64,000 bases of DNA from an uncultured Acetobacterium sp. (lineage in GTDB: Bacteria > Bacillota > Clostridia > Eubacteriales > Eubacteriaceae): positions 2,444,736 to 2,508,735 of the forward strand of contig NZ_OY760905.1 in the NCBI RefSeq assembly GCF_963664135.1, given 5' to 3'. The position numbers and the translations under genes were made by a program. Shown here piece by piece: positions 1 to 64,000 of the stretch (position 1 is the stretch's first letter; each line of letters opens with the position of its first letter). The notes beneath the pieces were generated by a model. It was given only the letters and a program-made list of their open reading frames with translations, had not been told where the DNA came from and ran no database searches.

Positions 1-1
1 G

Positions 2-376
2 GCATTACAAGGCAGCCAGTTCCCTGAAATCTGCAAGCTATCAAACCAATCACCGAATGGTGTGTTTGGAGTTACCGCATACCAAGGATCTGGCGAAATT
101 TATTATTACATTGCGGCAGCAACCGATAAACCTGTTCCAGCGGAAATGTTCGAGTATGAAATTCCTGCTGCTACATGGGTGATTTTCGAGTGTAACGGGC
201 GTTTTAAAGAATCTATTCAAAGTATTTTCAGACGCTTCCTCACGGAATGGCTTCCATTCTCGGGATATACTTACGCAGAGTTGCCAGACATAGAAGTCTA
301 TCCGATTAGCAAAGAAAGACCGCAGGAGGGGCACTCCGAAGTGTGGATTGCGGTAAAAAAAGAAAAGGAGAATTGA
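2..376 (+). CDS. AraC-type regulator with GyrI-like effector domain (3' part, open at left edge)
   Basis: The reading frame is open from the first bases of the window, so only the C-terminal part of the gene is present. The visible protein matches the C-terminal half of the AraC/GyrI regulator at 6727-7584: both have a phenylalanine- or threonine-tryptophan segment (AATWVIFEC here), an FSEWLP/LTEWLP stretch and a closing [16 protein letters not shown] strand. In this family an N-terminal AraC DNA-binding domain is joined to a GyrI-like small-molecule-binding domain. It lies 4 bases before a second GyrI-like gene and an ABC exporter, so it probably regulates that cluster. The DNA-binding half lies outside the window and is inferred. 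A GTG at 62 is an internal codon, not a convincing start. Confidence 0.75.
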
Positions 377-380
377 ATCG

Positions 381-836
381 ATGGAATACCAAATTGAAGT
401 CAGAGACATTGAACCAATTCGCGTTGCTTTCCTACACTACAAGGGGATTGCAACCGGAGCAAATAAGTTTTTTCCAAATGTCTTCAAATCTATTCAGGGG
501 AAAACGAATGGTGCACCATTTTTCTGTTATTATGTGATGAACCCGGAGACGAAAATGGGAGAAATGGATTTATGCGTACCGACTGAAAAAATTCCTGTCG
601 GGAATGGAATAGAAGTAAAGGAAATGCCACATATCAAGGCCATTTGCGCTACACATACCGGTTCTTATGAAACCTTATATCAAGCTTATAGAGCAATCGA
701 CCAATATGCTGCGGAACATAAATTGCAATTGCAGCCACCGTTTAGGGAGGTCTACATCAAAGGGCCTGGGATGCTTTTGAAAGGGAATCCGGATAAATAT
801 ATTACAGAAATTTTGTTCTCAATCAAGGAGGAATAA
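381..836 (+). CDS. GyrI-like small-molecule-binding domain protein
   Basis: A 151-residue stand-alone protein beginning [20 protein letters not shown], the typical first strand of the GyrI/SbmC (effector-binding) fold. The GIATG segment, the central YYVMNPET strand, [12 protein letters not shown] near residue 92 and a closing [12 protein letters not shown] strand agree with the family. Such domains bind hydrophobic cationic compounds and usually serve as sensors or sequestering proteins. It begins 4 bases after the AraC/GyrI stop and ends 1 base before the ABC ATPase start, so the genes are co-transcribed and the domain may bind the exporter's substrate. There is no DNA-binding domain. The family call is good; the ligand is unknown. 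Confidence 0.8.
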
Positions 837-837
837 T

Positions 838-1788
838 ATGAACGCCATATGTGTTAAAGATTTAGTTAAAAAGTATCGGAATGGGGTGCAGGCATTAGAT
901 GGTCTTACTTTGACTGTAAATGAGGGAGAAATTTTCTCGCTCTTAGGGCAAAACGGTGCGGGAAAATCAACTCTTATCAATGTGTTGACCACATATCTGC
1001 GCCCGTCATCTGGTAGCGTAATCATGTTTGGAAAAGATGTTTACCGTGAAGCAGCTGCTATTAGAACCAAAATTTCTTGTGTAGCACAGCGGACATCTAT
1101 TGATACACACCTATCTCTCACGGAAAACATGATGTTTCAAAGTAAGCTTTATAAGGTGCCAAAACCTGAAGCACAAAAACGTATAGAAACATTAATTTTC
1201 TGCTTTGGGTTAGAACGATATTTGAAGTACCCTGTTTCGTCCTATTCCGGTGGGGTAAAAAGACGGCTCGATATTGCGCTCAATATGATGTCAAACCCAA
1301 AAGTGCTATTTTTGGACGAGCCGACCGTTGGGATGGACGTTCAATCCCGCATGGCGATGTGGGATATGGTGAAAAAAATCAGAAACGATTTTGGAACCAC
1401 GATTTTCTTGACAACCCACTACTTAGAGGAAGCCGACCAGTTAAGCGATACCATCTGCATTATGAAAAATGGGAAAGAGATACTTCAAGGTACGCCTCAT
1501 GCTCTCCGAGAATACTTGCGACAGGATATGCTGAAAATCAGCTTTGTATCAAAAGAAGAAGCCAAAAGCTGTTTTGAACCGTTAAAAAGCTTTGTTAATC
1601 TGAAAGAATCGGATTTACGCCATGATAGAATTATTGCCAGTTTAAAAAACGGGCGTTACGATTTAAAAAAAGTTAATTGCTGGTTGTTGGAGCATGATAT
1701 TCCTTTTGGGGGCATAGAAATTATGCAGCCTACCTTGGAAGATGTTTTTATCAAGCTAACTGGCGAAGATCGAAAGGCGGTCAATTGA
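838..1788 (+). CDS. ABC exporter ATP-binding subunit (DrrA/CcmA type)
   Basis: A 316-residue ATPase with Walker A GQNGAGKST near residue 37, signature SYSGGVKRRLDIA, Walker B KVLFLDEPTVGMD and the switch histidine in TTHYLEEADQ. The roughly 80-residue extension after the nucleotide-binding domain is typical of the DrrA drug/antibiotic exporter group. In the signature the usual SGG(Q/M) glutamine or methionine is valine (SGGVKRR). An AAGGAGG site lies just before the ATG. The stop overlaps the start of the permease gene, so the two form one transporter. The neighbouring GyrI-type proteins suggest export of a toxic, perhaps cationic, compound; the substrate is not determined by the sequence. 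Confidence 0.9.
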   Translation: MNAICVKDLVKKYRNGVQALDGLTLTVNEGEIFSLLGQNGAGKSTLINVLTTYLRPSSGSVIMFGKDVYREAAAIRTKISCVAQRTSIDTHLSLTENMMFQSKLYKVPKPEAQKRIETLIFCFGLERYLKYPVSSYSGGVKRRLDIALNMMSNPKVLFLDEPTVGMDVQSRMAMWDMVKKIRNDFGTTIFLTTHYLEEADQLSDTICIMKNGKEILQGTPHALREYLRQDMLKISFVSKEEAKSCFEPLKSFVNLKESDLRHDRIIASLKNGRYDLKKVNCWLLEHDIPFGGIEIMQPTLEDVFIKLTGEDRKAVN

Positions 1789-2543
1789 TGGGAGTTTTTA
1801 CTCTACTCCAGCGCAATGTTAAATGGCGCTTCCATAATGCATTCACCATTATAATGACAATTTTACAACCTATTCTTTGGCTGGTTTTATATAGCGCCGT
1901 TGCCGGGCAGTCTATGCAGGGTATTGGAATTAAGAACTATTCTGCCTTTATTCTCCCTGGACTTATTGTACTGGTAAGCTTTGGAGCTTGCAGCAGCAGC
2001 GGCATTATGAATTACTTGATGAAAACGGATGGTAGTTTTTACCGGGTATTGATTGCTCCGGTTCAAAGAAGTTCGATTGTACTCGGACAAGTATTAGAAG
2101 CGGTATTATGTACTTTCATTGAAGTTGCTATTATGTGTATTGTCAGTCTATTCTTTTCTGTGAAAATTGCATCCGGATTTGTAGGATTGATCCTAATTGC
2201 TTTGCTGGTATTTATGACAGCGTTCTTTATGGCAGGACTTACTTATGCGATTAGTCTTTGCCTTCCAAATGAAGTCATTTACGAAACAGTGATGAACGCA
2301 ATTGTCCTGCCGCTCTTCTTTCTAAGCACAGCATTATTTCCGGTGGACAGATTATCCGGAGGATTGGCAATTGCGGTTAATCTAAACCCGTTTACGCACG
2401 TAATTAACGCCGTACGAGCTTTGATTTTGCAGGGGAATATTGCTGTCCGTGATGTTATCCTTGTCTTTCTTTTACTGGCGGTTATGTGCTTTATTAGTTT
2501 TTCATGGGCATTACAGAGATTAAAAAAGGAAACAAGTTTATAG
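1788..2543 (+). CDS. ABC-2 type permease (DrrB-like)
   Basis: About 251 residues with six hydrophobic segments, beginning MGVFTLLQRNVKWRFHNAF and containing the ABC-2 signature region LNPFTHVINAVRALI near the C-terminus. It is the membrane partner of the preceding ATPase, forming a DrrAB-like exporter in the cytoplasmic membrane. The ATG overlaps the ATPase stop in a TGATG junction, indicating translational coupling. A TTG one codon earlier is in frame but less likely. Length is normal for ABC-2 permeases. Confidence 0.88.
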   Translation: MGVFTLLQRNVKWRFHNAFTIIMTILQPILWLVLYSAVAGQSMQGIGIKNYSAFILPGLIVLVSFGACSSSGIMNYLMKTDGSFYRVLIAPVQRSSIVLGQVLEAVLCTFIEVAIMCIVSLFFSVKIASGFVGLILIALLVFMTAFFMAGLTYAISLCLPNEVIYETVMNAIVLPLFFLSTALFPVDRLSGGLAIAVNLNPFTHVINAVRALILQGNIAVRDVILVFLLLAVMCFISFSWALQRLKKETSL

Positions 2544-2580
2544 GTATCGTATTTTCTGATGCGGTTAATATGGAAAGAGC

Positions 2581-3072
2581 TTAAATTAAGAGGTCATTCA
2601 AACAAATAATTTTACTGCCTTTACTTTCATAATAACGTAACATTTCGTCAATTTTCCTTTTATCATAACTGGTAACGCAATCGGATAGGACATTAACCCC
2701 ATAATTTGCTTTGCGTAAGTTGTAACAGGTTGATTTAACACAAGCAACAGCATCTGCTCCTGCTATGTAGAAATCACATATTTCATTTTCACTAATAAAG
2801 TCTGTAAATTCTTCACAGCTTAATGCGTTTCCTTTGCATTTTGTAAAAACATTTTTTGATACTATTTTCAAGTCTGAAGCTAATTCAGACCCATGTGTAT
2901 TGGGTTTAAGAGTCCTCGTGCCGGCTGATAAATTTTCATGCCGGATATAAATAACATGAATAGTATGATTGACGGCCCAATCAATCGCTTTATTGATTGG
3001 GTCAATAACATCTTTGTAATTCTTTGTGATGTCATTTTGAATATCGATTATTACCAAGGCTTTTTTCTGCAT
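2581..3072 (-). CDS. Cysteine hydrolase, isochorismatase family
   Basis: A 163-residue protein starting MQKKALVIIDIQNDITKN. The aspartate in VIIDIQND, the lysine in KCKGNALS and the cysteine in GADAVACVKSTCYNL match the Asp-Lys-Cys catalytic triad of isochorismatase-like hydrolases (nicotinamidase group). The start at 3072 is preferred over an ATG 54 bases upstream because AGGAGG lies 7 bases before it (cctcct at 3080-3085). The gene converges on the ABC exporter and diverges from the WYL regulator at 3191, which may control it. The substrate is not predictable. A GATCGGTCGATCGAT dyad lies in the leader. Confidence 0.82.
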   Translation of the reverse strand: MQKKALVIIDIQNDITKNYKDVIDPINKAIDWAVNHTIHVIYIRHENLSAGTRTLKPNTHGSELASDLKIVSKNVFTKCKGNALSCEEFTDFISENEICDFYIAGADAVACVKSTCYNLRKANYGVNVLSDCVTSYDKRKIDEMLRYYESKGSKIICLNDLLI

Positions 3073-3190
3073 CGTGTTTCCTCCTGATCGGTCGATCGAT
3101 TTGTTTGTTTTTATTATATCGTGCAATTATTGACAACAGTATGGCAACAATCTATAATGAAAACAACAAATTTGGGAAGGCGGCGATCCG

Positions 3191-4123
3191 ATGAAAGTTG
3201 ACAGGCTGGTTAGCATTATTATGATACTCCTTGATAAAAAGCGGATCTGCGCACAGGAGTTGGCAGATAAGTTTGAAGTTTCACCCCGCACAATCTACCG
3301 CGATATCGGCACGATCAACATGGCGGGTATTCCTGTTCGCGGGGCATCGGGAGTGGGCGGCGGCTTTGAAATCATGCCGGAATACAAGATTGATAAAAAG
3401 GTTTTTTCGACAGCCGATCTTTCCGCGATCTTGATGGGGCTTTCCAGTCTTTCTAACATGATCCGCGGTGATGAACTGGTAAACGCCCTTGCGAAAGTCA
3501 AGAGTTTTATCCCCGCCGACAGAGCGAAAGACATTGAATTAAAAGCAAATCAAATCTGTATCGATTTAAGTCCGTGGATGGGCAACCGGAACGTACAACC
3601 CTATTTAGAAATGATTAAAACAACCTTGCAGGAAAGCAAGCTACTTTCGTTTGAATATGCCGACCGCTACGGAAATAAAACCGCCCGAACAGCCGAACCG
3701 TATCAGCTTGTCTTGAAAAGTAGTCATTGGTATTGGCAAGGGTATTGCCATAAAAGAAATGATTTTCGCTTATTTAAACTATCCCGCATATCAAACCTAC
3801 AAATACAAGCGGAATCTTTTACGCCACGAGATTATCAAAAACCACAGTTAGATTTTGTTGATCTTTTGGCAACGCTGCAAACAAAAATAAAAATTCGGAT
3901 TCATAAATCTGTCATGGATCGGGTACTTGATTATTGCCCTTATGAAGACTTTTCGCCAGACGGTGATGCGCATTTCATTGTTCGTTTTCCTTTCATCGAG
4001 AACGAATACCATTACATGATTCTTTTCAGTTTTGGCGATAAATGCGAGTGTTTAGAACCATTACATATCCGCTCCGAAATGAAGCGTCGAATACATGATA
4101 TCGCGGCCATATACGAAAGTTAA
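3191..4123 (+). CDS. YafY-type transcriptional regulator (HTH_11 + WYL)
   Basis: A 310-residue one-component regulator. Residues 1-60 form a DeoR/HTH_11 winged helix (ELADKFEVSPRTIYRDIGTI, then a GGGFEI wing). Residues 140-310 form a WYL domain in which the motif reads WYWQGYC. WYL domains sense ligands, sometimes nucleotides. A GGGAAGG site precedes the ATG. The gene is divergent from the cysteine hydrolase with 118 bases between them, a common arrangement for regulator and target. It is the best in-window template for recognising the broken WYL-regulator fragment at 16175-16300. Confidence 0.9.
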   Translation: MKVDRLVSIIMILLDKKRICAQELADKFEVSPRTIYRDIGTINMAGIPVRGASGVGGGFEIMPEYKIDKKVFSTADLSAILMGLSSLSNMIRGDELVNALAKVKSFIPADRAKDIELKANQICIDLSPWMGNRNVQPYLEMIKTTLQESKLLSFEYADRYGNKTARTAEPYQLVLKSSHWYWQGYCHKRNDFRLFKLSRISNLQIQAESFTPRDYQKPQLDFVDLLATLQTKIKIRIHKSVMDRVLDYCPYEDFSPDGDAHFIVRFPFIENEYHYMILFSFGDKCECLEPLHIRSEMKRRIHDIAAIYES

Positions 4124-4160
4124 TACATGGAATAAGATGAAAAAGAGAAAAAAGACGAAA

Positions 4161-4179
4161 AAGACAAATGAGTTGTCTT
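4161..4179. terminator. Weak hairpin after the WYL regulator
   Basis: Arms AAGACAA and TTGTCTT with a five-base loop, followed by GTCCTTTTT. It is short and the T-run is offset, so it is only a tentative terminator for the gene ending at 4123. Confidence 0.35.
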
Positions 4180-4306
4180 GTCCTTTTTATTCTGTTCCAA
4201 CTTTCAAGCCTATCAATGGACAGGCAATATTTTGTCTGCTTTGGCGATTAAGGCAAAAAATAATAATAAATAATAATACAAGTTTAGATGTAAAGCGAGG
4301 ATACCT

Positions 4307-5059
4307 ATGAATACTGATTTTATAAACTTAACAACAGAAAATCTTGCGGGTGAGCATTTATGCTGTATTATCCGCAGTAAAAAGGCCCATCCTGGTATTG
4401 ACGCAAAGCGACAATGGCTGTCAGAGCGACTCAATGAAGGTCATGTCTTTAGAAAGTTAAATGAAAAAGCGACGGTTTTTATAGAATATGCGCCGCTGGA
4501 AACCGCTTGGGTGCCGATAACGGGTGACAACTATTATTATCTGTATTGTTTATGGATTTCTGGTAGTCACAAAGGAAAAGGGTATGGGAAATCGCTTTTG
4601 GAGTATTGTTTGGCTGATGCCAAAGAAAAGGGGAAATCCGGTATTTGTATGCTCGGAGCAAAAAAACAAAAAGCTTGGCTTTCGGATCAATCATTTGTGA
4701 AGAAGTTCGGCTTTGAGGTTGTTGATACCACCGATAATGGATATGAATTGCTGGCGCTTTCTTTTGACGGAACAACGCCAAAATTCGCACACAATGTTAA
4801 AACCCAAGCAATCGAGAGCAAAGAGCTCACCATTTATTATGATATGCAATGCCCCTATATCTATCAAAACATTGAGAAGATAAAACAGTATTGTGAAACA
4901 AATGAGGTTCCGGTATCTTTAATTCAAGTGGATACGCTCCAAAAAGCAAAGGAACTGCCGTGTGTTTTTAATAATTGGGCTGTGTTTTATAAAGGGAAAT
5001 TTGAGACCGTGAATTTGTTAGATGTCGCCTATTTGAAGAGAATACTTAAATCAGGATGA
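4307..5059 (+). CDS. GNAT N-acetyltransferase with YoaP-like C-terminal domain
   Basis: A 250-residue protein. Residues 70-150 form a GNAT fold with the acetyl-CoA loop GSHKGKGYGKSLLEYCL. Residues 170-245 resemble the YoaP domain, beginning TIYYDMQCPYIYQN and ending with the conserved FYKGKF strand. Proteins of this architecture are common in Firmicutes; their substrate is unknown. The ATG follows GCGAGGATACCT. Its last codons and stop (CAGGATGA) coincide with the left end of a degenerate second copy of the selO 3' end, so the original C-terminus may have been replaced or clipped by that recombination. The family assignment itself is secure. Confidence 0.85.
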   Translation: MNTDFINLTTENLAGEHLCCIIRSKKAHPGIDAKRQWLSERLNEGHVFRKLNEKATVFIEYAPLETAWVPITGDNYYYLYCLWISGSHKGKGYGKSLLEYCLADAKEKGKSGICMLGAKKQKAWLSDQSFVKKFGFEVVDTTDNGYELLALSFDGTTPKFAHNVKTQAIESKELTIYYDMQCPYIYQNIEKIKQYCETNEVPVSLIQVDTLQKAKELPCVFNNWAVFYKGKFETVNLLDVAYLKRILKSG

Positions 5060-5199
5060 TTTTAAGCCCTTACAGCGATTATATAGAAGTCCGTCAATCA
5101 CCATACGATTACAATTTGCTTAATAAGGACAATGACACCACCGGAATCGTCGAATAGTCCCGATAAGACGTATTGTGGGACGTGATTTCAAATAAGGCG
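5052..5199 (+). pseudogene. Degenerate fragment of the selO 3' end
   Basis: Reading from 5052, about 148 bases can be aligned with 14170-14319, which covers the last 45 codons of selO and a few bases beyond. Long identical runs include GATTTTAAGCCCTT, CAATCACCATACGATTACAA and GTATTGTGGGACGTGATTT. Roughly 85% of positions agree by eye, with single-base indels that break the frame. It has no start or ribosome site and is not expected to be expressed as protein. The fragment begins inside the final codons of the GNAT gene. Confidence 0.88.
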
Positions 5200-5411
5200 C
5201 TATTTAGAATAATCATGAAGTGTGGACCATGAAATCTCCCCACGGCATAGCCACGCTATGTAGTTGAACAGGCTCTGCCGCATGAACATAGGAACAAGTT
5301 ACCCACATCTGAAAAACATAGGCAAAAAATCGAAATAATTACCCATGTTTATTGCAATGGGGAAGAACTACGCTTACAATAGGAATAACTAAAGGTTTAG
5401 GAGTTGAAGAA
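5200..5411. other. Intergenic stretch with no recognised feature
   Basis: No open reading frame of note, hairpin terminator or clear promoter is visible between the selO fragment and the Fic gene, apart from AGGAG at 5398-5402 serving the Fic start. Confidence 0.5.
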
Positions 5412-6497
5412 ATGAGTGTTTCGGTAAAGAAACTACCGCCTGCTATTGAACTTGAGACTAAAATAGTATTAAAGCAATTAACCCGTGCCCATCGAGCCCT
5501 GGCGGAACTCAAAGGCTTTGCTGAGATGATACCGAATAAGAATATTTTGATCAATGCAGTGACAATCATTGAAGCAAAAGACAGCTCGGAAATAGAAAAT
5601 ATCATCACCACCCATGATGAATTATTTAGAGCAATGAGTGGAGAAAACGATCAGAATCCTGATGCAAAAGAAGTTGTAAATTACCGGTCGGCACTTTGGC
5701 ATGGGTACCAATTGGTTAAAGACAACGGTTTTTTGTCAACGAATATGATTATTGAAGTGCAAGGGCTGATTGAACTGAATCGTGCCGGCATTCGGAAATT
5801 GCCAGGTACGGTGCTAAAAAATGAAGCAACTGGTGAAATCGTTTATACGCCGCCGATGGGCGAACAGGAAATTGTAGGTCTTTTATCTAATTTAGAACAA
5901 TACATTAATATGGTAGCGGCTGATGATCACATTGATCCCCTTGTCAAGCTGGCAGTCATTCATTATCAATTTGAGTCGATTCATCCTTTTTATGATGGAA
6001 ATGGAAGGACTGGCCGAATCATTAATGTTTTGTATTTAGTGTTGCAGAAACTTTTAGATAGCCCGATTCTATATTTGAGTAAATATATTATCCGAAATAA
6101 AGCAACTTACTATCGGTTACTCCAGGAAGTACGGGTTAAAGAAAACTGGGAAGAATGGATTTTATTTATCCTCAAAGGAATCGAAGAAACAGCGATTGAA
6201 ACGCTGATATTAGTGAAAGAAATCAATAAACTGATGGAAAATACAGCAGAAGCGTTAAAGGAAAGACTGCCAAAAGTATATTCTAAAGAGCTGGTGAATT
6301 TGATCTTTTATGAATTTTACACCAAAATTACATATATTGAAGAAGGACTAAAGATCTCAAGAAAGACGGCCGCAAAGTATTTATCGGATTTGGAAACAGA
6401 GGGATTTTTAGCATCGGAAAAAATAGGACGTGAACGTATTTATCTGAATAAAAGCCTGTTTGAAATTGTCAAAAATTCCGAAAAAACATTCAAGTAA
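5412..6497 (+). CDS. Fic-domain AMP-transferase with C-terminal winged helix
   Basis: A 361-residue protein. The catalytic Fic motif HPFYDGNGRTGR begins at His191. An N-terminal inhibitory helix carries SSEIEN at residues 58-63, fitting the S/TxxxE(G/N) motif of class II Fic proteins, in which the glutamate blocks ATP until released. The C-terminal ~80 residues look like a winged helix (ISRKTAAKYLSDLETEGFL). Fic proteins of this build attach AMP to target proteins and often act on themselves or on partner proteins. The ATG at 5412 is chosen over one 60 bases upstream because AGGAG lies 9 bases before it. No antitoxin gene is adjacent, as expected when inhibition is internal. Confidence 0.9.
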   Translation: MSVSVKKLPPAIELETKIVLKQLTRAHRALAELKGFAEMIPNKNILINAVTIIEAKDSSEIENIITTHDELFRAMSGENDQNPDAKEVVNYRSALWHGYQLVKDNGFLSTNMIIEVQGLIELNRAGIRKLPGTVLKNEATGEIVYTPPMGEQEIVGLLSNLEQYINMVAADDHIDPLVKLAVIHYQFESIHPFYDGNGRTGRIINVLYLVLQKLLDSPILYLSKYIIRNKATYYRLLQEVRVKENWEEWILFILKGIEETAIETLILVKEINKLMENTAEALKERLPKVYSKELVNLIFYEFYTKITYIEEGLKISRKTAAKYLSDLETEGFLASEKIGRERIYLNKSLFEIVKNSEKTFK

Positions 6498-6626
6498 AGC
6501 GGATAAAAAGATAAATGCGCATAAAAAACATTAGTATTTATGGCACTAAGAGGTTATCGGTATTTCCCGATGAATATTAGAGTTAGCGGGGATTCGTACC
6601 GATTTATGACAAAATCATTCAGGAGC

Positions 6627-6652
6627 GTCTGATTTTTTATAAAAAATCAGAC
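6627..6652. promoter_or_regulatory. Perfect 26-bp palindrome upstream of the AraC regulator
   Basis: Arms GTCTGATTTTTTA and TAAAAAATCAGAC abut with no loop. It lies 130 bases after the Fic stop and 75 bases before the AraC/GyrI start. It could be an operator or, read as RNA, a terminator for the Fic gene. No clear T-run follows on the plus strand. Confidence 0.5.
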
Positions 6653-6726
6653 AAAACAAAGCAGGCATTGTCGGGAAACGGTAGTTGCCGCAGGATATAC
6701 TGTTATTACAGCAGGAGGTGTTAGGC

Positions 6727-7584
6727 ATGGAATGGATGAAAGCTATTGGCGAAGCGGTCGATTATATCGAAAGTCACATGACCGAAGATATTACGACAGA
6801 TGATGTTGCAAATCATGTTTGTATATCGAGCTTCTATTTCCAAAAAGGATTTAGCATGTTATGTGGTTACTCAATAATGGAATATATCCGCAATCGCAGG
6901 CTGGCTCTGGCCGGAGTCGCATTAACGAATAGTGATGCTAAAATCATTGATATTGCAATGATGTACGGATATGATTCACCGGATAGTTTTACCAAAGCTT
7001 TTACTCGTTTTCACGGCAGCACACCTTCTCAGGTGCGAAAGGACAGTAATATGATTAAGTCCTTTGCACCGCTGAGATTAACAATATCTTTGAAAGGTGG
7101 TTATCTTATGGATTACAAGATTACAAAAAAAGACAGTTTTATTATTCTGGCTTCGGCAAAAGAATTTTCTTACGAGAATGCCAAACAGGAAATTCCCGCT
7201 TTCTGGCAGGAGCATTATGCATCGGGGAAAGGTCAGACGGTTTGTGGCATGTTTGGAATTAACATCGACGAGGAAATGGGCAATGAAAAATTTGAGTATT
7301 TGATCGCCGATGTTTACAATCCTCTTATGGATATTCCTGAAGGTTTTATTACCAAAACAATCCCGGCGTTCACCTGGGCAGTTTTTCCCTGTAAAGGAGC
7401 GATGCCGATTTCGATTCAAAATGTGAATGCAAAAATATTTTCGGAATGGCTACCCACATTAAAGGAGTATGAATTTGCCGCCGGTTACTGTGTTGAAATG
7501 TACGATGCGCCTGATAAATATCCCAAGGGAACACAGGATGAAAATTATTATGCGGAGATCTGGATTCCAATAAAAAGAAAATAA
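6727..7584 (+). CDS. AraC-family regulator with GyrI-like effector domain
   Basis: A 285-residue protein. Residues 1-105 hold the two helix-turn-helix motifs of AraC regulators (DDVANHVCISSFYFQKGF and IIDIAMMYGYDSPDSFTKAF). From about residue 120 comes a GyrI-like domain (FIILASAKEFSY, FTWAVFPCKG, closing AEIWIPIK). The ATG is chosen because AGGAGGTG sits 6 bases before it. Regulators of this build resemble Rob and the BltR/BmrR-like sensors and respond to toxic compounds. It is paralogous to the protein cut by the left edge of the window. No obvious target gene is adjacent; it ends in a strong bidirectional terminator. Confidence 0.9.
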   Translation: MEWMKAIGEAVDYIESHMTEDITTDDVANHVCISSFYFQKGFSMLCGYSIMEYIRNRRLALAGVALTNSDAKIIDIAMMYGYDSPDSFTKAFTRFHGSTPSQVRKDSNMIKSFAPLRLTISLKGGYLMDYKITKKDSFIILASAKEFSYENAKQEIPAFWQEHYASGKGQTVCGMFGINIDEEMGNEKFEYLIADVYNPLMDIPEGFITKTIPAFTWAVFPCKGAMPISIQNVNAKIFSEWLPTLKEYEFAAGYCVEMYDAPDKYPKGTQDENYYAEIWIPIKRK

Positions 7585-7631
7585 AGCTATAAGACCCTGC
7601 AACCACGATGGGAGCAGGGTCTTATAGCTTT
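7583..7631. terminator. Strong bidirectional terminator
   Basis: Perfect 18-bp arms 7583-7600 and 7614-7631 (AAAGCTATAAGACCCTGC and its complement) with a 13-base loop. It starts at the AraC/GyrI stop codon and also lies just beyond the end of the converging gene at 7665. Confidence 0.85.
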
Positions 7632-7664
7632 ATGTAGAGAAAACGAAATGTCACCTCGGCACAG

Positions 7665-7946
7665 TTAGGCTTTCTTTTTACCATCGTCGATAATTTCGAT
7701 TTCTAAATAATCAAACCAAATGGATTCGATAAACTGGTCTTGACGAAAAGTTGTCTTGGAAATCTGATTAAGTTCTTTTGTATTTTTGTCAAACCACATT
7801 GGTTTTTCTAAATCAAAGTCATGGCAGAAGGTCTCTAAAGCAGCTTGGATTTTATCATATATATTCAAAGATTTGTTATCAATTTCGATAACTTTTTCTT
7901 CTAAAAATTTGTTGTTTTTCATGATTTTTCCCCAAATTCGAACCAC
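7665..7946 (-). CDS. Conserved hypothetical protein
   Basis: A 93-residue acidic soluble protein beginning VRIWGKIMKNNKFLEE. I recognise the general pattern (short RVW/RIWAKI start, an aromatic FCHDFDLEKPMWF segment and a C-terminal WFDYLEIEII strand) from uncharacterised Firmicute proteins, but no function is known to me. The GTG at 7946 is preferred because GAGAGGT lies 8 bases upstream; an ATG at 7922 has no good site. It stands alone between a terminator and the ABC permease gene. Confidence 0.65.
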   Translation of the reverse strand: MVRIWGKIMKNNKFLEEKVIEIDNKSLNIYDKIQAALETFCHDFDLEKPMWFDKNTKELNQISKTTFRQDQFIESIWFDYLEIEIIDDGKKKA

Positions 7947-8151
7947 GTTTTTTACCTCTCAATCATCAATTTGCGGTTACATCCAGATAAGATTTTTAAA
8001 TACCTGTAAAATGGACATATGTTGAGTATAAGGGGTGACGAGGGAAATGTAAAGAAAATTGGATTTTTCGTTTTTGTAATAGGACATATTGTTTGTCGGG
8101 AAACCGGAATTATCTGGCAAAATACTGGTGCCATCAGGTATGACCGATGGT

Positions 8152-10149
8152 TTAGCTCCCGCTTTCCGACCGGATCGTTTCAATGATATTCTGCTTTTGC
8201 AGTCGATGGGCGGCATAGCGGGTAGTGCTCCAGGTGATCAGAAATACAGCTAACACGCACAGCACAATGGCAAGCCATGGCAACGCATACGGAATCGGAA
8301 ACATCGATCGAATCGGTAAATTTATAAAAATGCTCACGATAATTCCAACGGGCAGGCCGTACATGAGCGCTTTCAGCGAACATAAAACACTCTCGAGGTT
8401 CAGCATCTGCTTCAATCCTGCCGCGGTCATGCCTACGCTCTGTAAAACGGCAAATTCACGGGAGCGCATCCGTACATTGGTGGACATTGTACTGATCACA
8501 TTGGTAAATCCGATTAGCATGAGAAGCAAAACAAAGCTGTACATAAAGATCGAGGCCAGAACAATGGCGATGTTCATCACCTTCATGTAGTCGTCCACTT
8601 GATAGACCCGTGTATTAAACCCGGACTCCATATAAGAGGCATCCGTATTTTCGGGGAATGTCTGTGCCATCACTTCGTTTGCATACGTGATAAAACCCGC
8701 CACATCAGAGGGGGCGGAATACCAGGAGTAGCCACGAACTTCGGCCTGTGGCACAATCAAACGAACCGGATTCGTATTGGGATAAAAAAGCTCCTTTGGC
8801 ATGTCGGCCTGCGTCAAGACGCCCTGTATCGACAGTTCATAGCTGCTTCCATCCGCTTTCACAAGCGTAATGGCGTTCATTTGGGGCGAAAACGGCACCA
8901 GGTCAACCTTTGTTCCGTTGTCGTTATAGCTGTAGTGGTTGAGCAAAATGGTGGAGCCGAAAGGGACACCGGCCTTTTCGCAAAGCGCGGCATAATGGGT
9001 ATCATCCAAAACGATCATCTCCACCGGAAGTTCCGGTTTGTTCAGCTGGTCAGAAGCCGCTAATACATTCTGCATCGGTGTAGAAATAAGTTCTCCAGGC
9101 AAAATGGTTTCATAGGTGTCAAGATCGTTACCCATGCCGAAAATCGCTGTGTGGTCGAATTCTTCCAGCTTTTGGGCAATGGTGTTCCCCTGTTCACTGC
9201 TGATGGGATGGATATAAACGGTTTCCTTCTTACCGGTCGCTTCGTTCATACGCCTGTCGTAAGCAGAGGTGTACTCTGTCAAAACGGTTTGATCAATATC
9301 GAGCCGGATATAGGATTGGATGGCATTTGCCTGACCGCTCAGTTCCCCGAGGCTGACGAATAATATGACACCGGCGGCCAGCGCAATCACGGTCGAACGA
9401 AAATTTCGGCGGTTACGCTTGATATTTTTGGCGGCCAGCGTTCCCTCAATACCAAAAAGCCGTTCGATCAAAGGACTGGTGCGCACCTGTTTGTGGTCAA
9501 TTTTTATTTCTCCGGTGCTGCGGATACAATCAATGGCAGAAGCCTTCGCCGCCTTATGCGCCGGAAGCCATGCGGAAAGCAGCACTGTCAAAAAGCAAAC
9601 TGCCGCCGCTAGCAGCAGGGCTTTCCAGGATACTACAAACGAAAGCGACAGCGTAATCTCGTTCATCATGATGTGAACCAAACGGTTCAGATCATCCAGG
9701 AAATGATTTGCGACACCAATTCCAACAAAGGTTAAGAGCAACCCCGCAAGGATGCCCAAAGGAATGCCAATTGCCGAAAGCAGAATACTTTCGTACATAA
9801 CGGTGTTTGTAATTTGTTTTTTGGTGGCACCGACGCATTTCAAAACGCCAAACTGCGTCACGCGCTCACCGGCGCTGACACGGAAAACATTGGAGATCAC
9901 GATGATCGCCATGGAAAGAATGATGATGCCGAAAAGAATTGCCGGTACAAGCAGCAGCGCCACATAGCTGTTGCCGTATTCGCCATAATTCACGCCTAAA
10001 AAGCTAACCAGCATGGCATTGCCACTGGCCACAAAACTGCATACGGCGGTAATCAGCGCCGTCGCAAGGGTGATGGCGATCAAGGCACCGATGGTGCGGG
10101 AACGATTGATTTTCAGCTGGCTGTATGCCAGCTTTGCCGTGATCCTCAT
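8152..10149 (-). CDS. FtsX-type ABC transporter permease (module 1)
   Basis: A 665-residue membrane protein: one N-terminal membrane helix, a group of three near residues 55-195, another near 255, a ~230-residue external segment and three C-terminal helices. Two FtsX domains are visible, marked by VTQFGVLKCVGATKKQI and MRSREFAVLQSVGMT. It belongs to the MacB/BceB-like permease group. Its ATG overlaps the stop of the ATPase gene by 4 bases, and both follow a two-component pair, the layout of antimicrobial-peptide sensing and detoxification modules. It is about 195 residues shorter than its paralogue at 16318-18900, mostly in the external part. Confidence 0.88.
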   Translation of the reverse strand: MRITAKLAYSQLKINRSRTIGALIAITLATALITAVCSFVASGNAMLVSFLGVNYGEYGNSYVALLLVPAILFGIIILSMAIIVISNVFRVSAGERVTQFGVLKCVGATKKQITNTVMYESILLSAIGIPLGILAGLLLTFVGIGVANHFLDDLNRLVHIMMNEITLSLSFVVSWKALLLAAAVCFLTVLLSAWLPAHKAAKASAIDCIRSTGEIKIDHKQVRTSPLIERLFGIEGTLAAKNIKRNRRNFRSTVIALAAGVILFVSLGELSGQANAIQSYIRLDIDQTVLTEYTSAYDRRMNEATGKKETVYIHPISSEQGNTIAQKLEEFDHTAIFGMGNDLDTYETILPGELISTPMQNVLAASDQLNKPELPVEMIVLDDTHYAALCEKAGVPFGSTILLNHYSYNDNGTKVDLVPFSPQMNAITLVKADGSSYELSIQGVLTQADMPKELFYPNTNPVRLIVPQAEVRGYSWYSAPSDVAGFITYANEVMAQTFPENTDASYMESGFNTRVYQVDDYMKVMNIAIVLASIFMYSFVLLLMLIGFTNVISTMSTNVRMRSREFAVLQSVGMTAAGLKQMLNLESVLCSLKALMYGLPVGIIVSIFINLPIRSMFPIPYALPWLAIVLCVLAVFLITWSTTRYAAHRLQKQNIIETIRSESGS

Positions 10150-10829
10150 GCCTTCATCACCTCGTCCGAAAGAATTTGACCGTCTCCGAGGGTGATGATT
10201 CGGTCTGCCTGCAAGGCTATCTTTTCATCATGGGTAATGACCAGCAGCGTCTGATTGCTGCGCTTGTTCGCAAGCTTCAAAAGGTCGATAATCTCGCGGC
10301 TTGCTTTGCTGTCCAGATTGCCTGTAGGCTCATCGGCAAGAATAAAAGCCGGGTCGTTAATCAGCGCTCTGCCCACCGACACCCGCTGCTGCTGGCCGCC
10401 GGATAATTCGCTGGGCAGATGCGTTGCGCGCTCCGCAAGGCCAATCGTTTCGAGAATCGAAGAAAGCTTATCCGGATCTGGCTTGCGGTGATCCAGCAGA
10501 CGCGGCAGCATAATGTTTTCCGCTGTCGTCAGGGTGGGGATCAGGTTGTAGAACTGATAGATCATCCCAATGTTTCGGCGCCGGAAGATCGCAAGTTCGC
10601 TCTCATTGAGGTTGTAGATTTCGTTGCCGTCGATTTTCACGCTTCCAGAGGTGGGCTGGTCAATTCCGCCGATCAAATTCATGAGCGTGGATTTGCCCGA
10701 ACCGGAGGCTCCGATGATTGCAACAAATTCCCCCTTATTCATGCTGAAGCTTACATGATCCAAGGCAGTCACGCTGTTGTCGCCCATGCCGTATGTTTTG
10801 GTAAGGCCGTTGATCTCTAATATTGCCAT
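10146..10829 (-). CDS. ABC transporter ATPase (MacB/BceA type, module 1)
   Basis: A 227-residue ATPase with Walker [10 protein letters not shown], signature [15 protein letters not shown], Walker [14 protein letters not shown] and switch histidine in [11 protein letters not shown]. These are the hallmarks of the LolD/MacB/BceA class that pairs with FtsX-type permeases. AGGAGG lies 8 bases before the ATG. It is about 60% identical by eye to the ATPase at 18897-19580. A candidate response-regulator site lies just upstream of its promoter. Confidence 0.93.
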
Positions 10830-10860
10830 TTTTTTGTCCTCCTGTAATTTTCATATCCAC

Positions 10861-10892
10861 ATTGTAGCAGACAAAAGTGACTGCAGCGTGAC
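10861..10892 (-). promoter_or_regulatory. Promoter of ABC module 1 with direct-repeat operator
   Basis: On the minus strand a TACAAT -10 (10861-10866) is preceded by two TCAC elements 11 bp apart (complement GTGA at 10877-10880 and 10888-10891), placed where the -35 would be. Two direct repeats one helical turn apart are what OmpR-class response regulators bind. Module 2 has the same TCAC-N7-TCAC pair in the same position, which supports a real site. Confidence 0.6.
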
Positions 10893-10920
10893 TACGGGAC
10901 ATTTTAAAATGACAATCTAT

Positions 10921-11754
10921 TCACTTGAAAAATTTTATGATGAAGGTGGCACCGGTTTCCTTGCCGCCGCCGTCAATTTCGATATCTCCGTTTTGGCCGC
11001 GCACTATGGAAAGCGCAAGTGGCAGTCCGATGCCATACCCGTTCTCGTTTTGGGAATATTCAAACCGCTTAAAAAGGTCGGGATACTTTTGTTTCGAGAT
11101 TCCTTTGCCACAGTCCGTCACGGAAATCCATCGGTAAATGGGATTGATACCGCTATTCACGGTGATCTTACTGTCCATCGGCGAATATTCCGAGGCGTTT
11201 TTTAGCAGGTTTGTCAGGGCTTCTGCGGTCCAGCGACGATCACAAAACAGCGCGGTATCATTGGCCAGTTCGACCGTTTGATTTTTCACATCGAGCAAGA
11301 CTTCCAAGGGCTGTTTAGCTTTCTTTAACAGGTCGCCTGCCGAAATTTCCGCCATCGAAAATTCGACTGCGCCGGAATCCAGCCGCGTCATTTTCAGTAG
11401 GGTTGCAACAAGCCAGTCCATGCGGGTGAGGCTAATTTTGATATTGGCGACAAATTCCTCCTGCTTATCGGCAGGTGCATTTTCCAGTAAATCTACCATA
11501 ATCAGCATCGAGGTAAGGGGTGTTTTCAGCTGGTGCGAAATATCGGCAAGATAGTCCACCAGTAAATCCCGATCACGCTGCGCCGTGTTCCGCTGTTCAT
11601 TGTTGATGCGCACAAGGGTGCTGATGTCGTTTTTCAAGATGCTCCATGGGCCCTCGCGGTTGTCCCGAAAATCGACTTCTTTGCCATCGATGACTTTGCG
11701 GATATCGTCTGATAATGCTGTGATTTCCTGCTTTTTAATCAGCACGATATCCAA
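10921..11754 (-). CDS. Sensor histidine kinase lacking membrane helices (module 1)
   Basis: A 277-residue kinase with the H box DISHQLKTPLTS (His74), N box NLLKNASEYSP, G1 DCGKGIS and G2 YGIGLPLALS. Unlike its paralogue at 19663-20670 it has no transmembrane segment: the protein starts at a position equivalent to just after the second membrane helix. The first codons overlap the end of the response-regulator gene by 20 bases, so there is no room for a missing N-terminus in this frame. It may be a cytosolic kinase or may reach the membrane through the ABC permease, as BceS does through BceB. The paired regulator gene is directly upstream. Confidence 0.88.
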   Translation of the reverse strand: MDIVLIKKQEITALSDDIRKVIDGKEVDFRDNREGPWSILKNDISTLVRINNEQRNTAQRDRDLLVDYLADISHQLKTPLTSMLIMVDLLENAPADKQEEFVANIKISLTRMDWLVATLLKMTRLDSGAVEFSMAEISAGDLLKKAKQPLEVLLDVKNQTVELANDTALFCDRRWTAEALTNLLKNASEYSPMDSKITVNSGINPIYRWISVTDCGKGISKQKYPDLFKRFEYSQNENGYGIGLPLALSIVRGQNGDIEIDGGGKETGATFIIKFFK

Positions 11755-12433
11755 CCCCCCTGACTGTTTCGATGGAAACGGCGTCTCCCAGCTTTTGGCG
11801 CAGCCGCTTAATATAGACAGTTAGTGTGTTGTCCTCCACGAAATTACCGCCGTTGTCCCAGATGCTTTCCAAAATTTGCGTCCGGGTAAGAAGCTGCGAC
11901 TTATTTGCCGCAAAGGTTAAAAGCAAGCGATATTCCAGCGCAGTCAACTCGACCGGCGCCGTTCCGATAAACACTTTTCCAGCCGCGGTGTCAATGTTTG
12001 CTTTTCCAAGGGTCACCAACTGCGATTGATTTGCCCCGGAGCCGCTATTGAGGGTTCGTTTCACCCGAGCCAGCAGCTCACGTAGCCGGAAAGGTTTTGT
12101 GATATAATCCGCAGCGCCGTTTTCAAAGGCCTGCACAATTTTGTTTTCGTCGTCCACAATGGTCAGAAAAATAATTGCCGTATTGGTATTTTTTAGCTTT
12201 TGACTAATCTCGAAGCCTGTCCCGTCCGGCAATTGCAGATCCAGTATCGCTAAATCAAATCGCTCTGTTTCAATCGCGCGGCAGGCGGTATTGACATCCT
12301 TACAGTGGAACGGTGCATACTGCTCCTGCTCCAAAGCATAAGCCAGCCCCGATGCAATCATCAGATCGTCTTCCACCAATAAAATTCGTTGTATCGGAAT
12401 CACCTTCTTTCTGCCTTTCTGCTTGTTACTCAT
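11735..12433 (-). CDS. OmpR-family response regulator (module 1)
   Basis: A 232-residue regulator. The receiver domain has ILLVEDD at the N-terminus, the phosphorylated aspartate in LAILDLQLPDGTG and the switch lysine in DYITKPFRLRELLARV. The C-terminal winged helix ends NTLTVYIKRLRQKLGDAVSIETVRGVGYRAD. It likely binds the TCAC direct repeats before the ABC ATPase gene. The start is uncertain: the ATG at 12433 has no good ribosome site, and a GTG ten codons later also lacks a clear site. It is paralogous to 20657-21343. Confidence 0.9.
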   Translation of the reverse strand: MSNKQKGRKKVIPIQRILLVEDDLMIASGLAYALEQEQYAPFHCKDVNTACRAIETERFDLAILDLQLPDGTGFEISQKLKNTNTAIIFLTIVDDENKIVQAFENGAADYITKPFRLRELLARVKRTLNSGSGANQSQLVTLGKANIDTAAGKVFIGTAPVELTALEYRLLLTFAANKSQLLTRTQILESIWDNGGNFVEDNTLTVYIKRLRQKLGDAVSIETVRGVGYRAD

Positions 12434-12710
12434 ACCGCCAGGAGATGAGGACTCGCTGAAAAATTATACTATAGTAATGAAAGTATATCATACTCGAGAA
12501 TGATGATATAGCATAATGTTTAAGCGGTCTTTCTCTTTGCATGAAACCAAACACGCTGCTAGAATTTCAAATAGAACCGCTGTTATGCTATGACAGGCTC
12601 ATTTCTTGGTGGTGTTTACGGCTGTCATTGGTTGTTTAATGCTGCGATGCCGGTTCTTTAAATTACTGGTTGCCTGTAGGCTAATTTCTATGACATGAGA
12701 GACATTTCGT
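12434..12710. other. Divergent intergenic region with nested inverted repeats
   Basis: Between the response regulator and selO. TATATCAT (12484-12491) pairs with ATGATATA (12503-12510). A longer-range pair follows: ATAGCATAA with GCGGT near 12508-12528, against ACCGC with TTATGCTAT near 12572-12588. No open reading frame is credible here. The dyads could be operators for the two-component module or remnants of a repeat element; the promoter-bearing repeat for selO begins at its right end. Confidence 0.4.
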
Positions 12711-12739
12711 TTGTCAGGTCATCACAAATGTGGTAGACT
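12691..12739 (+). promoter_or_regulatory. Repeat-derived promoter of selO
   Basis: The dispersed repeat in reverse orientation (GACATTTCGTTTGTCAGG) supplies a -35 TTGTCA at 12711-12716. A 17-base spacer leads to TAGACT at 12734-12739, 87 bases before the selO ATG. The same arrangement recurs at 29745, 40709 and 48718. Confidence 0.65.
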
Positions 12740-12825
12740 GAAAAAAACAACACAAGACGAAATCAGAATTAGCATGACGTTTCAGGTCGCTTGTGACCTT
12801 GAGTGAAACGAAAGGAATGGTGATA

Positions 12826-14304
12826 ATGATGGAAAAAAATAATATTGGTTGGAATTTGGAAAATAGTTACGCTGAACTGCCGGAATTATTCTATACCCCG
12901 CTTAAATTAGAAACGGTCAGCGCTCCGAAACTGGTTATTTTGAATCAGCGCTTAGCAAAAGATCTTGGTTTGGATGCTGAAGCGCTAGTTAGTCAGGCCG
13001 GGATCAATATCTTAGCCGGTCAGGCCTTACCGGCAAATGCAAAACCAATCGCCCAGGCTTATGCCGGTCATCAATTTGGCTATTTTACGATGCTCGGTGA
13101 TGGTCGGGCAATGCTGATTGGCGAACAGATCACACCAGCCGGTGAGCGCTTTGATATCCAACTCAAAGGATCAGGAAAAACGCCTTATTCGCGCAGTGGC
13201 GATGGTAAAGCGGCGCTGGGACCGATGCTCAGGGAATATCTGATCAGTGAAGCGATGTATTATCTGGGCATTCCGACTTCCCGAAGTTTGGCGGTCGTGA
13301 CAACAGGCGATCCGGTGTATCGCGAAAAAACTCTCCAAGGGGCGATTTTAACGCGGGTGGCGGCTAGTCATATTCGGGTCGGCACCTTTGAATATGCAGC
13401 TCAGTGGGGGACTATCGCCGATGTCAAAGCCCTGGCCGATTATACCATTAACCGCCATTTCCCCTGGCTTCAGTCGGAACAAAACGTTTATCTTGGGTTA
13501 TTGGACGAAGTCATCAAAGCTCAGGCTTCCCTCATTGCGAAATGGCAGTTGGTGGGCTTTATTCATGGGGTCATGAATACCGATAATGTGTTCATCAGTG
13601 GCGAAACAATCGATTATGGTCCCTGTGCCTTTATGGATCACTATGATCCGGAAACGGTGTTTAGTTCCATTGATCTGCAGGGACGGTATGCCTATCGGAA
13701 TCAACCCAATATTGACTTGTGGAATTTGGCCCGCTTGGCCGAAACCCTGATTCCGTTAGTCGATGACAATCAGGAACAGGCGCTTAAATTAGTCGAAGAC
13801 TCACTGCGAAACTTTCCTTCATTGTTTCAGGTGGACTGGCTCCAGGGAATGCGCTTAAAACTGGGCATTACCAATGAAGAGCCGGAAGATGAGAAGCTGA
13901 TTGCCGATTTATTGGGACTAATGAAGCAGTATCAAGCCGATTATACCAATACCTTTGTTGATTTAACGCTCGATAAAATCCTTAATAAAACCCAGTCATC
14001 TGAATTGTATGAAAGTGATGCCTTTAAAAATTGGCTGGAACGATGGAAGGCCTGTTTGGAAAGACAGGAGCAAACCGATCAAGACATCAAGAAGTTAATG
14101 AAACAAGCGAATCCGGTGGTCATCCCAAGAAATTATCAGGTTGAAAAAGTCTTACAAGCAGCTAACGAACAGGATGATTTTAAGCCCTTGCAGCAATTAT
14201 TAGAAGTCCTTCAATCACCATACGATTACAATTCGCTTAATCAGCAATATATGACACCACCGGAACCGTCGAATCAGCCCTATAAAACGTATTGTGGGAC
14301 GTGA
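12826..14304 (+). CDS. selO: Protein adenylyltransferase SelO (YdiU family)
   Basis: A 493-residue pseudokinase-fold protein that transfers AMP to protein hydroxyl groups. Family landmarks: [18 protein letters not shown] near residue 75, [54 protein letters not shown] (the metal- and catalysis-related loop) and a short C-terminus ending YCGT. The C-terminal cysteine is encoded by TGT, so no selenocysteine is involved. The ATG at 12826 follows AAAGGAATGG; the ATG 3 bases later is equally possible. A captured repeat promoter lies upstream. The last 45 codons are duplicated in degenerate form at 5052-5199. Confidence 0.93.
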
Positions 14305-14389
14305 TTTTCAAATAAAGCTCGGTCGATTACTTTAAATCTTGGTACAAATGGAAATTCTAATACTATACCGGAATAATAGGAGGAATTAT

Positions 14390-14989
14390 ATGAATATAAA
14401 TAGTATATCTTCTGGATTTAACATCATGTCTTCAGAAAAAAGCAAGACAACATCCACCCCAAAAGTGCAGGAAGCTAGCGATTCATTAAAAGAAACCATT
14501 GTGGTTATGGCAAAGGAAGATGCCGTAAATGGGGTATATATGGGAGATCAATTTCGCACGCTACGAATGAGTGAGGTAAAAAAAGTTGCACCGAACAGGG
14601 CTGCCGCCATGGCAAAGGCGACATCAATTATGAACTCGGAAAATAATGCAGAGAGTCTAAAAAAAATGGAGGCTGCTGATTATAAGTGGATCCGGATGTT
14701 GCTGGGATTACCATATAAGGCTCAATTCGAAACAGGGCCATTAGGAACTGGCGCTCATGTTTTTGATGAAAATGGAGATGAAATCGCAACCTATACTCCA
14801 CAAGTAGGCTGGCAGACCCGTTCATCAAAGACTGAAAATACTAAATCGGATGAATTAAAGTTTATTTATTATGATGCTTATATTGAAGCCAGACATGCAA
14901 TGAAAAATGGGACTGTCTCAAACACGCAAAAATCTGCTGTGGTAGATACAGCTATACAGCAAAATGCAAGTTTGGATGTAAAGGTATAA
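14390..14989 (+). CDS. Unrecognised protein of 199 residues
   Basis: Begins MNINSISSGFNIMSSEKS after a clear AGGAGG 6 bases upstream. The protein is soluble, with a low-complexity serine/threonine/lysine-rich first 30 residues, then a mixed region with MAKEDAVNGVYMGDQFRTL, a helical segment rich in alanine and a GTGAHVFDENGDEIATYTP strand pair. It has no signal peptide or membrane helix, and I do not recognise a family. The style (short N-terminal linker, EARHAMKNG near the C-terminus) recalls uncharacterised clostridial proteins sometimes found near motility genes, but nothing here supports that role. It follows selO by 85 bases in the same direction and may share its transcript. Confidence 0.65.
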   Translation: MNINSISSGFNIMSSEKSKTTSTPKVQEASDSLKETIVVMAKEDAVNGVYMGDQFRTLRMSEVKKVAPNRAAAMAKATSIMNSENNAESLKKMEAADYKWIRMLLGLPYKAQFETGPLGTGAHVFDENGDEIATYTPQVGWQTRSSKTENTKSDELKFIYYDAYIEARHAMKNGTVSNTQKSAVVDTAIQQNASLDVKV

Positions 14990-15022
14990 CAATTTAGCTG
15001 GTTAAAGCTGAACTAATTCATA

Positions 15023-15064
15023 GTCAGTTTAAAATGATTCACCATCTCTTAGATGGGAACTGAC
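15023..15064. other. Nested hairpin before repeat copy e
   Basis: Outer arms GTCAGTT (15023-15029) and AACTGAC (15058-15064) enclose inner arms CCATCT and AGATGG with a three-base loop. It could end the selO transcript; there is no T-run. Confidence 0.45.
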
Positions 15065-15076
15065 GAGCGGGAGTAG

Positions 15077-15116
15077 CATGACAAACGAAAGATCCTCGCG
15101 TCATGCCCTCGTCAGG
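15077..15116 (+). repeat. Dispersed 40-bp REP-like repeat, copy e
   Basis: Aligns without gaps to copies at 21463 and 27333, sharing CATGACAAACGAAA, a TCC block and GTCATGCCCTCGTCA. It stands 43 bases before the TraB/TIKI-like start. An ATG inside it (15078) creates a spurious upstream extension of that gene. Confidence 0.8.
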
Positions 15117-15158
15117 AGAATGGCACAAATAAATTTGTATAATAGTGGAGGCTTTAGA

Positions 15159-15971
15159 ATGAATGCAGCAAAGAAGAAGCATAAACTCAGAAATAGGATA
15201 CTAATCGGACTGTTGATAATACTGTTGTTCGCTGTTAGCACACTTGGATTTTTGTGGAATCGACATCTAAATAAAAATAGTTTGGTTGCTTCATTTAATA
15301 CACCTCAGAATCAAACCGTGTATCTATTAGGAACCCTTCATGAATCACACTTTAATAATTTTTTGGGATATTCGATGGAAGATATTACGAGTGCGATTGC
15401 GAATATAAAACCAGATCGTGTTCTAATTGAAGCCAGAGAAGAGATGTATAATGAATACGGTGTAGTTGATGGTCCTGTTGATATGGCGGTTGTATATAGT
15501 TATTGCCTTGATAACGACATCAAAGTTGGAATGGTGGATTGGTGGGTGGTTGATAATGATTTCCAAGGAAATTCAACCAATGAGAAACGCGATGATAAAA
15601 TATCTGAAAATATTAACCTCAAATTGAATGATTTGCCGCCTGAAGCAACAATTCTGATAGTCTGTGGTTCTGGACATTTTCATGAGCAGACAGAACGGTT
15701 TATTACGAATGGCTTTGTAAGAAAGACGTTAACCAATAAGTCTGATATTTTTGTTAGTGAAAAAGACGGGTTTACCTATCCAGAAAGTTTGGAAGCTGTG
15801 TGGGAAAAACGGGCTTTTTTCTACGCCTATACACTTCCACAGATCATCGCAACTGATCCAAATCTAAGTGATGAAATCAAGGCACAGTTCACCGACGGAA
15901 ATCACGACAATTTTTATAACAGTCAAATGGTGTACTGCGAGTTGTTTAGAGGTAACAAACTTTACGAATAG
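15159..15971 (+). CDS. TraB/TIKI-superfamily protein, membrane-anchored
   Basis: A 270-residue protein with a basic N-terminus and one membrane helix (residues 17-35, ILIGLLIILLFAVSTLGFLW), then an extracytoplasmic domain. The motifs YLLGTLHESH near residue 60, RVLIEAREE near 90 and VCGSGHFHEQ near 175 fit the GxxH, ExR and GxxH pattern of the TraB/GumN/TIKI metalloprotease-like superfamily. The chemistry in bacteria is largely uncharacterised. GGAGG precedes the ATG and a TATAAT lies at 15138-15143. It is isolated between selO-linked genes and the second two-component module. Confidence 0.65.
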   Translation: MNAAKKKHKLRNRILIGLLIILLFAVSTLGFLWNRHLNKNSLVASFNTPQNQTVYLLGTLHESHFNNFLGYSMEDITSAIANIKPDRVLIEAREEMYNEYGVVDGPVDMAVVYSYCLDNDIKVGMVDWWVVDNDFQGNSTNEKRDDKISENINLKLNDLPPEATILIVCGSGHFHEQTERFITNGFVRKTLTNKSDIFVSEKDGFTYPESLEAVWEKRAFFYAYTLPQIIATDPNLSDEIKAQFTDGNHDNFYNSQMVYCELFRGNKLYE

Positions 15972-15987
15972 AATAAGCTGATGGCGC

Positions 15988-16007
15988 GTGTTAATCGTAA
16001 TTAACAC
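15988..16007. terminator. Short perfect hairpin
   Basis: GTGTTAAT and ATTAACAC separated by CGTA, 16 bases after the TraB/TIKI-like stop. No T-run follows, so termination is uncertain. Confidence 0.4.
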
Positions 16008-16114
16008 AGATACCTTATGATTGTCTTTATCTTCAAGGGATCAAGCTCTAAATCATTTAACTGGATATTTTCTGCAATTCCAACTGCTTTTTCTAATTCT
16101 ACTCGTATATTCAT
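16001..16114 (-). CDS. Possible 37-residue small protein
   Basis: A small frame MNIRVELEKAVGIAENIQLN... ending RYLC, with AAGGAG 12 bases before the ATG. It may be a genuine short protein or the clipped N-terminus of a lost gene. It lies directly downstream of the broken WYL-regulator fragment on the same strand, so it may be debris of the same lost operon. No family recognised. Confidence 0.35.
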   Translation of the reverse strand: MNIRVELEKAVGIAENIQLNDLELDPLKIKTIIRYLC

Positions 16115-16174
16115 TTTCTTATACTCCTTGTAACGATCTAATGGCGGCTTTGTATTTTTCTATTATCTTTTGCT

Positions 16175-16300
16175 TTATAGACTGAGGTCGAAAAATAGGA
16201 TGCCGCCATTTTTTCCGATTGTAACATAAATCGGAATACCGGCACGGTTGATTGTGTCAACATCACGCTAGATAGTTGTCGATTGTGGATCACTTGACCA
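16175..16300 (-). pseudogene. Broken N-terminal piece of a YafY/WYL regulator
   Basis: Read on the minus strand this gives SSDPQSTTI, an in-frame TAG, then RDVDTINRAGIPIYVTIGKN and a GGILFFDLSL tail. This matches the winged-helix part of YafY-type regulators (SPRTIYRDIGTINMAGIP in the intact gene at 3191), with the conserved tyrosine codon turned into a stop. Neither the start nor the WYL domain remains. Confidence 0.8.
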
Positions 16301-16317
16301 GCTTTTTTTGATTTGAA

Positions 16318-18900
16318 TCACGTCATATCATCCCGCAGTGCATCAATGATATTTTCTTTTTTGATCTTGCTAATGGCATACAGCATCGTAATGAATACCA
16401 CAAAAAGCACGCTGAACACGCTGATGGCCATGCTGCCCCAGGGGAATACAAAATCGATATTGTCCGTTCCGCCGAGAACCATCCCTTTGTAGATCAGCCA
16501 GGAAGCGATGGCCGCGATGGGAAGCCCGAAGAGTAGCGCCCTCAGGCCATAAAAGGCACACTCAAAATTCATCATCTTCTGGAAATCGCGGTCGGACATC
16601 CCCACCGAGCGGAGCATCGCAAGCTCTCGTCGACGCAGCTTGATATTGGTGGAAATCGTGTTAAACACGTTGGCAACCGCAATCAGCGAAATCATCATGA
16701 TAAACGTATACGCGAAGACGTTGGCAATGAAGATGTAATTGCGGCTTTCATCAAGCATCTTATAGGTATTGTAGAGGGTGTAATCGGCGGTAATTCCGGC
16801 GCCCTGAATCATCGTTTCCATTTCAGCCGTTGACTGGGTGGGGTTCGTTGAGCGAAAGGTTAAGCCCTTAACAGCCACCTCGGCATCGGTATTTTCAAAC
16901 TGCGCTTTGAGTGAATAAGGCGCCATCACCTTAAAAAAGAACGGAGTCTTCGAACCGATGTTTCCCGGGATCGGGAGTGTATCTGGCGGTACGATTTCGA
17001 CAAAGGTGAGGCTGACATTTTGACCCGGTTCTGTCGTTGGTTCTCCATTTGTTTCGGGAGCAATGGTAAGATTCAGGGAAGTACGTGCGAACAGATCACG
17101 AAGCTGACCAACCTCAGCCATTTGACTAGCCTGGCTCGGCATTTTGGCAACGGCGATCAATTTCGCATTGGATCCGGTATAATCCGCGGCCGGGAAGCCC
17201 AAGCCACTTAGCATATTCAGATAGGTACTGTTATCAAGAAACTGGATGTCCATGGGCAGATTAACCGTTTCGTCCGGCGCATGTGAACCGGCGGTTACCC
17301 AGTAATCGTCGGAAAGATCGCTTGCTTTGGCAGTACATGCATACTTCATCAGTGTTTGATACGAGCTTTCATAAACACCGTCGGCGGTTTTTAGTTTGTC
17401 ATAAAGCGGCAATAGTTCGCGATCGTCCATGCTCTGTGTGGCAAAGCCGATGTCATAGGTCGTAAAGGCGACTGATCGCTCGGCTGCTTGTTTCATATCC
17501 GTTACAAAAGCACTGGCCGAGACAAACAGCACGACGCTTAAAACAAGTGACAGCACAATGCTGCGATAGCCTTTCTTGTTGCGCTTAAAATTCTTTAGCG
17601 CCAGGGTTCCTTCCAAACCGTAAAGTCGCTGTGCCAGTTTTGATGTTTTCACGGCTTTGGATTCAACCTTGATCGTGTTGGTCTGGCGAATGCTCTCCAT
17701 TACGGGCGTGTTTGCAGCTTTCCGGGCGGGAATATAGGCCGAAATCAAAATCGTAACCATGCTAACCGCTGCCGCAACGACAATGACGGGGATCGACACG
17801 GTCAAGGTTAATGGGACGTTACTGTACATGACGTTGCCAAAATTCTCCGCGACAACGGAAATCACCAGGCTGATACTGCCGATGCCGACCAAAACGCCAA
17901 TCGGGATGCCGACCGCCCCGATACAAAGCCCCTCAAACAGCACCGAATTTCGTAGTTGCTTTGCTGTCGCGCCCACCGATGAAAGAATTCCGAACTGCCG
18001 GGTGCGTTCGTTCAGCGAGATGTTGAAGGCGTTATAAATCAGAAAAATCGAGCCGATCATGACAATGGCGACCAAAATGCCGCCAACTGCGTACAAAAAC
18101 AGGTTGAAGACATTATCGTCGGAAAGACCCATGAAGCGCAGCACATTATCGTTTAAGACGTAAACCCCTGCTCCGGCGGTGCTGTTTATGTAAGCCTGGA
18201 CACTGCGGGGGTTTGTCAGTGTGACAAAGAGGCTGAAACTGTCGGCTTGATCTTGGGCCGCGGCCTTTGTTATCAAGGTATATCCCGGGGCGGTTGATTC
18301 CTCAAAGCCGGGCCGTTGGTAGATGCCGACCACCGTGTAGGTTTGTTCGTCTTGGGGTACCAGTGTTTCGCCCCCGGCAGTGTACGGGTCGTGCTGACCG
18401 AGACTTTCATTGCCACTGATGCGGTTGCCGACAGCCAGTGAAAGCGTGTCACCCACCGCAAATTTAACACCGCCATTGGCGGCGACACTCCCTGAAACAA
18501 GAATCTCCCCGCTGTTTTGCGGCAGCCGGCCGGAAATCAGGTTGATGGACAAGGTATCAAAGGCTTCGGGACTGAATCCGGCGATAAATAGATACGGTTT
18601 GTCCGGGTTTTTACCGCCGTCAAGGGTGGCGTAGCCGATATTTTCAAATGCCGCGGTGTTAGCGACGCCCTCGTCGTGGTTTCGTTCCTGGACAAAAGTT
18701 GCCGGGACGTCCACAAACTCAATGTGCCAATCGCCGTATTTCTGGGCGGCGCCGTTGGTCAGATAGGTCAGCAGTGAAACGCCAAAAGTCGCAACGGCGG
18801 TGATCATGGCAGCAGACAGAACCACACCGATAATCGTGACAAGCGTTCGGGTACGGCTTTTGATCATGCTTTGCAGGGTGATTTTGGAAAAAATGTTCAT
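16318..18900 (-). CDS. FtsX-type ABC transporter permease (module 2)
   Basis: An 860-residue membrane protein with a first helix at 18-40, a triplet near 265-400, one near 450, a large external domain of ~280 residues and three final helices. Both FtsX domains are present (NERTRQFGILSSVGATAKQL and LRRRELAMLRSVGMS). Its ATG overlaps the ATPase stop by 4 bases. It is the membrane part of a second peptide-sensing or lipoprotein/drug-export type module, paralogous to 8152-10149 but with longer external loops, which suggests a different ligand. The stop is 18 bases from the WYL fragment. Confidence 0.88.
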   Translation of the reverse strand: MNIFSKITLQSMIKSRTRTLVTIIGVVLSAAMITAVATFGVSLLTYLTNGAAQKYGDWHIEFVDVPATFVQERNHDEGVANTAAFENIGYATLDGGKNPDKPYLFIAGFSPEAFDTLSINLISGRLPQNSGEILVSGSVAANGGVKFAVGDTLSLAVGNRISGNESLGQHDPYTAGGETLVPQDEQTYTVVGIYQRPGFEESTAPGYTLITKAAAQDQADSFSLFVTLTNPRSVQAYINSTAGAGVYVLNDNVLRFMGLSDDNVFNLFLYAVGGILVAIVMIGSIFLIYNAFNISLNERTRQFGILSSVGATAKQLRNSVLFEGLCIGAVGIPIGVLVGIGSISLVISVVAENFGNVMYSNVPLTLTVSIPVIVVAAAVSMVTILISAYIPARKAANTPVMESIRQTNTIKVESKAVKTSKLAQRLYGLEGTLALKNFKRNKKGYRSIVLSLVLSVVLFVSASAFVTDMKQAAERSVAFTTYDIGFATQSMDDRELLPLYDKLKTADGVYESSYQTLMKYACTAKASDLSDDYWVTAGSHAPDETVNLPMDIQFLDNSTYLNMLSGLGFPAADYTGSNAKLIAVAKMPSQASQMAEVGQLRDLFARTSLNLTIAPETNGEPTTEPGQNVSLTFVEIVPPDTLPIPGNIGSKTPFFFKVMAPYSLKAQFENTDAEVAVKGLTFRSTNPTQSTAEMETMIQGAGITADYTLYNTYKMLDESRNYIFIANVFAYTFIMMISLIAVANVFNTISTNIKLRRRELAMLRSVGMSDRDFQKMMNFECAFYGLRALLFGLPIAAIASWLIYKGMVLGGTDNIDFVFPWGSMAISVFSVLFVVFITMLYAISKIKKENIIDALRDDMT

Positions 18901-19580
18901 GGCCGCACCCGTTCGTCGCGGACGACTTGGCCGTCTGAGATGCCGATAATGCGGTCGGCTTGCAGAGCGATATTTTCGTCATGGGTGACGAGGAGCAGGG
19001 TCTGTCGATATTTTTGATTGCTTGTTTTCAGCAGTTTGATAATTTCATGGCCATTTCGGCTGTCTAAACTGCCGGTGGGTTCATCGGCCAGCATCAGCGC
19101 CGGGGCATTCATCAATGCCCGTCCGATCGAAACCCGTTGTTGCTGACCGCCCGAAAGCTGATTGGGTAAATGCGTTTGGCGGTCTTTAAGCCCCAGCATT
19201 TCCAGCAGGTCATCCAGCCGTTCAGCGTTGACCTTGCGCTTGTCCATCAGGATTGGTAGGGTGATGTTTTCGACCACATTCAGCGTCGGTATGAGGTTGT
19301 GAAACTGGTAAATCAGTCCAACCTGGCGCCGCCTGAAAATGGCCAGTTTTTCATTGTTTTGGGCATAGACATCCTGGCCGTCTAAAAACACCTTTCCGCT
19401 TGTTGGCACGTCGACACCGCCGATGATATGCAGCAATGTGGATTTGCCCGAGCCGGAGGAACCGATGATTGCGGTAAACTCCCCCTTTTCGATTGTAAGC
19501 GAAACATGATCCAAGGCGGTAACCTGGTTTTCGTCCTTGCCGTAGACCTTGCATAAATTTTCGATTTTTAAAAACTCCAT
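18897..19580 (-). CDS. ABC transporter ATPase (MacB/BceA type, module 2)
   Basis: A 227-residue ATPase of the same length and class as the module 1 protein: Walker A GSSGSGKST, signature [15 protein letters not shown], Walker B LMLADEPTGSLDS, LLVTHDENIA. It overlaps the permease start by 4 bases. AGGAGAC lies before the ATG. A response-regulator-like direct repeat lies upstream of its -10, between it and the kinase gene. Confidence 0.93.
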   Translation of the reverse strand: MEFLKIENLCKVYGKDENQVTALDHVSLTIEKGEFTAIIGSSGSGKSTLLHIIGGVDVPTSGKVFLDGQDVYAQNNEKLAIFRRRQVGLIYQFHNLIPTLNVVENITLPILMDKRKVNAERLDDLLEMLGLKDRQTHLPNQLSGGQQQRVSIGRALMNAPALMLADEPTGSLDSRNGHEIIKLLKTSNQKYRQTLLLVTHDENIALQADRIIGISDGQVVRDERVRP

Positions 19581-19612
19581 TATGTGAGTCTCCTTTCTGA
19601 TGGTTTACCCAT

Positions 19613-19654
19613 ATAATAGCAGCTTCAACTTACATCGTTGTGACTTTCCGGTGA
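19613..19654 (-). promoter_or_regulatory. Promoter of ABC module 2 with direct-repeat operator
   Basis: Minus-strand TATTAT (complement at 19613-19618) with two TCAC elements 11 bp apart upstream (complement GTGA at 19640-19643 and 19651-19654). The repeat spacing matches the module 1 site, pointing to a common type of OmpR-class binding site. Confidence 0.55.
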
Positions 19655-19662
19655 GAGATTCG

Positions 19663-20670
19663 TCACTTTGGGAAACGAAGGGCAAAGAGTGCGCCGCCCT
19701 TGGGGTGATTTTTGGCGGTAATCGTCCCGCCCTGCCGGGTGATAATCATCTTGCAGAGCGCCAGGCCAATCCCGTATCCGGTAGCGCTTTGGTTTTTACC
19801 ACGATAAAAGCGGTCAAACAGACGGGGTAAATCGTCTTCTTTAAAGCCCACACCGCTGTCATGGATGGTAATCTCGGTAAACAGTGGGTTGTCCGTGCAG
19901 ACAATCTCAATCGTCTCGCTTTTGCCAGTGCTCTCAATTTGATCAATGCTATCAATGCAATTTTTAAGGATATTTTGAAGTGCTTCTGAAAGCCAACTGG
20001 AATCACCCTGAATCATCAGCCTTTTCGGGACATCTATTTGTATATCAATAGTGTGCAGTTCCATTGGGATTAAAAACGGGCGCAGTGCGGCGCAAATCAA
20101 GCTGCTAACGTCGATTGGTTCGCTTTGGAACACCACAATGCCCGCATCCAGGCGGGATAATTTTAGGAGCGAAGTTAGCAGCCAATCCATCTGCACCAGC
20201 AATTCTTCGGTTTCCCGCACCAAGGCTTTCCGCTCGTTTTCAGCAGGGTTGTTGGCTAACAATGACAAAATGAGGTTCACAGATGTCAGTGGGGTGCGAA
20301 GTTGGTGGGCGATGTCGGCCAGCGAATCGGCAAGGTTTGTTTTTTCTTTTTTCAGGGCGTCGTTTTGTTCCCGAATGCGCAGCGTCATTTTGGTTATCTC
20401 GCTGTGCAAAATGGAAAGTTCGCCCTCGTCCGCTTCACCAATATACAGGTTGTCAGTATTATGAAGGATCTGATCGATTTGATTTGAAATCTGCGCAATG
20501 CTCTGGTAGCGGGCTTTGGTAAATGCAAAAAATGCCGCGCCAAAGGCGGCGGCAGAAGCAATAGTAAGAATTCCCGCCGCGGTATTGATCACAAATCCCA
20601 GCATCACAGCGACGGCAGCGATTAAGGCGAATACAATGACAAACTGCCGAAACTCTCTATTCCGAAGCAT
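19663..20670 (-). CDS. Sensor histidine kinase with two membrane helices (module 2)
   Basis: A 335-residue kinase. Residues 9-30 and 33-51 are membrane helices with almost no external loop, as in intramembrane-sensing kinases that depend on an ABC permease for input. The H box is ADIAHQLRTPLTS (His122), N box LQNILKNCIDS, G1 DSGVGFKEDD and G2 YGIGLALCKMI. It overlaps the upstream response-regulator gene by 14 bases. The cytosolic part aligns with the whole of the module 1 kinase. Confidence 0.9.
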   Translation of the reverse strand: MLRNREFRQFVIVFALIAAVAVMLGFVINTAAGILTIASAAAFGAAFFAFTKARYQSIAQISNQIDQILHNTDNLYIGEADEGELSILHSEITKMTLRIREQNDALKKEKTNLADSLADIAHQLRTPLTSVNLILSLLANNPAENERKALVRETEELLVQMDWLLTSLLKLSRLDAGIVVFQSEPIDVSSLICAALRPFLIPMELHTIDIQIDVPKRLMIQGDSSWLSEALQNILKNCIDSIDQIESTGKSETIEIVCTDNPLFTEITIHDSGVGFKEDDLPRLFDRFYRGKNQSATGYGIGLALCKMIITRQGGTITAKNHPKGGALFALRFPK

Positions 20671-21343
20671 ACTCGTCTCCCAATCGATACCCCGTCCCGC
20701 GCACGGTCAGAATGATTTGCGGGTTGGTGGGATCAGTCTCGATCTTCTCCCGCAGGCGTTTGATGTACACGGTCAAGGTATTGTCATTGACAAACTCCCC
20801 TGCCGCATCCCACAATTCATCTAGCAGCTGACCCCTCGTGATTATATTTTTAGGATTGCTGATAAATACTAGCAGCAAGCGATATTCAAGTGCTGACAGA
20901 AAAACCTCGTGGCCGTTTTTTTTCACCAGGCCGCTGGCTGTATCAACATGAAGCCCGCGAATTTCAAAAGCCGCTGGCGAACGCCCGCTTTTTCGCAGGG
21001 CGGTGCCAATGCGCGCAATCAATTCCCGGGGCCGAAACGGCTTGGTGATATAGTCGTCGGCACCCATGTTCAGCCCGGTAACAACACTGGCCTCATCGCC
21101 GGAAGCGGTCAGAAAGATAACCGGAATATCCCCGGTTGCTTTGATTTCCGTGCAAACCGTAAAGCCATTTCCGTCAGGCAAAGAAATATCAACCAGTGCC
21201 AAGTCAAATTTATTCCCGGCCAGGCCGGCCAGGGCGTCACTCCGGGTCGGAGCGTGGGTGACTTTAAACCCTTCCGCGTGGAGCAACAGGGTCAGATTTT
21301 TAGCAATGGTCGGATCGTCCTCAACCAAAAATATATGTTTCAT
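20657..21343 (-). CDS. OmpR-family response regulator (module 2)
   Basis: A 228-residue regulator with IFLVEDD, phosphorylated aspartate in LALVDISLPDGNG, switch lysine in DYITKPFRPRELIARI, and a winged helix with NDNTLTVYIKRLREKI. It is the first gene of module 2 and likely binds the TCAC repeats before the ABC genes. About half of its residues match the module 1 regulator by eye, so cross-talk is possible. Confidence 0.92.
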   Translation of the reverse strand: MKHIFLVEDDPTIAKNLTLLLHAEGFKVTHAPTRSDALAGLAGNKFDLALVDISLPDGNGFTVCTEIKATGDIPVIFLTASGDEASVVTGLNMGADDYITKPFRPRELIARIGTALRKSGRSPAAFEIRGLHVDTASGLVKKNGHEVFLSALEYRLLLVFISNPKNIITRGQLLDELWDAAGEFVNDNTLTVYIKRLREKIETDPTNPQIILTVRGTGYRLGDEYASE

Positions 21344-21462
21344 TTATTATCACCATCCTTAACTTTAATGCTTCTATATTGTATTTCTTTTGACGGAAAT
21401 ATTCAAGTTGAGGTATAATACAAAAAAATACAGGAACGTGCCAGAGTCATGGAAAGAAAGCG

Positions 21463-21502
21463 CATGACAAACGAAACATCCCCGAGTCATATGTTTGTGG
21501 TG
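21463..21502 (+). repeat. Dispersed 40-bp REP-like repeat, copy f
   Basis: CATGACAAACGAAACATCCC followed by CGAGTCATATGTTTGTGGTG. Ungapped alignment with copies at 15077 and 27333. It lies in the divergent gap between the module 2 regulator and the ECF sigma gene. Confidence 0.82.
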
Positions 21503-21557
21503 TATCGCAAACACCGGTCATTCATAAAAAATAGGAAGTTTGTTTCCGGTGGGAAGC

Positions 21558-22355
21558 ATGGTGATAATGATGAGTAACAATTCTGACTACGTCGATTTAC
21601 AGATGGAACTAGAGAACCTGATCATACAGGATTATGATAAATTATATGCTTGTGCATTCAGAATGGTTGAGAATCATCAGGATACGGAGGATGTTCTTCA
21701 GAATGCGTTTTTTAATGCCTATAAAAATTTAAGTAAATTTAGACGTGAAGCAAAACTATTCACCTGGCTATACCGGATTGTCATAAACGAGTGTTACAAG
21801 TATTTCAACTATATAAATAAGCTGCCACTGGTCAGAATAACCGAAAATTTAGGCGTTACCGAAAAAGAATTCTTTGACAGCATCGAATACAATTGTGATT
21901 TTGACGATGATTTGGTTATGGATGAACTGCGCGAAAAATGTCTGCAAGCTTTTTTAAAATGCCTGCCCAAAAAGCAACGGGTATGTTTTTTGCTAAAAAC
22001 CTGTACCGATCTCAAAAACAAAGAAATAGCAGAGATCCTGGATATGTCAGTTGAAAATGTTAAGGTTACGCTGTTCAGAGGAAGAAAGCATCTTCAGGAG
22101 TTGTTTGAAATGCGATGCAGCTTGATTGATCCTCAGAAGCCATGTAAATGTCAGCTATGGGTAAAATATATGGATGATCACAGTCTTCCGCTTCCGACTG
22201 GCTATAATCAGCCGAAAACAGATGAATTACGAAAGGCGCATTTTAAAAATCTGACTTTACTTAAAAAGATAGACTATCTATATACCGTCGAACAAAAATC
22301 TGACAAAAAAGAAATATCAGATAAAATTAAAAAAATTACCGCTAATATTGTGTAA
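21558..22355 (+). CDS. ECF-type RNA polymerase sigma factor
   Basis: About 265 residues. Region 2 begins near residue 22 (DYDKLYACAFRMVENHQDTEDVLQ, with FLWLYRI-like FTWLYRIVINECYKY), and region 4 covers residues 115-170 (LPKKQRVCFLLKTCTDLKNKEIAEIL, MSVENVKVTLFRGRKHL). After region 4 comes an unusual extension of about 85 residues with CKCQLWVKYM, possibly a small cysteine cluster, and a basic tail. No anti-sigma gene follows; the next gene is a DUF3795 protein. Several ATG codons are clustered (21558, 21567, 21570); GGTGGG precedes the first. Confidence 0.85.
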   Translation: MVIMMSNNSDYVDLQMELENLIIQDYDKLYACAFRMVENHQDTEDVLQNAFFNAYKNLSKFRREAKLFTWLYRIVINECYKYFNYINKLPLVRITENLGVTEKEFFDSIEYNCDFDDDLVMDELREKCLQAFLKCLPKKQRVCFLLKTCTDLKNKEIAEILDMSVENVKVTLFRGRKHLQELFEMRCSLIDPQKPCKCQLWVKYMDDHSLPLPTGYNQPKTDELRKAHFKNLTLLKKIDYLYTVEQKSDKKEISDKIKKITANIV

Positions 22356-22437
22356 CCTTTTTTATAAACAAGTATCTAAGATAATATAGAGCAATTTTAA
22401 CAGAATTGCGGAAATATTTATTTGGAGGATGTTTACT

Positions 22438-22869
22438 ATGAAAGAAAAAATTGTTGCACCATGTGGAATTGATTGTTTTAACTGTGAAATGTACGAGGAT
22501 AATGTTACCGATGAATTTCAGAAAAGATTGTCGGAGTCAACGAAGATACCTAAAGAAAAAATAACCTGTAAAGGCTGTACTGAAGGGAATATATGTCTTC
22601 TTTTGAAAATCCAGGGGAAAAATTGCAAAACACTGGATTGTGTTAATCAAAAGAGCGTTGATTACTGCTTCAATTGCGCTGATTTTCCGTGTAAATATCT
22701 GATGCCGCTGGCAGACGGTGCCGGAAAATTTCCGCAGAATATAAAATTGTATAATCTTTGCCTGATGAAAAAAATCGGCGTCGACAATTGGGCTGAGCAG
22801 GCAGCAGATATCAGGCATACATATTTTAATAAAAAAATTGCAATTGGTGAGGGTGGAAGCGAGGCGTGA
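22438..22869 (+). CDS. DUF3795 cysteine-rich protein
   Basis: A 143-residue protein with APCGIDCFNCEMY at the N-terminus and further cysteines in CKGCTEGNICLL, CKTLDC and YCFNCADFPCKYL. This cysteine pattern defines DUF3795, a family presumed to bind zinc or an iron-sulfur cluster; its function is unknown. GGAGG lies 11 bases before the ATG. It probably shares a transcript with the sigma factor. A second, shorter member is at 27031-27294. Confidence 0.85.
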   Translation: MKEKIVAPCGIDCFNCEMYEDNVTDEFQKRLSESTKIPKEKITCKGCTEGNICLLLKIQGKNCKTLDCVNQKSVDYCFNCADFPCKYLMPLADGAGKFPQNIKLYNLCLMKKIGVDNWAEQAADIRHTYFNKKIAIGEGGSEA

Positions 22870-22922
22870 TACAGATAAAGTCAGCCGCGCAGATCAGCCC
22901 CCCCAACCATGATTGATATTAG

Positions 22923-23036
22923 ATGACTAAAGACGATTTTCTGACAGTTTCAGATTTTATCCGGTTTTTTTGAGGAAGAAAATCCGGATGAATGTCTGGA
23001 AATCAACTTAAAAAAAGATGGCGTGATTATAATAAG
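22923..23036 (+). pseudogene. Frameshifted gene fragment
   Basis: ATG at 22923 reads MTKDDFLTVSDFIRFF then TGA. Moving one frame gives EEENPDECLEINLKKDGVII, a protein-like continuation, which runs into the repeat hairpin at 23034. A poly-T run at the frameshift (TTTTTT) suggests slippage damage. The parent family is not recognised. Confidence 0.5.
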
Positions 23037-23098
23037 GGGACGTTTCATGACATGTGTTAAAAAACATGTTATGAAACGTCCCCTTGTCATATTTGTCA
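23034..23098. repeat. REP-like repeat arranged as a long hairpin, copy j
   Basis: Arms 23034-23055 and 23064-23085 pair over 22 positions with one G-T mismatch and an 8-base loop. Each arm holds GGGGACGTTTCAT or its complement, and the right side continues with TTGTCATATTTGTCAT, matching the right half of the dispersed 40-bp repeat. It may also end transcription from both sides. Confidence 0.75.
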
Positions 23099-23118
23099 TA
23101 ATATCCTCAAGTTTTTGA

Positions 23119-23472
23119 TTAATATTTAGCAGGATTCTTATTCATACCCACGAATAGATGATTGAAAAAAACAATGATGAAAGCGGCAAGTAGTGAATTA
23201 AGAAAACCACCCATACTGATATTGGCCACAAAATGGTCAGCAATCATAATCGTCCAGGCATTCACAATGAAACTGAATAAACCCAGGGTGAGAAGGCTAA
23301 GCGGTAGGGTAATCAATAGCAGAATCGGCTTTAATAATAAATTGACTCCCAACAGAACCAATCCCATGATCAGCAGTGCTGGGATACTGTCGATCTGAAT
23401 CGTATAAGAGATGAGTGACAAACAATAGATCGTCACAATGATTGATAGATATTCCATAAGCAGTTTTGTCAT
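23119..23472 (-). CDS. YvlD-like membrane protein (phage holin 4 superfamily)
   Basis: A 117-residue protein with four membrane helices and the family signature LLLGVNLLLKPILLLITLPL. These proteins, annotated after mycobacteriophage holins, are normal chromosomal envelope proteins in Firmicutes; in Bacillus subtilis YvlD is encoded with YvlA, YvlB and YvlC and responds to cell-wall stress. The last gene of a four-gene minus-strand unit that starts with a DUF2089 regulator. Confidence 0.82.
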   Translation of the reverse strand: MTKLLMEYLSIIVTIYCLSLISYTIQIDSIPALLIMGLVLLGVNLLLKPILLLITLPLSLLTLGLFSFIVNAWTIMIADHFVANISMGGFLNSLLAAFIIVFFNHLFVGMNKNPAKY

Positions 23473-23491
23473 TTTTACCTCCCTAAATAGG

Positions 23492-23806
23492 TTATCTGAT
23501 TTTAATCAAAACCTTGACTTTATCAGTGCTGACATCGATAAGATCATAGGGTTCATCGCCGTTTAAAGACTGCAGCAGTTTGATGACATCAATAAAGAGT
23601 TCTTTCGCTAAGTGGATTGAAATACGGGAGGATGGATTCGGAGCAGCTGCTTTTGGTGCAAAAAAACAGCCAATGACCAGAATGTCCAGAAAACAATCCA
23701 GTAATTCTTCAAAGATATACAATGGGATTGGAAAGGGGATCTTTATAAATCGCCTGTCCTCAATCTCAAGCCGGATCCACAATGCATGGAATCCCTTAAT
23801 CGACAT
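23492..23806 (-). CDS. Hypothetical protein in the YvlB/YvlD operon
   Basis: A 104-residue protein, MSIKGFHALWIRLEIEDRRF, with a hydrophobic central segment (LLDCFLDILVIGCFF) and a C-terminal beta-rich tail ending VKVLIKIR. No family recognised. It overlaps the end of the upstream gene by 11 bases, which argues for a real, translationally coupled gene. Confidence 0.7.
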   Translation of the reverse strand: MSIKGFHALWIRLEIEDRRFIKIPFPIPLYIFEELLDCFLDILVIGCFFAPKAAAPNPSSRISIHLAKELFIDVIKLLQSLNGDEPYDLIDVSTDKVKVLIKIR

Positions 23807-24233
23807 ATACCCGTACCTTAATCATCGATTGGCTACTTTCATCCCAGGCTTCCACCTCAATAATATTCGGTTCATCCAGCGTACCGTTGATCACCTCTTC
23901 AATGATTTTCGCAAAATCGATGCTGGAAATATCGATCCCTTTGGATTCCATATCTTTTCTGGCATCGGGAGGAATCATCGCAGTCATCTTGTCGGCGATT
24001 TCACCAATCGTGGTCAAAAGACCGATCGGGATATTGACATTCACATTAACGGAATTGTTATCTGAGGTGACTTTTATCCTGAAAAATTTATAATTATGTT
24101 TTTTGGTGGTTGCAACGACGGGAATCATTGCCGCTTCCTTGGTCATATTTAGTGCGTCAAGAAGTTCCATCCCTTCGGCAGCCGTAATTTGCCCTTTTTC
24201 GATCATTTCTAGAATTTTTTGTTGTTCGTTCAT
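23796..24233 (-). CDS. YvlB-like protein with SHOCT-like N-terminus
   Basis: A 145-residue protein. The first 28 residues (ILEMIEKGQITAAEGMELLDAL) form the short helical motif found at the start of YvlB-type envelope-stress proteins. The rest is beta-rich (KFFRIKVTSDNNSVNVNVNIP). A similar helical motif ends the preceding DUF2089 protein (ILDQLSNGEITSKEATERI), suggesting the two interact. The ATG at 24233 has GGAGG 8 bases upstream; a GTG one codon earlier is possible. Confidence 0.75.
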   Translation of the reverse strand: MNEQQKILEMIEKGQITAAEGMELLDALNMTKEAAMIPVVATTKKHNYKFFRIKVTSDNNSVNVNVNIPIGLLTTIGEIADKMTAMIPPDARKDMESKGIDISSIDFAKIIEEVINGTLDEPNIIEVEAWDESSQSMIKVRVYVD

Positions 24234-24249
24234 CACTTAAACCTCCGTT

Positions 24250-24639
24250 TTATAAATTTTTTATTCGTTCCGTTGCTTCTTTTGAGGTGATTTCACCGTT
24301 AGACAGCTGATCCAGGATTTCATTTCTGACCGCTGTTTTATCTTCTTTTTCCTTAATTAGTTCTTTTGATAGTACTTCATAGCCCAGACCTCTGATGACC
24401 GTATCCAGTTTACCGCGAACCGTTGGGTAAGAGATCCCCAACTCTTTTTCAACATCCTTGATATTTCCCCGACACTTGATGAATACTTTGATAAATTCAA
24501 GATCTTCATCCGGCAGACGACAGAATTCGCATGGTTGGAAGTTTCCTTCTATGGTAGTTGCGCACTTGGGACAATTGAGTTTAGTGATGGAAAGTTTTTC
24601 ATCACAGACCGGGCATTTACCCGGAGCTTTGTATTTCAT
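24250..24639 (-). CDS. DUF2089 zinc-ribbon/HTH regulator
   Basis: A 129-residue protein with an N-terminal zinc ribbon (CPVC, CPKC, then CEFC), a helix-turn-helix like that of sigma factors (RGNIKDVEKELGISYPTVRGKL) and a C-terminal short helical motif. It is the first gene of the operon and has its own sigma-A promoter, so it is likely the local regulator of the envelope genes downstream. Confidence 0.85.
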   Translation of the reverse strand: MKYKAPGKCPVCDEKLSITKLNCPKCATTIEGNFQPCEFCRLPDEDLEFIKVFIKCRGNIKDVEKELGISYPTVRGKLDTVIRGLGYEVLSKELIKEKEDKTAVRNEILDQLSNGEITSKEATERIKNL

Positions 24640-24671
24640 GATTTCACCATCCTTATTGGTTATTTGAGTAT

Positions 24672-24700
24672 AATATAACGCATATTATTGAATAGGTCAA
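24672..24700 (-). promoter_or_regulatory. Promoter of the DUF2089 operon
   Basis: On the minus strand TTGACC (complement 24695-24700), 17 bases, TATATT (complement 24672-24677), 33 bases before the ATG. A second possible -10 TATACT overlaps slightly downstream. Confidence 0.7.
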
Positions 24701-24706
24701 TAATAT

Positions 24707-24744
24707 AATTAATAATATTAATATACATGTTAATATTATTAATT
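24707..24744. promoter_or_regulatory. AT-only 15-bp inverted repeat
   Basis: Arms AATTAATAATATTAA (24707-24721) and its exact complement (24730-24744) with an 8-base loop, just upstream of the -35 of the DUF2089 operon. It could be an operator for that operon or a terminator for the MATE gene; it lacks the GC stem expected of a terminator. Confidence 0.6.
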
Positions 24745-24825
24745 TTATGTTGTGGATTGATTAGTTTTCATGGAAAGTCTGAGCAAAGACGGGAAAAATA
24801 GGTTAATATCAGCCGTTTCGCTGTA

Positions 24826-26205
24826 TCAATGTTCCTGTTCTGGGGAAAGGGTACGAGACTTTGCGATCCCCAATTCCTTATGAAGATGCACAGCCATAAA
24901 TACAGCCGTAACGGCAGAGATAACATCAGAAATCGGTTGGGCATAAATAATACCACTTATTCCCCAAATCATCGGGAGAATTAGAATGATGGGGACAAAG
25001 AAAATTCCCTGTCGGCAAGCACCAAGGATAAAACCTTCTTTCGCTTTTCCCAGTACTAGGAACAGTGATGAATATACCGTATAGAAACCAAAAAGCAGGA
25101 AAGAAAAACCGTTTGCCCGCAATGCTGTTTGCCCGACATTAATCATGTCAATATCACCTTTTGTAAATTGGGAAATGATTGTTGTGGAGAATAAAGCCAT
25201 AGCTAATCCAAAGATTACACAAAATATCGTTGACCATATTACGGCAGTTTTGGTTGCTTCATATAAGCGCTCGTATTTGTTTGCTCCATAGCTATATCCT
25301 GCGATTGGCTGGAAACCTTTAAGAAATCCGAATACCATCAGACTTCCCATAGAGATAATTCTTGTTACGGCACCCATTCCGGCAATTACTGAGTCTCCAT
25401 ATTCTTTTGACTGCATATTGACAAGTGTAATCGAAAGACTGGTCAACAACTGGAATACCATTGTAGGAATGCCTATTTTCAGGATTTCAGACATAATTTT
25501 TTTTGAAAAACAGCAGGCTTTAACACTAAAGCTGAAGACGCTTTTTTTCCTGAATATATAGAATAAAAACACCAATGTAGAAACAATCTGTGAAATGGCG
25601 GTGGCGATTGCGGCACCGGCGACACCTAAATTGAGGGTGTATATAAAAATTGGGTCTAAAATGACATTCAGTACAGCACCTGCCAGCATTGCAAACATCG
25701 TTATTTTGGCAGCACCTTCGCTGGTCAGGATATTATTCATTGTTACATTAAATACGCTAAAAATCGATGAAATGACATAAATGCTTGAATAGGTTACAGC
25801 ATAAGGCATAATGCTCTCAGTTGCACCTAAAAGCTTCAGAATCGGGTTTAGAAAAATGATAGTGAAGAAAATAAATACTACACCTACAGAAATACTGCTG
25901 TAAAGAGCAGTGCTGGCAACTTTGTTAGCGGTTTCTTTTTTACCGCACCCTAATAATCTTGAAATATAGGATGCCGCGCCATTTCCGAATAACAGACCTA
26001 ATCCGACAACCACCTGTCCCAGAGGAAATGTGATAGCGATCGCCCCCATCTGGCTGGTTCCCAGTCCTCCAACAAAGTAAGCATCTACCAGATTGTATAA
26101 CGCATTGATCATCATCCCAATCATGGTAGGGAGACCCAGTACTAAAAGTGCTTTTGGTATGGGTGTACTTCCCAGTAATTCCATTTTATTGTTACGTTTA
26201 TTCAT
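24826..26205 (-). CDS. MATE-family multidrug efflux transporter
   Basis: A 459-residue membrane protein with 12 predicted helices in two MatE repeats. The start (LLGSTPIPKALLVLGLPTMIGMMINALYNLVDAYFVG) and the loop GAAKITMFAMLAGAVLNVILDP are characteristic of the NorM/MepA-like branch, which expels cationic drugs using a Na+ or H+ gradient. It diverges from a PadR-type regulator, with two identical-type palindromic operators between them, so the pump is probably derepressed by its substrate. Confidence 0.92.
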   Translation of the reverse strand: MNKRNNKMELLGSTPIPKALLVLGLPTMIGMMINALYNLVDAYFVGGLGTSQMGAIAITFPLGQVVVGLGLLFGNGAASYISRLLGCGKKETANKVASTALYSSISVGVVFIFFTIIFLNPILKLLGATESIMPYAVTYSSIYVISSIFSVFNVTMNNILTSEGAAKITMFAMLAGAVLNVILDPIFIYTLNLGVAGAAIATAISQIVSTLVFLFYIFRKKSVFSFSVKACCFSKKIMSEILKIGIPTMVFQLLTSLSITLVNMQSKEYGDSVIAGMGAVTRIISMGSLMVFGFLKGFQPIAGYSYGANKYERLYEATKTAVIWSTIFCVIFGLAMALFSTTIISQFTKGDIDMINVGQTALRANGFSFLLFGFYTVYSSLFLVLGKAKEGFILGACRQGIFFVPIILILPMIWGISGIIYAQPISDVISAVTAVFMAVHLHKELGIAKSRTLSPEQEH

Positions 26206-26248
26206 AATTAACTCTCCTTTTCTCTTGACGTAAGATATAAAATATAGT

Positions 26249-26299
26249 ACTATAAGTTATAGTGTTATTTACAAAACATATACTACTATAAATTATAGT
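26249..26299. promoter_or_regulatory. Two palindromic operators between MATE and PadR genes
   Basis: ACTATAAGTTATAGT at 26249-26263 and ACTATAAATTATAGT at 26285-26299; they are 15-bp dyads differing only in the central region and their centres are 36 bp apart. Position between divergent genes fits autorepression and repression of the pump by the PadR protein. Confidence 0.75.
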
Positions 26300-26329
26300 A
26301 TCTGTCAAGGGTGGAAAAAGGAGGGCATT

Positions 26330-26863
26330 ATGGCAACAATAGATTTAATTGTATTAGGAATATTGAAGAAAGAATCTTTAAGTGCCTACGATATTCAAAA
26401 AATAGTAGAGTATCGTAACATATCTAAGTGGGTGAAAATTAGTACGCCTTCAATATATAAAAAAGTAATTCAACTGGAGAAAAAAGGTTTCATTAAAGGC
26501 GATATTGTAAAAGAAGGAAAAATGGCGGAGAAAGTTGTCTATTCGTTAACGGATGATGGAGAAATAGAATTTGAAAAATTAATGATTGGAATTTCTACTC
26601 AATCAATTAATATTTTTTTAGATTTTAATGCGGTAATCGTAAATTTGACTAGCCTTACACCGGAAAATCAAAAGTCGTGTTTAACCAATATTGAAAATAA
26701 CGTGAAAACGTTAAAGACATATTTAGAAGATAATATCAGTATAAAAAAAAATATACCTGAGATTCCCGAAACAGGACGAGCTGTTTTACAACAGCAGCTT
26801 ATATTGGCCCAAGCAATCGAAACATGGATTACTTCACTAAAAGAAGGTTTTGAAAATCATTAA
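26330..26863 (+). CDS. PadR-family regulator of the MATE pump
   Basis: A 177-residue protein. The first 85 residues form the PadR winged helix (MATIDLIVLGILKKESLSAYDIQKIV, then SIYKKVIQLEKKGFI), followed by a long helical dimerisation domain. AAAGGAGG lies before the ATG. The divergent MATE gene and the operator pair make it the likely repressor of that pump. Confidence 0.9.
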   Translation: MATIDLIVLGILKKESLSAYDIQKIVEYRNISKWVKISTPSIYKKVIQLEKKGFIKGDIVKEGKMAEKVVYSLTDDGEIEFEKLMIGISTQSINIFLDFNAVIVNLTSLTPENQKSCLTNIENNVKTLKTYLEDNISIKKNIPEIPETGRAVLQQQLILAQAIETWITSLKEGFENH

Positions 26864-27030
26864 TTTGAGTGTTGTGAATAGGAGCTGGTTTTATGGACAG
26901 AATCGAATGCTTTATAAAAGTAAGGGAGATTTAACAATGATATCAAGAACCGGCCATCTTTTTCAGAATCATGACATATAGGTGTCGTGTTACCTATGAT
27001 ATACTCATCCAAAATTCAGGAGGTATAAAA

Positions 27031-27294
27031 ATGGTAGAGTCAAGATGTGGGTTATTGTGCAGTGAGTGCAGTTATCGGGAACCAATGAATTGCAAGGGTT
27101 GTATTGTTATGGATAAACCGTTTTGGGGAGAGATCTGTCCAGTCAGATCTTGTTGTGAGAGTAAGAAACAGAATCATTGTGGAGAGTGTAAAAGCTTTCC
27201 TTGTGAATTACTCCAGCAATTCTCTTACGATAAAGATCAGGGAGATGATGGAAAAAGAATAGAGCAATGTAAGCTTTGGGCAAATAAAAGGTGA
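27031..27294 (+). CDS. Short DUF3795-type cysteine-rich protein
   Basis: An 87-residue protein with eleven cysteines, including RCGLLCSECSYR, CKGC, CPVRSCCES, HCGECKSFPCELL and a final CKLW. It is a compact relative of the DUF3795 protein at 22438 and probably binds metal. AGGAGG 7 bases before the ATG at 27031 decides the start. Its stop codon is followed 3 bases later by a complete REP-like repeat, which may serve as its terminator. Confidence 0.8.
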   Translation: MVESRCGLLCSECSYREPMNCKGCIVMDKPFWGEICPVRSCCESKKQNHCGECKSFPCELLQQFSYDKDQGDDGKRIEQCKLWANKR

Positions 27295-27297
27295 TCA

Positions 27298-27372
27298 CAT
27301 GACAAAGGGATGATTCGGATTGAGCATTCATTCATGGCAAACGAAACTTCCCTCTATCATGCCTTTGTCATG
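27298..27372 (+). repeat. Complete REP-like unit with 17-bp inverted ends, copy g
   Basis: CATGACAAAGGGATGAT at 27298-27314 pairs with ATCATGCCTTTGTCATG at 27356-27372 (16 of 17). Between them, from 27333, lies the shared core CATGGCAAACGAAACTTCCC. This is the most complete unit in the window. Confidence 0.82.
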
Positions 27373-27429
27373 TAGTGGCAGTGAAAATTTCCTATTTAAC
27401 TTAAATAAGAAATAAAGATTTACGAATTT

Positions 27430-28008
27430 TTATTTCAAAAGTCCATGTAAAAATATCTGATGTAGGGCATTAACTTCTTCATGATAGTTTTCAGGAGAAA
27501 GTTCGATGGTGTTAATCGCAGAAATATATTTAAGAATTAGCGGCGTCGGAAGAGACGGGTCAATGTAGCCTTCTTTTTTTCCATCTTCGATAAAGTGCAG
27601 ATAGAGATCGTTTAGTAATTCGCAAACGCCATCAGAAATAAGTTTCATAAAGTTTTTATCTGCCAGAGCAGACGTCGTGAGGTAGGTAGTGAGCGAAGCA
27701 TTGATGTCTGATGCACATAGTGAGAGTGCGGTATTTAGCTTGTCTAGATATGGCCTATCGGTAGCAAGGAGGGCGTAGGCTTTGTCGACGCTATCTTGGA
27801 TAATAGACTTTGCGCATTCAATGACAAGCGCATCTTTACTGCCGAAGTAATTATAAATCGACACCTGAGACACGTGAGCAATAGCGGCAATTTCTTTAAC
27901 ACTTGAATTTGCAAATCCTTTTTCCTGAAAGAGTTCCTTGGCAGCTAAAATAATAGCTGTCTTTTTTTTGTTTGTTCTGATTTCGTATTTATTTGGATAG
28001 GGTTCCAT
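27430..28008 (-). CDS. TetR/AcrR-family regulator
   Basis: A 192-residue regulator with an N-terminal helix-turn-helix (AAKELFQEKGFANSSVKEIAAIAHVSQVSIYNYFGSK). AAAAGGAG 8 bases before the ATG at 28008 decides the start against an upstream ATG. The divergent gene encodes an EFR1 flavodoxin/ferredoxin, and two inverted repeats built from TTTTGAAAT lie between, so the regulator probably represses itself and that gene. Confidence 0.88.
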   Translation of the reverse strand: MEPYPNKYEIRTNKKKTAIILAAKELFQEKGFANSSVKEIAAIAHVSQVSIYNYFGSKDALVIECAKSIIQDSVDKAYALLATDRPYLDKLNTALSLCASDINASLTTYLTTSALADKNFMKLISDGVCELLNDLYLHFIEDGKKEGYIDPSLPTPLILKYISAINTIELSPENYHEEVNALHQIFLHGLLK

Positions 28009-28049
28009 CGTAAAAACTCCTTTTTGGTTATTCCTAATATTATTATAGA

Positions 28050-28151
28050 ACATATTTTGAAATATGAATAGATTTATTTCAAAATATGTTGACAACATAA
28101 GTCTGATGATATACTATTGTTTTGAAATAATCGTAAAAATATTTCAAAACA
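28050..28151. promoter_or_regulatory. Paired operators and promoter between TetR and EFR1 genes
   Basis: Inverted repeat 1: ACATATTTTGAAAT (28050-28063) and ATTTCAAAATATGT (28076-28089). Inverted repeat 2: TGTTTTGAAATA (28118-28129) and TATTTCAAAACA (28140-28151). Between them TTGACA (28089-28094) and TATACT (28110-28115) form the EFR1 promoter with a short 15-base spacer. Both repeats share the half-site TTTTGAAAT. Confidence 0.75.
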
Positions 28152-28164
28152 TAGGAGCGGGCAG

Positions 28165-28947
28165 ATGAAAAGTGTAATTTATTATTTTAGTGGAACCGGA
28201 AATAATTTGGCAATTGCCAAACAGCTGGCCAAAGAATTAGGAGAAACCACGGTATTGCCGATGAGCGAATTGGCACAGAACAAGATGATCCCGGAAGAGT
28301 ATGAGTGGGTAGGATTTACGGCACCAAGTTATTTTTCACATGTACCACCTTATGTCGAAGGATGCATGAAGGATGTTAGCTATAATGAAAGACAAAAGGT
28401 TTTTTTGATTGCCGGATGTGGAGGAAACCGAGGACTTGCCATTCAAGACATGCGAAAACAGGTACATAACAGCAAAAAGGAAGTCGATCTGGAATACATG
28501 GTGATGCTTTCGGGGAGCTATATTCTTTCTTATGGTTCATTTCCAATGTGGTACCAAAAATTTTTCATAAGACAATCATATAAAAAAATTCATAAAATAG
28601 CACTGGATATTAAAAATGGACGGAAAAGAAAACCGCTCGGAAAGGGAATTTTCTACAAAACAAAATATGAAGCAGCAGTGCAGAACTCAATCGCAAATTA
28701 TGCAATGATCGGAAAACAGTTTAAGGTAAGCGATAAATGCAGTGCTTGTGGAGCCTGTATAAAGATCTGTCCGGTAGGAAACATTTCGATGACGGAGAGG
28801 AGCGTGACTTTTGGAGATCATTGTAATCAATGTATGGGGTGTATTCAGTGGTGTCAGAATCATGCCATTGATTATCAAGGGCATGCAACGAAGCGAAAAA
28901 GGTATCATCATTTAGATATCAAGAGACCGGAACTCTTTCAAAGATAA
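28165..28947 (+). CDS. EFR1-type flavodoxin/ferredoxin fusion
   Basis: A 260-residue protein. Residues 1-150 are flavodoxin-like with the FMN phosphate loop YYFSGTGNNLAIAKQLA. Residues 190-240 carry two 4Fe-4S clusters, CSACGACIKICPVG and CNQCMGCIQWCQ. The family is abundant in anaerobic Firmicutes and thought to move electrons between flavin and iron-sulfur partners. Controlled by the divergent TetR regulator; followed by a good terminator. Confidence 0.92.
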   Translation: MKSVIYYFSGTGNNLAIAKQLAKELGETTVLPMSELAQNKMIPEEYEWVGFTAPSYFSHVPPYVEGCMKDVSYNERQKVFLIAGCGGNRGLAIQDMRKQVHNSKKEVDLEYMVMLSGSYILSYGSFPMWYQKFFIRQSYKKIHKIALDIKNGRKRKPLGKGIFYKTKYEAAVQNSIANYAMIGKQFKVSDKCSACGACIKICPVGNISMTERSVTFGDHCNQCMGCIQWCQNHAIDYQGHATKRKRYHHLDIKRPELFQR

Positions 28948-28986
28948 CAAAGAAAATAGAAACTGCCGAAAAATAATGTAAAAATG

Positions 28987-29036
28987 AAAGGCAGAGATAC
29001 CAGTTTGTATAAATTGGGGTCTCTGCCTTTTTTTAT
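28987..29036 (+). terminator. Terminator after the EFR1 gene
   Basis: AAAGGCAGAGA and TCTCTGCCTTT arms followed by a run of Ts. A closely similar hairpin (34833-34879) precedes the intact MFS/TetR locus, and both seem to mark the left edge of the duplicated segment. Confidence 0.85.
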
Positions 29037-29237
29037 TATCACTTATTTAAACAATAGTATTGAAGGAGAAAGCAGTGAAATCATGAAGCAATCGTATGAC
29101 GAGGAGACACTTCGTTTGTCAGAGCCTATGGTGCAGTGCACGGTTAAGCTCAACCTGTTCTGGTGTGCTTTGGTATCCCAGACTAATGATACCGCAAATG
29201 GCCAGCATGAAAGAGGACAGCATAAACACTGGAATCA
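29037..29237 (-). pseudogene. Remnant of MFS transporter 3' end (duplicate copy B)
   Basis: Matches 34880-35100, the downstream flank and the last ~35 codons of the MFS gene at 34988-36199. Shared runs include GTATGACGAGGAGAC, GGTTAAGCTCAACCTGTTC and GGACAGCATAAACAC. The match stops at about 29237, where sequence equivalent to 36737 begins, so roughly 1.64 kb present in the intact copy is missing. Confidence 0.85.
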
Positions 29238-29434
29238 AAGAGATCGTGCAACGAGGCATTGATCAACAAACTTTTAAAGGCACCGATGTTGAGTCATTGA
29301 GTTTTGCCGTCATGTCAATGTTGTCTGGCGCCACTCAGCTATGCTTAACCAGGCCACGGTTAAGCGGTGACGAATATGCAGCCTTGCACATCAATGCGAT
29401 CAAACTGCTTTTATCCGGAATAGCCACTGAATGA
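29238..29434 (+). pseudogene. Remnant of TetR regulator 3' end (duplicate copy B)
   Basis: Reads EIVQRGIDQQTFKGTDVESL and so on to a stop at 29434, matching the C-terminal 65 residues of the TetR protein at 36333-36932 with mostly synonymous changes. The DNA-binding part is absent. The frame is still open, and many differences fall at third codon positions, so the duplication may have diverged under selection before the deletion. Confidence 0.87.
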
Positions 29435-29462
29435 ACGATACTATAAATTAGAAATAATAGAT

Positions 29463-29487
29463 AAAAGCCCTTTCTTTGAGGGCTTTT
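29463..29487 (+). terminator. Terminator in duplicate copy B
   Basis: AAAAGCCC and GGGCTTTT arms, the counterpart of the TetR terminator at 36973-37000. Confidence 0.75.
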
Positions 29488-29680
29488 ATCTATTTGCCAG
29501 GCATTTATGCTGGATTATAGACATGCTTTTTATAGAAACCTCATTCTTATCGAAACAACAATATCAACTCAAAAATAAGTCAAGAAAAATCTGCTCAGTT
29601 TGTCGGTCACAGATTCATCGGGATTGCAGAATCCGACATGCGATACGATGATGGTTGAGCATGCATTGAAAGAAAGGACA
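29488..29680. repeat. Right part of duplicate copy B
   Basis: Continues to match 37001-37235 with gaps, including AGTCAAGAAAAAT and TTGAAAGAAAGGA. The 36-base inverted repeat at 37074-37109 in the intact copy has no counterpart here. Similarity ends where the REP-like element begins, at about 29681. Confidence 0.75.
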
Positions 29681-29773
29681 GGACAAATGGATACGTCACT
29701 TTGTCATACATTTGTCATGATTATAGGTCTTGGGAATCGTTTGTTTGTCATGCTATCAAAAGGGTAATATAGC
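29681..29773 (+). repeat. Inverted REP-like pair with outward promoter, copy c
   Basis: A forward unit (CACTTTGTCATACATTTGTCATG on its right side, read in two parts) is followed by a reverse unit (AATCGTTTGTTTGTCATGC). The reverse unit supplies TTGTCA at 29745-29750; 17 bases later TATAGC lies at 29768-29773. The RAYT relic and then the P-ATPase gene follow. Confidence 0.65.
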
Positions 29774-29802
29774 GCTATAAACTATAGGTGGTGAAATCAG
29801 AA

Positions 29803-29877
29803 ATGGTAAGACATGTACGGGTAAAAAGGCCAACTGGAATTTACCATGTAATGCTGAACGGACTGGTTGGAAGTTGA
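29803..29877 (+). pseudogene. Truncated REP-associated tyrosine transposase (RAYT) start
   Basis: AGGTGGTG followed by ATG and 24 codons: MVRHVRVKRPTGIYHVMLNG then LVGS and TGA. The basic MxRxxRxKxxxGIYHVMxxG start is the hallmark N-terminus of RAYT/Y1 transposases, which mobilise REP sequences. The catalytic HUH and tyrosine parts are missing. Its location next to an inverted repeat pair supports the link between the repeats and this enzyme class. Confidence 0.75.
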
Positions 29878-29951
29878 CATGAAAAAGCAGGTTATGGGGA
29901 TTGCTGCAGTTTTTGTAAGAATAAGCGTTTTTAATAAAGGAGATTATCCAT

Positions 29952-32612
29952 ATGATAAAACAAGAAAGTTTAAACGAAAATAATGTATTCCATACCATGG
30001 AGACTGAGAAATTATATGAATGTCTGGAAACCGGAAAATCTGGCTTGACTGAAACTGAGGCGGAAAGCAGAAGGCAGCTTTATGGCAGTAATAAGATCAA
30101 TAAAGGCAAAAAACGAACCCTAGTAAAAAAAATCTGGGAACAGCTTAATAACATTATGGTTTTGATTCTTTCAGTTGCGGCAATTATTGCATTCTTTGCT
30201 GGAGATATCAAAAGCACAATAATTATTATCTTTGTTATCATTATGAACACTATTCTTGGGTTAGTTCAAGAGGGCAAAGCGGAAAAAGCCATGGAAACCC
30301 TCCAAAGCATGTCCTCGCCTGAAGCAGAGGTATTACGTGATGATAAGGCTCGAATGATCAAGGCAGAAGAATTGACGATTGGAGACCTAGTCCTTCTGGA
30401 TGCAGGCGACCATATCCCAGCGGATTTAAGACTTATTGAGGCGATTAACCTAAAAATTGAAGAAGCATCCCTTACCGGAGAGTCGGTTCCGGTAGAAAAG
30501 GAAACCCAGCCTCTCGACAAGGGAGAAATAGTAATCGGCGATAGAAAAAACATGGCCTTTATGGGCAGCACCGTAACCTATGGCCGTGGCGCTGGTATTG
30601 TAACGGCTATTGGCATGGACACCGAAATGGGAAAGATTGCCGAATGCATTTCGGAAAACAACGAAAGTCAGAAAACGCCGCTTCAAATAAAGCTAGCGGA
30701 AATGAGTAAATATATTTCGATCATTATTGTAATTGCTTCCGTGGTGATCTTTATTACCGGTTTGCTGTGGGGCAGAAGCTTTTTTGATATGTTTCTCACC
30801 GCGGTAAGTCTTGCGGTTGCAGCTATTCCAGAAGGCCTTCCGGCCATCGTTACGATCGTTTTGGCATTGGGCGTCCAGAAGATGGCCCGGAAGAACACCA
30901 TCATACGAAAGCTCCCAGCGGTTGAAACACTTGGCAGTGCTGAAGTGATTTGCACGGATAAGACGGGCACACTCACAAAAAATGAAATGACGGTTGTAAA
31001 AGTATATCTCAACCAGGGTGTGTTGGAACCGGATCTAGTTCAGGTCGATCAAATAGCTGCCAAACGGAGTCTGGAAGGAATGCTTCTTTGCAATGATACA
31101 CGGGTGTCCGCAATGTCCGATGATTCAGAAGAAATGACAGGCGACCCGACAGAAACCGCCTTGGTTAAGTTTGCCCATCGGTTGAATTACAACAAGAATA
31201 ACATTGACACCATTATGCCAAGAGTAACAGAGATTCCGTTTGATTCTGATCGCAAGCTGATGACGACGGTCAACCGCCTCGAAAACCGGTACACATCCTA
31301 TACTAAAGGCGCACTGGATATCCTTCTTGATAAATGTAACCGGATATTGGATCATGATGTAATTAGAAACATTACGATTGAAGATCGCGAAATGATAGTG
31401 AAAGCAAACAGCTTGATGGCGAAAAATGCACTCAGGGTCATTGCTTTTGGTTATAAAGAGCTGGAGGCAATACCCCAGGAAAATCAAATAAATGCGCTGG
31501 AGGATGATCTTGTTTTTATCGGGTTTGTTGGAATGATCGATCCACCCAGACCGGAAGTCAGAGTCGCAGTCCAAAAATGCCGGGAAGCGGGAATAAAGCC
31601 GGTCATGATAACCGGCGACCATAAGGATACTGCGTCTGCAATTGCCCGAGAACTAGGGATTTTAAAGGACGGAGAAAGTGCCATTGAAGGAAGTGTTCTA
31701 CAGGGCATGAGTAACGCAGAACTCCTTGAGAACGTAGAAAATTATTCAGTCTATGCCCGCGTATCGACGGAGCACAAAGTCAGAATTGTTAAGGCGTGGC
31801 AGGAAAAAGGTAAAATTACCGCCATGACAGGCGATGGCGTGAATGATGCTCCCGCATTGAAGTCGGCGGATATTGGCATCGGAATGGGTATTACCGGTTC
31901 CGATGTTGCCAAGGGTGTCTCAGATATGGTTCTGGCAGATGACAATTTCGCTACAATCGTTTCAGCTATTGAAGAAGGAAGAAAAATATATAGCAATATT
32001 AGGAAGGCTGTTCATTTTCTTTTATCGACCCATCTTGGCGAGGTAATAGCCCTGTTTATCGCCACAATGCTTAACTGGGTCATCCTATACCCAATTCATC
32101 TTCTGTGGGTAAACCTTATAATCGATACCTTTCCGGCGCTGGCTCTTGGGATGGAAAAGCCGGAGGAGAATATCATGCGTAAAAACCCGAGAAAATCAAA
32201 ACAGAATTTCTTTGCAGAGGGCCTAGGAGTAAATATCGTAAGTCAGGGTATGATTAAAGGGCTTTTGGTACTGACAGCCTATTATGTTGCCTTAAATATT
32301 CACTCCCAAGAAGTGGCAGTCACAACTGCTTTTGCGACACTTGGACTGGTTCAACTCTGCCATGCTTTTACCATTCGGTCAGAGACAAAGTCGATCTTGA
32401 AAATGGGCTTCTTTACCAATGCCCATCTCATTGTAGCGGTCGCCATTGCTGCGCTGCTTCAGGTAAGTGTAATTATTATACCGGCGTTTAATGAACTATT
32501 TAAAGTGAAACAACTTTATTGGGAAGAGTGGATTATTACGATAATAGCATCCATTGTTATCATTCCTATTGTAGAAATTCAGAAACGCTGGTTTGGCAAA
32601 AATCGGCACTGA
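29952..32612 (+). CDS. Cation-translocating P-type ATPase (Ca2+ type)
   Basis: An 886-residue membrane pump. An N-terminal cation-ATPase domain (GLTETEAESRRQLYGSN), the actuator motif TGES, the membrane helix 4 motif IPEGLPA, the phosphorylation site DKTGTLTKNEMT, the nucleotide-binding region with KGAL and the hinge GDGVNDAPALKSADIG are all intact. PEGLPA together with LWVNLIIDTFPALALG in helix 6 places it with P2A Ca2+ (or Na+) pumps such as PacL/PMR1. AAAGGAG lies before the ATG. Upstream is the repeat-borne promoter. It stands between two copies of a duplicated segment. Confidence 0.93.
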   Translation: MIKQESLNENNVFHTMETEKLYECLETGKSGLTETEAESRRQLYGSNKINKGKKRTLVKKIWEQLNNIMVLILSVAAIIAFFAGDIKSTIIIIFVIIMNTILGLVQEGKAEKAMETLQSMSSPEAEVLRDDKARMIKAEELTIGDLVLLDAGDHIPADLRLIEAINLKIEEASLTGESVPVEKETQPLDKGEIVIGDRKNMAFMGSTVTYGRGAGIVTAIGMDTEMGKIAECISENNESQKTPLQIKLAEMSKYISIIIVIASVVIFITGLLWGRSFFDMFLTAVSLAVAAIPEGLPAIVTIVLALGVQKMARKNTIIRKLPAVETLGSAEVICTDKTGTLTKNEMTVVKVYLNQGVLEPDLVQVDQIAAKRSLEGMLLCNDTRVSAMSDDSEEMTGDPTETALVKFAHRLNYNKNNIDTIMPRVTEIPFDSDRKLMTTVNRLENRYTSYTKGALDILLDKCNRILDHDVIRNITIEDREMIVKANSLMAKNALRVIAFGYKELEAIPQENQINALEDDLVFIGFVGMIDPPRPEVRVAVQKCREAGIKPVMITGDHKDTASAIARELGILKDGESAIEGSVLQGMSNAELLENVENYSVYARVSTEHKVRIVKAWQEKGKITAMTGDGVNDAPALKSADIGIGMGITGSDVAKGVSDMVLADDNFATIVSAIEEGRKIYSNIRKAVHFLLSTHLGEVIALFIATMLNWVILYPIHLLWVNLIIDTFPALALGMEKPEENIMRKNPRKSKQNFFAEGLGVNIVSQGMIKGLLVLTAYYVALNIHSQEVAVTTAFATLGLVQLCHAFTIRSETKSILKMGFFTNAHLIVAVAIAALLQVSVIIIPAFNELFKVKQLYWEEWIITIIASIVIIPIVEIQKRWFGKNRH

Positions 32613-32939
32613 AAAGCTTAAGTCTGTCTTGACGTTTTGTATCTGACGCAGGAACCTAAACGTCCTTTCGCATTATGATGTATTGTAAATAACCAGATAT
32701 TAACCTCCTTTTTACAAAGTTAACAATTAAGCCCTTAATTAATGAGATATAATTTATTTTAAAGAGACAAGCTGTCATTAATTTTCATTCTGTCTGGTCG
32801 CGTCGATGGTTAACCATTTATTGCTGTAATCAATGCAATCAACAGGATCGAGAATTTATATAAATTGCGTAAGACCCATTGAGGGCAAGGGGTCAGGCAT
32901 GTCGCAAATGCCGAAAAATTGATGTAAAAAGGAGAGTTT
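32613..32939 (+). promoter_or_regulatory. Leader of phosphatase gene with possible Pho box
   Basis: TTAACC (32700-32705), TTTACA (32711-32716) and TTAACA (32720-32725) form closely spaced direct repeats of the TT(A/T)ACA type bound by PhoP in Firmicutes, the first two 11 bp apart. TATAAT follows at 32748-32753. The rest of the 327 bases holds no open frame or clear hairpin. AAAGGAG precedes the ATG. Confidence 0.5.
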
Positions 32940-34775
32940 ATGAAAAAAACAGTTAAACGGGGGATTGCAGTGTTATCAATTGCTGCGATGTTGGGAATTC
33001 AGATGACCACCGGGGTGTTGGCCGAAGAAGTGACGGCAAATGCCAGTGGGGTGCCACTGGTATTTGAAGGAAATTGCAGTTATCAGACCCAGATCCAAAA
33101 TATTGGTTGGCAGGACTGGAAGTCAAAAGAATCACTCAGTGGTACCACCGGAAAATCATTGCGTCTGGAAGGCATCAAACTCCAAATCAGCGATATCAAG
33201 AATCTGGGAATTAGCTACCAGACCCACGTTCAAAATGAAGGTTGGCAGGACTGGGTAACGGATGGAGCTACCAGCGGAACCGAAGGTGATTCACTGAGAC
33301 TGGAAGCCATCCGCATCAAATTAACCGGAGCTGAAGCCAGTAACTATGATATCTATTATCAGGTGCATGTTGAAAATACCGGCTGGATGAATTGGGTTAA
33401 GAATGGCGAACTATCCGGAACCGAAGGTAAATCCTATCGGCTGGAAGGGATCAAGGTAGTGATTTTACCGAAGGGCTCACCGGCTCCCGTTAACACCGGA
33501 GCGATTAAAAATGTAATCTTAATGATCTCGGATGGCTGTGGATCCAATGAGATCTTAGCGACCGATTATTACACGGATGGAAAAGCCGGTACCCAGGTTT
33601 ATGAACAATTTCCAACCCGAGTAAATATGAGTACCTACTCGCACAATGAATTAGGTGCCGGAGATGACCTTGCCAGTGTCTACGATCCCCAAACAATCTG
33701 GGCCAGTTTTGATCAACTGAAAAAATATCCCACCGATTCAGCAGCCGCTGCGACGGCGATGGCATCGGGAACGAAAACCTATAATGCCGCCATCGGCGTT
33801 GACGAAAGCGACCAGAATCTGGTCAATATCAGCGAAGATTTTGAAGCCCTCAATAAGGCCACCGGGGTGATTACCTCGGTTGAATTCAGTCACGCCACCC
33901 CGGCTGGTTTTGTCGCTCATAACGCCAGCCGAAAAAACTACAGCGAAATTGCCAATGAAATGATTAAGGACAGTAAAACCGATGTCATTATGGGAGCCGG
34001 GAATCCCCTGTATGACAATAATGGAACACTCCGGACAACGGTTGAGGACAGCTATTACAGTTATGTCGGCGGAAAAGATACCTGGGATAACCTGGCCGCT
34101 GGAACCCTGGGAAATGATGCCGATGGCGATGGTTTGAACGAAAACTGGAACTTGATTCAGACAAAAGCAGCCTTTGAAAGTCTCCAGACGGGAAATACCC
34201 CGGAAAGAGTCGTTGGGGTACCGGAAGTGTATGAAACCCTTCAGTACAATCGTGCCGGTGATTTGGCAGCGGAACCTTTTGCGGTGGCTGTGAATGATAA
34301 TGTGCCAAACCTGGATGTGATGACGAAGGGTGCCCTTAACGTTCTGGACAATGATGACGATGGCTTCTTCCTGATGGTTGAAGGCGGAGCGATCGACTGG
34401 GCTGGTCATGGCAATTCAAGCGGACGAATGATCGAAGAAGAAATGGATTTTAACAACTCGGTAGAAGTCGTCTGCGACTGGGTTGAAACCAACAGCAACT
34501 GGTCAGAAACACTGGTCATCGTCACTGGCGATCATGAAACCGGATATCTAACTGGTACTACCGGCATCTATGACGAGGTTGTTAATAACGGAAAAGGCGT
34601 GATGCCCACCATGGCCTGGAACAGCAAAGACCATACCAATCAATTGGTGCCTTTCTTTGCCAAAGGAGCTGGAGCGGAGTTATTAAAGAGCTATGCTAAT
34701 GGTTCCGATCCGACAAAGGGTGTTTACCTTGATAACACCGAAATAGCCTTGGCGATCCGTAACTTGATTCATTAG
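32940..34775 (+). CDS. Secreted alkaline phosphatase with three ChW repeats
   Basis: A 611-residue exported enzyme. A Sec signal peptide (residues 1-28, ending GVLAEE) is followed by three ChW (clostridial hydrophobic W) repeats at roughly 38-72, 82-116 and 125-159, each with a GWQDW- or GWMNW-type core and an SLRLEGI-type end. The phosphatase domain begins near 185: Asp198 in ISDGCGS, nucleophile Ser267 in TDSAAAATAMASG and metal ligands in GDHETG at 530-535 match the PhoA family. ChW repeats are thought to attach proteins to the cell surface or other extracellular partners. The enzyme probably releases phosphate outside the cell; a possible Pho box lies upstream. Confidence 0.92.
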   Translation: MKKTVKRGIAVLSIAAMLGIQMTTGVLAEEVTANASGVPLVFEGNCSYQTQIQNIGWQDWKSKESLSGTTGKSLRLEGIKLQISDIKNLGISYQTHVQNEGWQDWVTDGATSGTEGDSLRLEAIRIKLTGAEASNYDIYYQVHVENTGWMNWVKNGELSGTEGKSYRLEGIKVVILPKGSPAPVNTGAIKNVILMISDGCGSNEILATDYYTDGKAGTQVYEQFPTRVNMSTYSHNELGAGDDLASVYDPQTIWASFDQLKKYPTDSAAAATAMASGTKTYNAAIGVDESDQNLVNISEDFEALNKATGVITSVEFSHATPAGFVAHNASRKNYSEIANEMIKDSKTDVIMGAGNPLYDNNGTLRTTVEDSYYSYVGGKDTWDNLAAGTLGNDADGDGLNENWNLIQTKAAFESLQTGNTPERVVGVPEVYETLQYNRAGDLAAEPFAVAVNDNVPNLDVMTKGALNVLDNDDDGFFLMVEGGAIDWAGHGNSSGRMIEEEMDFNNSVEVVCDWVETNSNWSETLVIVTGDHETGYLTGTTGIYDEVVNNGKGVMPTMAWNSKDHTNQLVPFFAKGAGAELLKSYANGSDPTKGVYLDNTEIALAIRNLIH

Positions 34776-34832
34776 AACGGGATGATTTTACAGTCATGAT
34801 TGAAAATCAATTCAGCAAATAACAGTTTAAAC

Positions 34833-34879
34833 AAAAGACAGAGTTACCGGTTGGCATGAATCGGGGGCTCTGTCTTTTT
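34833..34879 (+). terminator. Terminator after the phosphatase gene
   Basis: AAAAGACAGAG and CTCTGTCTTTTT arms with a T-run. Its counterpart at 28987 marks the other copy of the duplication. Confidence 0.85.
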
Positions 34880-34987
34880 CATACCTTTTTTTGTTTTCAC
34901 TTGTTTGTGTAACCAATAGGATTGAAGCAGAAAAAAGTGAAATCATCACGCAATTGTATGACGAGGAGACGCTTCATTTGTTGGAAC

Positions 34988-36199
34988 CTACGGCGTGCGG
35001 TTAAGCTCAACCTGTTCAGGTGCGCTTTGGTATCCCAGGCTAATGATGCCGCAAATGACCAGCATGAAGGCGGACAGCATAAACACCGAAATCAGAGAGA
35101 GCTGTTCGATTAAAATACCGGACAATGCGGTGCCGATCAGAATGCCACCAATCATCAGCGGCGTGATCAGCCCGTTGATTCTGCCGATATAATCTTCCTG
35201 AACCGTTTTAATCAATGGCGCACTGATCGCGACCTGAACAAAAGCGATGATTAAGCCGGATATAAGATAGAGTGTCGCTGTCAGAACCACCATTGTGGAT
35301 AACGCTTCAGCGATTGTCACAGCGGCAAAAGCGATCATGCTAAAAAACAAGATCGTTCTGGTTCGATATTTACTGACGATTGACATGGAGATAATTGCGC
35401 CAGCAAGCAGCCCGATCCCGGATAGCGAATAGAACCATTGGAGGCTTTCTTTTTCAAGACCCAGTCGATCGGTCAGGATAAAAATGGTTAGCGGTTGAAT
35501 TAGACCCTGGGCAAAGCCAAACAGTCCTAACAATGAACAGAGCACCGTCAACCCTTTATCATTGTGGATATAGACCAGGCCCTCCTTCATTTGGGATAAC
35601 AGACTTGGCCTGATATAATCGGTATTTCTGGGGCTTGCCGGTAATAAAAATTGTATCAGCGAGGAACATAAAAACAGAACGGCGATGATTGTCAGCGAAA
35701 GGGTAATCCCGATGCTTTGATAGAGTAATGTGCCAATAATCGGGCCAATTATAATGTATAGAGATTGCAGACCCTGAGATAGTGAAATCGCCGGGGTTAC
35801 GAGTGTGGTATCAATATTTCGTTTGAACATGATTGCCGATGAAGGGACTGAAAACTGGCTTACCATTGAAGAAACGAGGGTGGCGGCAAAAACTGTTTGC
35901 CATAACCCTTGATTGATTAACAAAAGAATCACGACTACCGAAATACTGCTTAAGAAGTCCCCGGCAATCATGGTATGCTTGGGATTCCACTTATCGGCCA
36001 GGGTACCGCCTAGATAGGAAAACACAAAGATGGGCAGATATTCAAAAATTGTAATCAATGATATAGCAATGGGATTTGCATTTGTTTTTTCAATGACAAA
36101 GAATAGCACTGCCATGTTTCGGATCCAGATACATAGCTGTTGAATTGCATCGGTGGTCATAATAATTCGAAATACCTTGTTTTGAAATAATTCTTTCAT
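34988..36199 (-). CDS. MFS transporter (intact duplicate copy A)
   Basis: A 403-residue membrane protein with about 12 helices and the loop 2-3 motif GGTLADKWNPKH. The pattern resembles the MFS_3/enterobactin-exporter and macrolide-efflux-like group. It is divergent from the TetR regulator at 36333, with a 14-bp tandem repeat between them, so it is probably an inducible drug exporter. The 3' end of this gene is repeated at 29037-29237. Confidence 0.9.
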   Translation of the reverse strand: MKELFQNKVFRIIMTTDAIQQLCIWIRNMAVLFFVIEKTNANPIAISLITIFEYLPIFVFSYLGGTLADKWNPKHTMIAGDFLSSISVVVILLLINQGLWQTVFAATLVSSMVSQFSVPSSAIMFKRNIDTTLVTPAISLSQGLQSLYIIIGPIIGTLLYQSIGITLSLTIIAVLFLCSSLIQFLLPASPRNTDYIRPSLLSQMKEGLVYIHNDKGLTVLCSLLGLFGFAQGLIQPLTIFILTDRLGLEKESLQWFYSLSGIGLLAGAIISMSIVSKYRTRTILFFSMIAFAAVTIAEALSTMVVLTATLYLISGLIIAFVQVAISAPLIKTVQEDYIGRINGLITPLMIGGILIGTALSGILIEQLSLISVFMLSAFMLVICGIISLGYQSAPEQVELNRTP

Positions 36200-36255
36200 T
36201 ACGAACTTCCTTTCTTTGTTACGTGTATATTAGTTAGACTTTCTGTTATAATTGC

Positions 36256-36283
36256 TTTATAGAGTTTATTTTATACAGTTTAT
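36256..36283. promoter_or_regulatory. Tandem 14-bp repeat, candidate TetR operator
   Basis: TTTATAGAGTTTAT directly followed by TTTATACAGTTTAT, one mismatch, between the divergent MFS and TetR genes. A TATAAT lies just upstream at 36247-36252. Confidence 0.6.
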
Positions 36284-36332
36284 TAAATTATCAAGAAAAG
36301 GATCCTTGGACAGGGTCTTTATGGAGGACATT

Positions 36333-36932
36333 GTGTCAAGAAACCGACTACCAGCCAATGAAGCTAAAGCATTTATTTTATCCCATGCGCGCACGTTATT
36401 CATAGATAAAGGCTATGATAGAGCCACAATGGACGATCTATGCCAATTAACATCGATGAGTAAAGGCAATATCTATCATCACTTTAAAAACAAAGAAGAT
36501 ATTTACCTGCAACTGCTCAACCTTCACATAACCGAACTGACCAACCGCTGGCTTAATCCAGAATTTCAATCGATGCCGCCAACCGACCAGTTGATAGCCC
36601 TGGCAGATCACTATGGCAGAGACTGTGAAAACCCGTTGCTCAGTTCGGCCATAGAATTCGCCAATACCGTCGCAAATGACTCCGACGTGTTACCGGTGAT
36701 CATGGAGATGTTTGAGCTAATATCAAATAGTGTTAAAGAGATCGTACAGCGAGGCGTTGATCAACAGATCTTTAAGGGTGCCGATGTTGAGTCGATGAGT
36801 TTTGCCGTCATGTCGATGTTATCGGGAGCCACCCAACTATGCCTAACCATGCCACATTTAAGCGGAGACGAATATGCAGCCTTGCATGTCAATGCAATCA
36901 AACTGCTATTATCCGGAATAGCCGCCGAATGA
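36333..36932 (+). CDS. TetR-family regulator of the MFS transporter
   Basis: A 199-residue regulator with the helix-turn-helix HARTLFIDKGYDRATMDDLCQLTSMSKGNIYHHFKNK. The GTG at 36333 is chosen because GGAGG lies 5 bases before it; upstream in-frame starts would place the gene over the operator-like repeat. The C-terminal 65 residues are duplicated at 29238-29434. A strong terminator follows. Confidence 0.87.
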   Translation: MSRNRLPANEAKAFILSHARTLFIDKGYDRATMDDLCQLTSMSKGNIYHHFKNKEDIYLQLLNLHITELTNRWLNPEFQSMPPTDQLIALADHYGRDCENPLLSSAIEFANTVANDSDVLPVIMEMFELISNSVKEIVQRGVDQQIFKGADVESMSFAVMSMLSGATQLCLTMPHLSGDEYAALHVNAIKLLLSGIAAE

Positions 36933-36972
36933 GTCACGCTATCATTTATCTTATAAATTAATATTGATCGAT

Positions 36973-37000
36973 AAAAGCCCTCACTTTTTTGAGGGCTTTT
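36973..37000 (+). terminator. Terminator after TetR gene
   Basis: AAAAGCCCTCA and TGAGGGCTTTT arms with a short loop and T-run. Confidence 0.88.
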
Positions 37001-37073
37001 TATCTATTGACCGAGTACGGATACTGGAATACAGCTATGCTTTTCATAGAAACCTCCTTCAAATAGGAATGAA

Positions 37074-37109
37074 AATAGCACTACAGACTAAGCAGTCGGT
37101 AGTGCTATT
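37074..37109. repeat. Inverted repeat absent from duplicate copy B
   Basis: AATAGCACTAC (37074-37084) and GTAGTGCTATT (37099-37109). The corresponding place in the other copy lacks it, so it was inserted in one copy or lost from the other. Confidence 0.65.
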
Positions 37110-37128
37110 ATATATCAACTCAAACATA

Positions 37129-37200
37129 AGTCAAGAAAAATTTGCGCAGGTTATTGATCACACTTTACTTGGGGGTGCAGAACCCGGCATGCTATATGAT
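37129..37200 (+). pseudogene. DeoC-like fragment
   Basis: Reads SQEKFAQVIDHTLLGGAEPG. The segment ahead of GGAEPG resembles the start of deoxyribose-phosphate aldolase (xxxxIDHTLLKPxA). Nothing further of that enzyme follows, and the equivalent part of copy B is more degraded. The similarity is short, so the identity is tentative. Confidence 0.4.
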
Positions 37201-37335
37201 GTTGACGGAACAGATATTGAAAGAAAGGATATGAACTTCCCGTCATCATTCCTTTGGATAAATCGGGATCATTTCTGCTTGTTTCTCCGTTCATGGTTTA
37301 GCCGTATAGAATCCCTTGAAATTAATTGCGTTTGA

Positions 37336-37643
37336 AGTTTAAAATTATAAATATATAACATTTATTTAGACAGCTGTTATTTATTAGATTTGTAAACTGA
37401 TGATATTATTGTGAATAATAAACGAGATATCCCGCTATATATTAGCTTTTATTCCTATAATAAATGCAATCTTTAGTAAAATTTTATAAAATACTAGATT
37501 TTACAAACGATTCGTGCTATATTTTAATCAAAGATAGTATCGAATTTTAGTTGCGAATAGTATTTAAACTTAAAAGCGAGTTGTGAGTTGATACTATTTT
37601 TGGAATCGTTTACTAAGCATTAATCATGAAGAGGAGAATTTCA
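37336..37643 (+). promoter_or_regulatory. Upstream region of the UROD-type gene
   Basis: AT-rich, no open frame. ATAGTATC (37534-37541) and GATACTAT (37590-37597) form a separated dyad flanked by A- and T-runs, possibly operator halves. GAGGAG 7 bases before the ATG at 37644 decides the start. Confidence 0.4.
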
Positions 37644-38633
37644 ATGAATTTGAGAGAAAACGTTATGGCCGTGTATCGCGGTGAGCAGCCGGATTATTAT
37701 GGAGATTTGATGGCAGCGGTAGAATTTATTCCCGACCCCTTATTTATTCAGGATGCTTTGCTTCCTCAGGACGGCAAAGAATATAGGGATTCCTGGGGAA
37801 CGGTACGGGTCTTCCTGCCGGGGGCACCTGGGCCTCATCCTCATATCACCCGGGACAATGTGGTCATCACGGATATAGAAAAATGGGAGGAGCAACTTGT
37901 CGTCCCATCCATTGAGAATCTGGACTGGACACCGGCTCGGGAAGTGGCGTCCCATATTGATCGAAATGAAAAACTGGCCTGTTTCTTCTATCCCGGTGGA
38001 CTCTTTGAGCGCAGTCATTTTCTGCTGGGCATGGAAGATGCCCTGATGCATTACTTGGAATATCCTGACGAAATGAAAGCGTTGCTGCGGGTGATTGCCG
38101 ACCATAAGATGGCTTACATTCGCAAAGTTGCGGCAGAAACTCAGCCGGATATCATCTTTTATCACGACGACTGGGGTACCAAACAAAATTTATTTTTACC
38201 TCCAGGAGTGTGGCGGGAGATCATCAAGCCGCTGCAGAAAGAAATTGCCGACACCATTCATGAATGTGGCATGATCTATATGCATCATGCGGACTGCATC
38301 CTGGAACCGATCGTAACCGATCTCGTTGAGATTGGCGTCGATATCTGGCAAGGTGTCATTGCACAGAACGATATTGTAAAAATCCAGGCGATCACCGAAG
38401 GGAAATTGGCGATGATCGGCGGCATTGACGGCCCCAAGATCGATGTGGAAAACATTACCGAAGAGCAAATTCGGGAAGAAGTGCGCCGCGCCGTCGATAC
38501 TTACTGTCCTGCCGGGCGTTTCTATCCGTCCATCCCTAACGGTATTTGCTTCCGGGAATGGAACAATGCTATCTTCATGGACGAGCTGTCGAAATATGGC
38601 CGGGAATATGCACAAAAGAACCCGATTGCCTAG
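37644..38633 (+). CDS. Uroporphyrinogen decarboxylase-family protein (corrinoid methyltransferase type)
   Basis: A 329-residue protein with the UROD/MtaA TIM-barrel pattern: NLRENVMAVYRGEQPD start, LACFFYPGGLFERSHFLLGMEDALMHYL, DIIFYHDDWGTKQNLFLPP, and the histidine-rich MIYMHHADCILEP strand where methyltransferases of this group bind zinc and thiol substrates. In acetogens such proteins move methyl groups between corrinoid proteins and other acceptors in O-demethylase systems. No corrinoid protein or activator gene is adjacent, so its partner lies elsewhere. It is clearly not a haem-pathway HemE by sequence style. Confidence 0.82.
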   Translation: MNLRENVMAVYRGEQPDYYGDLMAAVEFIPDPLFIQDALLPQDGKEYRDSWGTVRVFLPGAPGPHPHITRDNVVITDIEKWEEQLVVPSIENLDWTPAREVASHIDRNEKLACFFYPGGLFERSHFLLGMEDALMHYLEYPDEMKALLRVIADHKMAYIRKVAAETQPDIIFYHDDWGTKQNLFLPPGVWREIIKPLQKEIADTIHECGMIYMHHADCILEPIVTDLVEIGVDIWQGVIAQNDIVKIQAITEGKLAMIGGIDGPKIDVENITEEQIREEVRRAVDTYCPAGRFYPSIPNGICFREWNNAIFMDELSKYGREYAQKNPIA

Positions 38634-38697
38634 TATAATCTGGCGGGACAGACGAAACCAAATCAGACGACGACAATAAGAAACCCAGTAAACCTAT

Positions 38698-38736
38698 AAA
38701 AAGTTCGTACCGTCAGTTTCCGGTTCGAACTTTTTT
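38698..38736 (+). terminator. Terminator after UROD-type gene
   Basis: AAAAAGTTCG(T)ACCG pairs with CGGT(T)CGAACTTTTTT with one mismatch; T-run present. Confidence 0.85.
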
Positions 38737-38798
38737 AGGTATGACACAGAGACGTTGGGGTGCTTTTGTGGCACACAATATCCCTAGTCATGCATAAT

Positions 38799-39401
38799 TT
38801 ACTGCTCTTTTTTAACAGCTAAAACAGTATAGAGCGCATCACTAATTTTAGTCTTCTTAATCAGTTCAAAGCCAATTAATGCCAATGCTTTTTCGAGATC
38901 CTCTGAGCCAATCCGAATCGACATTGGCGGTCCTTCGACGATCAAGTCGTCCTGTTCATACTCCAGACATAACAAGTGACCGCCTGTTTTTAGCACCTCA
39001 AATATAGTTGTAAGTGCTTTTGACAGTGAACTTACTTCGTGGAGGATTAAGGATGCCATCGCAAAATCAACACTGTTATTTTGAATGTTTAAGTTCTCAA
39101 GATAATCTTGAATCAGTTCAATATTAGTAAGTCCTTTTTCCTTTGCCTTATCTTCGATGACGCTGAGCATGCGTGGATCAGGATCCATCGCATACACCTT
39201 GCCAGTGGTGCTTTCGGCCATCGGAATTGTAAAAAAACCGGAGCCGGCACCGATATCGAGTAAAGTATGGTTTTTTTGAATGGGCATTTGGCGAATAAGG
39301 GTTTCGGGTGGGATGAGTTGCGCTCTTTGGCGGCTATTTAAAACGGCAAGTTTGTTTAAAAATTTTTGATCATGCTGGTCGCTATGATGGGTGTGATTCA
39401 T
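38799..39401 (-). CDS. Class I SAM-dependent methyltransferase
   Basis: A 200-residue Rossmann-fold methyltransferase with a histidine-rich start (MNHTHHSDQHDQKF), the SAM-binding motif LLDIGAGSGFFTIPMA, MDPDPRML (acidic ribose contact) and NSVDFAMASLILHEV. It is similar in style to UbiE/arsenite methyltransferase-like proteins, but the cysteines of ArsM are absent. AGGAGG precedes the ATG at 39401. Upstream lies an element nearly identical to the one before the Rrf2 gene, so Rrf2 probably controls it. A metal or redox-stress role is inferred only from the regulator. Confidence 0.87.
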   Translation of the reverse strand: MNHTHHSDQHDQKFLNKLAVLNSRQRAQLIPPETLIRQMPIQKNHTLLDIGAGSGFFTIPMAESTTGKVYAMDPDPRMLSVIEDKAKEKGLTNIELIQDYLENLNIQNNSVDFAMASLILHEVSSLSKALTTIFEVLKTGGHLLCLEYEQDDLIVEGPPMSIRIGSEDLEKALALIGFELIKKTKISDALYTVLAVKKEQ

Positions 39402-39427
39402 AATAAAACCTCCTATAAAATATAATG

Positions 39428-39453
39428 CAGACTGCAATTATCTATAATTGTAT
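39428..39453 (-). promoter_or_regulatory. Shared element before the methyltransferase (Rrf2 site)
   Basis: AGACTGCAATTATCTATAATTG on the plus strand read in parts; it differs at only a few positions from the element at 39903-39927 and lies at the same distance (26 bases) from the start codon. Confidence 0.65.
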
Positions 39454-39496
39454 CAAAAAATGAGCAGTTACAACTGCTGATGTTTTAACTCATTTT

Positions 39497-39877
39497 TCAG
39501 ACAATGTCATAAATATGTTTTTCTTTAAGGTAATTGACCATTTTCTTTTCAGCGTCACTCATAACCCTTTCAATTTGACAAGCATGCTTTTCGTCCATTT
39601 CACAAGTGAAAAGCGCGCCGCTGCCTTCAATGGCTTGGATGACGTCGTAAAAGCTTATTTCGGACTTCGGTTTCCGAAGACTATAACCGCCATTTACGCC
39701 AGCAGTAGATTGAATAAGGTCAGCCTTGACTAATTGAGTTAGGATCTTGGACAGGTAGGTCGGGGATATATTCATGTGACTAGCTAAAGGCTGAAGACTT
39801 AAATTGTCTTTGCCTTCGTGCTTAACGAAATAGGCCATTATATGCAAAGCGTAATTCGTCGCTTTTGTATACTTCAT
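39497..39877 (-). CDS. Rrf2-family transcriptional regulator
   Basis: A 126-residue regulator: MKYTKATNYALHIMAYF, then the winged helix SLQPLASHMNISPTYLSKIL and GGYSLRKPKSEIS. Two cysteines (FTCEMDEKHACQIE) lie in the region where IscR/NsrR-type members hold three cluster ligands, so a cluster is uncertain. GGAGG before the ATG. The same sequence element is present before this gene and before the downstream methyltransferase, pointing to autoregulation and control of that gene. Confidence 0.9.
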   Translation of the reverse strand: MKYTKATNYALHIMAYFVKHEGKDNLSLQPLASHMNISPTYLSKILTQLVKADLIQSTAGVNGGYSLRKPKSEISFYDVIQAIEGSGALFTCEMDEKHACQIERVMSDAEKKMVNYLKEKHIYDIV

Positions 39878-39902
39878 CGTAGTTCCTCCACAAAGATAAT
39901 AA

Positions 39903-39927
39903 AGACTGCATTTGTCTATGATTATAT
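39903..39927 (-). promoter_or_regulatory. Shared element before the Rrf2 gene
   Basis: AGACTGCATTTGTCTATGATTA and following AT, matching 39428-39453. On the minus strand a TATAAT is embedded at its upstream side, so a bound regulator would block transcription. Confidence 0.65.
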
Positions 39928-40122
39928 ATGACGGACGTTGCTAAGTCAATAAAAATTTTCAGGCGTTATTGACTTAGTTGATGTCAGGCATTTCGCAAAG
40001 GTCTATAGAGTTGTCAACAAAGGAGCCAATGTGAGCCCACTTTGTGTTCAGTAAAATTGGCGAGATTACCATGATCACCTTTGCCCGACTGTCGATCAAT
40101 TTAATAATTAGAATAGCAATTT

Positions 40123-40596
40123 TTATTCCCCTTTATAATAATCCGCATTTTCGGATAGATCAAAAAATGTATTTGGCTGGCCATCGATGATAAATCCGAC
40201 CTTTCCAGAATGGGGATAAAAAGCCACGTCGGCGGCAGAAGTGGTATCACAGTCCAGATATACCAGCAAATCCGATGCGGAAGTGTTAGTAATGCGGTGG
40301 GCGCCAACTTCCCCGGGCGGAAGAACGATGACATCGCCTTTCTTAACCGTTTTGTCGCCATCGGGAGTTTCTAATTTCCCGTTGCCACTGATGATATAAA
40401 AAACCTCTGTGATTCCGGCATGAAAATGATATGGAAATGCCGACTTTTGCGGCGGGATTTCCATAATCGCTACCGTGCATTGGTTTTCAGGTTTTTTAGA
40501 AACAATTAAATGTTTAAAATACTCATAATTTTGATAGCTTTCGTGTTTTGACGGGGTATTTTCAATATTGGCGATGGTAATTTTTGACTCGCTCAA
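40123..40596 (-). CDS. Cupin-domain protein
   Basis: About 157 residues. The cupin core shows FPYHFHAGITEVFYIISGNG (HxH and glutamate metal ligands), KKGDVIVLPPGEVGAHRITN (second-motif histidine). A single-cupin metal-binding protein, perhaps an enzyme or sensor. Start uncertain: a TTG at 40596 follows AAAAGGAG at 10 bases; a GTG closer to the same site and an ATG far upstream at 40695 are alternatives. The upstream ATG would overlap the repeat-derived promoter of the divergent gene. Confidence 0.75.
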   Translation of the reverse strand: MSESKITIANIENTPSKHESYQNYEYFKHLIVSKKPENQCTVAIMEIPPQKSAFPYHFHAGITEVFYIISGNGKLETPDGDKTVKKGDVIVLPPGEVGAHRITNTSASDLLVYLDCDTTSAADVAFYPHSGKVGFIIDGQPNTFFDLSENADYYKGE

Positions 40597-40694
40597 ACAA
40601 CTCACGCTCCTTTTCTCTAAATAAGTAACAATTAAACTTTCGATTAAAATTATAATATCATATCTTTCAGCCCATTTCCATTGCTTATATAACA

Positions 40695-40737
40695 CAGGGA
40701 CGTTTGCTTTGTCAGGCTATCAAAAGTGTGATATATT
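40695..40737 (+). promoter_or_regulatory. Repeat-derived promoter of the DUF523/DUF1722 gene
   Basis: CAGGGACGTTTGCTTTGTCAGG belongs to the dispersed family (read in two parts). TTGTCA 40709-40714, 17-base spacer sharing CTATCAAAAG with copy c, TATATT 40732-40737, and the ATG 28 bases on. Confidence 0.75.
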
Positions 40738-40764
40738 TGGTAAAAACAACAGGAAGTGAAAAAA

Positions 40765-41745
40765 ATGGAAAAGAAACAAAGGCCTCAAGTTGTTGTCAGC
40801 AAATGTATGGGTTTTGATGCCTGTCGCTATAATGGGCAGACACTTCCAGACAAGTTTGTTGAAAAGTTGAAAGATTATGTGGATTACCACCCGGTTTGTG
40901 CGGAAGTGGAAATTGGCTTGGGTGTACCGAGAAATCCCATTCGATTGGTGATGGAAGATGAAAAAACGGTTTTGTATCAACCCGCCACCGATACCGAATA
41001 TACTCAGGAGATGATCGCCTTCTCGCAGAACTATTTAGACAGTCTAAAAGCAGTGGATGGTTTTATCCTAAAAGGACGATCCCCGTCTTGCGGAACCAAG
41101 GATGTTAAAATTTATTTGGGAAAAGTCAAAGCGACCAGTTCCATCAAAGGACAGGGGATATTTGCCGCCCAGGCGTTTCAACATTATCCTTATGCGGCCA
41201 TTGAAGAAGAGGGGCGGTTGACCAATTTCAGGATACGGGAGCATTTTCTAACAAAATTATATACCATGTGCAGCTATCGTGAAGTGGAAAAAACAGCAAT
41301 CATGGCAGATCTGGTTAAATTCCAAGCGAACAATAAGTACTTACTGATGGCTTATAGTCAGAAAGAACAAAAAGCTCTGGGGCGGATCGTTGCAAATCAC
41401 GAAAAATTATCAGTAGATCAAGTCATTAGTAACTATAAAGAACATCTGGGGATTGCTTTTTCCAAAATTCCCCGACAAAGTAACTTTATTAATGTGATGA
41501 TGCACATATTTGGCTATTTTTCAAAATATCTTTCAAGTGATGAAAAGGCCTTTATTCTAGACAGCTTTGAAAAATATCGGAGTGGGAAAATACCCTTAAG
41601 CGTGCCACTTAATGTGCTCAAAATCTATGTCATCCGCTACAATGATGCTTATCTTCTGGAACAAACCATTTGGGCACCATTTCCCGAAGAATTGATGGAT
41701 ATCAGTGATTCGGGAAAAATGGAAGATATCAGTAGGAAGGCGTAG
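40765..41745 (+). CDS. DUF523 and DUF1722 protein (YbgA type)
   Basis: A 326-residue protein. Residues 1-150 are DUF523 (VVVSKCMGFDACRYNGQ, CAEVEIGLGVPRNPIRLV, GFILKGRSPSCG), with conserved cysteines suggesting metal binding or a redox role. The rest is DUF1722 (YREVEKTAIMADLVKFQANNKYLLMAYSQ, read in parts). Such fusions occur near DNA photolyase genes in other bacteria, but none is adjacent here. Function unknown. AGGAAG before the ATG. The promoter lies in the dispersed repeat. Confidence 0.87.
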   Translation: MEKKQRPQVVVSKCMGFDACRYNGQTLPDKFVEKLKDYVDYHPVCAEVEIGLGVPRNPIRLVMEDEKTVLYQPATDTEYTQEMIAFSQNYLDSLKAVDGFILKGRSPSCGTKDVKIYLGKVKATSSIKGQGIFAAQAFQHYPYAAIEEEGRLTNFRIREHFLTKLYTMCSYREVEKTAIMADLVKFQANNKYLLMAYSQKEQKALGRIVANHEKLSVDQVISNYKEHLGIAFSKIPRQSNFINVMMHIFGYFSKYLSSDEKAFILDSFEKYRSGKIPLSVPLNVLKIYVIRYNDAYLLEQTIWAPFPEELMDISDSGKMEDISRKA

Positions 41746-41911
41746 CTAAAAATAGGATAATAAACCGATTATGTTTTTGGTGGAGATAGAGAGCTGTTTC
41801 GTTTGTAATAGAGCTAGTCAGCAAGAGTAAGCATCGAACCCTTTGAAACATCCGCCTAGCATTGATAACACCAGGGAACCAGCAACTTACTAATAAAAAT
41901 AGCGGATCTGA

Positions 41912-42133
41912 CTAGTCCCGAACCCATGAAAAGACATATTCCATGTGCTTTGGCAAGTCAATTTCTGGTTGCGCAGAGGTAACAAAATGACCATCGATTT
42001 TACGTTCTTTCGTGGCAAAATCAAAGTGGGCGGCAGCAATACCCATGTCAACCCGTTGAATATCGGAGGAAAAGGCATTGCTGTAGCCCGGTTCTTTAGC
42101 CTCATAAAAATGACAGCATTCAGATGGAGAACC
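41912..42133 (-). pseudogene. C-terminal remnant of a nitroreductase-family gene
   Basis: On the minus strand 73 codons read ECCHFYEAKEPGYSNAFSSD, then IQRVDMGIAAAHFDFATKER, KIDGHFVTSAQPEI and PKHMEYVFSWVRD before TAG. VDMGIAAAHFDFA and the closing EYVFSWVRD are typical of the C-terminal part of nitroreductases. There is no start and the N-terminal FMN-binding half is missing. Confidence 0.8.
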
Positions 42134-42180
42134 TGAAAAATTTCTAATTAATTTGGTTTACGGGTGAGCGGATCAATCGG

Positions 42181-42235
42181 TTGACATTTGTTTATGATGA
42201 GCGTATACTGTGAATGAATAATATAATATTCATTC
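42181..42235 (+). promoter_or_regulatory. Promoter and operator of the TetR/flavin operon
   Basis: TTGACA (42181-42186), 17 bases, TATACT (42204-42209), a near-consensus sigma-A promoter. Immediately downstream a 24-bp palindrome with arms GAATGAATA and TATTCATTC (42212-42235) covers the expected transcription start. A similar 24-bp site is at 42939. Confidence 0.85.
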
Positions 42236-42312
42236 ATGGCATGCTCTTTATTATTTGTAATGGACAGTTTGATTGATCTGGTGAGCTAAGATTAATGACT
42301 AAGGATAGGAAG

Positions 42313-42909
42313 ATGGAGGAATTTGAATTGATTGATAAGAAAGACGATATATTAAAACATGGAAGAGAATTATTTAAAACAAAAGGATTTAAAGATACCA
42401 ATATTTCTGAGTTAACGAAGATGGCAGGGATTGCCACCGGTACATTTTATAAATATTATCCATCAAAAGAGAAACTCTTCATGGATATTTTTCTGGAAGA
42501 GAACGCCAAACTAAAAAACCAGTGTTTACAGTCACTTGATTTTACCAAGAGCCCACTGGAAATTGTGGGGCAAATGCTGTCGCAAAATGCGGCGGGAATG
42601 AATGCCAACCCTATTTTGAAGGAATGGTATAACAAAAGTGTCTTTGATAAAATCGAAAAGCTTTATCTGGAGGAAAACGGACTTCAAGCGGTTGATTTTT
42701 TATATGACAGCTTTCTTGAACTTGTGGAGAAATGGCAAGTTGAAGGAAAAATACGAAAAGATATTGACAGCAAAATGATTATGATGATTTTTGCTGCTGT
42801 GATCAACGTTGATACGCATAAGGAAGAAATCGGACTTGAGTACTTTCCACAACTTTTAGAGCTGATGACAAAGCTTATTATGAAAGGCCTTGAAGACTGC
42901 TCAGATTAA
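42313..42909 (+). CDS. TetR-family regulator
   Basis: About 198 residues with the helix-turn-helix HGRELFKTKGFKDTNISELTKMAGIATGTFYKYYPSK. Several starts compete: ATG 42295, ATG 42313 (AGGAAG before it) and TTG 42328 (GGAGG 8 bases before). It likely represses itself and the two flavin genes downstream, since matching palindromes precede both. Confidence 0.87.
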   Translation: MEEFELIDKKDDILKHGRELFKTKGFKDTNISELTKMAGIATGTFYKYYPSKEKLFMDIFLEENAKLKNQCLQSLDFTKSPLEIVGQMLSQNAAGMNANPILKEWYNKSVFDKIEKLYLEENGLQAVDFLYDSFLELVEKWQVEGKIRKDIDSKMIMMIFAAVINVDTHKEEIGLEYFPQLLELMTKLIMKGLEDCSD

Positions 42910-42938
42910 TGTGAGCAGTTTTATTTGGAGCTACAAGT

Positions 42939-42962
42939 GAATGAATATATTTTTATTCACTC
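42939..42962 (+). promoter_or_regulatory. Second TetR operator, before apbE
   Basis: A 24-bp site GAATGAATATA...TATTCACTC that aligns with the palindrome at 42212-42235. It lies 34 bases before the apbE start. Confidence 0.7.
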
Positions 42963-42996
42963 GCATAAATGCGCTTAACGAAGAGGAGGCTAAAAT

Positions 42997-43956
42997 ATGC
43001 GGCAATCAACAGTCAACGAGGGCAACAGTTTTGGCATGAATACTGAAATTGCCTACAGCGTTTTTGGTGAAAAGGCAGAGTCGGCCATTGCGGCCATGAC
43101 AACTGAACTTTTACGGCTGGAAAATAAATTAAGTCGCTTTATGCCGGGTAGCGAGGTTAGTAGAATTAATCGGTTGGCAGGATTAGATTCTATCAAAATC
43201 AGTCGTGAATTGTATGAGATCATGTCGTTTGCACATTTGGTTTCTGAAATATCACAAGGAATGTTTGATATTACGGTCGCTCCTTTGGTGGATCTATGGG
43301 ATTATAAAAAGGCAAAAGATGTTCCGGCTAAATCGAAAATTCGCAATATCTTGTCGAAGGTTGATTATCGCGAATTAATCCTGAATCCGAAAGATTATAT
43401 CGCGGGCCTTAGCAAACTGGGACAGGCCATTGATCTGGGTGGCATTGGAAAGGGTTATGCTAGTGATCGGTGTATGCAGCTTTTTCAGCAGTATGGTGTG
43501 AATTCGGCCTATATAAATATTGGCGGAAATGTAGCCACACTCGGAAATAAACCGGATAGCTCTTTGTGGCGTGTTGGAATTCGCCACCCCAGGCATGATC
43601 AACAGTTGATTGGAGTGGTCAGAGTAGCTGGGAAAGCAGTCGTGACATCAGGTGATTATGAGCGGTGTTTTTTTGATCGCCAGGATAAAAGATGGCATCA
43701 TATCCTGGATCCAACCACTGGCTATCCGGCAGAATCCGGATTAATCAGCGTTTCTGTGATCGCCGACAGTGCAATGATTGCCGATGCACTGTCAACGACA
43801 ATATTTGTGGCCGGCCTCAATAAGGGGATCGGATATCTGGCGCAATTTACCAGGACTGAAATTGTAATTGTTGATAAAAACCTGCAGGTTTTTATCACAC
43901 CAGGCTTAAATGAGTGGTTTCATGCGGCTGACGGAATAAAGGCAAATATTATCTAA
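42997..43956 (+). CDS. apbE: FAD:protein FMN transferase (ApbE)
   Basis: A 319-residue enzyme that attaches FMN through a phosphoester bond to a threonine or serine of target proteins. Family motifs: NKLSRFMPGSEVSRIN, GMFDITVAPLVDLW, AIDLGGIGKGYASDR and HHILDPTTGYPAESG, then DSAMIADALSTTIF. It lacks an N-terminal lipobox, so it would be cytosolic or needs a cryptic signal. AAGAGGAGG before the ATG. The next gene encodes an FMN-binding domain protein, the likely substrate. Confidence 0.92.
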   Translation: MRQSTVNEGNSFGMNTEIAYSVFGEKAESAIAAMTTELLRLENKLSRFMPGSEVSRINRLAGLDSIKISRELYEIMSFAHLVSEISQGMFDITVAPLVDLWDYKKAKDVPAKSKIRNILSKVDYRELILNPKDYIAGLSKLGQAIDLGGIGKGYASDRCMQLFQQYGVNSAYINIGGNVATLGNKPDSSLWRVGIRHPRHDQQLIGVVRVAGKAVVTSGDYERCFFDRQDKRWHHILDPTTGYPAESGLISVSVIADSAMIADALSTTIFVAGLNKGIGYLAQFTRTEIVIVDKNLQVFITPGLNEWFHAADGIKANII

Positions 43957-44000
43957 AGCGTAAAAATGCACGCAGAACAGCTAAAAAAGGAGAATGTCAA

Positions 44001-44456
44001 TTGAGTAAACGAGAAAAAAGGAAGGTGAAAAAAATGTGGATTGTATTATTGGTTATAATAGCAGTTATTGGCGTTGGATCACTGGGAGCATTATTAGCTG
44101 ATGCACCGGGGCGGCGCGAAGCAGGAGAACTTGTTTTTTCGGATGTTCGATTTAAAAATCTTGTCGACGGAACATACATTGGCGAATTTAAGGGAGAAAA
44201 GTCTCACTTAAGAGACGCCAAGGTCGAAGTGATAATATCAGGCGGTGAAATCGCTAAGGTTACAATTCTAAATGGTGCTGTGGACAAAGAGGGGAAACCG
44301 GCAAAGTTGACAGGTGGACAAGATATTGACGATTTATTTAATGCGGCAATTCAAGCGCAGACCCTCCAAGTGGATGTTATCAGCGGTGCGACATTGACAT
44401 CTAAAGCACATTTGAAGGCACTTGAGAAAGCGCTTGAACAGGCACAAGTGAAATAG
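44001..44456 (+). CDS. Membrane-anchored FMN-binding domain protein
   Basis: A 151-residue protein with a basic start, one membrane helix (residues 12-33, MWIVLLVIIAVIGVGSLGAL) and an FMN-binding domain (GTYIGEFKGEK, VEVIISGGEIAKVTI). The C-terminal ISGATLTSKAHLKALEKAL contains the SGAT motif where ApbE attaches FMN. It thus forms a small flavinylation unit with the preceding gene, possibly serving electron transfer across or at the membrane. The start is TTG, with AAAGGAG 8 bases upstream; an ATG at 44034 is the alternative. Confidence 0.85.
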   Translation: MSKREKRKVKKMWIVLLVIIAVIGVGSLGALLADAPGRREAGELVFSDVRFKNLVDGTYIGEFKGEKSHLRDAKVEVIISGGEIAKVTILNGAVDKEGKPAKLTGGQDIDDLFNAAIQAQTLQVDVISGATLTSKAHLKALEKALEQAQVK

Positions 44457-44517
44457 CAGGGGAGATTATCATGCCGGTTTGAGTGAGTACGAAGAGGATT
44501 AAGCCTAAATAGAATTT

Positions 44518-45279
44518 TTAAACTTCTTTTAAAATATAGTGAGATTGTAATTTCGAAAATAGCAGGAGTGAGACAACAATCACACCAGCGGCCACGCCAT
44601 AGAGAAGGCCCGGGCTGAATGAATAAATCGCGGCAGCGGCAAGCGGAACAAGAACGCGGTAAACTGATTGCAAACTTTGACTGACACCCTGCAATTTTCC
44701 TTGATTGCTTTCGTCAACAGCCTGTGAAAGGCGTCCATTGTAGGATGGATCAAACAAACCTTCGCCCAGGGTGATACTCATCACTCCGGCTATAATAAGT
44801 ATCGGCGACAAGATCTGAGTACTCAGCATTATCAGCGTCAAACCCAGAGCCAGTCCCAAAAGACCGGTAATACCAATAGCTCGCTCACTGAACTTTTTAA
44901 GAAGGCATGGTAATAACACCGCCCGTGAAAGAATATCGCAGGCTCCAATAATCGTAAACAAACCACCGATCAGTGCTGGACCCCAGGAGAAAATATCTTT
45001 TAAAAAGATACTGAAATTAAATTGATAGATTTCTAATCCCACATAGAAGAATCCGCCGACGATGATAAGCGCTTTGGCCTCTTTTAGGGTGAAAATATCT
45101 TTGATCTGACCAAAAATATTGAAACTTTTTATGGAAAAATGGGTTGATTGTTTTTCCGGGGACAATGATTCCGGCAAAAAGAAATAGGTGCAGATAACGG
45201 AGAGAAACATAATACCGGCAGTAACGAAAAACGGCAGCGTGATTGAAATGGCGCCCAGCGCAGGCCCAAGGAAACATTG
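44518..45279 (-). pseudogene. 5'-truncated MFS transporter
   Basis: The frame runs from 45279 to 44518 and shows FLGPALGAISITLPFFVTAG and the whole C-terminal half of an MFS protein with six helices, but nothing of the first ~160 residues. An in-frame TAG lies just beyond (45280-45282), followed by unrelated sequence and a terminator. An internal ATG at 45210 could start a 230-residue protein, but half a transporter is unlikely to function. Confidence 0.8.
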
Positions 45280-45316
45280 CTATATTATCACGTCATTGTT
45301 TCCTTGTCAACAATAA

Positions 45317-45369
45317 AAAGAGGGCGGTACCATCCACTGATTTCTCAGTGTTTTGATACCGCCCTCTTT
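45317..45369. terminator. Terminator of the ABC/MarR region
   Basis: Perfect 13-bp arms AAAGAGGGCGGTA and TACCGCCCTCTTT, 28-base loop, 20 bases beyond the MarR stop on the minus strand. Confidence 0.85.
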
Positions 45370-45389
45370 AGGCTTTTTGATATAAATCA

Positions 45390-45875
45390 TTATTCAAGAT
45401 CATTTCGATTGGTTATCTCGACACCTTGCTTCTTTATTTCTGTATCCAAATGCTTACGATACTTTTCCATGAAGCTAAGCATACTGTCAAATTGTGCTTC
45501 AGTTATTTCCTCAAAGACGGCCTTATCCCGCTCCTGAAACGCTTCGTGCAAATCCTCATGGATTTTGTTAATTGCGTTCCCTTGCTCTGTCAGCCTAAAA
45601 TAGATTTCTTTCTTATTATCCGGTTTCTGGTAGCTTTCGATAATGCCCTTTTCGATCATTTTCTTCGTTAGCTTACTGATGGCGCCCCTAGTCATATAAA
45701 AAGACTCCGCCAGTTTGGTCACGTTGGAATCGACATTGCCGCCAATGTATTCGATACAATGTACTTCAGAAGACGTATAACCTTTAAGGCTGTCTTCCAT
45801 CTTAAACTTATTAAGCCAAACCAATTTGTTGTATATATCCCTGAAACCGCTAATGATCTGTTCTTCTTTGTTCAT
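45390..45875 (-). CDS. MarR-family regulator
   Basis: A 161-residue winged-helix regulator (VTKLAESFYMTRGAISKLTKKMIEKGII, then KKEIYFRLTEQG). GGGAGG before the ATG at 45875 decides the start over one 66 bases upstream. It is 76 bases downstream of the ABC permease gene on the same strand and may belong to the PadR/DUF1048/ABC operon or regulate the lost MFS gene. Confidence 0.88.
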   Translation of the reverse strand: MNKEEQIISGFRDIYNKLVWLNKFKMEDSLKGYTSSEVHCIEYIGGNVDSNVTKLAESFYMTRGAISKLTKKMIEKGIIESYQKPDNKKEIYFRLTEQGNAINKIHEDLHEAFQERDKAVFEEITEAQFDSMLSFMEKYRKHLDTEIKKQGVEITNRNDLE

Positions 45876-45951
45876 GGCCTGTCCTCCCACCCGCTGGTGC
45901 ATTAACAATATTATAGTAAGCTTTTGTTTCGGTTGCAACAAGGTTAGCTTT

Positions 45952-46719
45952 TTATACCCGCTTTTTATATGCCCTCATGGCAAAGAAATAGGCCACGATC
46001 ATAATCCCGATACACCAGGTAAGGGCGATCCAAATGTCATTACCCACCGGCTGACCGGATAGAAGCGCCCGAATGGCTTCAACGATAGAAGTCACTGGCT
46101 GGTTGTCGGCAAAGACACGGACACCCGACGGCATTGATTCCGTTGGCACAAAGGCTGAACTGATAAATGGCAGGAAGATAATCGGATAGGAAAAGGCGCC
46201 GGCTCCGTCAACTGTTTTTGCGGATAATCCGGCAATCACGGCCACCCAGGATAAGGCTAGGGTAAACAACGTCAGGATCCCGGCAACCGCAAACCATGAC
46301 AGGATCCCCGCCGGGGAGCGGAAACCCATCATTAGGGCGACGGCAATAATGACAACAACCGAAATCGCATTAGATACCAGCGAGGAGAGCACATGTCCCC
46401 ATAGCACCGTGGAACGGGCAATGGGCATGGAGTGAAAACGCTCGAAGATGCCCCGCTGCATATCCATAAACAACCGGTAAGCAGTATAGGAGATGCCGCT
46501 GGCAATGGCGATCAGCAGGATGCCAGGCAGCAGGTAATTCACATAGTTGTCGGTACCGGTTTGAATGGCACCGCCGAATACATAGACAAACAGTAGCATA
46601 AAGGCAATCGGCATAATCGTAACCGTGATGATCGTGTCCATGCTGCGAAAAATATGGCGCATGGAACGTTCCAGCATCACGCTCATGTCGCTAAAAAAGT
46701 GTTTTTGGGCAGTTTCCAT
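45952..46719 (-). CDS. ABC-2 type permease
   Basis: A 255-residue protein with six helices and the ABC-2 pattern (RHIFRSMDTIITVTIMPIAFMLLFVYVFGG, and NQPVTSIVEAIRALLSGQPVG). It is of the DrrB/daunorubicin-exporter class and pairs with the ATPase gene 3 bases upstream. Confidence 0.9.
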   Translation of the reverse strand: METAQKHFFSDMSVMLERSMRHIFRSMDTIITVTIMPIAFMLLFVYVFGGAIQTGTDNYVNYLLPGILLIAIASGISYTAYRLFMDMQRGIFERFHSMPIARSTVLWGHVLSSLVSNAISVVVIIAVALMMGFRSPAGILSWFAVAGILTLFTLALSWVAVIAGLSAKTVDGAGAFSYPIIFLPFISSAFVPTESMPSGVRVFADNQPVTSIVEAIRALLSGQPVGNDIWIALTWCIGIMIVAYFFAMRAYKKRV

Positions 46720-46722
46720 TTA

Positions 46723-47478
46723 CTAGTCCTCCTTTTTGCCGATGATGGCAAGGAATATCTCTTCCAAAGTCGGTTGTTTTTCAACATACTCCAACTTCGC
46801 TGGCGGGAACAGCTGCTTCAGTTCATCGAGGGTACCGTTTGCGATAATCTTACCTTCATGCAAAATAGCAATTTGATCGGCAAGCTGTTCTGCTTCCTCC
46901 AGATACTGGGTGGTCAGCAGTACGGTCGTGCCGCCGCCAGCAAGTTCTTTGATAATCTTCCACACCTCAAGGCGCGCCTCGGGATCAAGTCCGGTGGTTG
47001 GTTCGTCGAGGAAAATAAGCTGCGGGATACCGACCAGGCTCATGGCGATATCGAGTCGGCGGTGCATCCCGCCCGAGTAGGTTGACACTCTGCGGTCGGC
47101 GGCGTCGGTCAGGCCAAAGCGATTCAGCAGATCGTCGGCAATCTGACGGGGATTGATGAGGTGTCGCAGCTTGGCGATCATGATGATGTTTTCGCGTCCG
47201 GTCAGAATCTCGTCCACCGCGGCAAATTGACCGGTCAGACTGATCGACTGCCGCACCATGTCGGGCTTTGCCGCGACATCGAAGCCATTTACAGTGGCGG
47301 TTCCGTGATCTTGTTTAAGCAGGGTGGTAAGGATTTTGACAATTGTTGTTTTGCCGGCGCCGTTGGAGCCGAGCAGGGCAAAAATACTGCCTTTTTCCAC
47401 CTCAAAATTAACGTTATTCAGAACCTGGAGCTGCTTGTAGGACTTTTGCAGTCCTTGCACTTCAATTGCTTTGGGCAT
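46723..47478 (-). CDS. ABC exporter ATPase (DrrA type)
   Basis: A 251-residue ATPase: Walker A GSNGAGKTT, signature YSGGMHRRLDIAMSL, Walker B LIFLDEPTTGLDP, LLTTQYLEEAEQ with glutamine in place of the usual switch histidine, as is common in DrrA-type exporters. Coupled to the ABC-2 permease. With two DUF1048 genes and a PadR regulator upstream it forms a regulated drug-export operon common in Firmicutes. Confidence 0.92.
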   Translation of the reverse strand: MPKAIEVQGLQKSYKQLQVLNNVNFEVEKGSIFALLGSNGAGKTTIVKILTTLLKQDHGTATVNGFDVAAKPDMVRQSISLTGQFAAVDEILTGRENIIMIAKLRHLINPRQIADDLLNRFGLTDAADRRVSTYSGGMHRRLDIAMSLVGIPQLIFLDEPTTGLDPEARLEVWKIIKELAGGGTTVLLTTQYLEEAEQLADQIAILHEGKIIANGTLDELKQLFPPAKLEYVEKQPTLEEIFLAIIGKKED

Positions 47479-47492
47479 CCTGGTAGTCTCCT

Positions 47493-47843
47493 TTAATTTA
47501 TTTTATCGATCGATTTTTTCATGGCTTGGTTAACTTTATGGTCAACCGATTCTTGATAGAGGTCAGCATATGTTTTTGAATCTTTGATGAGCTCGTCGCA
47601 GAAAGCGGCGACGTCACTGCCGGTCACTTCGAGCACGCCTTTTCCCAGGGCCACACCTTCGTCAAAAAGATCGACAATCCCGGATAGCAATTCTGTTCCT
47701 TCGGTTAACTCAACCGGGCCGACCTTAAAGAGATATTTTTGAATTTCTTTATAAACAATCTGATAATCCTGGGGGAGCGCTTTAACACGCGCCATGTGCG
47801 CGCGCCACTCTTTTTTACCTTCAATAATGTCTTGTATTCTCAT
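47493..47843 (-). CDS. DUF1048 protein (second copy)
   Basis: A 116-residue helical protein (MRIQDIIEGKKEWRAHMARVKALPQDYQIVYKEIQKYLF in parts). It shares with its neighbour the pattern LPxDYQ, a GV(L/V)xL(F/L)(D/E)E segment and GxDVAAFCDELI-type C-terminal half. DUF1048 proteins regularly accompany PadR regulators; role unknown. Confidence 0.87.
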   Translation of the reverse strand: MRIQDIIEGKKEWRAHMARVKALPQDYQIVYKEIQKYLFKVGPVELTEGTELLSGIVDLFDEGVALGKGVLEVTGSDVAAFCDELIKDSKTYADLYQESVDHKVNQAMKKSIDKIN

Positions 47844-47852
47844 TTTAGCCTC

Positions 47853-48200
47853 CTATTTAGCTAATTTTTTAGCAATATTATTGTTGAGTTGCTTACGCCA
47901 CTTGTCACGATAAGATGTGGCCCCTTCGTCGCCGACCAGGGCTGAACAGAAGCCTTTGATATCGTCACCCAAAACCTCCTGGACACTCTGACCGTCCGCC
48001 GCCGCTTCTTCAAGCAGGCCCAGTACACCGTCAAGAATTGGCATCAGGTTGCGACCGGTTAAATCGGAGTGGGGCCAGAGATTGGTTTTAATTTGTTCCC
48101 ATGCCGCCTGATAATCAGTCGGCAGCTTTTTGGCTCGCGACTCAAAAGCTTTAAATTCTTTAGTCATATCGCTGCCAGTGATTTGTTCCCAAAAATTCAT
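47853..48200 (-). CDS. DUF1048 protein (first copy)
   Basis: A 115-residue helical protein (MNFWEQITGSDMTKEFKAFE, KKLPTDYQAAWEQI, LGDDIKGFCSALVGD). The start overlaps the PadR stop by 1 base. Probably a tandem duplicate of the next gene, diverged well beyond simple similarity. Confidence 0.87.
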   Translation of the reverse strand: MNFWEQITGSDMTKEFKAFESRAKKLPTDYQAAWEQIKTNLWPHSDLTGRNLMPILDGVLGLLEEAAADGQSVQEVLGDDIKGFCSALVGDEGATSYRDKWRKQLNNNIAKKLAK

Positions 48201-48526
48201 TATTTATTCTCCTTTAACTCATTAATTTTTGCGGACACGAACGCCCATTTGTCCCAGAACTTCTGTAACTCCTCGCGCCCGGCGTCGTTAAGGACATAAA
48301 ATTTGCGGGGCGGCCCGATATCGGACGGCTTTTTTTCGATATCGACAAGGTTTTTCTTCTCAAGCCGCACCAAAATGGTATAGACGGTTCCATCCACAAC
48401 ATCTGCGAAGCCGAGTGCATTTAATCGCCGTGTGATTTGATAGCCATAGGTTTCGCCACCGCTAATAATTTCAAGGACACAGCCCTCAAGCAGGCCTTTA
48501 AACATTTCTGTTAGATTTTCCAGCAC
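48200..48526 (-). CDS. PadR-family regulator of the DUF1048/ABC operon
   Basis: A 108-residue compact PadR protein (LLEGCVLEIISGGETYGYQITRRLNALGFADVVDGTVYTILVRLEKKNLV in parts, then PPRKFYVLNDAGREELQKFW). The GTG at 48526 is preferred as GGAGGTGAT sits directly before it; an ATG 12 bases upstream would overlap that site. First gene of the operon and likely its repressor. Confidence 0.88.
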   Translation of the reverse strand: MLENLTEMFKGLLEGCVLEIISGGETYGYQITRRLNALGFADVVDGTVYTILVRLEKKNLVDIEKKPSDIGPPRKFYVLNDAGREELQKFWDKWAFVSAKINELKENK

Positions 48527-48552
48527 AATCACCTCCATGCTATTATGTATTA

Positions 48553-48584
48553 CTTACTACAGCTATATAGTAGCACGTAGTAGT
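48553..48584. promoter_or_regulatory. Cluster of TAGTA/TACTA elements, candidate PadR operator
   Basis: ACTTACTAC, ATAGTAG and GTAGTAG lie within 32 bases just upstream of the PadR start. They form an imperfect dyad of ACTAC and GTAGT half-sites, as PadR operators often do. Confidence 0.5.
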
Positions 48585-48708
48585 TGGTTTGTCAACCGCA
48601 GTTTTTTAAAAATTAATTTTTAAAACTAACAACATTACCCGCAAAAGATTGGCAATTAACAATTGTTCTTCTTATGCTGTCAGCTTCTTAAAGTAACCGG
48701 ATTAAGGA

Positions 48709-48745
48709 AGGTTTCATTTGTCATGGTATGAAAATATGATATACT
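48709..48745 (+). promoter_or_regulatory. Repeat-derived promoter of the DUF1801 gene
   Basis: GGTTTCATTTGTCATGGTATG gives TTGTCA at 48718-48723; after 16 bases comes a perfect TATACT at 48740-48745. A following CCGGTGGCGAAATCAC resembles the leader of the RAYT relic (AGGTGGTGAAATCAG). Confidence 0.75.
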
Positions 48746-48870
48746 GATAAAAATACCCGGTGGCGAAATCACAAGTAGAAAAATGATGGTGTGGGCATAA
48801 AAATTAATCTGACAGAAACTCACTATGTCAAACGACGAATGGTAAGTCTTGGGAGAAAGGGAAGGATAAG

Positions 48871-49329
48871 ATGAGATATGATGTAAACACGGTAGCGGAA
48901 TATATTGAAGCATTACCGGAAGCTAGAAGAACTATAATCGAAAGGTTTAGGAAAGTCATTTTAACCAACTTGCCTGATGGCTATGCTGAACAAATATTAT
49001 ATGGCATGATCAGCTATGTGGTACCCTTATCAAGATATCCGAAAGGCTATCACGTAAAAAAAAATGAGCCGCTGCCTTTTCTTTCGCTGGCATCTCAAAA
49101 AAACCATATCGCTTTATATCATATGGGTTTGTATGGTAATCAGGCGTTATTGGAATGGTTTGCCGATGAGTATGCTAAGCGTGTCCCGACAAAGCTTGAT
49201 ATGGCTAAAAGCTGCATTCGTTTTAAAAATCTGGATCAGATCCCATTTGATCTGATTGCAGAACTGTGTCAGAAAATAACGGTCGATGAATATATCAATT
49301 TTTACGAACAGGCTGTAAAACGAAGATGA
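48871..49329 (+). CDS. DUF1801 protein
   Basis: A 152-residue protein with VAEYIEALPEARRTIIERFRK, YGMISYVVPLSRYP, and IALYHMGLYG, the standard DUF1801 pattern (YdhG/YjhX-like fold, possibly iron- or ligand-binding; function unknown). It has GGGAAGG before the ATG and a strong terminator after it, so it is a single-gene unit driven by the repeat-borne promoter. Confidence 0.85.
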   Translation: MRYDVNTVAEYIEALPEARRTIIERFRKVILTNLPDGYAEQILYGMISYVVPLSRYPKGYHVKKNEPLPFLSLASQKNHIALYHMGLYGNQALLEWFADEYAKRVPTKLDMAKSCIRFKNLDQIPFDLIAELCQKITVDEYINFYEQAVKRR

Positions 49330-49365
49330 AACAAAAATGAATAATGAACAGGAAAACGATTATAG

Positions 49366-49407
49366 AAAGATGATATAATTTTGCTAAATAAAAATTATAT
49401 CATCTTT
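49366..49407 (+). terminator. Terminator after DUF1801 gene
   Basis: Perfect 17-bp arms AAAGATGATATAATTTT and AAAATTATATCATCTTT with an 8-base loop and a T-run. Confidence 0.88.
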
Positions 49408-49637
49408 TTATTGGCTGTAAAATGGGTAAAATTAATGATCTTTAATTCATAAATTTGCTAATTACTCATCAAACCTCTTTTTGATATAGTTAATCCAAGC
49501 AGAACATGAAAAGGATTACACGATTGCATGAGAACGTGATAGTTGTGTTACAAGCGAACCCCAGTTATCTGAAATGGATAAGGGTTTGCACATGTTTGAA
49601 ATGATGGGCAATGACCCAAAATAAAGGAGGATTTCAT

Positions 49638-50546
49638 ATGTCAACAGAAAAAGGAAACAACGAAGTCGAAATTAGTAAAGAAGAAAAACAAGGTGTTAAA
49701 GCGTCCAAGATGAAAAAGGGTAGAAAATCAATCGCCTATCTTCAGGAGAAAAAGGATAACGGCGAGAAGATCGTGCAGATGTGCCCGGCCGACCGAGACA
49801 AGTATTTTGTCATGGCAGCTGAAATGGCTGACTGCGACATCTGTCGCCTGACAACTCCCGGTGAAAATACCGAAATGCAGATTGCCAACGCAACCTGGCG
49901 GATCCGTGACGTTCGCAGTGCGGCGCAGTTGATCCATCTTAATTTTTATATGCAGACGCCAACCTACTGTTCTAAGGAAGAAGCTTTAAAAAACGGTTCT
50001 CTATATATGGCGAATGGTGCTGATTCCCTGCTTCCCATGGGTGTCAGCAACGAGACACTGAAGTATATGGCAGATAACCATCTGGTCGTGTTCGGTCACG
50101 TCGGGGCCCTGTCCGGCTGGCAGACCAGTCGGCATGGCGGCTACAAACGCCTGGGGAAAACCGCGGAAGACGCCATGGATGTCTTCCGGATGGCTTATGA
50201 GTATCAGGAAAATGGCATGATGGGCATGACCATCGAACTGACTCCCATCGAAGTTACCAACGCCATCGCCAAGAAGCTGAGTGTGCCCGTGGTGGCTATT
50301 TGTGCCGGTGGTGACGCTGACGGTTCCGAAATGGTCGACTTTGACACCTTCAATATGATGCCGTCAGCCGCTGTTCATGCCAAAGCTTATGGTGACTTCT
50401 TTAAGTGGGCGGCGACTGCATACAGCGGGTGGGCCAACGATGTCCGGACCGGCGTATATCCCGAAGATAAGCACGGCTTCCACATGGACGAAAAAGAACT
50501 CGATAAATTCTTGAACCAGTTGGAACAGAAATACACTGTAAAATAG
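49638..50546 (+). CDS. Divergent PanB-like (ketopantoate hydroxymethyltransferase-fold) protein
   Basis: A 302-residue protein with a 45-residue charged leader. The body follows the PanB/PEP-mutase barrel: VVFGHVGALSGWQTSRHGGYKRLGKT, MGMTIELTPIEVTNAIAKKLSVPVVAICAGGDADG. The histidine of GHVG and the glutamate of ELTP match PanB catalytic positions, but the lysine-glutamate pair of the PanB KxEGG strand is replaced (NGADSLLPMG), and the metal-binding aspartates are not evident. It is therefore unlikely to be a true pantothenate enzyme. AAAGGAGG precedes the ATG. It is followed by an SDR gene, with a LuxR-type regulator on the opposite strand; together they may be a dedicated catabolic pair. 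Confidence 0.72.
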   Translation: MSTEKGNNEVEISKEEKQGVKASKMKKGRKSIAYLQEKKDNGEKIVQMCPADRDKYFVMAAEMADCDICRLTTPGENTEMQIANATWRIRDVRSAAQLIHLNFYMQTPTYCSKEEALKNGSLYMANGADSLLPMGVSNETLKYMADNHLVVFGHVGALSGWQTSRHGGYKRLGKTAEDAMDVFRMAYEYQENGMMGMTIELTPIEVTNAIAKKLSVPVVAICAGGDADGSEMVDFDTFNMMPSAAVHAKAYGDFFKWAATAYSGWANDVRTGVYPEDKHGFHMDEKELDKFLNQLEQKYTVK

Positions 50547-50670
50547 TCAGACTGTTATTTTCAGAAAGATCAAGGTTGGTGGATGGACAGAGCTGAGCGT
50601 GGCACATTCATCCGCCAATTAAATAAAGGTGTAAATAATTTTATATAATAAGTTAGGGGGAGCCGATTTT

Positions 50671-51597
50671 ATGAAAATGGATGCCAACACAATATTAGCG
50701 ATGGCTGAGAACAGTACAAAGCAAATTCGTAGTCTGCCAGAGGTATTCGGCAAGGATCTGGCCGGCAAGGTAGCTATCGTAACCGGTGGTGCCACCGGTC
50801 TGGGTTATAGCGTCGTAAACCGTTTAGCCGAGGCTGGTGTGCACGTGGTCATTGCATCACGAAAAGAAATGACCGGGCAGAAGGCTGAAGCCGAGTTTCG
50901 GGCCAGCGGTCTTGAGGTAAAATGGTTCCAGACTGACGTCAGCAAAGTGTCTGACTGTTATGCTGCAGTTGATTATGCGGTAGAACAGTACGGTGGCGTT
51001 GATATTGTCGTTGCCAATGCGGCAGTGTGGTCGATGTACTCGTTTTTGGATATGCCGGAAGAGGCCTTTGATATGGTTCTCGACACCGATTTAAAGGGCG
51101 AATATTTCATCGCCCAGGCAGCTGCCCGGGTGATGGTTGCGCAGAAGACCAAGGGCAAAATTGTGTTCATTTCCTCAGTTGCTCATAAAGGATCTGACGC
51201 CACTAAATTGGGAACGATGACGCACTATAATGCGGCCAAGGGTGCGATTGTCAGTATGACTAAAGGGATTGCCAAGGAACTGCGCCAGTACGGCATCAGT
51301 GTTAACTGTGTCGCTCCCGGTGGGATGCTGACAGCCGGAGCCCTGACAAATGCTGCGGAAGCAGTTGGTCTTTATGGACAGGAGTTTGCTGAGGAACGCG
51401 GTAAATATGGCCGGGAGACACCGATGGCGATGAATCCTGATGAGGTGGCGCTGGTGGTATTGGCCATGTGTACCGCCATGTCAGACTTTATCGTCGGTGA
51501 GACCATTGATGTGGATGGTGGTTCCCTGCTTAGTTATCAGGCGAAGCCCTGGAGCTATACCGTAGCAGGCTGTATCCCTGGACCGAAAGCGGAATAA
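50671..51597 (+). CDS. Short-chain dehydrogenase/reductase (SDR)
   Basis: A 308-residue oxidoreductase. NAD(P) motif TGGATGLG near residue 38, NAAVW, catalytic Ser in VFISSVAHKG, YNAAK (Tyr and Lys of the active site) and the cap region GGSLLSYQ. ASRKE after the second strand suggests NADP preference. It is 124 bases after the PanB-like gene in the same direction, so they likely act in one pathway on a hydroxy- or keto-acid. The C-terminal tail (KPWSYTVAGCIPGPKAE) is longer than in typical SDRs. Confidence 0.9.
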   Translation: MKMDANTILAMAENSTKQIRSLPEVFGKDLAGKVAIVTGGATGLGYSVVNRLAEAGVHVVIASRKEMTGQKAEAEFRASGLEVKWFQTDVSKVSDCYAAVDYAVEQYGGVDIVVANAAVWSMYSFLDMPEEAFDMVLDTDLKGEYFIAQAAARVMVAQKTKGKIVFISSVAHKGSDATKLGTMTHYNAAKGAIVSMTKGIAKELRQYGISVNCVAPGGMLTAGALTNAAEAVGLYGQEFAEERGKYGRETPMAMNPDEVALVVLAMCTAMSDFIVGETIDVDGGSLLSYQAKPWSYTVAGCIPGPKAE

Positions 51598-51647
51598 CGA
51601 ATCAGCATGATCCCTGATCGATTCAATAAGTGCGTTTATTCTAAAAT

Positions 51648-51697
51648 AATCCCCCTAGCATAGCGGTTCCCTAAAGAGCGCTGACACTGGGGGGATT
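51648..51697. terminator. Bidirectional terminator between SDR and LuxR genes
   Basis: AATCCCCC and GGGGGATT arms with T-rich flank on both sides, between converging genes. Confidence 0.78.
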
Positions 51698-51724
51698 TTA
51701 TCGGTTAAAAAATAGTTGCTTTCT

Positions 51725-52474
51725 TTAGCTTAGCAAGCGCACGAGCAGTTCCTGAAGGTTGGAAACATGCATTTTTTCATAAATATGAGCGATGTGCTTA
51801 TTGGTGGTGGACTGTGAGATATAAAGCGATTGACTGATGGTCGCTGGTGAAATCCCCTGACACAGTAGATTGGCGATTTCGATTTCCCGGGCTGTCAGGT
51901 TGGTAGTTTCCCAGGAAATTTGATCAACCGCTTGTCGACTTGTCTGCTGACAGAAAAAATTCTTGTGCAGATTGTTTAATTGCGGAACCGCCAGGGACAC
52001 CGTCATAAGTTCGGTGTCGGTGAAGTTTTCGTCTTTGGTTTTGTCCAGGGCAAACAAGGTTCGCGGTTTGCCGTTGATATCAAACAGCGCAAAACCAAGG
52101 GAATATTTAACCCCCCGGGGATAAATATAATTAGAAACGAACTCAGTGGTTGGTTCTTTTTTCCAGGCTCTGATATTAATGGTCGGTTTAGTTGGATTTT
52201 CCCGCAAATTTTTGACTAGACTATAATAACCATTCTTGCTCTTGGAGTAATATTCAAGGTACATGGTACTCCATTGCTTGTCAATATTGTGCAGATACTG
52301 GTTGCACACGTTTCCGTTGCCATCCAGAAAATAAACAAGTGACTGATCGAAGTCGCACAGTTCTCCAAGGCCAGACAGAATTTCAGCGGAAAAAGCTTTC
52401 AGTTCATGAACATTCCCACAGGAAACCGTAAAGTCGTAAATTTTTTGCCACGGCATATTCAATTTAGTATGCAT
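51725..52474 (-). CDS. LuxR-family regulator with GAF-like sensor
   Basis: A 249-residue regulator. Residues 25-165 look like a GAF or autoinducer-binding-like sensor (CDFDQSLVYFLDGNGNV, LGFALFDINGKPRTLFALD). The C-terminal LuxR helix-turn-helix reads LTAREIEIANLLCQGISPATISQSLYISQSTTNKHIAHIYEKM in parts. GGAGG 9 bases before the ATG at 52474 favours that start. It converges on the PanB-like/SDR pair and may control it. Confidence 0.87.
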   Translation of the reverse strand: MHTKLNMPWQKIYDFTVSCGNVHELKAFSAEILSGLGELCDFDQSLVYFLDGNGNVCNQYLHNIDKQWSTMYLEYYSKSKNGYYSLVKNLRENPTKPTINIRAWKKEPTTEFVSNYIYPRGVKYSLGFALFDINGKPRTLFALDKTKDENFTDTELMTVSLAVPQLNNLHKNFFCQQTSRQAVDQISWETTNLTAREIEIANLLCQGISPATISQSLYISQSTTNKHIAHIYEKMHVSNLQELLVRLLS

Positions 52475-52815
52475 TTTCATTCCCTCCGTACTTGAGTCAG
52501 GAATCGCCCTTTCCGATTGTCATTTCTTTTATTGTTATTGGGTTATAGTTGAATTTTAATGATAAAATGCGGTAAAGTCAAGGCATGTTGATAATAAAGA
52601 AGGATTTACGAAAAACGTTTTCAGAGATAATTGCTACAAATATTCAGTAACGACGTATTTCTGCTGGGAGAGATTTGTGAATTGCACTAAATAAAGAAAA
52701 TTTAAAATGAATGTTATGATTGATAGCGGGTATAATAAAAAAAACTTTACAAAAACAGAATGAGATATTTCTCGCAAATTAGCAAATTAAAAATAAGATT
52801 AGAAGGGAGAAAAGA
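52475..52815. other. Divergent intergenic region
   Basis: Upstream of both the LuxR and the DUF4332 genes. AT-rich; no protein frame, strong hairpin or convincing -35/-10 pair seen, except AGAAGGGAG before the DUF4332 ATG. Confidence 0.5.
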
Positions 52816-53220
52816 ATGTCTAAACTTAGTTTAATTGAGGGTATTGGCGAAGCTTATGAGTTGAAATTGGAAGCTGTGGACGTTAACTCGATCGAATCAC
52901 TGCTGGAGACATGCACGACCAAAAAAGGTCGGTCTCAACTGGCAGAGAAAACAGGGATATCTGAAAAGCTTATTTTAAAATGGGCAAACCACGCCGACTT
53001 GATCAGAATCAAAGGGATCGGGGGAGAGTATGCCGAATTGCTGGAAGCAGCAGGCGTTGATACCGTACCGGAACTGGCCACACGCAAGGCGGAAAATCTC
53101 TTCAAAAAATTACAAGAAATCAATGATGCGAAATCACTTGTCAGAAAACTGCCGACCCAAGCACAGGTGGAAGACTGGATAACCCAAGCGGCAACGCTGC
53201 CACGGGTCTTGACGTATTAG
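52816..53220 (+). CDS. DUF4332 helix-hairpin-helix protein
   Basis: A 134-residue helical protein with two helix-hairpin-helix-like motifs, LSLIEGIGEAYELKLEAVDV and LIRIKGIGGEYAELLEAAGV. This is the DUF4332 pattern, thought to mediate nucleic-acid or protein contacts; function unknown. Single gene with a weak hairpin (AACGC/GCGTT and T-run near 53309-53335) downstream. Confidence 0.85.
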   Translation: MSKLSLIEGIGEAYELKLEAVDVNSIESLLETCTTKKGRSQLAEKTGISEKLILKWANHADLIRIKGIGGEYAELLEAAGVDTVPELATRKAENLFKKLQEINDAKSLVRKLPTQAQVEDWITQAATLPRVLTY

Positions 53221-53417
53221 TGTAATCGGGGAATGGTTAACAATGTTTTGGGGATGGAACTGACATCGCCATATAAAATTGAATAAAACAGAACCGTCAG
53301 TTGAGGAGAACGCTCTCCTTGATTGGCGTTTTTTCGATTTGCTGACAATCAATAGCAGGAGCAATGCAATTTGTTAATAACATTGGATAAATGCAAACTA
53401 AATCAGGAGGTTTTGTG

Positions 53418-53984
53418 ATGAAAAACGAAGAAAGAGAATTATCATCAGAACAACGGGAAGAACTACTTAGCGTGCTGAAAGTCCGTTTCGAGAAAAATAT
53501 AAACCGCCATCAAGGTTTAAAATGGGCAGAAATACAATCGAAGCTGGAAGCGAATACTAAAAAAATGTGGTCTCTCAATGAAATGGAAAGAACTGGCGGT
53601 GAACCGGATGTTGCTGGTTACGATCAGGCTACGAGGGAGTACATTTTTTATGACTGTTCATCAGAAAGTCCCAACGGCCGCAGAAATGTTTGTTATGACC
53701 GCGAGGCGCTGGATTCCCGGAAAGAAAACAAACCGGAAAATAGTGCGGTTGAGATGGCGGAAGCCATGGGTATTGAACTTTTGACAGAAGAACAATATAG
53801 AGAGTTGCAGAAACTAGGGAATTTTGATACCAAAACATCGAGCTGGGTGAAAACACCAGCTGAAGTCAGAAAACTAGGCGGTGCTTTCTTTGCTGATCGT
53901 CGTTACGATCATGTCTTCATCTATCATAACAGTGCGCCCTCTTACTATGCGGTTAGAGGATTTAGAGGCTTGCTCAGAGTCTGA
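53418..53984 (+). CDS. DUF4256 protein
   Basis: A 188-residue protein whose segments LKWAEIQSKLEANTKKMWSL, GGEPDVAGYD, EYIFYDCSSESPNGRRNVCYD and YDHVFIYHNSAPSYYAVRGFRG are the DUF4256 signature. The family is widespread in bacteria and uncharacterised. AGGAGG 8 bases before the ATG at 53418 decides the start. Confidence 0.88.
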   Translation: MKNEERELSSEQREELLSVLKVRFEKNINRHQGLKWAEIQSKLEANTKKMWSLNEMERTGGEPDVAGYDQATREYIFYDCSSESPNGRRNVCYDREALDSRKENKPENSAVEMAEAMGIELLTEEQYRELQKLGNFDTKTSSWVKTPAEVRKLGGAFFADRRYDHVFIYHNSAPSYYAVRGFRGLLRV

Positions 53985-54013
53985 ATTTTGCGTAGATGAA
54001 ATAGATCTGACAA

Positions 54014-54053
54014 CATGACCAACGAAACGTCACGGTGTTACACCGTCAGAATT
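54014..54053 (+). repeat. Dispersed 40-bp REP-like repeat, copy h
   Basis: CATGACCAACGAAACGTCAC followed by a diverged right half (GTTACACCGTCAG). It lies in the leader of the large EAL protein gene. Confidence 0.65.
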
Positions 54054-54091
54054 TCTTAAATTCGGATATTATTGAAAAGGTGGTAAGAAAA

Positions 54092-57000
54092 ATGGCTTTT
54101 GAAAGCTTCTTCAATCGATTAAAAATCAAAGAATTATCAGTGTTGCCAGAAAAGGACGGATGGTATCTGGAAAACCGACGACATGCCCAGGAAATGATGA
54201 AAACCGGAAGCTGGACTTATGAAATTGGAAATGATACCATTTATTTTACCGATGAGTATTTTAATATTTTTGAAACGGTTACGGAAAAGCTTGCGGAAGA
54301 TGTGGAGTCTTATTTTCAATTTGTCTGCAAAGATGATGTCAGCAAGGTAAAAAATTCAAGAGAACAGGCTTTTCTGGGACACAATCAAGAACTGGAATAT
54401 CAGATTATCACGGGTCAAGGCAATCATAAATTTGTTAAAGAGAAAACCCGTACCCTATTGGATGAAGTGGGCAATCCGACAAAAATTATTGGCGCTCTGC
54501 AGGATATTACCGGTGAAAAAATCTTGGAAAACAGTTTGAAAGAGTTAGGGGAAAACTTGAATCTTGGACAAAAGGTTGCTGGTCTGGGTAGCTGGAAATA
54601 CAATGCGGTAAAAAATGAAATCTTCTGGTCTGACGAAATTTACCGGATTTATGATCTTAAACCCGGAGAATTTGGGGGCACTGTCGTCGAATTAATGGAT
54701 TTTACCTATCCTGCGGATCGGGATGTTTTAGAAGAACTAACCGAAAAAAGGTTAGCCCATGAAAAATTTGATCTGCAATACCGCATTCAATTGAGAAACG
54801 GAGCCATTAAACACGTGCGCCTGGTGGGTGAACCCATTAAAAACAAAGACGGTTTGAATATCGATTTGGTCGGAACAATTCAGGATATGACCGAAATTAA
54901 AAAGCTGGAAAACGAAATTATTTTTATCAAAAAAAATCTAGAGCAAGCCCAACGGCTGGCTAAAATTGGCAGCTGGGAGATGAATATCGAAAAAAGTGAG
55001 AACTTCATGTCTGATGAAGCCCTCCGGATTTTTGGCATCACAGCTGATGAATTCAAGGGAACCTTTGAAGATTTTATGAGTCGGGTGCATCCCGAGGATC
55101 GTAATATCATCATCGATTCCATGAATGGTGAATTGACCGAAGAACCCTTTGAACTGGAATTTCGGGTGATTCGAAAAGACGGAACGATTCATGAGGTTTT
55201 TCAGATTGGGGAGTTTAATCTCGATAAAAATGGACAAGTCTTACGTGCCTACGGAACGATTCAGGATATTACCGAAAAAAAAGAGTATGAGCGAGCTATT
55301 GAAATCAAGCAGAAAGAGATCGAAAAAATTCAGCAGCGAACAAAAATGTTGATTCAGGAATCCGGGGTTGTTTTTGAGATCATCACTGCTGATGGTATCA
55401 TCCGCTATATCAGTGACACCTCTCAAAAGGTGATCAATTATGATCCTGAGAGTATGATCGGTAAAAGTATCTATGATTACTATGATCACGATGAAGCGGC
55501 TTATTTGAAGGGCTTGATTCATAGTGCCATGGAAAATAAAGCGATCACCGAAACGGGAATCATCACTTTTAGCAGAAAAGGAAATAAGCCCATTTATCTG
55601 GAAGTGCACATCCAGAATTTTCTGGATCATCCAATTATTCAGGGATTGGTTCTGGATTTCCGGGATGTGACAAACCGCATCATCATGCAGCGAAAAATAG
55701 AAAAGCTGGCGTCCTATGATGAAACAACATCCCTACCTAAACAGAACCAGTTTAAAAAAGAGCTCGCCGAAAAATGTCTCAAAGCATCTTTAGAACAGCA
55801 TAGTCTGGTCGTGATCATGCTGGACTTTGAAGGATTTAAGGAGATCAATGACTCCCTGGGATTTAAGGTCGGGCAGCAGCTGATTGTTCAAATCGTGATG
55901 CGCTTAAGAGGGCTTTTAGGAAAAGACACCCTGATTTCGCGGTATTCCGAAGATCAGTTTGCTATTGTCATTGAAGGGTTAATCAATCTGGAATCCTACG
56001 AAGCTAGGGTAGTAGATATTATCGATTTCTTTCATCGATCCTTTAAAATTGATATCTATGAGTTTGATATCAATGTGAACGTCGGGGTCAGTGTTTATCC
56101 TTTGGAAACAGAAGAAAAAGATGCCGATGCCGAGGATACAATGGCTGAAGATGATCAAGCTATGGATGAAATTGAACAACTGATTAAGTATGCCAGTATT
56201 GCCCTGGTCTGGTCTAAAAAAGATGGGAAAAACCGCTATCGGTTTTATTCTTCCGAGCTGAACATTCAAAACTATAAACAACTTCAACTGCGTCACGATT
56301 TAAGAATGGCTGTCAAAAGGGATCAATTCAGGGTTTACTATCAACCAATGGTGCGGATAAAAAACCATCAGATTTTAGCAGTTGAAGCGCTGATTCGCTG
56401 GAATCACCCGGATTGGGGAATTGTCTCACCAGATGAATTCATTTTCCTAGCTGAAGAAACTGGTGCTATTGTGGAAATGGGAAAATGGATGCTGCGGAAA
56501 ATCTGCGAAGATCATCGTTATTGGATGTTGAAGGGATATAAACCAGTCTATATTTCGGTGAATTTTTCAAGTGTCCAGTTTTACGAACGTGATTTTGTCA
56601 AAAACATCACGGATATTCTGGCAGAATATGAGATCGATCCCACATACCTGATCGTTGAACTAACTGAAAGCCTGATTATTGAGAATTCCCACAAAGCTAT
56701 TGTCGATATTGAAAACCTACAGCGGGCTGGGATTAAAGTGGCTCTGGATGATTTCGGAACGGGTTATTCCTCGCTGAGTTACTTAAAGAATTTTAACATC
56801 GATATTATTAAAATGGATGCCTCTTTTCTAAAGAATATCATGGCTGACAAGACCTCCGCCATTATCACTCAGGCGATCATTAATCTGACCAAAGAGTTGC
56901 GGATTAAACTGGTCTGTGAAGGCATTGAGAACTGGGAACAGTTGTCGTTTCTAAGGGAAAATAATTGCTTTGCAGGTCAGGGCTATCTCTACTCGCGACC

Positions 57001-57562
57001 AGTTCCGTTCTTAAAAATCGATGAAATACTTGAAAAAGAGAAATGCCGACCAATGCTCAGCAATACGACCTTTAAACCCCGGGCCGAACGGCGAAATTCG
57101 TTCAGACAGGCATTTCATGACTTGTTAAAAACGGATCTGACGATTCTAAAAATTAAAGATAAAAAGATGAACGTTGGGAACTCTAAAGTTCTGGTAAAGA
57201 ACATTGGCTCTGGTGGACTTTGTTTTATATCCAATATTCAATTCCCACTTGAACGGGATTTTACGCTGCAATTTGTCACAACGCTTCTTGGAAAAGAAAT
57301 CAGTACTTATGGGACACCGGTTTGGTGCGAAGAAGTGGAGGACAACCTCTTTGAATATGGGGTGAAATTTTTAATGGGTGAAAGTGCGGTTGAGGAACTG
57401 ATGCGAATTATTTATGAGGTACAGGTTAAAATGAAGAAAAATATGCTGTTTTCTGATGGCAACTTTACCGATGAAACGGCCTACAACTATTTTAACAATC
57501 TTATTGGACAACAGAGCCCTGAAAAAGTAGATTTTAGTCAATACAAGAGAAATAAGTTTTAA
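54092..57562 (+). CDS. Cyclic-di-GMP protein: PAS repeats, degenerate GGDEF, EAL and PilZ
   Basis: A 1156-residue signalling protein without membrane helices. Four PAS domains lie at about 25-150, 165-275, 290-405 and 420-530; the second and third show GSWKYN/GSWEMN starts and GTIQDMTE/GTIQDITE ends. In the GGDEF domain (545-720) the signature is SEDQF (619-623), so cyclase activity is unlikely. The EAL domain (740-990) keeps VEALIRW (EAL at 765-767) and DDFGTGYSS (886-894), so it may hydrolyse c-di-GMP. A PilZ domain follows from about 1000, with RNSFR at 1001-1005 and KNIGSGG at 1036-1042, fitting c-di-GMP binding. AAGGTGG 7 bases before the ATG at 54092 decides the start. Confidence 0.9.
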   Translation: MAFESFFNRLKIKELSVLPEKDGWYLENRRHAQEMMKTGSWTYEIGNDTIYFTDEYFNIFETVTEKLAEDVESYFQFVCKDDVSKVKNSREQAFLGHNQELEYQIITGQGNHKFVKEKTRTLLDEVGNPTKIIGALQDITGEKILENSLKELGENLNLGQKVAGLGSWKYNAVKNEIFWSDEIYRIYDLKPGEFGGTVVELMDFTYPADRDVLEELTEKRLAHEKFDLQYRIQLRNGAIKHVRLVGEPIKNKDGLNIDLVGTIQDMTEIKKLENEIIFIKKNLEQAQRLAKIGSWEMNIEKSENFMSDEALRIFGITADEFKGTFEDFMSRVHPEDRNIIIDSMNGELTEEPFELEFRVIRKDGTIHEVFQIGEFNLDKNGQVLRAYGTIQDITEKKEYERAIEIKQKEIEKIQQRTKMLIQESGVVFEIITADGIIRYISDTSQKVINYDPESMIGKSIYDYYDHDEAAYLKGLIHSAMENKAITETGIITFSRKGNKPIYLEVHIQNFLDHPIIQGLVLDFRDVTNRIIMQRKIEKLASYDETTSLPKQNQFKKELAEKCLKASLEQHSLVVIMLDFEGFKEINDSLGFKVGQQLIVQIVMRLRGLLGKDTLISRYSEDQFAIVIEGLINLESYEARVVDIIDFFHRSFKIDIYEFDINVNVGVSVYPLETEEKDADAEDTMAEDDQAMDEIEQLIKYASIALVWSKKDGKNRYRFYSSELNIQNYKQLQLRHDLRMAVKRDQFRVYYQPMVRIKNHQILAVEALIRWNHPDWGIVSPDEFIFLAEETGAIVEMGKWMLRKICEDHRYWMLKGYKPVYISVNFSSVQFYERDFVKNITDILAEYEIDPTYLIVELTESLIIENSHKAIVDIENLQRAGIKVALDDFGTGYSSLSYLKNFNIDIIKMDASFLKNIMADKTSAIITQAIINLTKELRIKLVCEGIENWEQLSFLRENNCFAGQGYLYSRPVPFLKIDEILEKEKCRPMLSNTTFKPRAERRNSFRQAFHDLLKTDLTILKIKDKKMNVGNSKVLVKNIGSGGLCFISNIQFPLERDFTLQFVTTLLGKEISTYGTPVWCEEVEDNLFEYGVKFLMGESAVEELMRIIYEVQVKMKKNMLFSDGNFTDETAYNYFNNLIGQQSPEKVDFSQYKRNKF

Positions 57563-57685
57563 TCAGTTTACCGTTAAGTTGTAAAATAAAAAACTCAGTT
57601 TTGAGAATTTAATGGCGCGAAATAGTTTTATTTAAGAATGTGAAGCAATCCGATTAGCTGATGTGGAAGGAGCGTGTTTGTCGAT

Positions 57686-58267
57686 ATGCCTGTAAAAAAC
57701 ATACCTGAAAGTTGGTTGATCTGTCATAGTCTGAAAGAATGGCATGACTGGTTAGCCACGCATTATGATATTGAAACGGGGGTTTGGTTACAGATCAAAA
57801 AGGCCAGATCGAATGAGCTGGGAGTTGGTATGGAGGAAGCGGTGGCAGAAGCCCTATGTTTTGGCTGGATCGATAGCAAAATACATAGTTTGGATACTGA
57901 AAAATATATTCTTCATATGACTCATCGTAAGCCCGGGAGCATGTGGTCAATGACAAACCGTAAACGTGCTGAAGCACTTATTGCAGAAGGAAGAATGACC
58001 GAAGCCGGGATGGTGCCAATCCGCGAAGCTCAAGCAAATGGTCGATGGGAAGCTGCTTACACATCAAAAGAAAAACCGGTTGTACCAAACGATCTGGCAA
58101 CAGCATTAGGTGCGGATCAAGAGGCTAATAATAATTTCGAAAACTGGTCAAATAGTCAAAAACGGCAGTCTGTTGTGTGGATAGAGCAAAGCAGACAACC
58201 GAAAACCAGAGCGAATCGTATCGATAAAGTTGTCAGTTGTGCTCATAAAAATCAGAAATTGTTTTAG
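57686..58267 (+). CDS. YdeI/OmdA-like protein
   Basis: About 193 residues: LICHSLKEWHDWLATHYDIETGVWLQIKKA, EAVAEALCFGWIDSKIHSLD, and MWSMTNRKRAEALIAEGRM (each read in parts), then SRQPKTRANRIDKVV. This is the YdeI/OmpD-associated (bacteriocin-protection) family, of unclear biochemical role. Start uncertain: ATG 57686, with GGAG 13 bases upstream; a GTG at 57674 is too close to that site. Confidence 0.85.
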   Translation: MPVKNIPESWLICHSLKEWHDWLATHYDIETGVWLQIKKARSNELGVGMEEAVAEALCFGWIDSKIHSLDTEKYILHMTHRKPGSMWSMTNRKRAEALIAEGRMTEAGMVPIREAQANGRWEAAYTSKEKPVVPNDLATALGADQEANNNFENWSNSQKRQSVVWIEQSRQPKTRANRIDKVVSCAHKNQKLF

Positions 58268-58500
58268 GGCGTGTTATATTAACGATAAATTAATGTAAGA
58301 TGGGCTTAGAATGATGCCAGTATCGAAAAATTCCGATTGCCTGTCGCTAAAATGAATGTGAAGATCCTGATTAGGTGTAAATGCCAAAAAGGTACTTTGA
58401 TTGTCATACCAGTAATTGCTATAATAGGAACACGTAATTGTGAACGTGCAGTACGCTTTGCAATGATCAGGTATTTTTGAAATCAAAGGAGAAATTTTTA

Positions 58501-59127
58501 ATGAACAGAACGATATATCTTTATGTTTGTGATACCATGGCCGATTGGGAAATTGGATATTTGACGGCGGAACTTAACACTGGCAGATATTTTAAGAAGG
58601 GGATAACGCCCTGCAAAGTAGTAACTGTCGGTATTGACGTAACACCCATTACAACGATGGGCGGTTTAAAAATACTGCCAGATATCAGTGTGGTCGGGTG
58701 CGATATCAAAAGTACCGATGCATTGATTTTACCGGGAGGTGACACCTGGCTAGATTCAATCCACGATCCGATCATCAATAAAGCCGAGCAGTGTATTAAA
58801 GAAAACATTATTGTGGCCGCAATCTGTGGCGCGACAATGGGACTTGCCAAGAATGGTCTGCTGGATTCCAGATACCATACAAGCAATGATCTGGGCTATC
58901 TTAAAATGGTCTGTCCGGATTATAAAGGTGAAACCTATTATAAAAATGACCCCGCCGTTACGGACGAAAATTTAATCACGGCTATGGGAGTTGCACCATT
59001 GGAATTTACGGTGGAAGTCCTGAAAGCTTTGGCGGTCTTTTCGCCAGAAACATTAGATGCATGGTATCAGCTTTATCAAACCCATGAATCGGAGCATTTT
59101 TATGCGTTAATGAACTCGATACAGTAG
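58501..59127 (+). CDS. DJ-1/PfpI-family protein
   Basis: A 208-residue class I glutamine-amidotransferase-like protein. The nucleophile elbow is AAICGATMGLA (Cys about residue 107) and ALILPGGDTW is the oxyanion strand. Similar Firmicute proteins are annotated as putative protease or glyoxalase-type DJ-1 relatives. AAAGGAG 8 bases before the ATG. Confidence 0.87.
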   Translation: MNRTIYLYVCDTMADWEIGYLTAELNTGRYFKKGITPCKVVTVGIDVTPITTMGGLKILPDISVVGCDIKSTDALILPGGDTWLDSIHDPIINKAEQCIKENIIVAAICGATMGLAKNGLLDSRYHTSNDLGYLKMVCPDYKGETYYKNDPAVTDENLITAMGVAPLEFTVEVLKALAVFSPETLDAWYQLYQTHESEHFYALMNSIQ

Positions 59128-59223
59128 TGCAAAGTACTTTAGAAAAGGTGGTGAAACAATGAAATGCTGCATTGGAATGGCCGGAATAGATCTGAAATAT
59201 TAAACTATTTAGGAGGATTCGAA

Positions 59224-59847
59224 ATGTCTATTCCGGAAAAAAACTATCCGCGGACTGGTGATAAACAGACCATTTATCTGAATACGGTTATTACCAATCC
59301 CAATATTAAAGTTGGTGATTATACAATTTATAATGACTTTGTAAATAATCCCATTGATTTCGAAAAAAATAATGTGTTATATCATTACCCTATCAATCAG
59401 GACCAATTAATTATTGGTAAGTTTTGTTCCATTGCCTGCGGCGCAAAGTTCATTTTTACCAGTGCCAATCATACGTTGAAATCATTGTCGACTTATCCGT
59501 TTCCTTTGTTCTGGGAAGAATATGATCTGGAACAGAAAGCGGTTACCCAGGCCTGGGATAAAAAAGGCGATATTGTGATTGGAAATGATGTTTGGATTGG
59601 GTATGAAGCCGTTATTATGTCGGGTGTCCATATTGGTAATGGAGCAATTATTGGAACAAGAGCCGTTGTAACAAAGGATGTTGAGCCCTACACAATCGTC
59701 GGCGGGGTACCTGCAAAGCCAATTAAAAAGCGATTCGACGATGAAACAATTAAAAAACTGCAGTCGCTTTGTTGGTGGGACTGGAATAAGGAACAACTGC
59801 GTGAAAAATTAAATGACATTATGTGTGGGAATAGTGATCAATTATAA
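59224..59847 (+). CDS. Xenobiotic O-acetyltransferase (Vat/CatB family)
   Basis: A 207-residue left-handed beta-helix (hexapeptide repeat) acetyltransferase: LIIGKFCSIACGAKFIFTSANH with the catalytic-type histidine, then DIVIGNDVWIGYEAVIMSGVHIGNGAIIGTRAVVTKDV in parts, PYTIVGGVPAKPIKKRF. Members of this group acetylate streptogramins or chloramphenicol; many chromosomal ones have other substrates. AGGAGG before the ATG at 59224 excludes a spurious upstream start. Confidence 0.88.
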   Translation: MSIPEKNYPRTGDKQTIYLNTVITNPNIKVGDYTIYNDFVNNPIDFEKNNVLYHYPINQDQLIIGKFCSIACGAKFIFTSANHTLKSLSTYPFPLFWEEYDLEQKAVTQAWDKKGDIVIGNDVWIGYEAVIMSGVHIGNGAIIGTRAVVTKDVEPYTIVGGVPAKPIKKRFDDETIKKLQSLCWWDWNKEQLREKLNDIMCGNSDQL

Positions 59848-59875
59848 AAATGTGTTGTTGGTAAAAAATGAATGG

Positions 59876-59913
59876 CGAGGCGTTGAGATAAAAAATCTTG
59901 ACGTCTCGTTTTT
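59876..59913 (+). terminator. Terminator after the acetyltransferase gene
   Basis: CGAGGCGTTGAGAT and ATCTTGACGTCTCG pair with three mismatches around a 5-base loop and end in a T-run. Confidence 0.75.
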
Positions 59914-59999
59914 GTTTGATCGAGGGTTTTGTAGAAATACGTGGAACAAAGATGTATAATGGAATAAATATCTAATAACCGAGTATGGGAGTGATTGAT

Positions 60000-62900
60000 A
60001 TGACTCGTAGGGAAGAATATATAGACATTATTCATCGGATACTTGCCATTGCAGCGACAGAGTTGGAAAGCAAAGCGAAGAATAATCTGATTAATGCGAA
60101 CATTGTCTGGGAAGATATTGCAAACCGAATTTTAAATATCTGCTTTACCTATAATACGGAAAACCTCAATCTGGAAAACGCAAATTTCCCCGGAATTGAC
60201 TTAGGAAATCGAGAAAATGGAATTGGTATTCAAGTTACAAGAAGAAACGATGCAGCTAAGCTTAAAAAAACCATCGAAATAATAATTAAAAATAAAGTAT
60301 ATAAAACATTTCCACAATTAAAGTTTTTTATCCTCGGTCGAAAAAAAGCAACATACAAACTGGATAGTCAAAGTTGGGAAAGTTACCTCCAGTTTAACGT
60401 TGAAAGGGATATTTTAGATTTCGATACAATCTTAAATTACTGTCAGTCAATAGAGACAGAAAAGCTTCAGGAATTGGCTGAGTATTTGAAATGGGAGCTA
60501 AAATGTGACGATCCTGTAAGACAACAGAGTATTAAAAAAATAGATGCTTACATAGAGCAGGTAAAGCGAGAAAATAGCCATATAACGATTATTGGATTGG
60601 GAAAACAGTTGCCAATTGAGAGAACTTGGGTTCAATTACAGTTGATCAGGAGAGAAGATCTCCTAAAGATGGGAACATCTAAAAATGATAAAGAAACAAT
60701 GCTGACAGCATACCATGAGTATTCATCCAGAGACAAAGATGTATACGATGTGGAAACCGTATTGGAGACAGGAAGAAAAACCGTTGTTCTAGCAGGTCCA
60801 GGAATGGGTAAAAGCACCTTATGCAAAAAGTTGCTCTTTATAGCTGTAAGAAGAGGTTGTCGGTCAATTAAAGTATCGCTGATGGATGTGGCTGGATACA
60901 TAAGAACTGGACAGTCGTTTGATGAAGCACTTCGCAGTGCCATGGTTCAGTCCTTAGATTTTCAACTAGAAAAGGAAGAGGTTGAGGGACAGTTTGAATT
61001 TTTATTTCTGGATGGTTTGGACGAATGCGGGGATATTAGGAGAAAAGTTGCTCAAGAAATCAGTGCATGGTCTGCTGGTCATCAATCTGTAAAAATCGTG
61101 GTGACTAGTCGTCCTATTGGTTATGATTTTTTACCTTTGGAAGATTTTGAGCATCTGGAGATACAGACGCTGAATCCGGATCATTTGAATTCGTATGTGG
61201 AAAAAATATTAGAAGAGCTTGAACCGGAGAATTTGGAATCATGTATAGTGTGGTTTGAGAAACAACTAATTCAGAGAAAGATACGAGATTTGGCATGTCG
61301 AAGTCCCCTCTTATTGGGATTCTTACTTCAAATGAGTATCAGGAAACAATTTTTTGGACAGTATCGGTGTGAACTATACGAACAAATTTTGATGGAGTGG
61401 TTGCAAAGATCTAGCAGAGAAAATGCGAAAAAAATTAGTGAATCAGAATTGTTAAGAGGAAGCGAAATTATTGCATTTTATATGCTGAATCATGTCGACG
61501 AAATGTACCAAGGGGTGTACACGAAAAGTAAGATTGTAGAATATGTCGGAACGTGCTTTGAGGAAGAACTAGAGTGTCGAAGGCTGGTAGGACGGCAGAA
61601 GGCAGAAATATGTGTAGATTTCTGGTCAGAGAGAGGGATCTTAGATCGTAGTTATTTTCAGGGAGAGGAACGGTACCTGTTTTTGCACTTGAATATTGGT
61701 GAGTTCCTTGCAGGAAAATATATCAGTCAGATGACAGAAATAAGTAAACAAGAGTGGATTAATTCACATTACCGACTAAGCATTTGGCATGAGTCGATAC
61801 GAATGGCAATTGCTTGCGAGAATGAAACATCAATTATCGAGAAGCTTTTAGAGATCGAACAAAGCAGCCAATTGCCTAATGGAGCTATCTTTTTAGCAGC
61901 AGAAGGAGTGGGAGAGAAACATTCTTCAAAAGGACCACAGGCATTGTATGATAAATTACTGGAGTATTTGCAGTCCGATAATCCATATTTATCGAACAAA
62001 GCGGCAAAAGCTATATGGCAAATGGAAGGAAAATCTCTAAATTGGCATACTGAGGTGTTGTTGTGTTTGATTCAATCAAAATTCATGTGGATTCATGATG
62101 CCTCCTATAGCGTGTATTTGCGTATTCCTGTAGAGGAACAGGATTACGAGGTTCTTAGGAATTTCATTATTTGTTATGGCAAAAATCCGGATAGCGGGTA
62201 TCAGGGACTTGCTAAAAAAAATATGGAAGAAACCATAAAACGATTAAAAATTGCCGAGAGAGATCTACCGGTGATAGATGCAATTAAACATATCTACTAT
62301 GATCACTGCACGGTTGCTGGAATGAAAATTTTACAGGAATATCTGGAGCAGGTAGGCGAAAAAGAGTGGGCTGATGAGTATTATCAAAAGAAGAGCAAAT
62401 TTTCTATTGCTGATTTCACGAAATCGCACCAGAGATTAGAGGATAATCTAGGTATGTTGGTTCAGATATTAGTAGATATATATGGGACAACAGAGATAAA
62501 AAATCCGATGAAGGTATGTCCAGAGTACTCAAAATTGTTACAGGTTATTGGCTTGATGGAAACGCCTATCTGTGAGTTGATGGTTCTGCAATACGATTTG
62601 TCGAATAGTTATTCCAAATCGATTTTGAAAGCAGCTTGTCTAGCTGGTGGGATTGATGTGGATAGATTAAAAGAGGAGTTGTATTATTTGCTGAAAAATG
62701 GAGAAGATATGGAGACATCCAGATTTGCTCAGATTAGATGTAATCTTTCAGCGGAATGTCTTTGGAAGAGGACAGCAGGAGTGATACCCATTGGTCATAT
62801 TGTCGAAGGTCTTTGTAGTAACTCAGACATCTTGGGAATCCCGTCAGCGTTAATTGCTCTGGCTAACTCAGAGGCAGAAGAAATGAAGGAGGGAATTCGT

Positions 62901-63782
62901 GAGCTGCTTTTTCGTGGAGATTCTAACGTGATGTCACGGGTCGGTTGGTTGGTACCGCTTATTTTCAAAGAGAATTCCATGAGTTTAATGTTGAAGCGCT
63001 TGGATTGTAATGATCTACCATGTTACTACGATCTTTATGATAATCTGAAGGACTGCCAAGGTCGAATTAATTGGGAGCAATGGCTACGCGTTGTAAAAAG
63101 AGGGCTTATCAGTGACGAATCCGATGTGGTTAAAGCCGTGCTCAAGTATCTATTGATTGAAAAAAACGAACCCTATCCTGAAAATATCAAAGAACCACTT
63201 ATAAATACAATAAAACAACAATTTGAATTATGGCTTAATAAAAAAGTCACTTGTCAACATTGTAAATCTGGAGCAATTTTAGACGAGAGGGGTTTTTGTC
63301 CTAAATGCAATACAGGTGGAGATTTACCACTTGGTGTTTTTATCGAGGTACTATTAGCTATGAAACAATGCCCCAAAGAGGATCTTATAAAATATATAGG
63401 TCATGAAAATTCTGAAATGTCAAAGGTAGCTAGAGCTGGATTAGAGCAGATACTAGTAGAGGATGGTGTATATTTAGATAATTGCCTTGAAAGATTGATA
63501 AACCGGCAAGTACCGAATTATATATTTTCAGTTATTTTAGATTTGCCGAGTCATTGTTTGAAAGATAGGAAAGAATCGATTTTGAGATTGGCTAATGGAG
63601 AGGAAACCGGATTAAAACTTAATTTCATAAAGCGGTTAAATAATCAAGAATGGTTAAATGGAGATGATCGAAGGGATTATCTGGAAAAGATGGTAGCCCA
63701 TCCAGATTCTACTGTGAGGAGTCGTGCAATGGCATGTTGGTTAGGTGATGATTCTGTTTATAATTATTTTAACGCGGAATAA
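60000..63782 (+). CDS. SMEK-NACHT protein, predicted immune NTPase (STAND)
   Basis: A 1260-residue protein without membrane helices. Residues 1-125 form a SMEK-type domain: helical start EEYIDIIHRILAIAATELES, then PGIDLGNRENGIGIQVTRR at about 65-83. Residues 255-500 are a NACHT NTPase: Walker A AGPGMGKSTL (266-273), Walker B FLFLDGLDECGD (335-346), sensor VVTSRPIGYD (367-376). The remainder is helical, probably HEAT-like repeats, interrupted by a zinc ribbon at CQHC (1085-1088) and CPKC (1100-1103). SMEK-NACHT architectures are predicted conflict/anti-phage proteins: the repeats would sense an invader, NACHT would oligomerise and SMEK would act as effector or adaptor. GGGAGTG lies 7 bases before the ATG at 60000. 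No partner gene precedes it; a DUF4180 gene follows after 123 bases. Confidence 0.85.
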   Translation: MTRREEYIDIIHRILAIAATELESKAKNNLINANIVWEDIANRILNICFTYNTENLNLENANFPGIDLGNRENGIGIQVTRRNDAAKLKKTIEIIIKNKVYKTFPQLKFFILGRKKATYKLDSQSWESYLQFNVERDILDFDTILNYCQSIETEKLQELAEYLKWELKCDDPVRQQSIKKIDAYIEQVKRENSHITIIGLGKQLPIERTWVQLQLIRREDLLKMGTSKNDKETMLTAYHEYSSRDKDVYDVETVLETGRKTVVLAGPGMGKSTLCKKLLFIAVRRGCRSIKVSLMDVAGYIRTGQSFDEALRSAMVQSLDFQLEKEEVEGQFEFLFLDGLDECGDIRRKVAQEISAWSAGHQSVKIVVTSRPIGYDFLPLEDFEHLEIQTLNPDHLNSYVEKILEELEPENLESCIVWFEKQLIQRKIRDLACRSPLLLGFLLQMSIRKQFFGQYRCELYEQILMEWLQRSSRENAKKISESELLRGSEIIAFYMLNHVDEMYQGVYTKSKIVEYVGTCFEEELECRRLVGRQKAEICVDFWSERGILDRSYFQGEERYLFLHLNIGEFLAGKYISQMTEISKQEWINSHYRLSIWHESIRMAIACENETSIIEKLLEIEQSSQLPNGAIFLAAEGVGEKHSSKGPQALYDKLLEYLQSDNPYLSNKAAKAIWQMEGKSLNWHTEVLLCLIQSKFMWIHDASYSVYLRIPVEEQDYEVLRNFIICYGKNPDSGYQGLAKKNMEETIKRLKIAERDLPVIDAIKHIYYDHCTVAGMKILQEYLEQVGEKEWADEYYQKKSKFSIADFTKSHQRLEDNLGMLVQILVDIYGTTEIKNPMKVCPEYSKLLQVIGLMETPICELMVLQYDLSNSYSKSILKAACLAGGIDVDRLKEELYYLLKNGEDMETSRFAQIRCNLSAECLWKRTAGVIPIGHIVEGLCSNSDILGIPSALIALANSEAEEMKEGIRELLFRGDSNVMSRVGWLVPLIFKENSMSLMLKRLDCNDLPCYYDLYDNLKDCQGRINWEQWLRVVKRGLISDESDVVKAVLKYLLIEKNEPYPENIKEPLINTIKQQFELWLNKKVTCQHCKSGAILDERGFCPKCNTGGDLPLGVFIEVLLAMKQCPKEDLIKYIGHENSEMSKVARAGLEQILVEDGVYLDNCLERLINRQVPNYIFSVILDLPSHCLKDRKESILRLANGEETGLKLNFIKRLNNQEWLNGDDRRDYLEKMVAHPDSTVRSRAMACWLGDDSVYNYFNAE

Positions 63783-63905
63783 TTTATAGAAAGGAAAAAG
63801 TAACGTATATAAAGTTATGGAATATTATGTCGCATTAAAAAGATCTTTGAATGACAAATATTTACATCGAAAACAAAATTACAAAAACTCAAGGAGAAAA
63901 TAAAC
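63783..63905 (+). other. Intergenic region before DUF4180 gene
   Basis: 123 AT-rich bases with no hairpin; AAGGAG at 63891-63896 serves the next gene. Confidence 0.5.
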
Positions 63906-64000
63906 ATGCAAATCGAAACACTAAACAATAACGGCAAAAATATCGCCTATGTCCACACAACCACGCCGGTCCTGACCGATGTCCAGTCGGCACTGGATTT
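63906..64000 (+). CDS. DUF4180 protein (N-terminal part, cut by right edge)
   Basis: The first 31 codons read MQIETLNNNGKNIAYVHTTT and continue PVLTDVQSALD. The LTDVQSALD motif and preceding strand match the start of DUF4180, a small family of unknown function. The frame runs off the window. AAGGAG lies 9 bases before the ATG. Confidence 0.7.
   Translation, partial: MQIETLNNNGKNIAYVHTTTPVLTDVQSALD

What the first reader, a model, noticed from the sequence alone, without database searches (positions are those of the whole stretch)
12691..48745. Repeat family donates a ready-made sigma-A promoter to four different genes
In copies at 12711, 29745, 40709 and 48718 the repeat ends in TTGTCA and is followed at 16-17 bp by TAGACT, TATAGC, TATATT or TATACT. 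The spacers share CTATCA/GTATGA-AAA sequence. Downstream in the same direction lie selO, the Ca2+-type ATPase, the DUF523/DUF1722 gene and the DUF1801 gene. This suggests that a transposon promoter, originally serving the RAYT gene, has been captured repeatedly. Copies at 15077, 21463, 27333 and 54014 have the core but no -10 in either direction.
Basis: partly seen in the sequence, partly recalled or inferred. Interest (0 to 1): 0.78.

Follow-up and report, generated by a model that had tools for sequence, protein, structure and literature searches.

The report
Transposase-gene promoters stranded upstream of genes
Four genes in this stretch of an Acetobacterium chromosome sit behind the broken-off front end of a small jumping gene, promoter included, and at one of them that front end has stayed intact in six related genomes, so the cell may well be using it.

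Summary
The repeat is the left end of a small RAYT-type element (Y1 transposase flanked by inverted repeats) of Acetobacterium. Full-length elements in the same chromosome carry, behind the repeat, TTGTCA-N17-TATACT, a ribosome site and the transposase ATG; the -35 box lies inside the terminal repeat. A model trained only on 10 RAYT leaders finds all four window copies in the whole genome (E 4e-12 to 1e-8). One copy still has 23 transposase codons; another joins the transposase ribosome site and ATGG to the DUF523/DUF1722 gene. At selO both hexamers are invariant in six genomes (12 of 12 columns; upstream DNA 63 of 91), moderate support for use; other genomes have degraded or lost them. Use is probable at DUF523/DUF1722, open at the ATPase and DUF1801 genes. 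No transcript was examined. Pointing at a gene proves nothing: intact elements and promoterless remnants do so too, probably because they insert in the replication direction. Promoter-like quality does not differ between copies close to genes (16 of 22) and others (11 of 16). Transposon-promoter capture is known; the REP-embedded, inward transposase promoter is a new variant.

The parts
12689..12778 (+). RAYT leader ahead of selO: terminal repeat, -35 12711-12716, -10 12734-12739
   Evidence: R1 model positions 4-91, 46.3 bits; genome-wide E 1.4e-11
12768..12831 (+). selO 5' untranslated block that also occurs, without a RAYT leader, ahead of other genes and in selO of other genomes
   Evidence: alignment A5 and model R2
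12829..14304 (+). selO (possible earlier starts at 12817 or 12793)
   Evidence: PF02696, E 3e-121; start aligned across genomes
29730..29871 (+). RAYT leader (-35 29745-29750, -10 29768-29773) plus RAYT codons 1-23 (29803-29871)
   Evidence: R1 10-100; blastn 137 columns, 78%; tblastn residues 1-23
29952..32612 (+). P-type cation ATPase gene
   Evidence: PF00122, PF00689 and others
40688..40771 (+). RAYT leader (-35 40709-40714, -10 40732-40737) running through the ribosome site into ATGG
   Evidence: R1 4-88, 48.2 bits
40765..41745 (+). DUF523/DUF1722 gene
   Evidence: PF04463 and PF08349
48702..48781 (+). RAYT leader, 16-bp spacer form (-35 48718-48723, -10 48740-48745)
   Evidence: R1 9-88, 37.1 bits
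48871..49329 (+). DUF1801 gene
   Evidence: PF08818
15074..15107 (-). bare terminal repeat, no -10
   Evidence: R1 2-35
21459..21491 (-). bare terminal repeat, no -10
   Evidence: R1 4-36
27332..27362 (-). bare terminal repeat, no -10
   Evidence: R1 3-33
53996..54039 (-). bare terminal repeat, no -10
   Evidence: R1 7-50
22929..23091 (+). RAYT interior remnant (22929-23027) followed by a dimer of inverted terminal repeats (23028-23091)
   Evidence: blastn 101 columns, 82%; inverted repeat I1; fold z -9.1

Best explanation
The repeat is the left terminal repeat of a small RAYT-type element of Acetobacterium. The transposase promoter begins inside that repeat (TTGTCA as -35), with a -10 (consensus TATACT, usually preceded by TG) 17 bp further on and then the transposase ribosome site and ATG (shown as sequence). 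Elements inserted ahead of genes, in the direction of replication; most of the transposase gene was lost, leaving repeat + promoter (+ ribosome site, + a few codons) before the next gene (present state shown; order of events inferred). At selO the hexamers are kept in six genomes, so this promoter most likely starts selO transcription there (inferred). At DUF523/DUF1722 the transposase promoter, ribosome site and ATGG are joined to the gene, which probably uses them (inferred). At the ATPase and DUF1801 genes the promoter points at the gene; use is not shown.
For: RAYT genes with this leader in the same genome and genus; all four copies found by a model trained without them; RAYT codons 1-23 behind 29745; exact junction at the start codon of the DUF523 gene, where none of nine other genomes' loci shows a leader at E up to 1 (for G001 only about 360 bp upstream were held); at selO 12 of 12 hexamer columns invariant in six genomes against 63 of 91 ungapped upstream columns; the genus's mapped housekeeping promoter is TTGACA, about 17 bp, extended TATAAT (passages of PMC6239172 and PMC8407422).
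Against: No transcription start was seen. The selO leader behind the -10 is as conserved (35 of 37 columns) as the hexamers, so selection may act on something else; the six genomes are about three lineages (with three representatives upstream invariance is 86 of 113), and fourfold sites (59-83%) are a poor yardstick because G016 and G017 are 98% identical upstream yet 59% at fourfold sites. Four selO genomes have degraded hexamers and five have no leader match. Promoter-like quality is the same in copies close ahead of genes (16 of 22) and others (11 of 16). Orientation towards genes is shared by promoterless remnants.
Confidence: 0.65

Rival explanations
1. The copies are inert RAYT debris. 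They face genes only because the element inserts in the replication direction, and the genes use other promoters; conservation at selO reflects an RNA leader or common recent ancestry.
For: Intact RAYTs (12 of 13 next genes) and C-terminal remnants (8 of 9) are also co-directional; strand follows dnaA position and GC skew; several genomes keep selO without an intact leader; no difference in promoter-like quality.
Against: All 12 hexamer columns invariant at selO; the DUF523 junction leaves no room for another promoter between the RAYT -10 and the ATG (27 bp); the -10 matches the RAYT consensus more often close ahead of genes, 111 of 132 cells, than elsewhere, 69 of 96, p 0.03.
Confidence: 0.27
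2. The copies are miniature mobile promoters: internally deleted elements (end + promoter + end) that moved as such and delivered a promoter, rather than decayed full-length insertions.
For: An internally deleted element with leader, residues 1-65 next to 203-250 and a right end exists (G001:C32). A 16-bp-spacer form recurs at 48718, in G013, G010 and G041 ahead of three gene families.
Against: No clear right end directly behind the window leaders; 29745 stops inside RAYT coding sequence. No empty target site was identified.
Confidence: 0.15
3. A host regulator's operator shared by four genes, unrelated to transposons (GTATCA-N6-TGATAC-like symmetry in the spacer).
For: Similar spacers in three of the four copies.
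Against: Homology continues into the ribosome site and transposase codons, and the same leader precedes RAYT genes; spacers vary most of all leader parts among RAYTs.
Confidence: 0.03

Closest known systems
RAYT / TnpA-REP elements with REP sequences (PMC2817692, PMC6006769, PMC8266576; passages seen)
   Same: Y1 (HUH) transposase gene flanked by two inverted terminal repeats, with solitary repeats scattered in the genome.
   Different: The repeats lack the GTAG-type head in the 8 elements checked; several gene copies and many remnants per genome, where RAYTs are described as single-copy and vertically inherited (passage of PMC8049555).
Insertion sequences that drive neighbouring genes by outward promoters or outward -35 boxes (PMC9208149, passages)
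   Same: A transposon-borne promoter reads into a neighbouring host gene.
   Different: There the promoter faces out of the element; here it is the inward transposase promoter, left over after the transposase gene was lost.
Mobile promoters (Matus-Garcia et al. 2012, van Passel et al. 2014; not held; known from recall and from citations in PMC9208149 and PMC8049555)
   Same: Related promoter sequences upstream of unrelated genes.
   Different: Here the parent element, the transposase it served and partly deleted forms are identified.
Proposals that REP/REPIN repeats act as promoters (PMC3733652, Discussion part 1 of 2 read; PMC8049555, passage)
   Same: A REP-type repeat contributes to transcription initiation.
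   Different: Those passages are speculation without a defined -35/-10; here hexamers are defined and tested by conservation.

Membership tests
RAYT (REP-associated tyrosine transposase) element | Y1/HUH transposase (PF01797) with H-x-H motif | tested here: met
   3 genes over the Pfam cut-off; HIH at residues 60-62
RAYT (REP-associated tyrosine transposase) element | gene flanked by two repeats in inverted orientation | tested here: met
   own elements: left end and inverted right end, 91% over 34 bp in RAYT2; left and right ends seen at 8 loci
RAYT (REP-associated tyrosine transposase) element | repeats with GTAG-type tetranucleotide head | tested here: not met
   no GT[AG]G or complement at 8 of 8 left ends; one GTGG some 20 bp beyond one right end. 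So RAYT-like, not a classical GTAG REP system
RAYT (REP-associated tyrosine transposase) element | transposase acts on its repeats | not testable with these tools
   needs biochemistry
Mobile/captured promoter | same promoter sequence at several loci ahead of unrelated genes | tested here: met
Mobile/captured promoter | spacing and hexamers kept | tested here: met
   16-17 bp in 52 of 55 non-RAYT leader copies of A3; at least 4 of 6 matches in both hexamers with right spacing in 16 of 22 close-ahead copies, one per gene family
Mobile/captured promoter | selection keeps it for the host gene | tested here: inconclusive
   selO hexamers 12 of 12 invariant against 63 of 91 upstream columns, but the rest of the leader is equally conserved; genus-wide difference weak
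Mobile/captured promoter | host gene is transcribed from it | not testable with these tools
   published start-site tables are supplements and could not be read here

The most novel reading that the evidence does not exclude
In Acetobacterium the RAYT family works as a promoter supplier: the -35 lies inside the transposon end and insertion follows the replication direction, so each insertion tends to face the next gene, and decay leaves repeat + promoter + ribosome site that genes adopt, repeatedly and in several species.
Probability: 0.3. Interest if true: 0.65.

Novelty: new variant of a known kind. Interest (0 to 1): 0.45.

Why it matters
It is a traceable case in which a transposase's own inward promoter may have become a host promoter, with parent element, partly deleted forms and gene junctions present in one genus. 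It also gives REP-type repeats a concrete possible role: the terminal repeat of this family carries a -35 box. Published start-site maps of A. bakii and A. woodii make the idea directly checkable.

Tried and rejected
Co-directionality as proof of capture. Leader copies faced the next gene in 32 of 41 non-RAYT gene clusters, bare repeats in 12 of 33, but intact RAYTs (12 of 13) and C-terminal RAYT remnants (8 of 9) did so too; strand follows replication, so I dropped the argument. One search left out RAYT genes, right ends of elements, leaders under 20 bits, repeats under 15 bits and copies without a gene on the fetched stretch; genes are simple open-frame calls, and the match list was cut off by the tool.

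Promoter quality. The -10 is better kept close ahead of genes (111 of 132 cells, 22 copies) than elsewhere (69 of 96, 16 copies; p 0.03) and the repeat tip shows the reverse (210 of 277, 175 of 206; p 0.02), but the -35 does not differ (122 of 132, 88 of 96) and neither does overall promoter-like quality (16 of 22, 11 of 16). These counts use alignment A3 only, not the 12 further leaders in A4. Three of its 55 non-RAYT leaders have a 19-31 bp spacing that the column display hides.

RNA structure. No Rfam match in the window at gathering scores. The selO 5' block has one compensatory pair among 8, too weak to call an RNA element. Of seven single-strand folds, only one right end and the 23028-23091 dimer fold well below shuffles.

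Distant RAYTs. Of 73 loci (L044-L116) 17 had a GGGACG-type end upstream under my pattern; 7 of 17 had a promoter-like pair with the -35 within 9 nt of it, 0.94 expected from shuffles. One of the 7 is A. bakii, already in the training set, and two are near-identical Pelosinus loci; 56 loci had no such end. Suggestive only.

Full report
What was checked. The window is bases 2444736-2508735 of a single 4.08-Mb contig of the genus Acetobacterium, judged by close RAYT relatives in named Acetobacterium records.

What the repeat is. Three Y1 transposase (PF01797) genes lie in this genome. Two of them, at 2414354 and 2418413 and 89% identical as proteins, have the repeat (ATGACA.GGGGACGTTTCGTTTGTCAT) upstream and an inverted copy behind the stop codon. 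Between repeat and ATG lie TTGTCA-N17-TATACT and a ribosome site. Ten RAYT leaders from Acetobacterium genomes (seven before open genes, three before broken ones) have TTGTCA in 9, TATACT in 8 and the 17-bp distance in all 10. So the -35 box is the inner edge of the transposon end.

The window copies are front ends of this element. A sequence-only model of those leaders (R1) was run on 19 genus genomes and finds all four window copies, E 4e-12 to 1e-8. By blastn, 29745 matches the element over 137 columns at 78% and keeps transposase codons 1-23; 12711 matches over 90 columns; 40709 over 74. 48718 is the weakest (46 columns, E 0.004 in a small database, but 1.1e-8 with R1). The other four copies match only the terminal repeat.

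selO. Fifteen of 19 genomes have selO. The leader has intact hexamers in six (G000, G041, G005, G013, G016, G017), one or both hexamers degraded in four (G001, G003, G012, G015), and gives no R1 match in five (G002, G004, G008, G010, G014), three of which may keep a trace around the old start codon, judged by eye. In the six, 12 of 12 hexamer columns are invariant, 13 of 17 in the spacer, 35 of 37 in the leader behind the -10, 43 of 52 in the 5' UTR and 63 of 91 ungapped columns upstream. The six represent about three lineages; with one representative each, hexamers stay 12 of 12 and upstream DNA is 86 of 113. I read this as an old insertion whose promoter is kept in one group and lost in others, with moderate confidence, since the transcribed part of the leader is equally conserved.

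DUF523/DUF1722. Orthologues (70-83% identical) occur in nine other genomes. None of their loci has a leader match at E up to 1; G015 has an antisense terminal repeat upstream (for G001 only about 360 bp upstream were held and its printed stretch was misplaced). In the window the transposase ribosome site and ATGG run directly into the gene, at the start codon seen in most orthologues.

ATPase and DUF1801. Neither has a close orthologue in the genus: best 51% and 66%. No conservation test is possible. Distances of about 180 and 125 bp from -10 to ATG allow use; nothing more is shown.

Genus-wide picture. Leaders lie ahead of many unrelated genes; in G041 one stands with an AGGAGG site directly before a gene starting MLNKAIEIAAIAH. 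Orientation is not informative. In the own genome all 13 leaders listed that reach past the -10 are oriented with replication, taking dnaA at 2.368 Mb and the GC skew as guides: 10 plus-strand to its right, 3 minus-strand to its left. Two weaker matches in L035 (18.0 and 16.6 bits) break the rule. In G010, 11 of 12 listed leaders are on one strand. A lagging-strand preference is described for IS200/IS605 relatives (passages of PMC6006769). Promoter-like quality does not separate copies close ahead of genes from others, although the -10 taken alone does weakly.

Literature. The housekeeping promoter of A. bakii and A. woodii from differential RNA sequencing is TTGACA, extended TATAAT, about 17 bp in A. 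bakii (passages). RAYTs are defined by flanking inverted REPs (PMC2817692, passages), met here; the GTAG-type head is not met. Promoter roles of REPs are raised as speculation (PMC3733652, Discussion part 1 read; PMC8049555, passage). A search for papers with both 'Acetobacterium' and 'RAYT' found none. A search for 'REP-associated tyrosine transposase' with 'promoter' found five: of two I saw passages or a section, of three only the listing; none appeared to describe this. These searches cover only the held library.

Verdict. Real and well explained in origin; ordinary in principle (a transposon promoter left before host genes), unusual in detail. Use is likely but unproven at selO, probable at DUF523/DUF1722, open at the other two.

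Noticed in passing
window 12768-12831; own genome 3415244 and 2421553; L332, L328, L329, L334-L336, L338, L344-L346, L349: A second dispersed leader family: a block like TTTCAGGnCGTTTTGTGCCTTGAGTGAAACGAAAGGAATGG precedes many unrelated genes in the genus (model R2: match in 17 of 19 genomes at E up to 0.1, most often selO; up to 10 in G004), several with a similar upstream stretch (TTATCCCTATGGCTATA). selO looks like a RAYT promoter placed before this block. No Rfam match at the block.
   Followed up: partly
own genome 2.41-2.58 Mb, window included: 14 of the 23 core-repeat matches with at most 2 mismatches cluster in this stretch, within about 210 kb of dnaA (2.368 Mb).
   Followed up: partly
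window 26945-26970: 26 bp identical to the middle of the RAYT2 coding sequence lie directly before the DUF3795 open frame, with terminal repeats behind it at 27297-27373.
   Followed up: partly
window 5052-5188 and 14170-14307: The 3' end of selO is duplicated about 9 kb upstream at 89-94% identity.
   Followed up: no
window 29043-29683 against 34905-37234: Several diverged duplicated blocks (77-90% identity) just upstream of the RAYT remnant at 29745.
   Followed up: no
G001:C32:35396-35871 (L191); G017:C52:122312-122580: Internally deleted RAYT elements with N-terminal residues next to C-terminal residues and a right end; the G001 one keeps its leader, the G017 one matches the leader only from behind the -10.
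   Followed up: no
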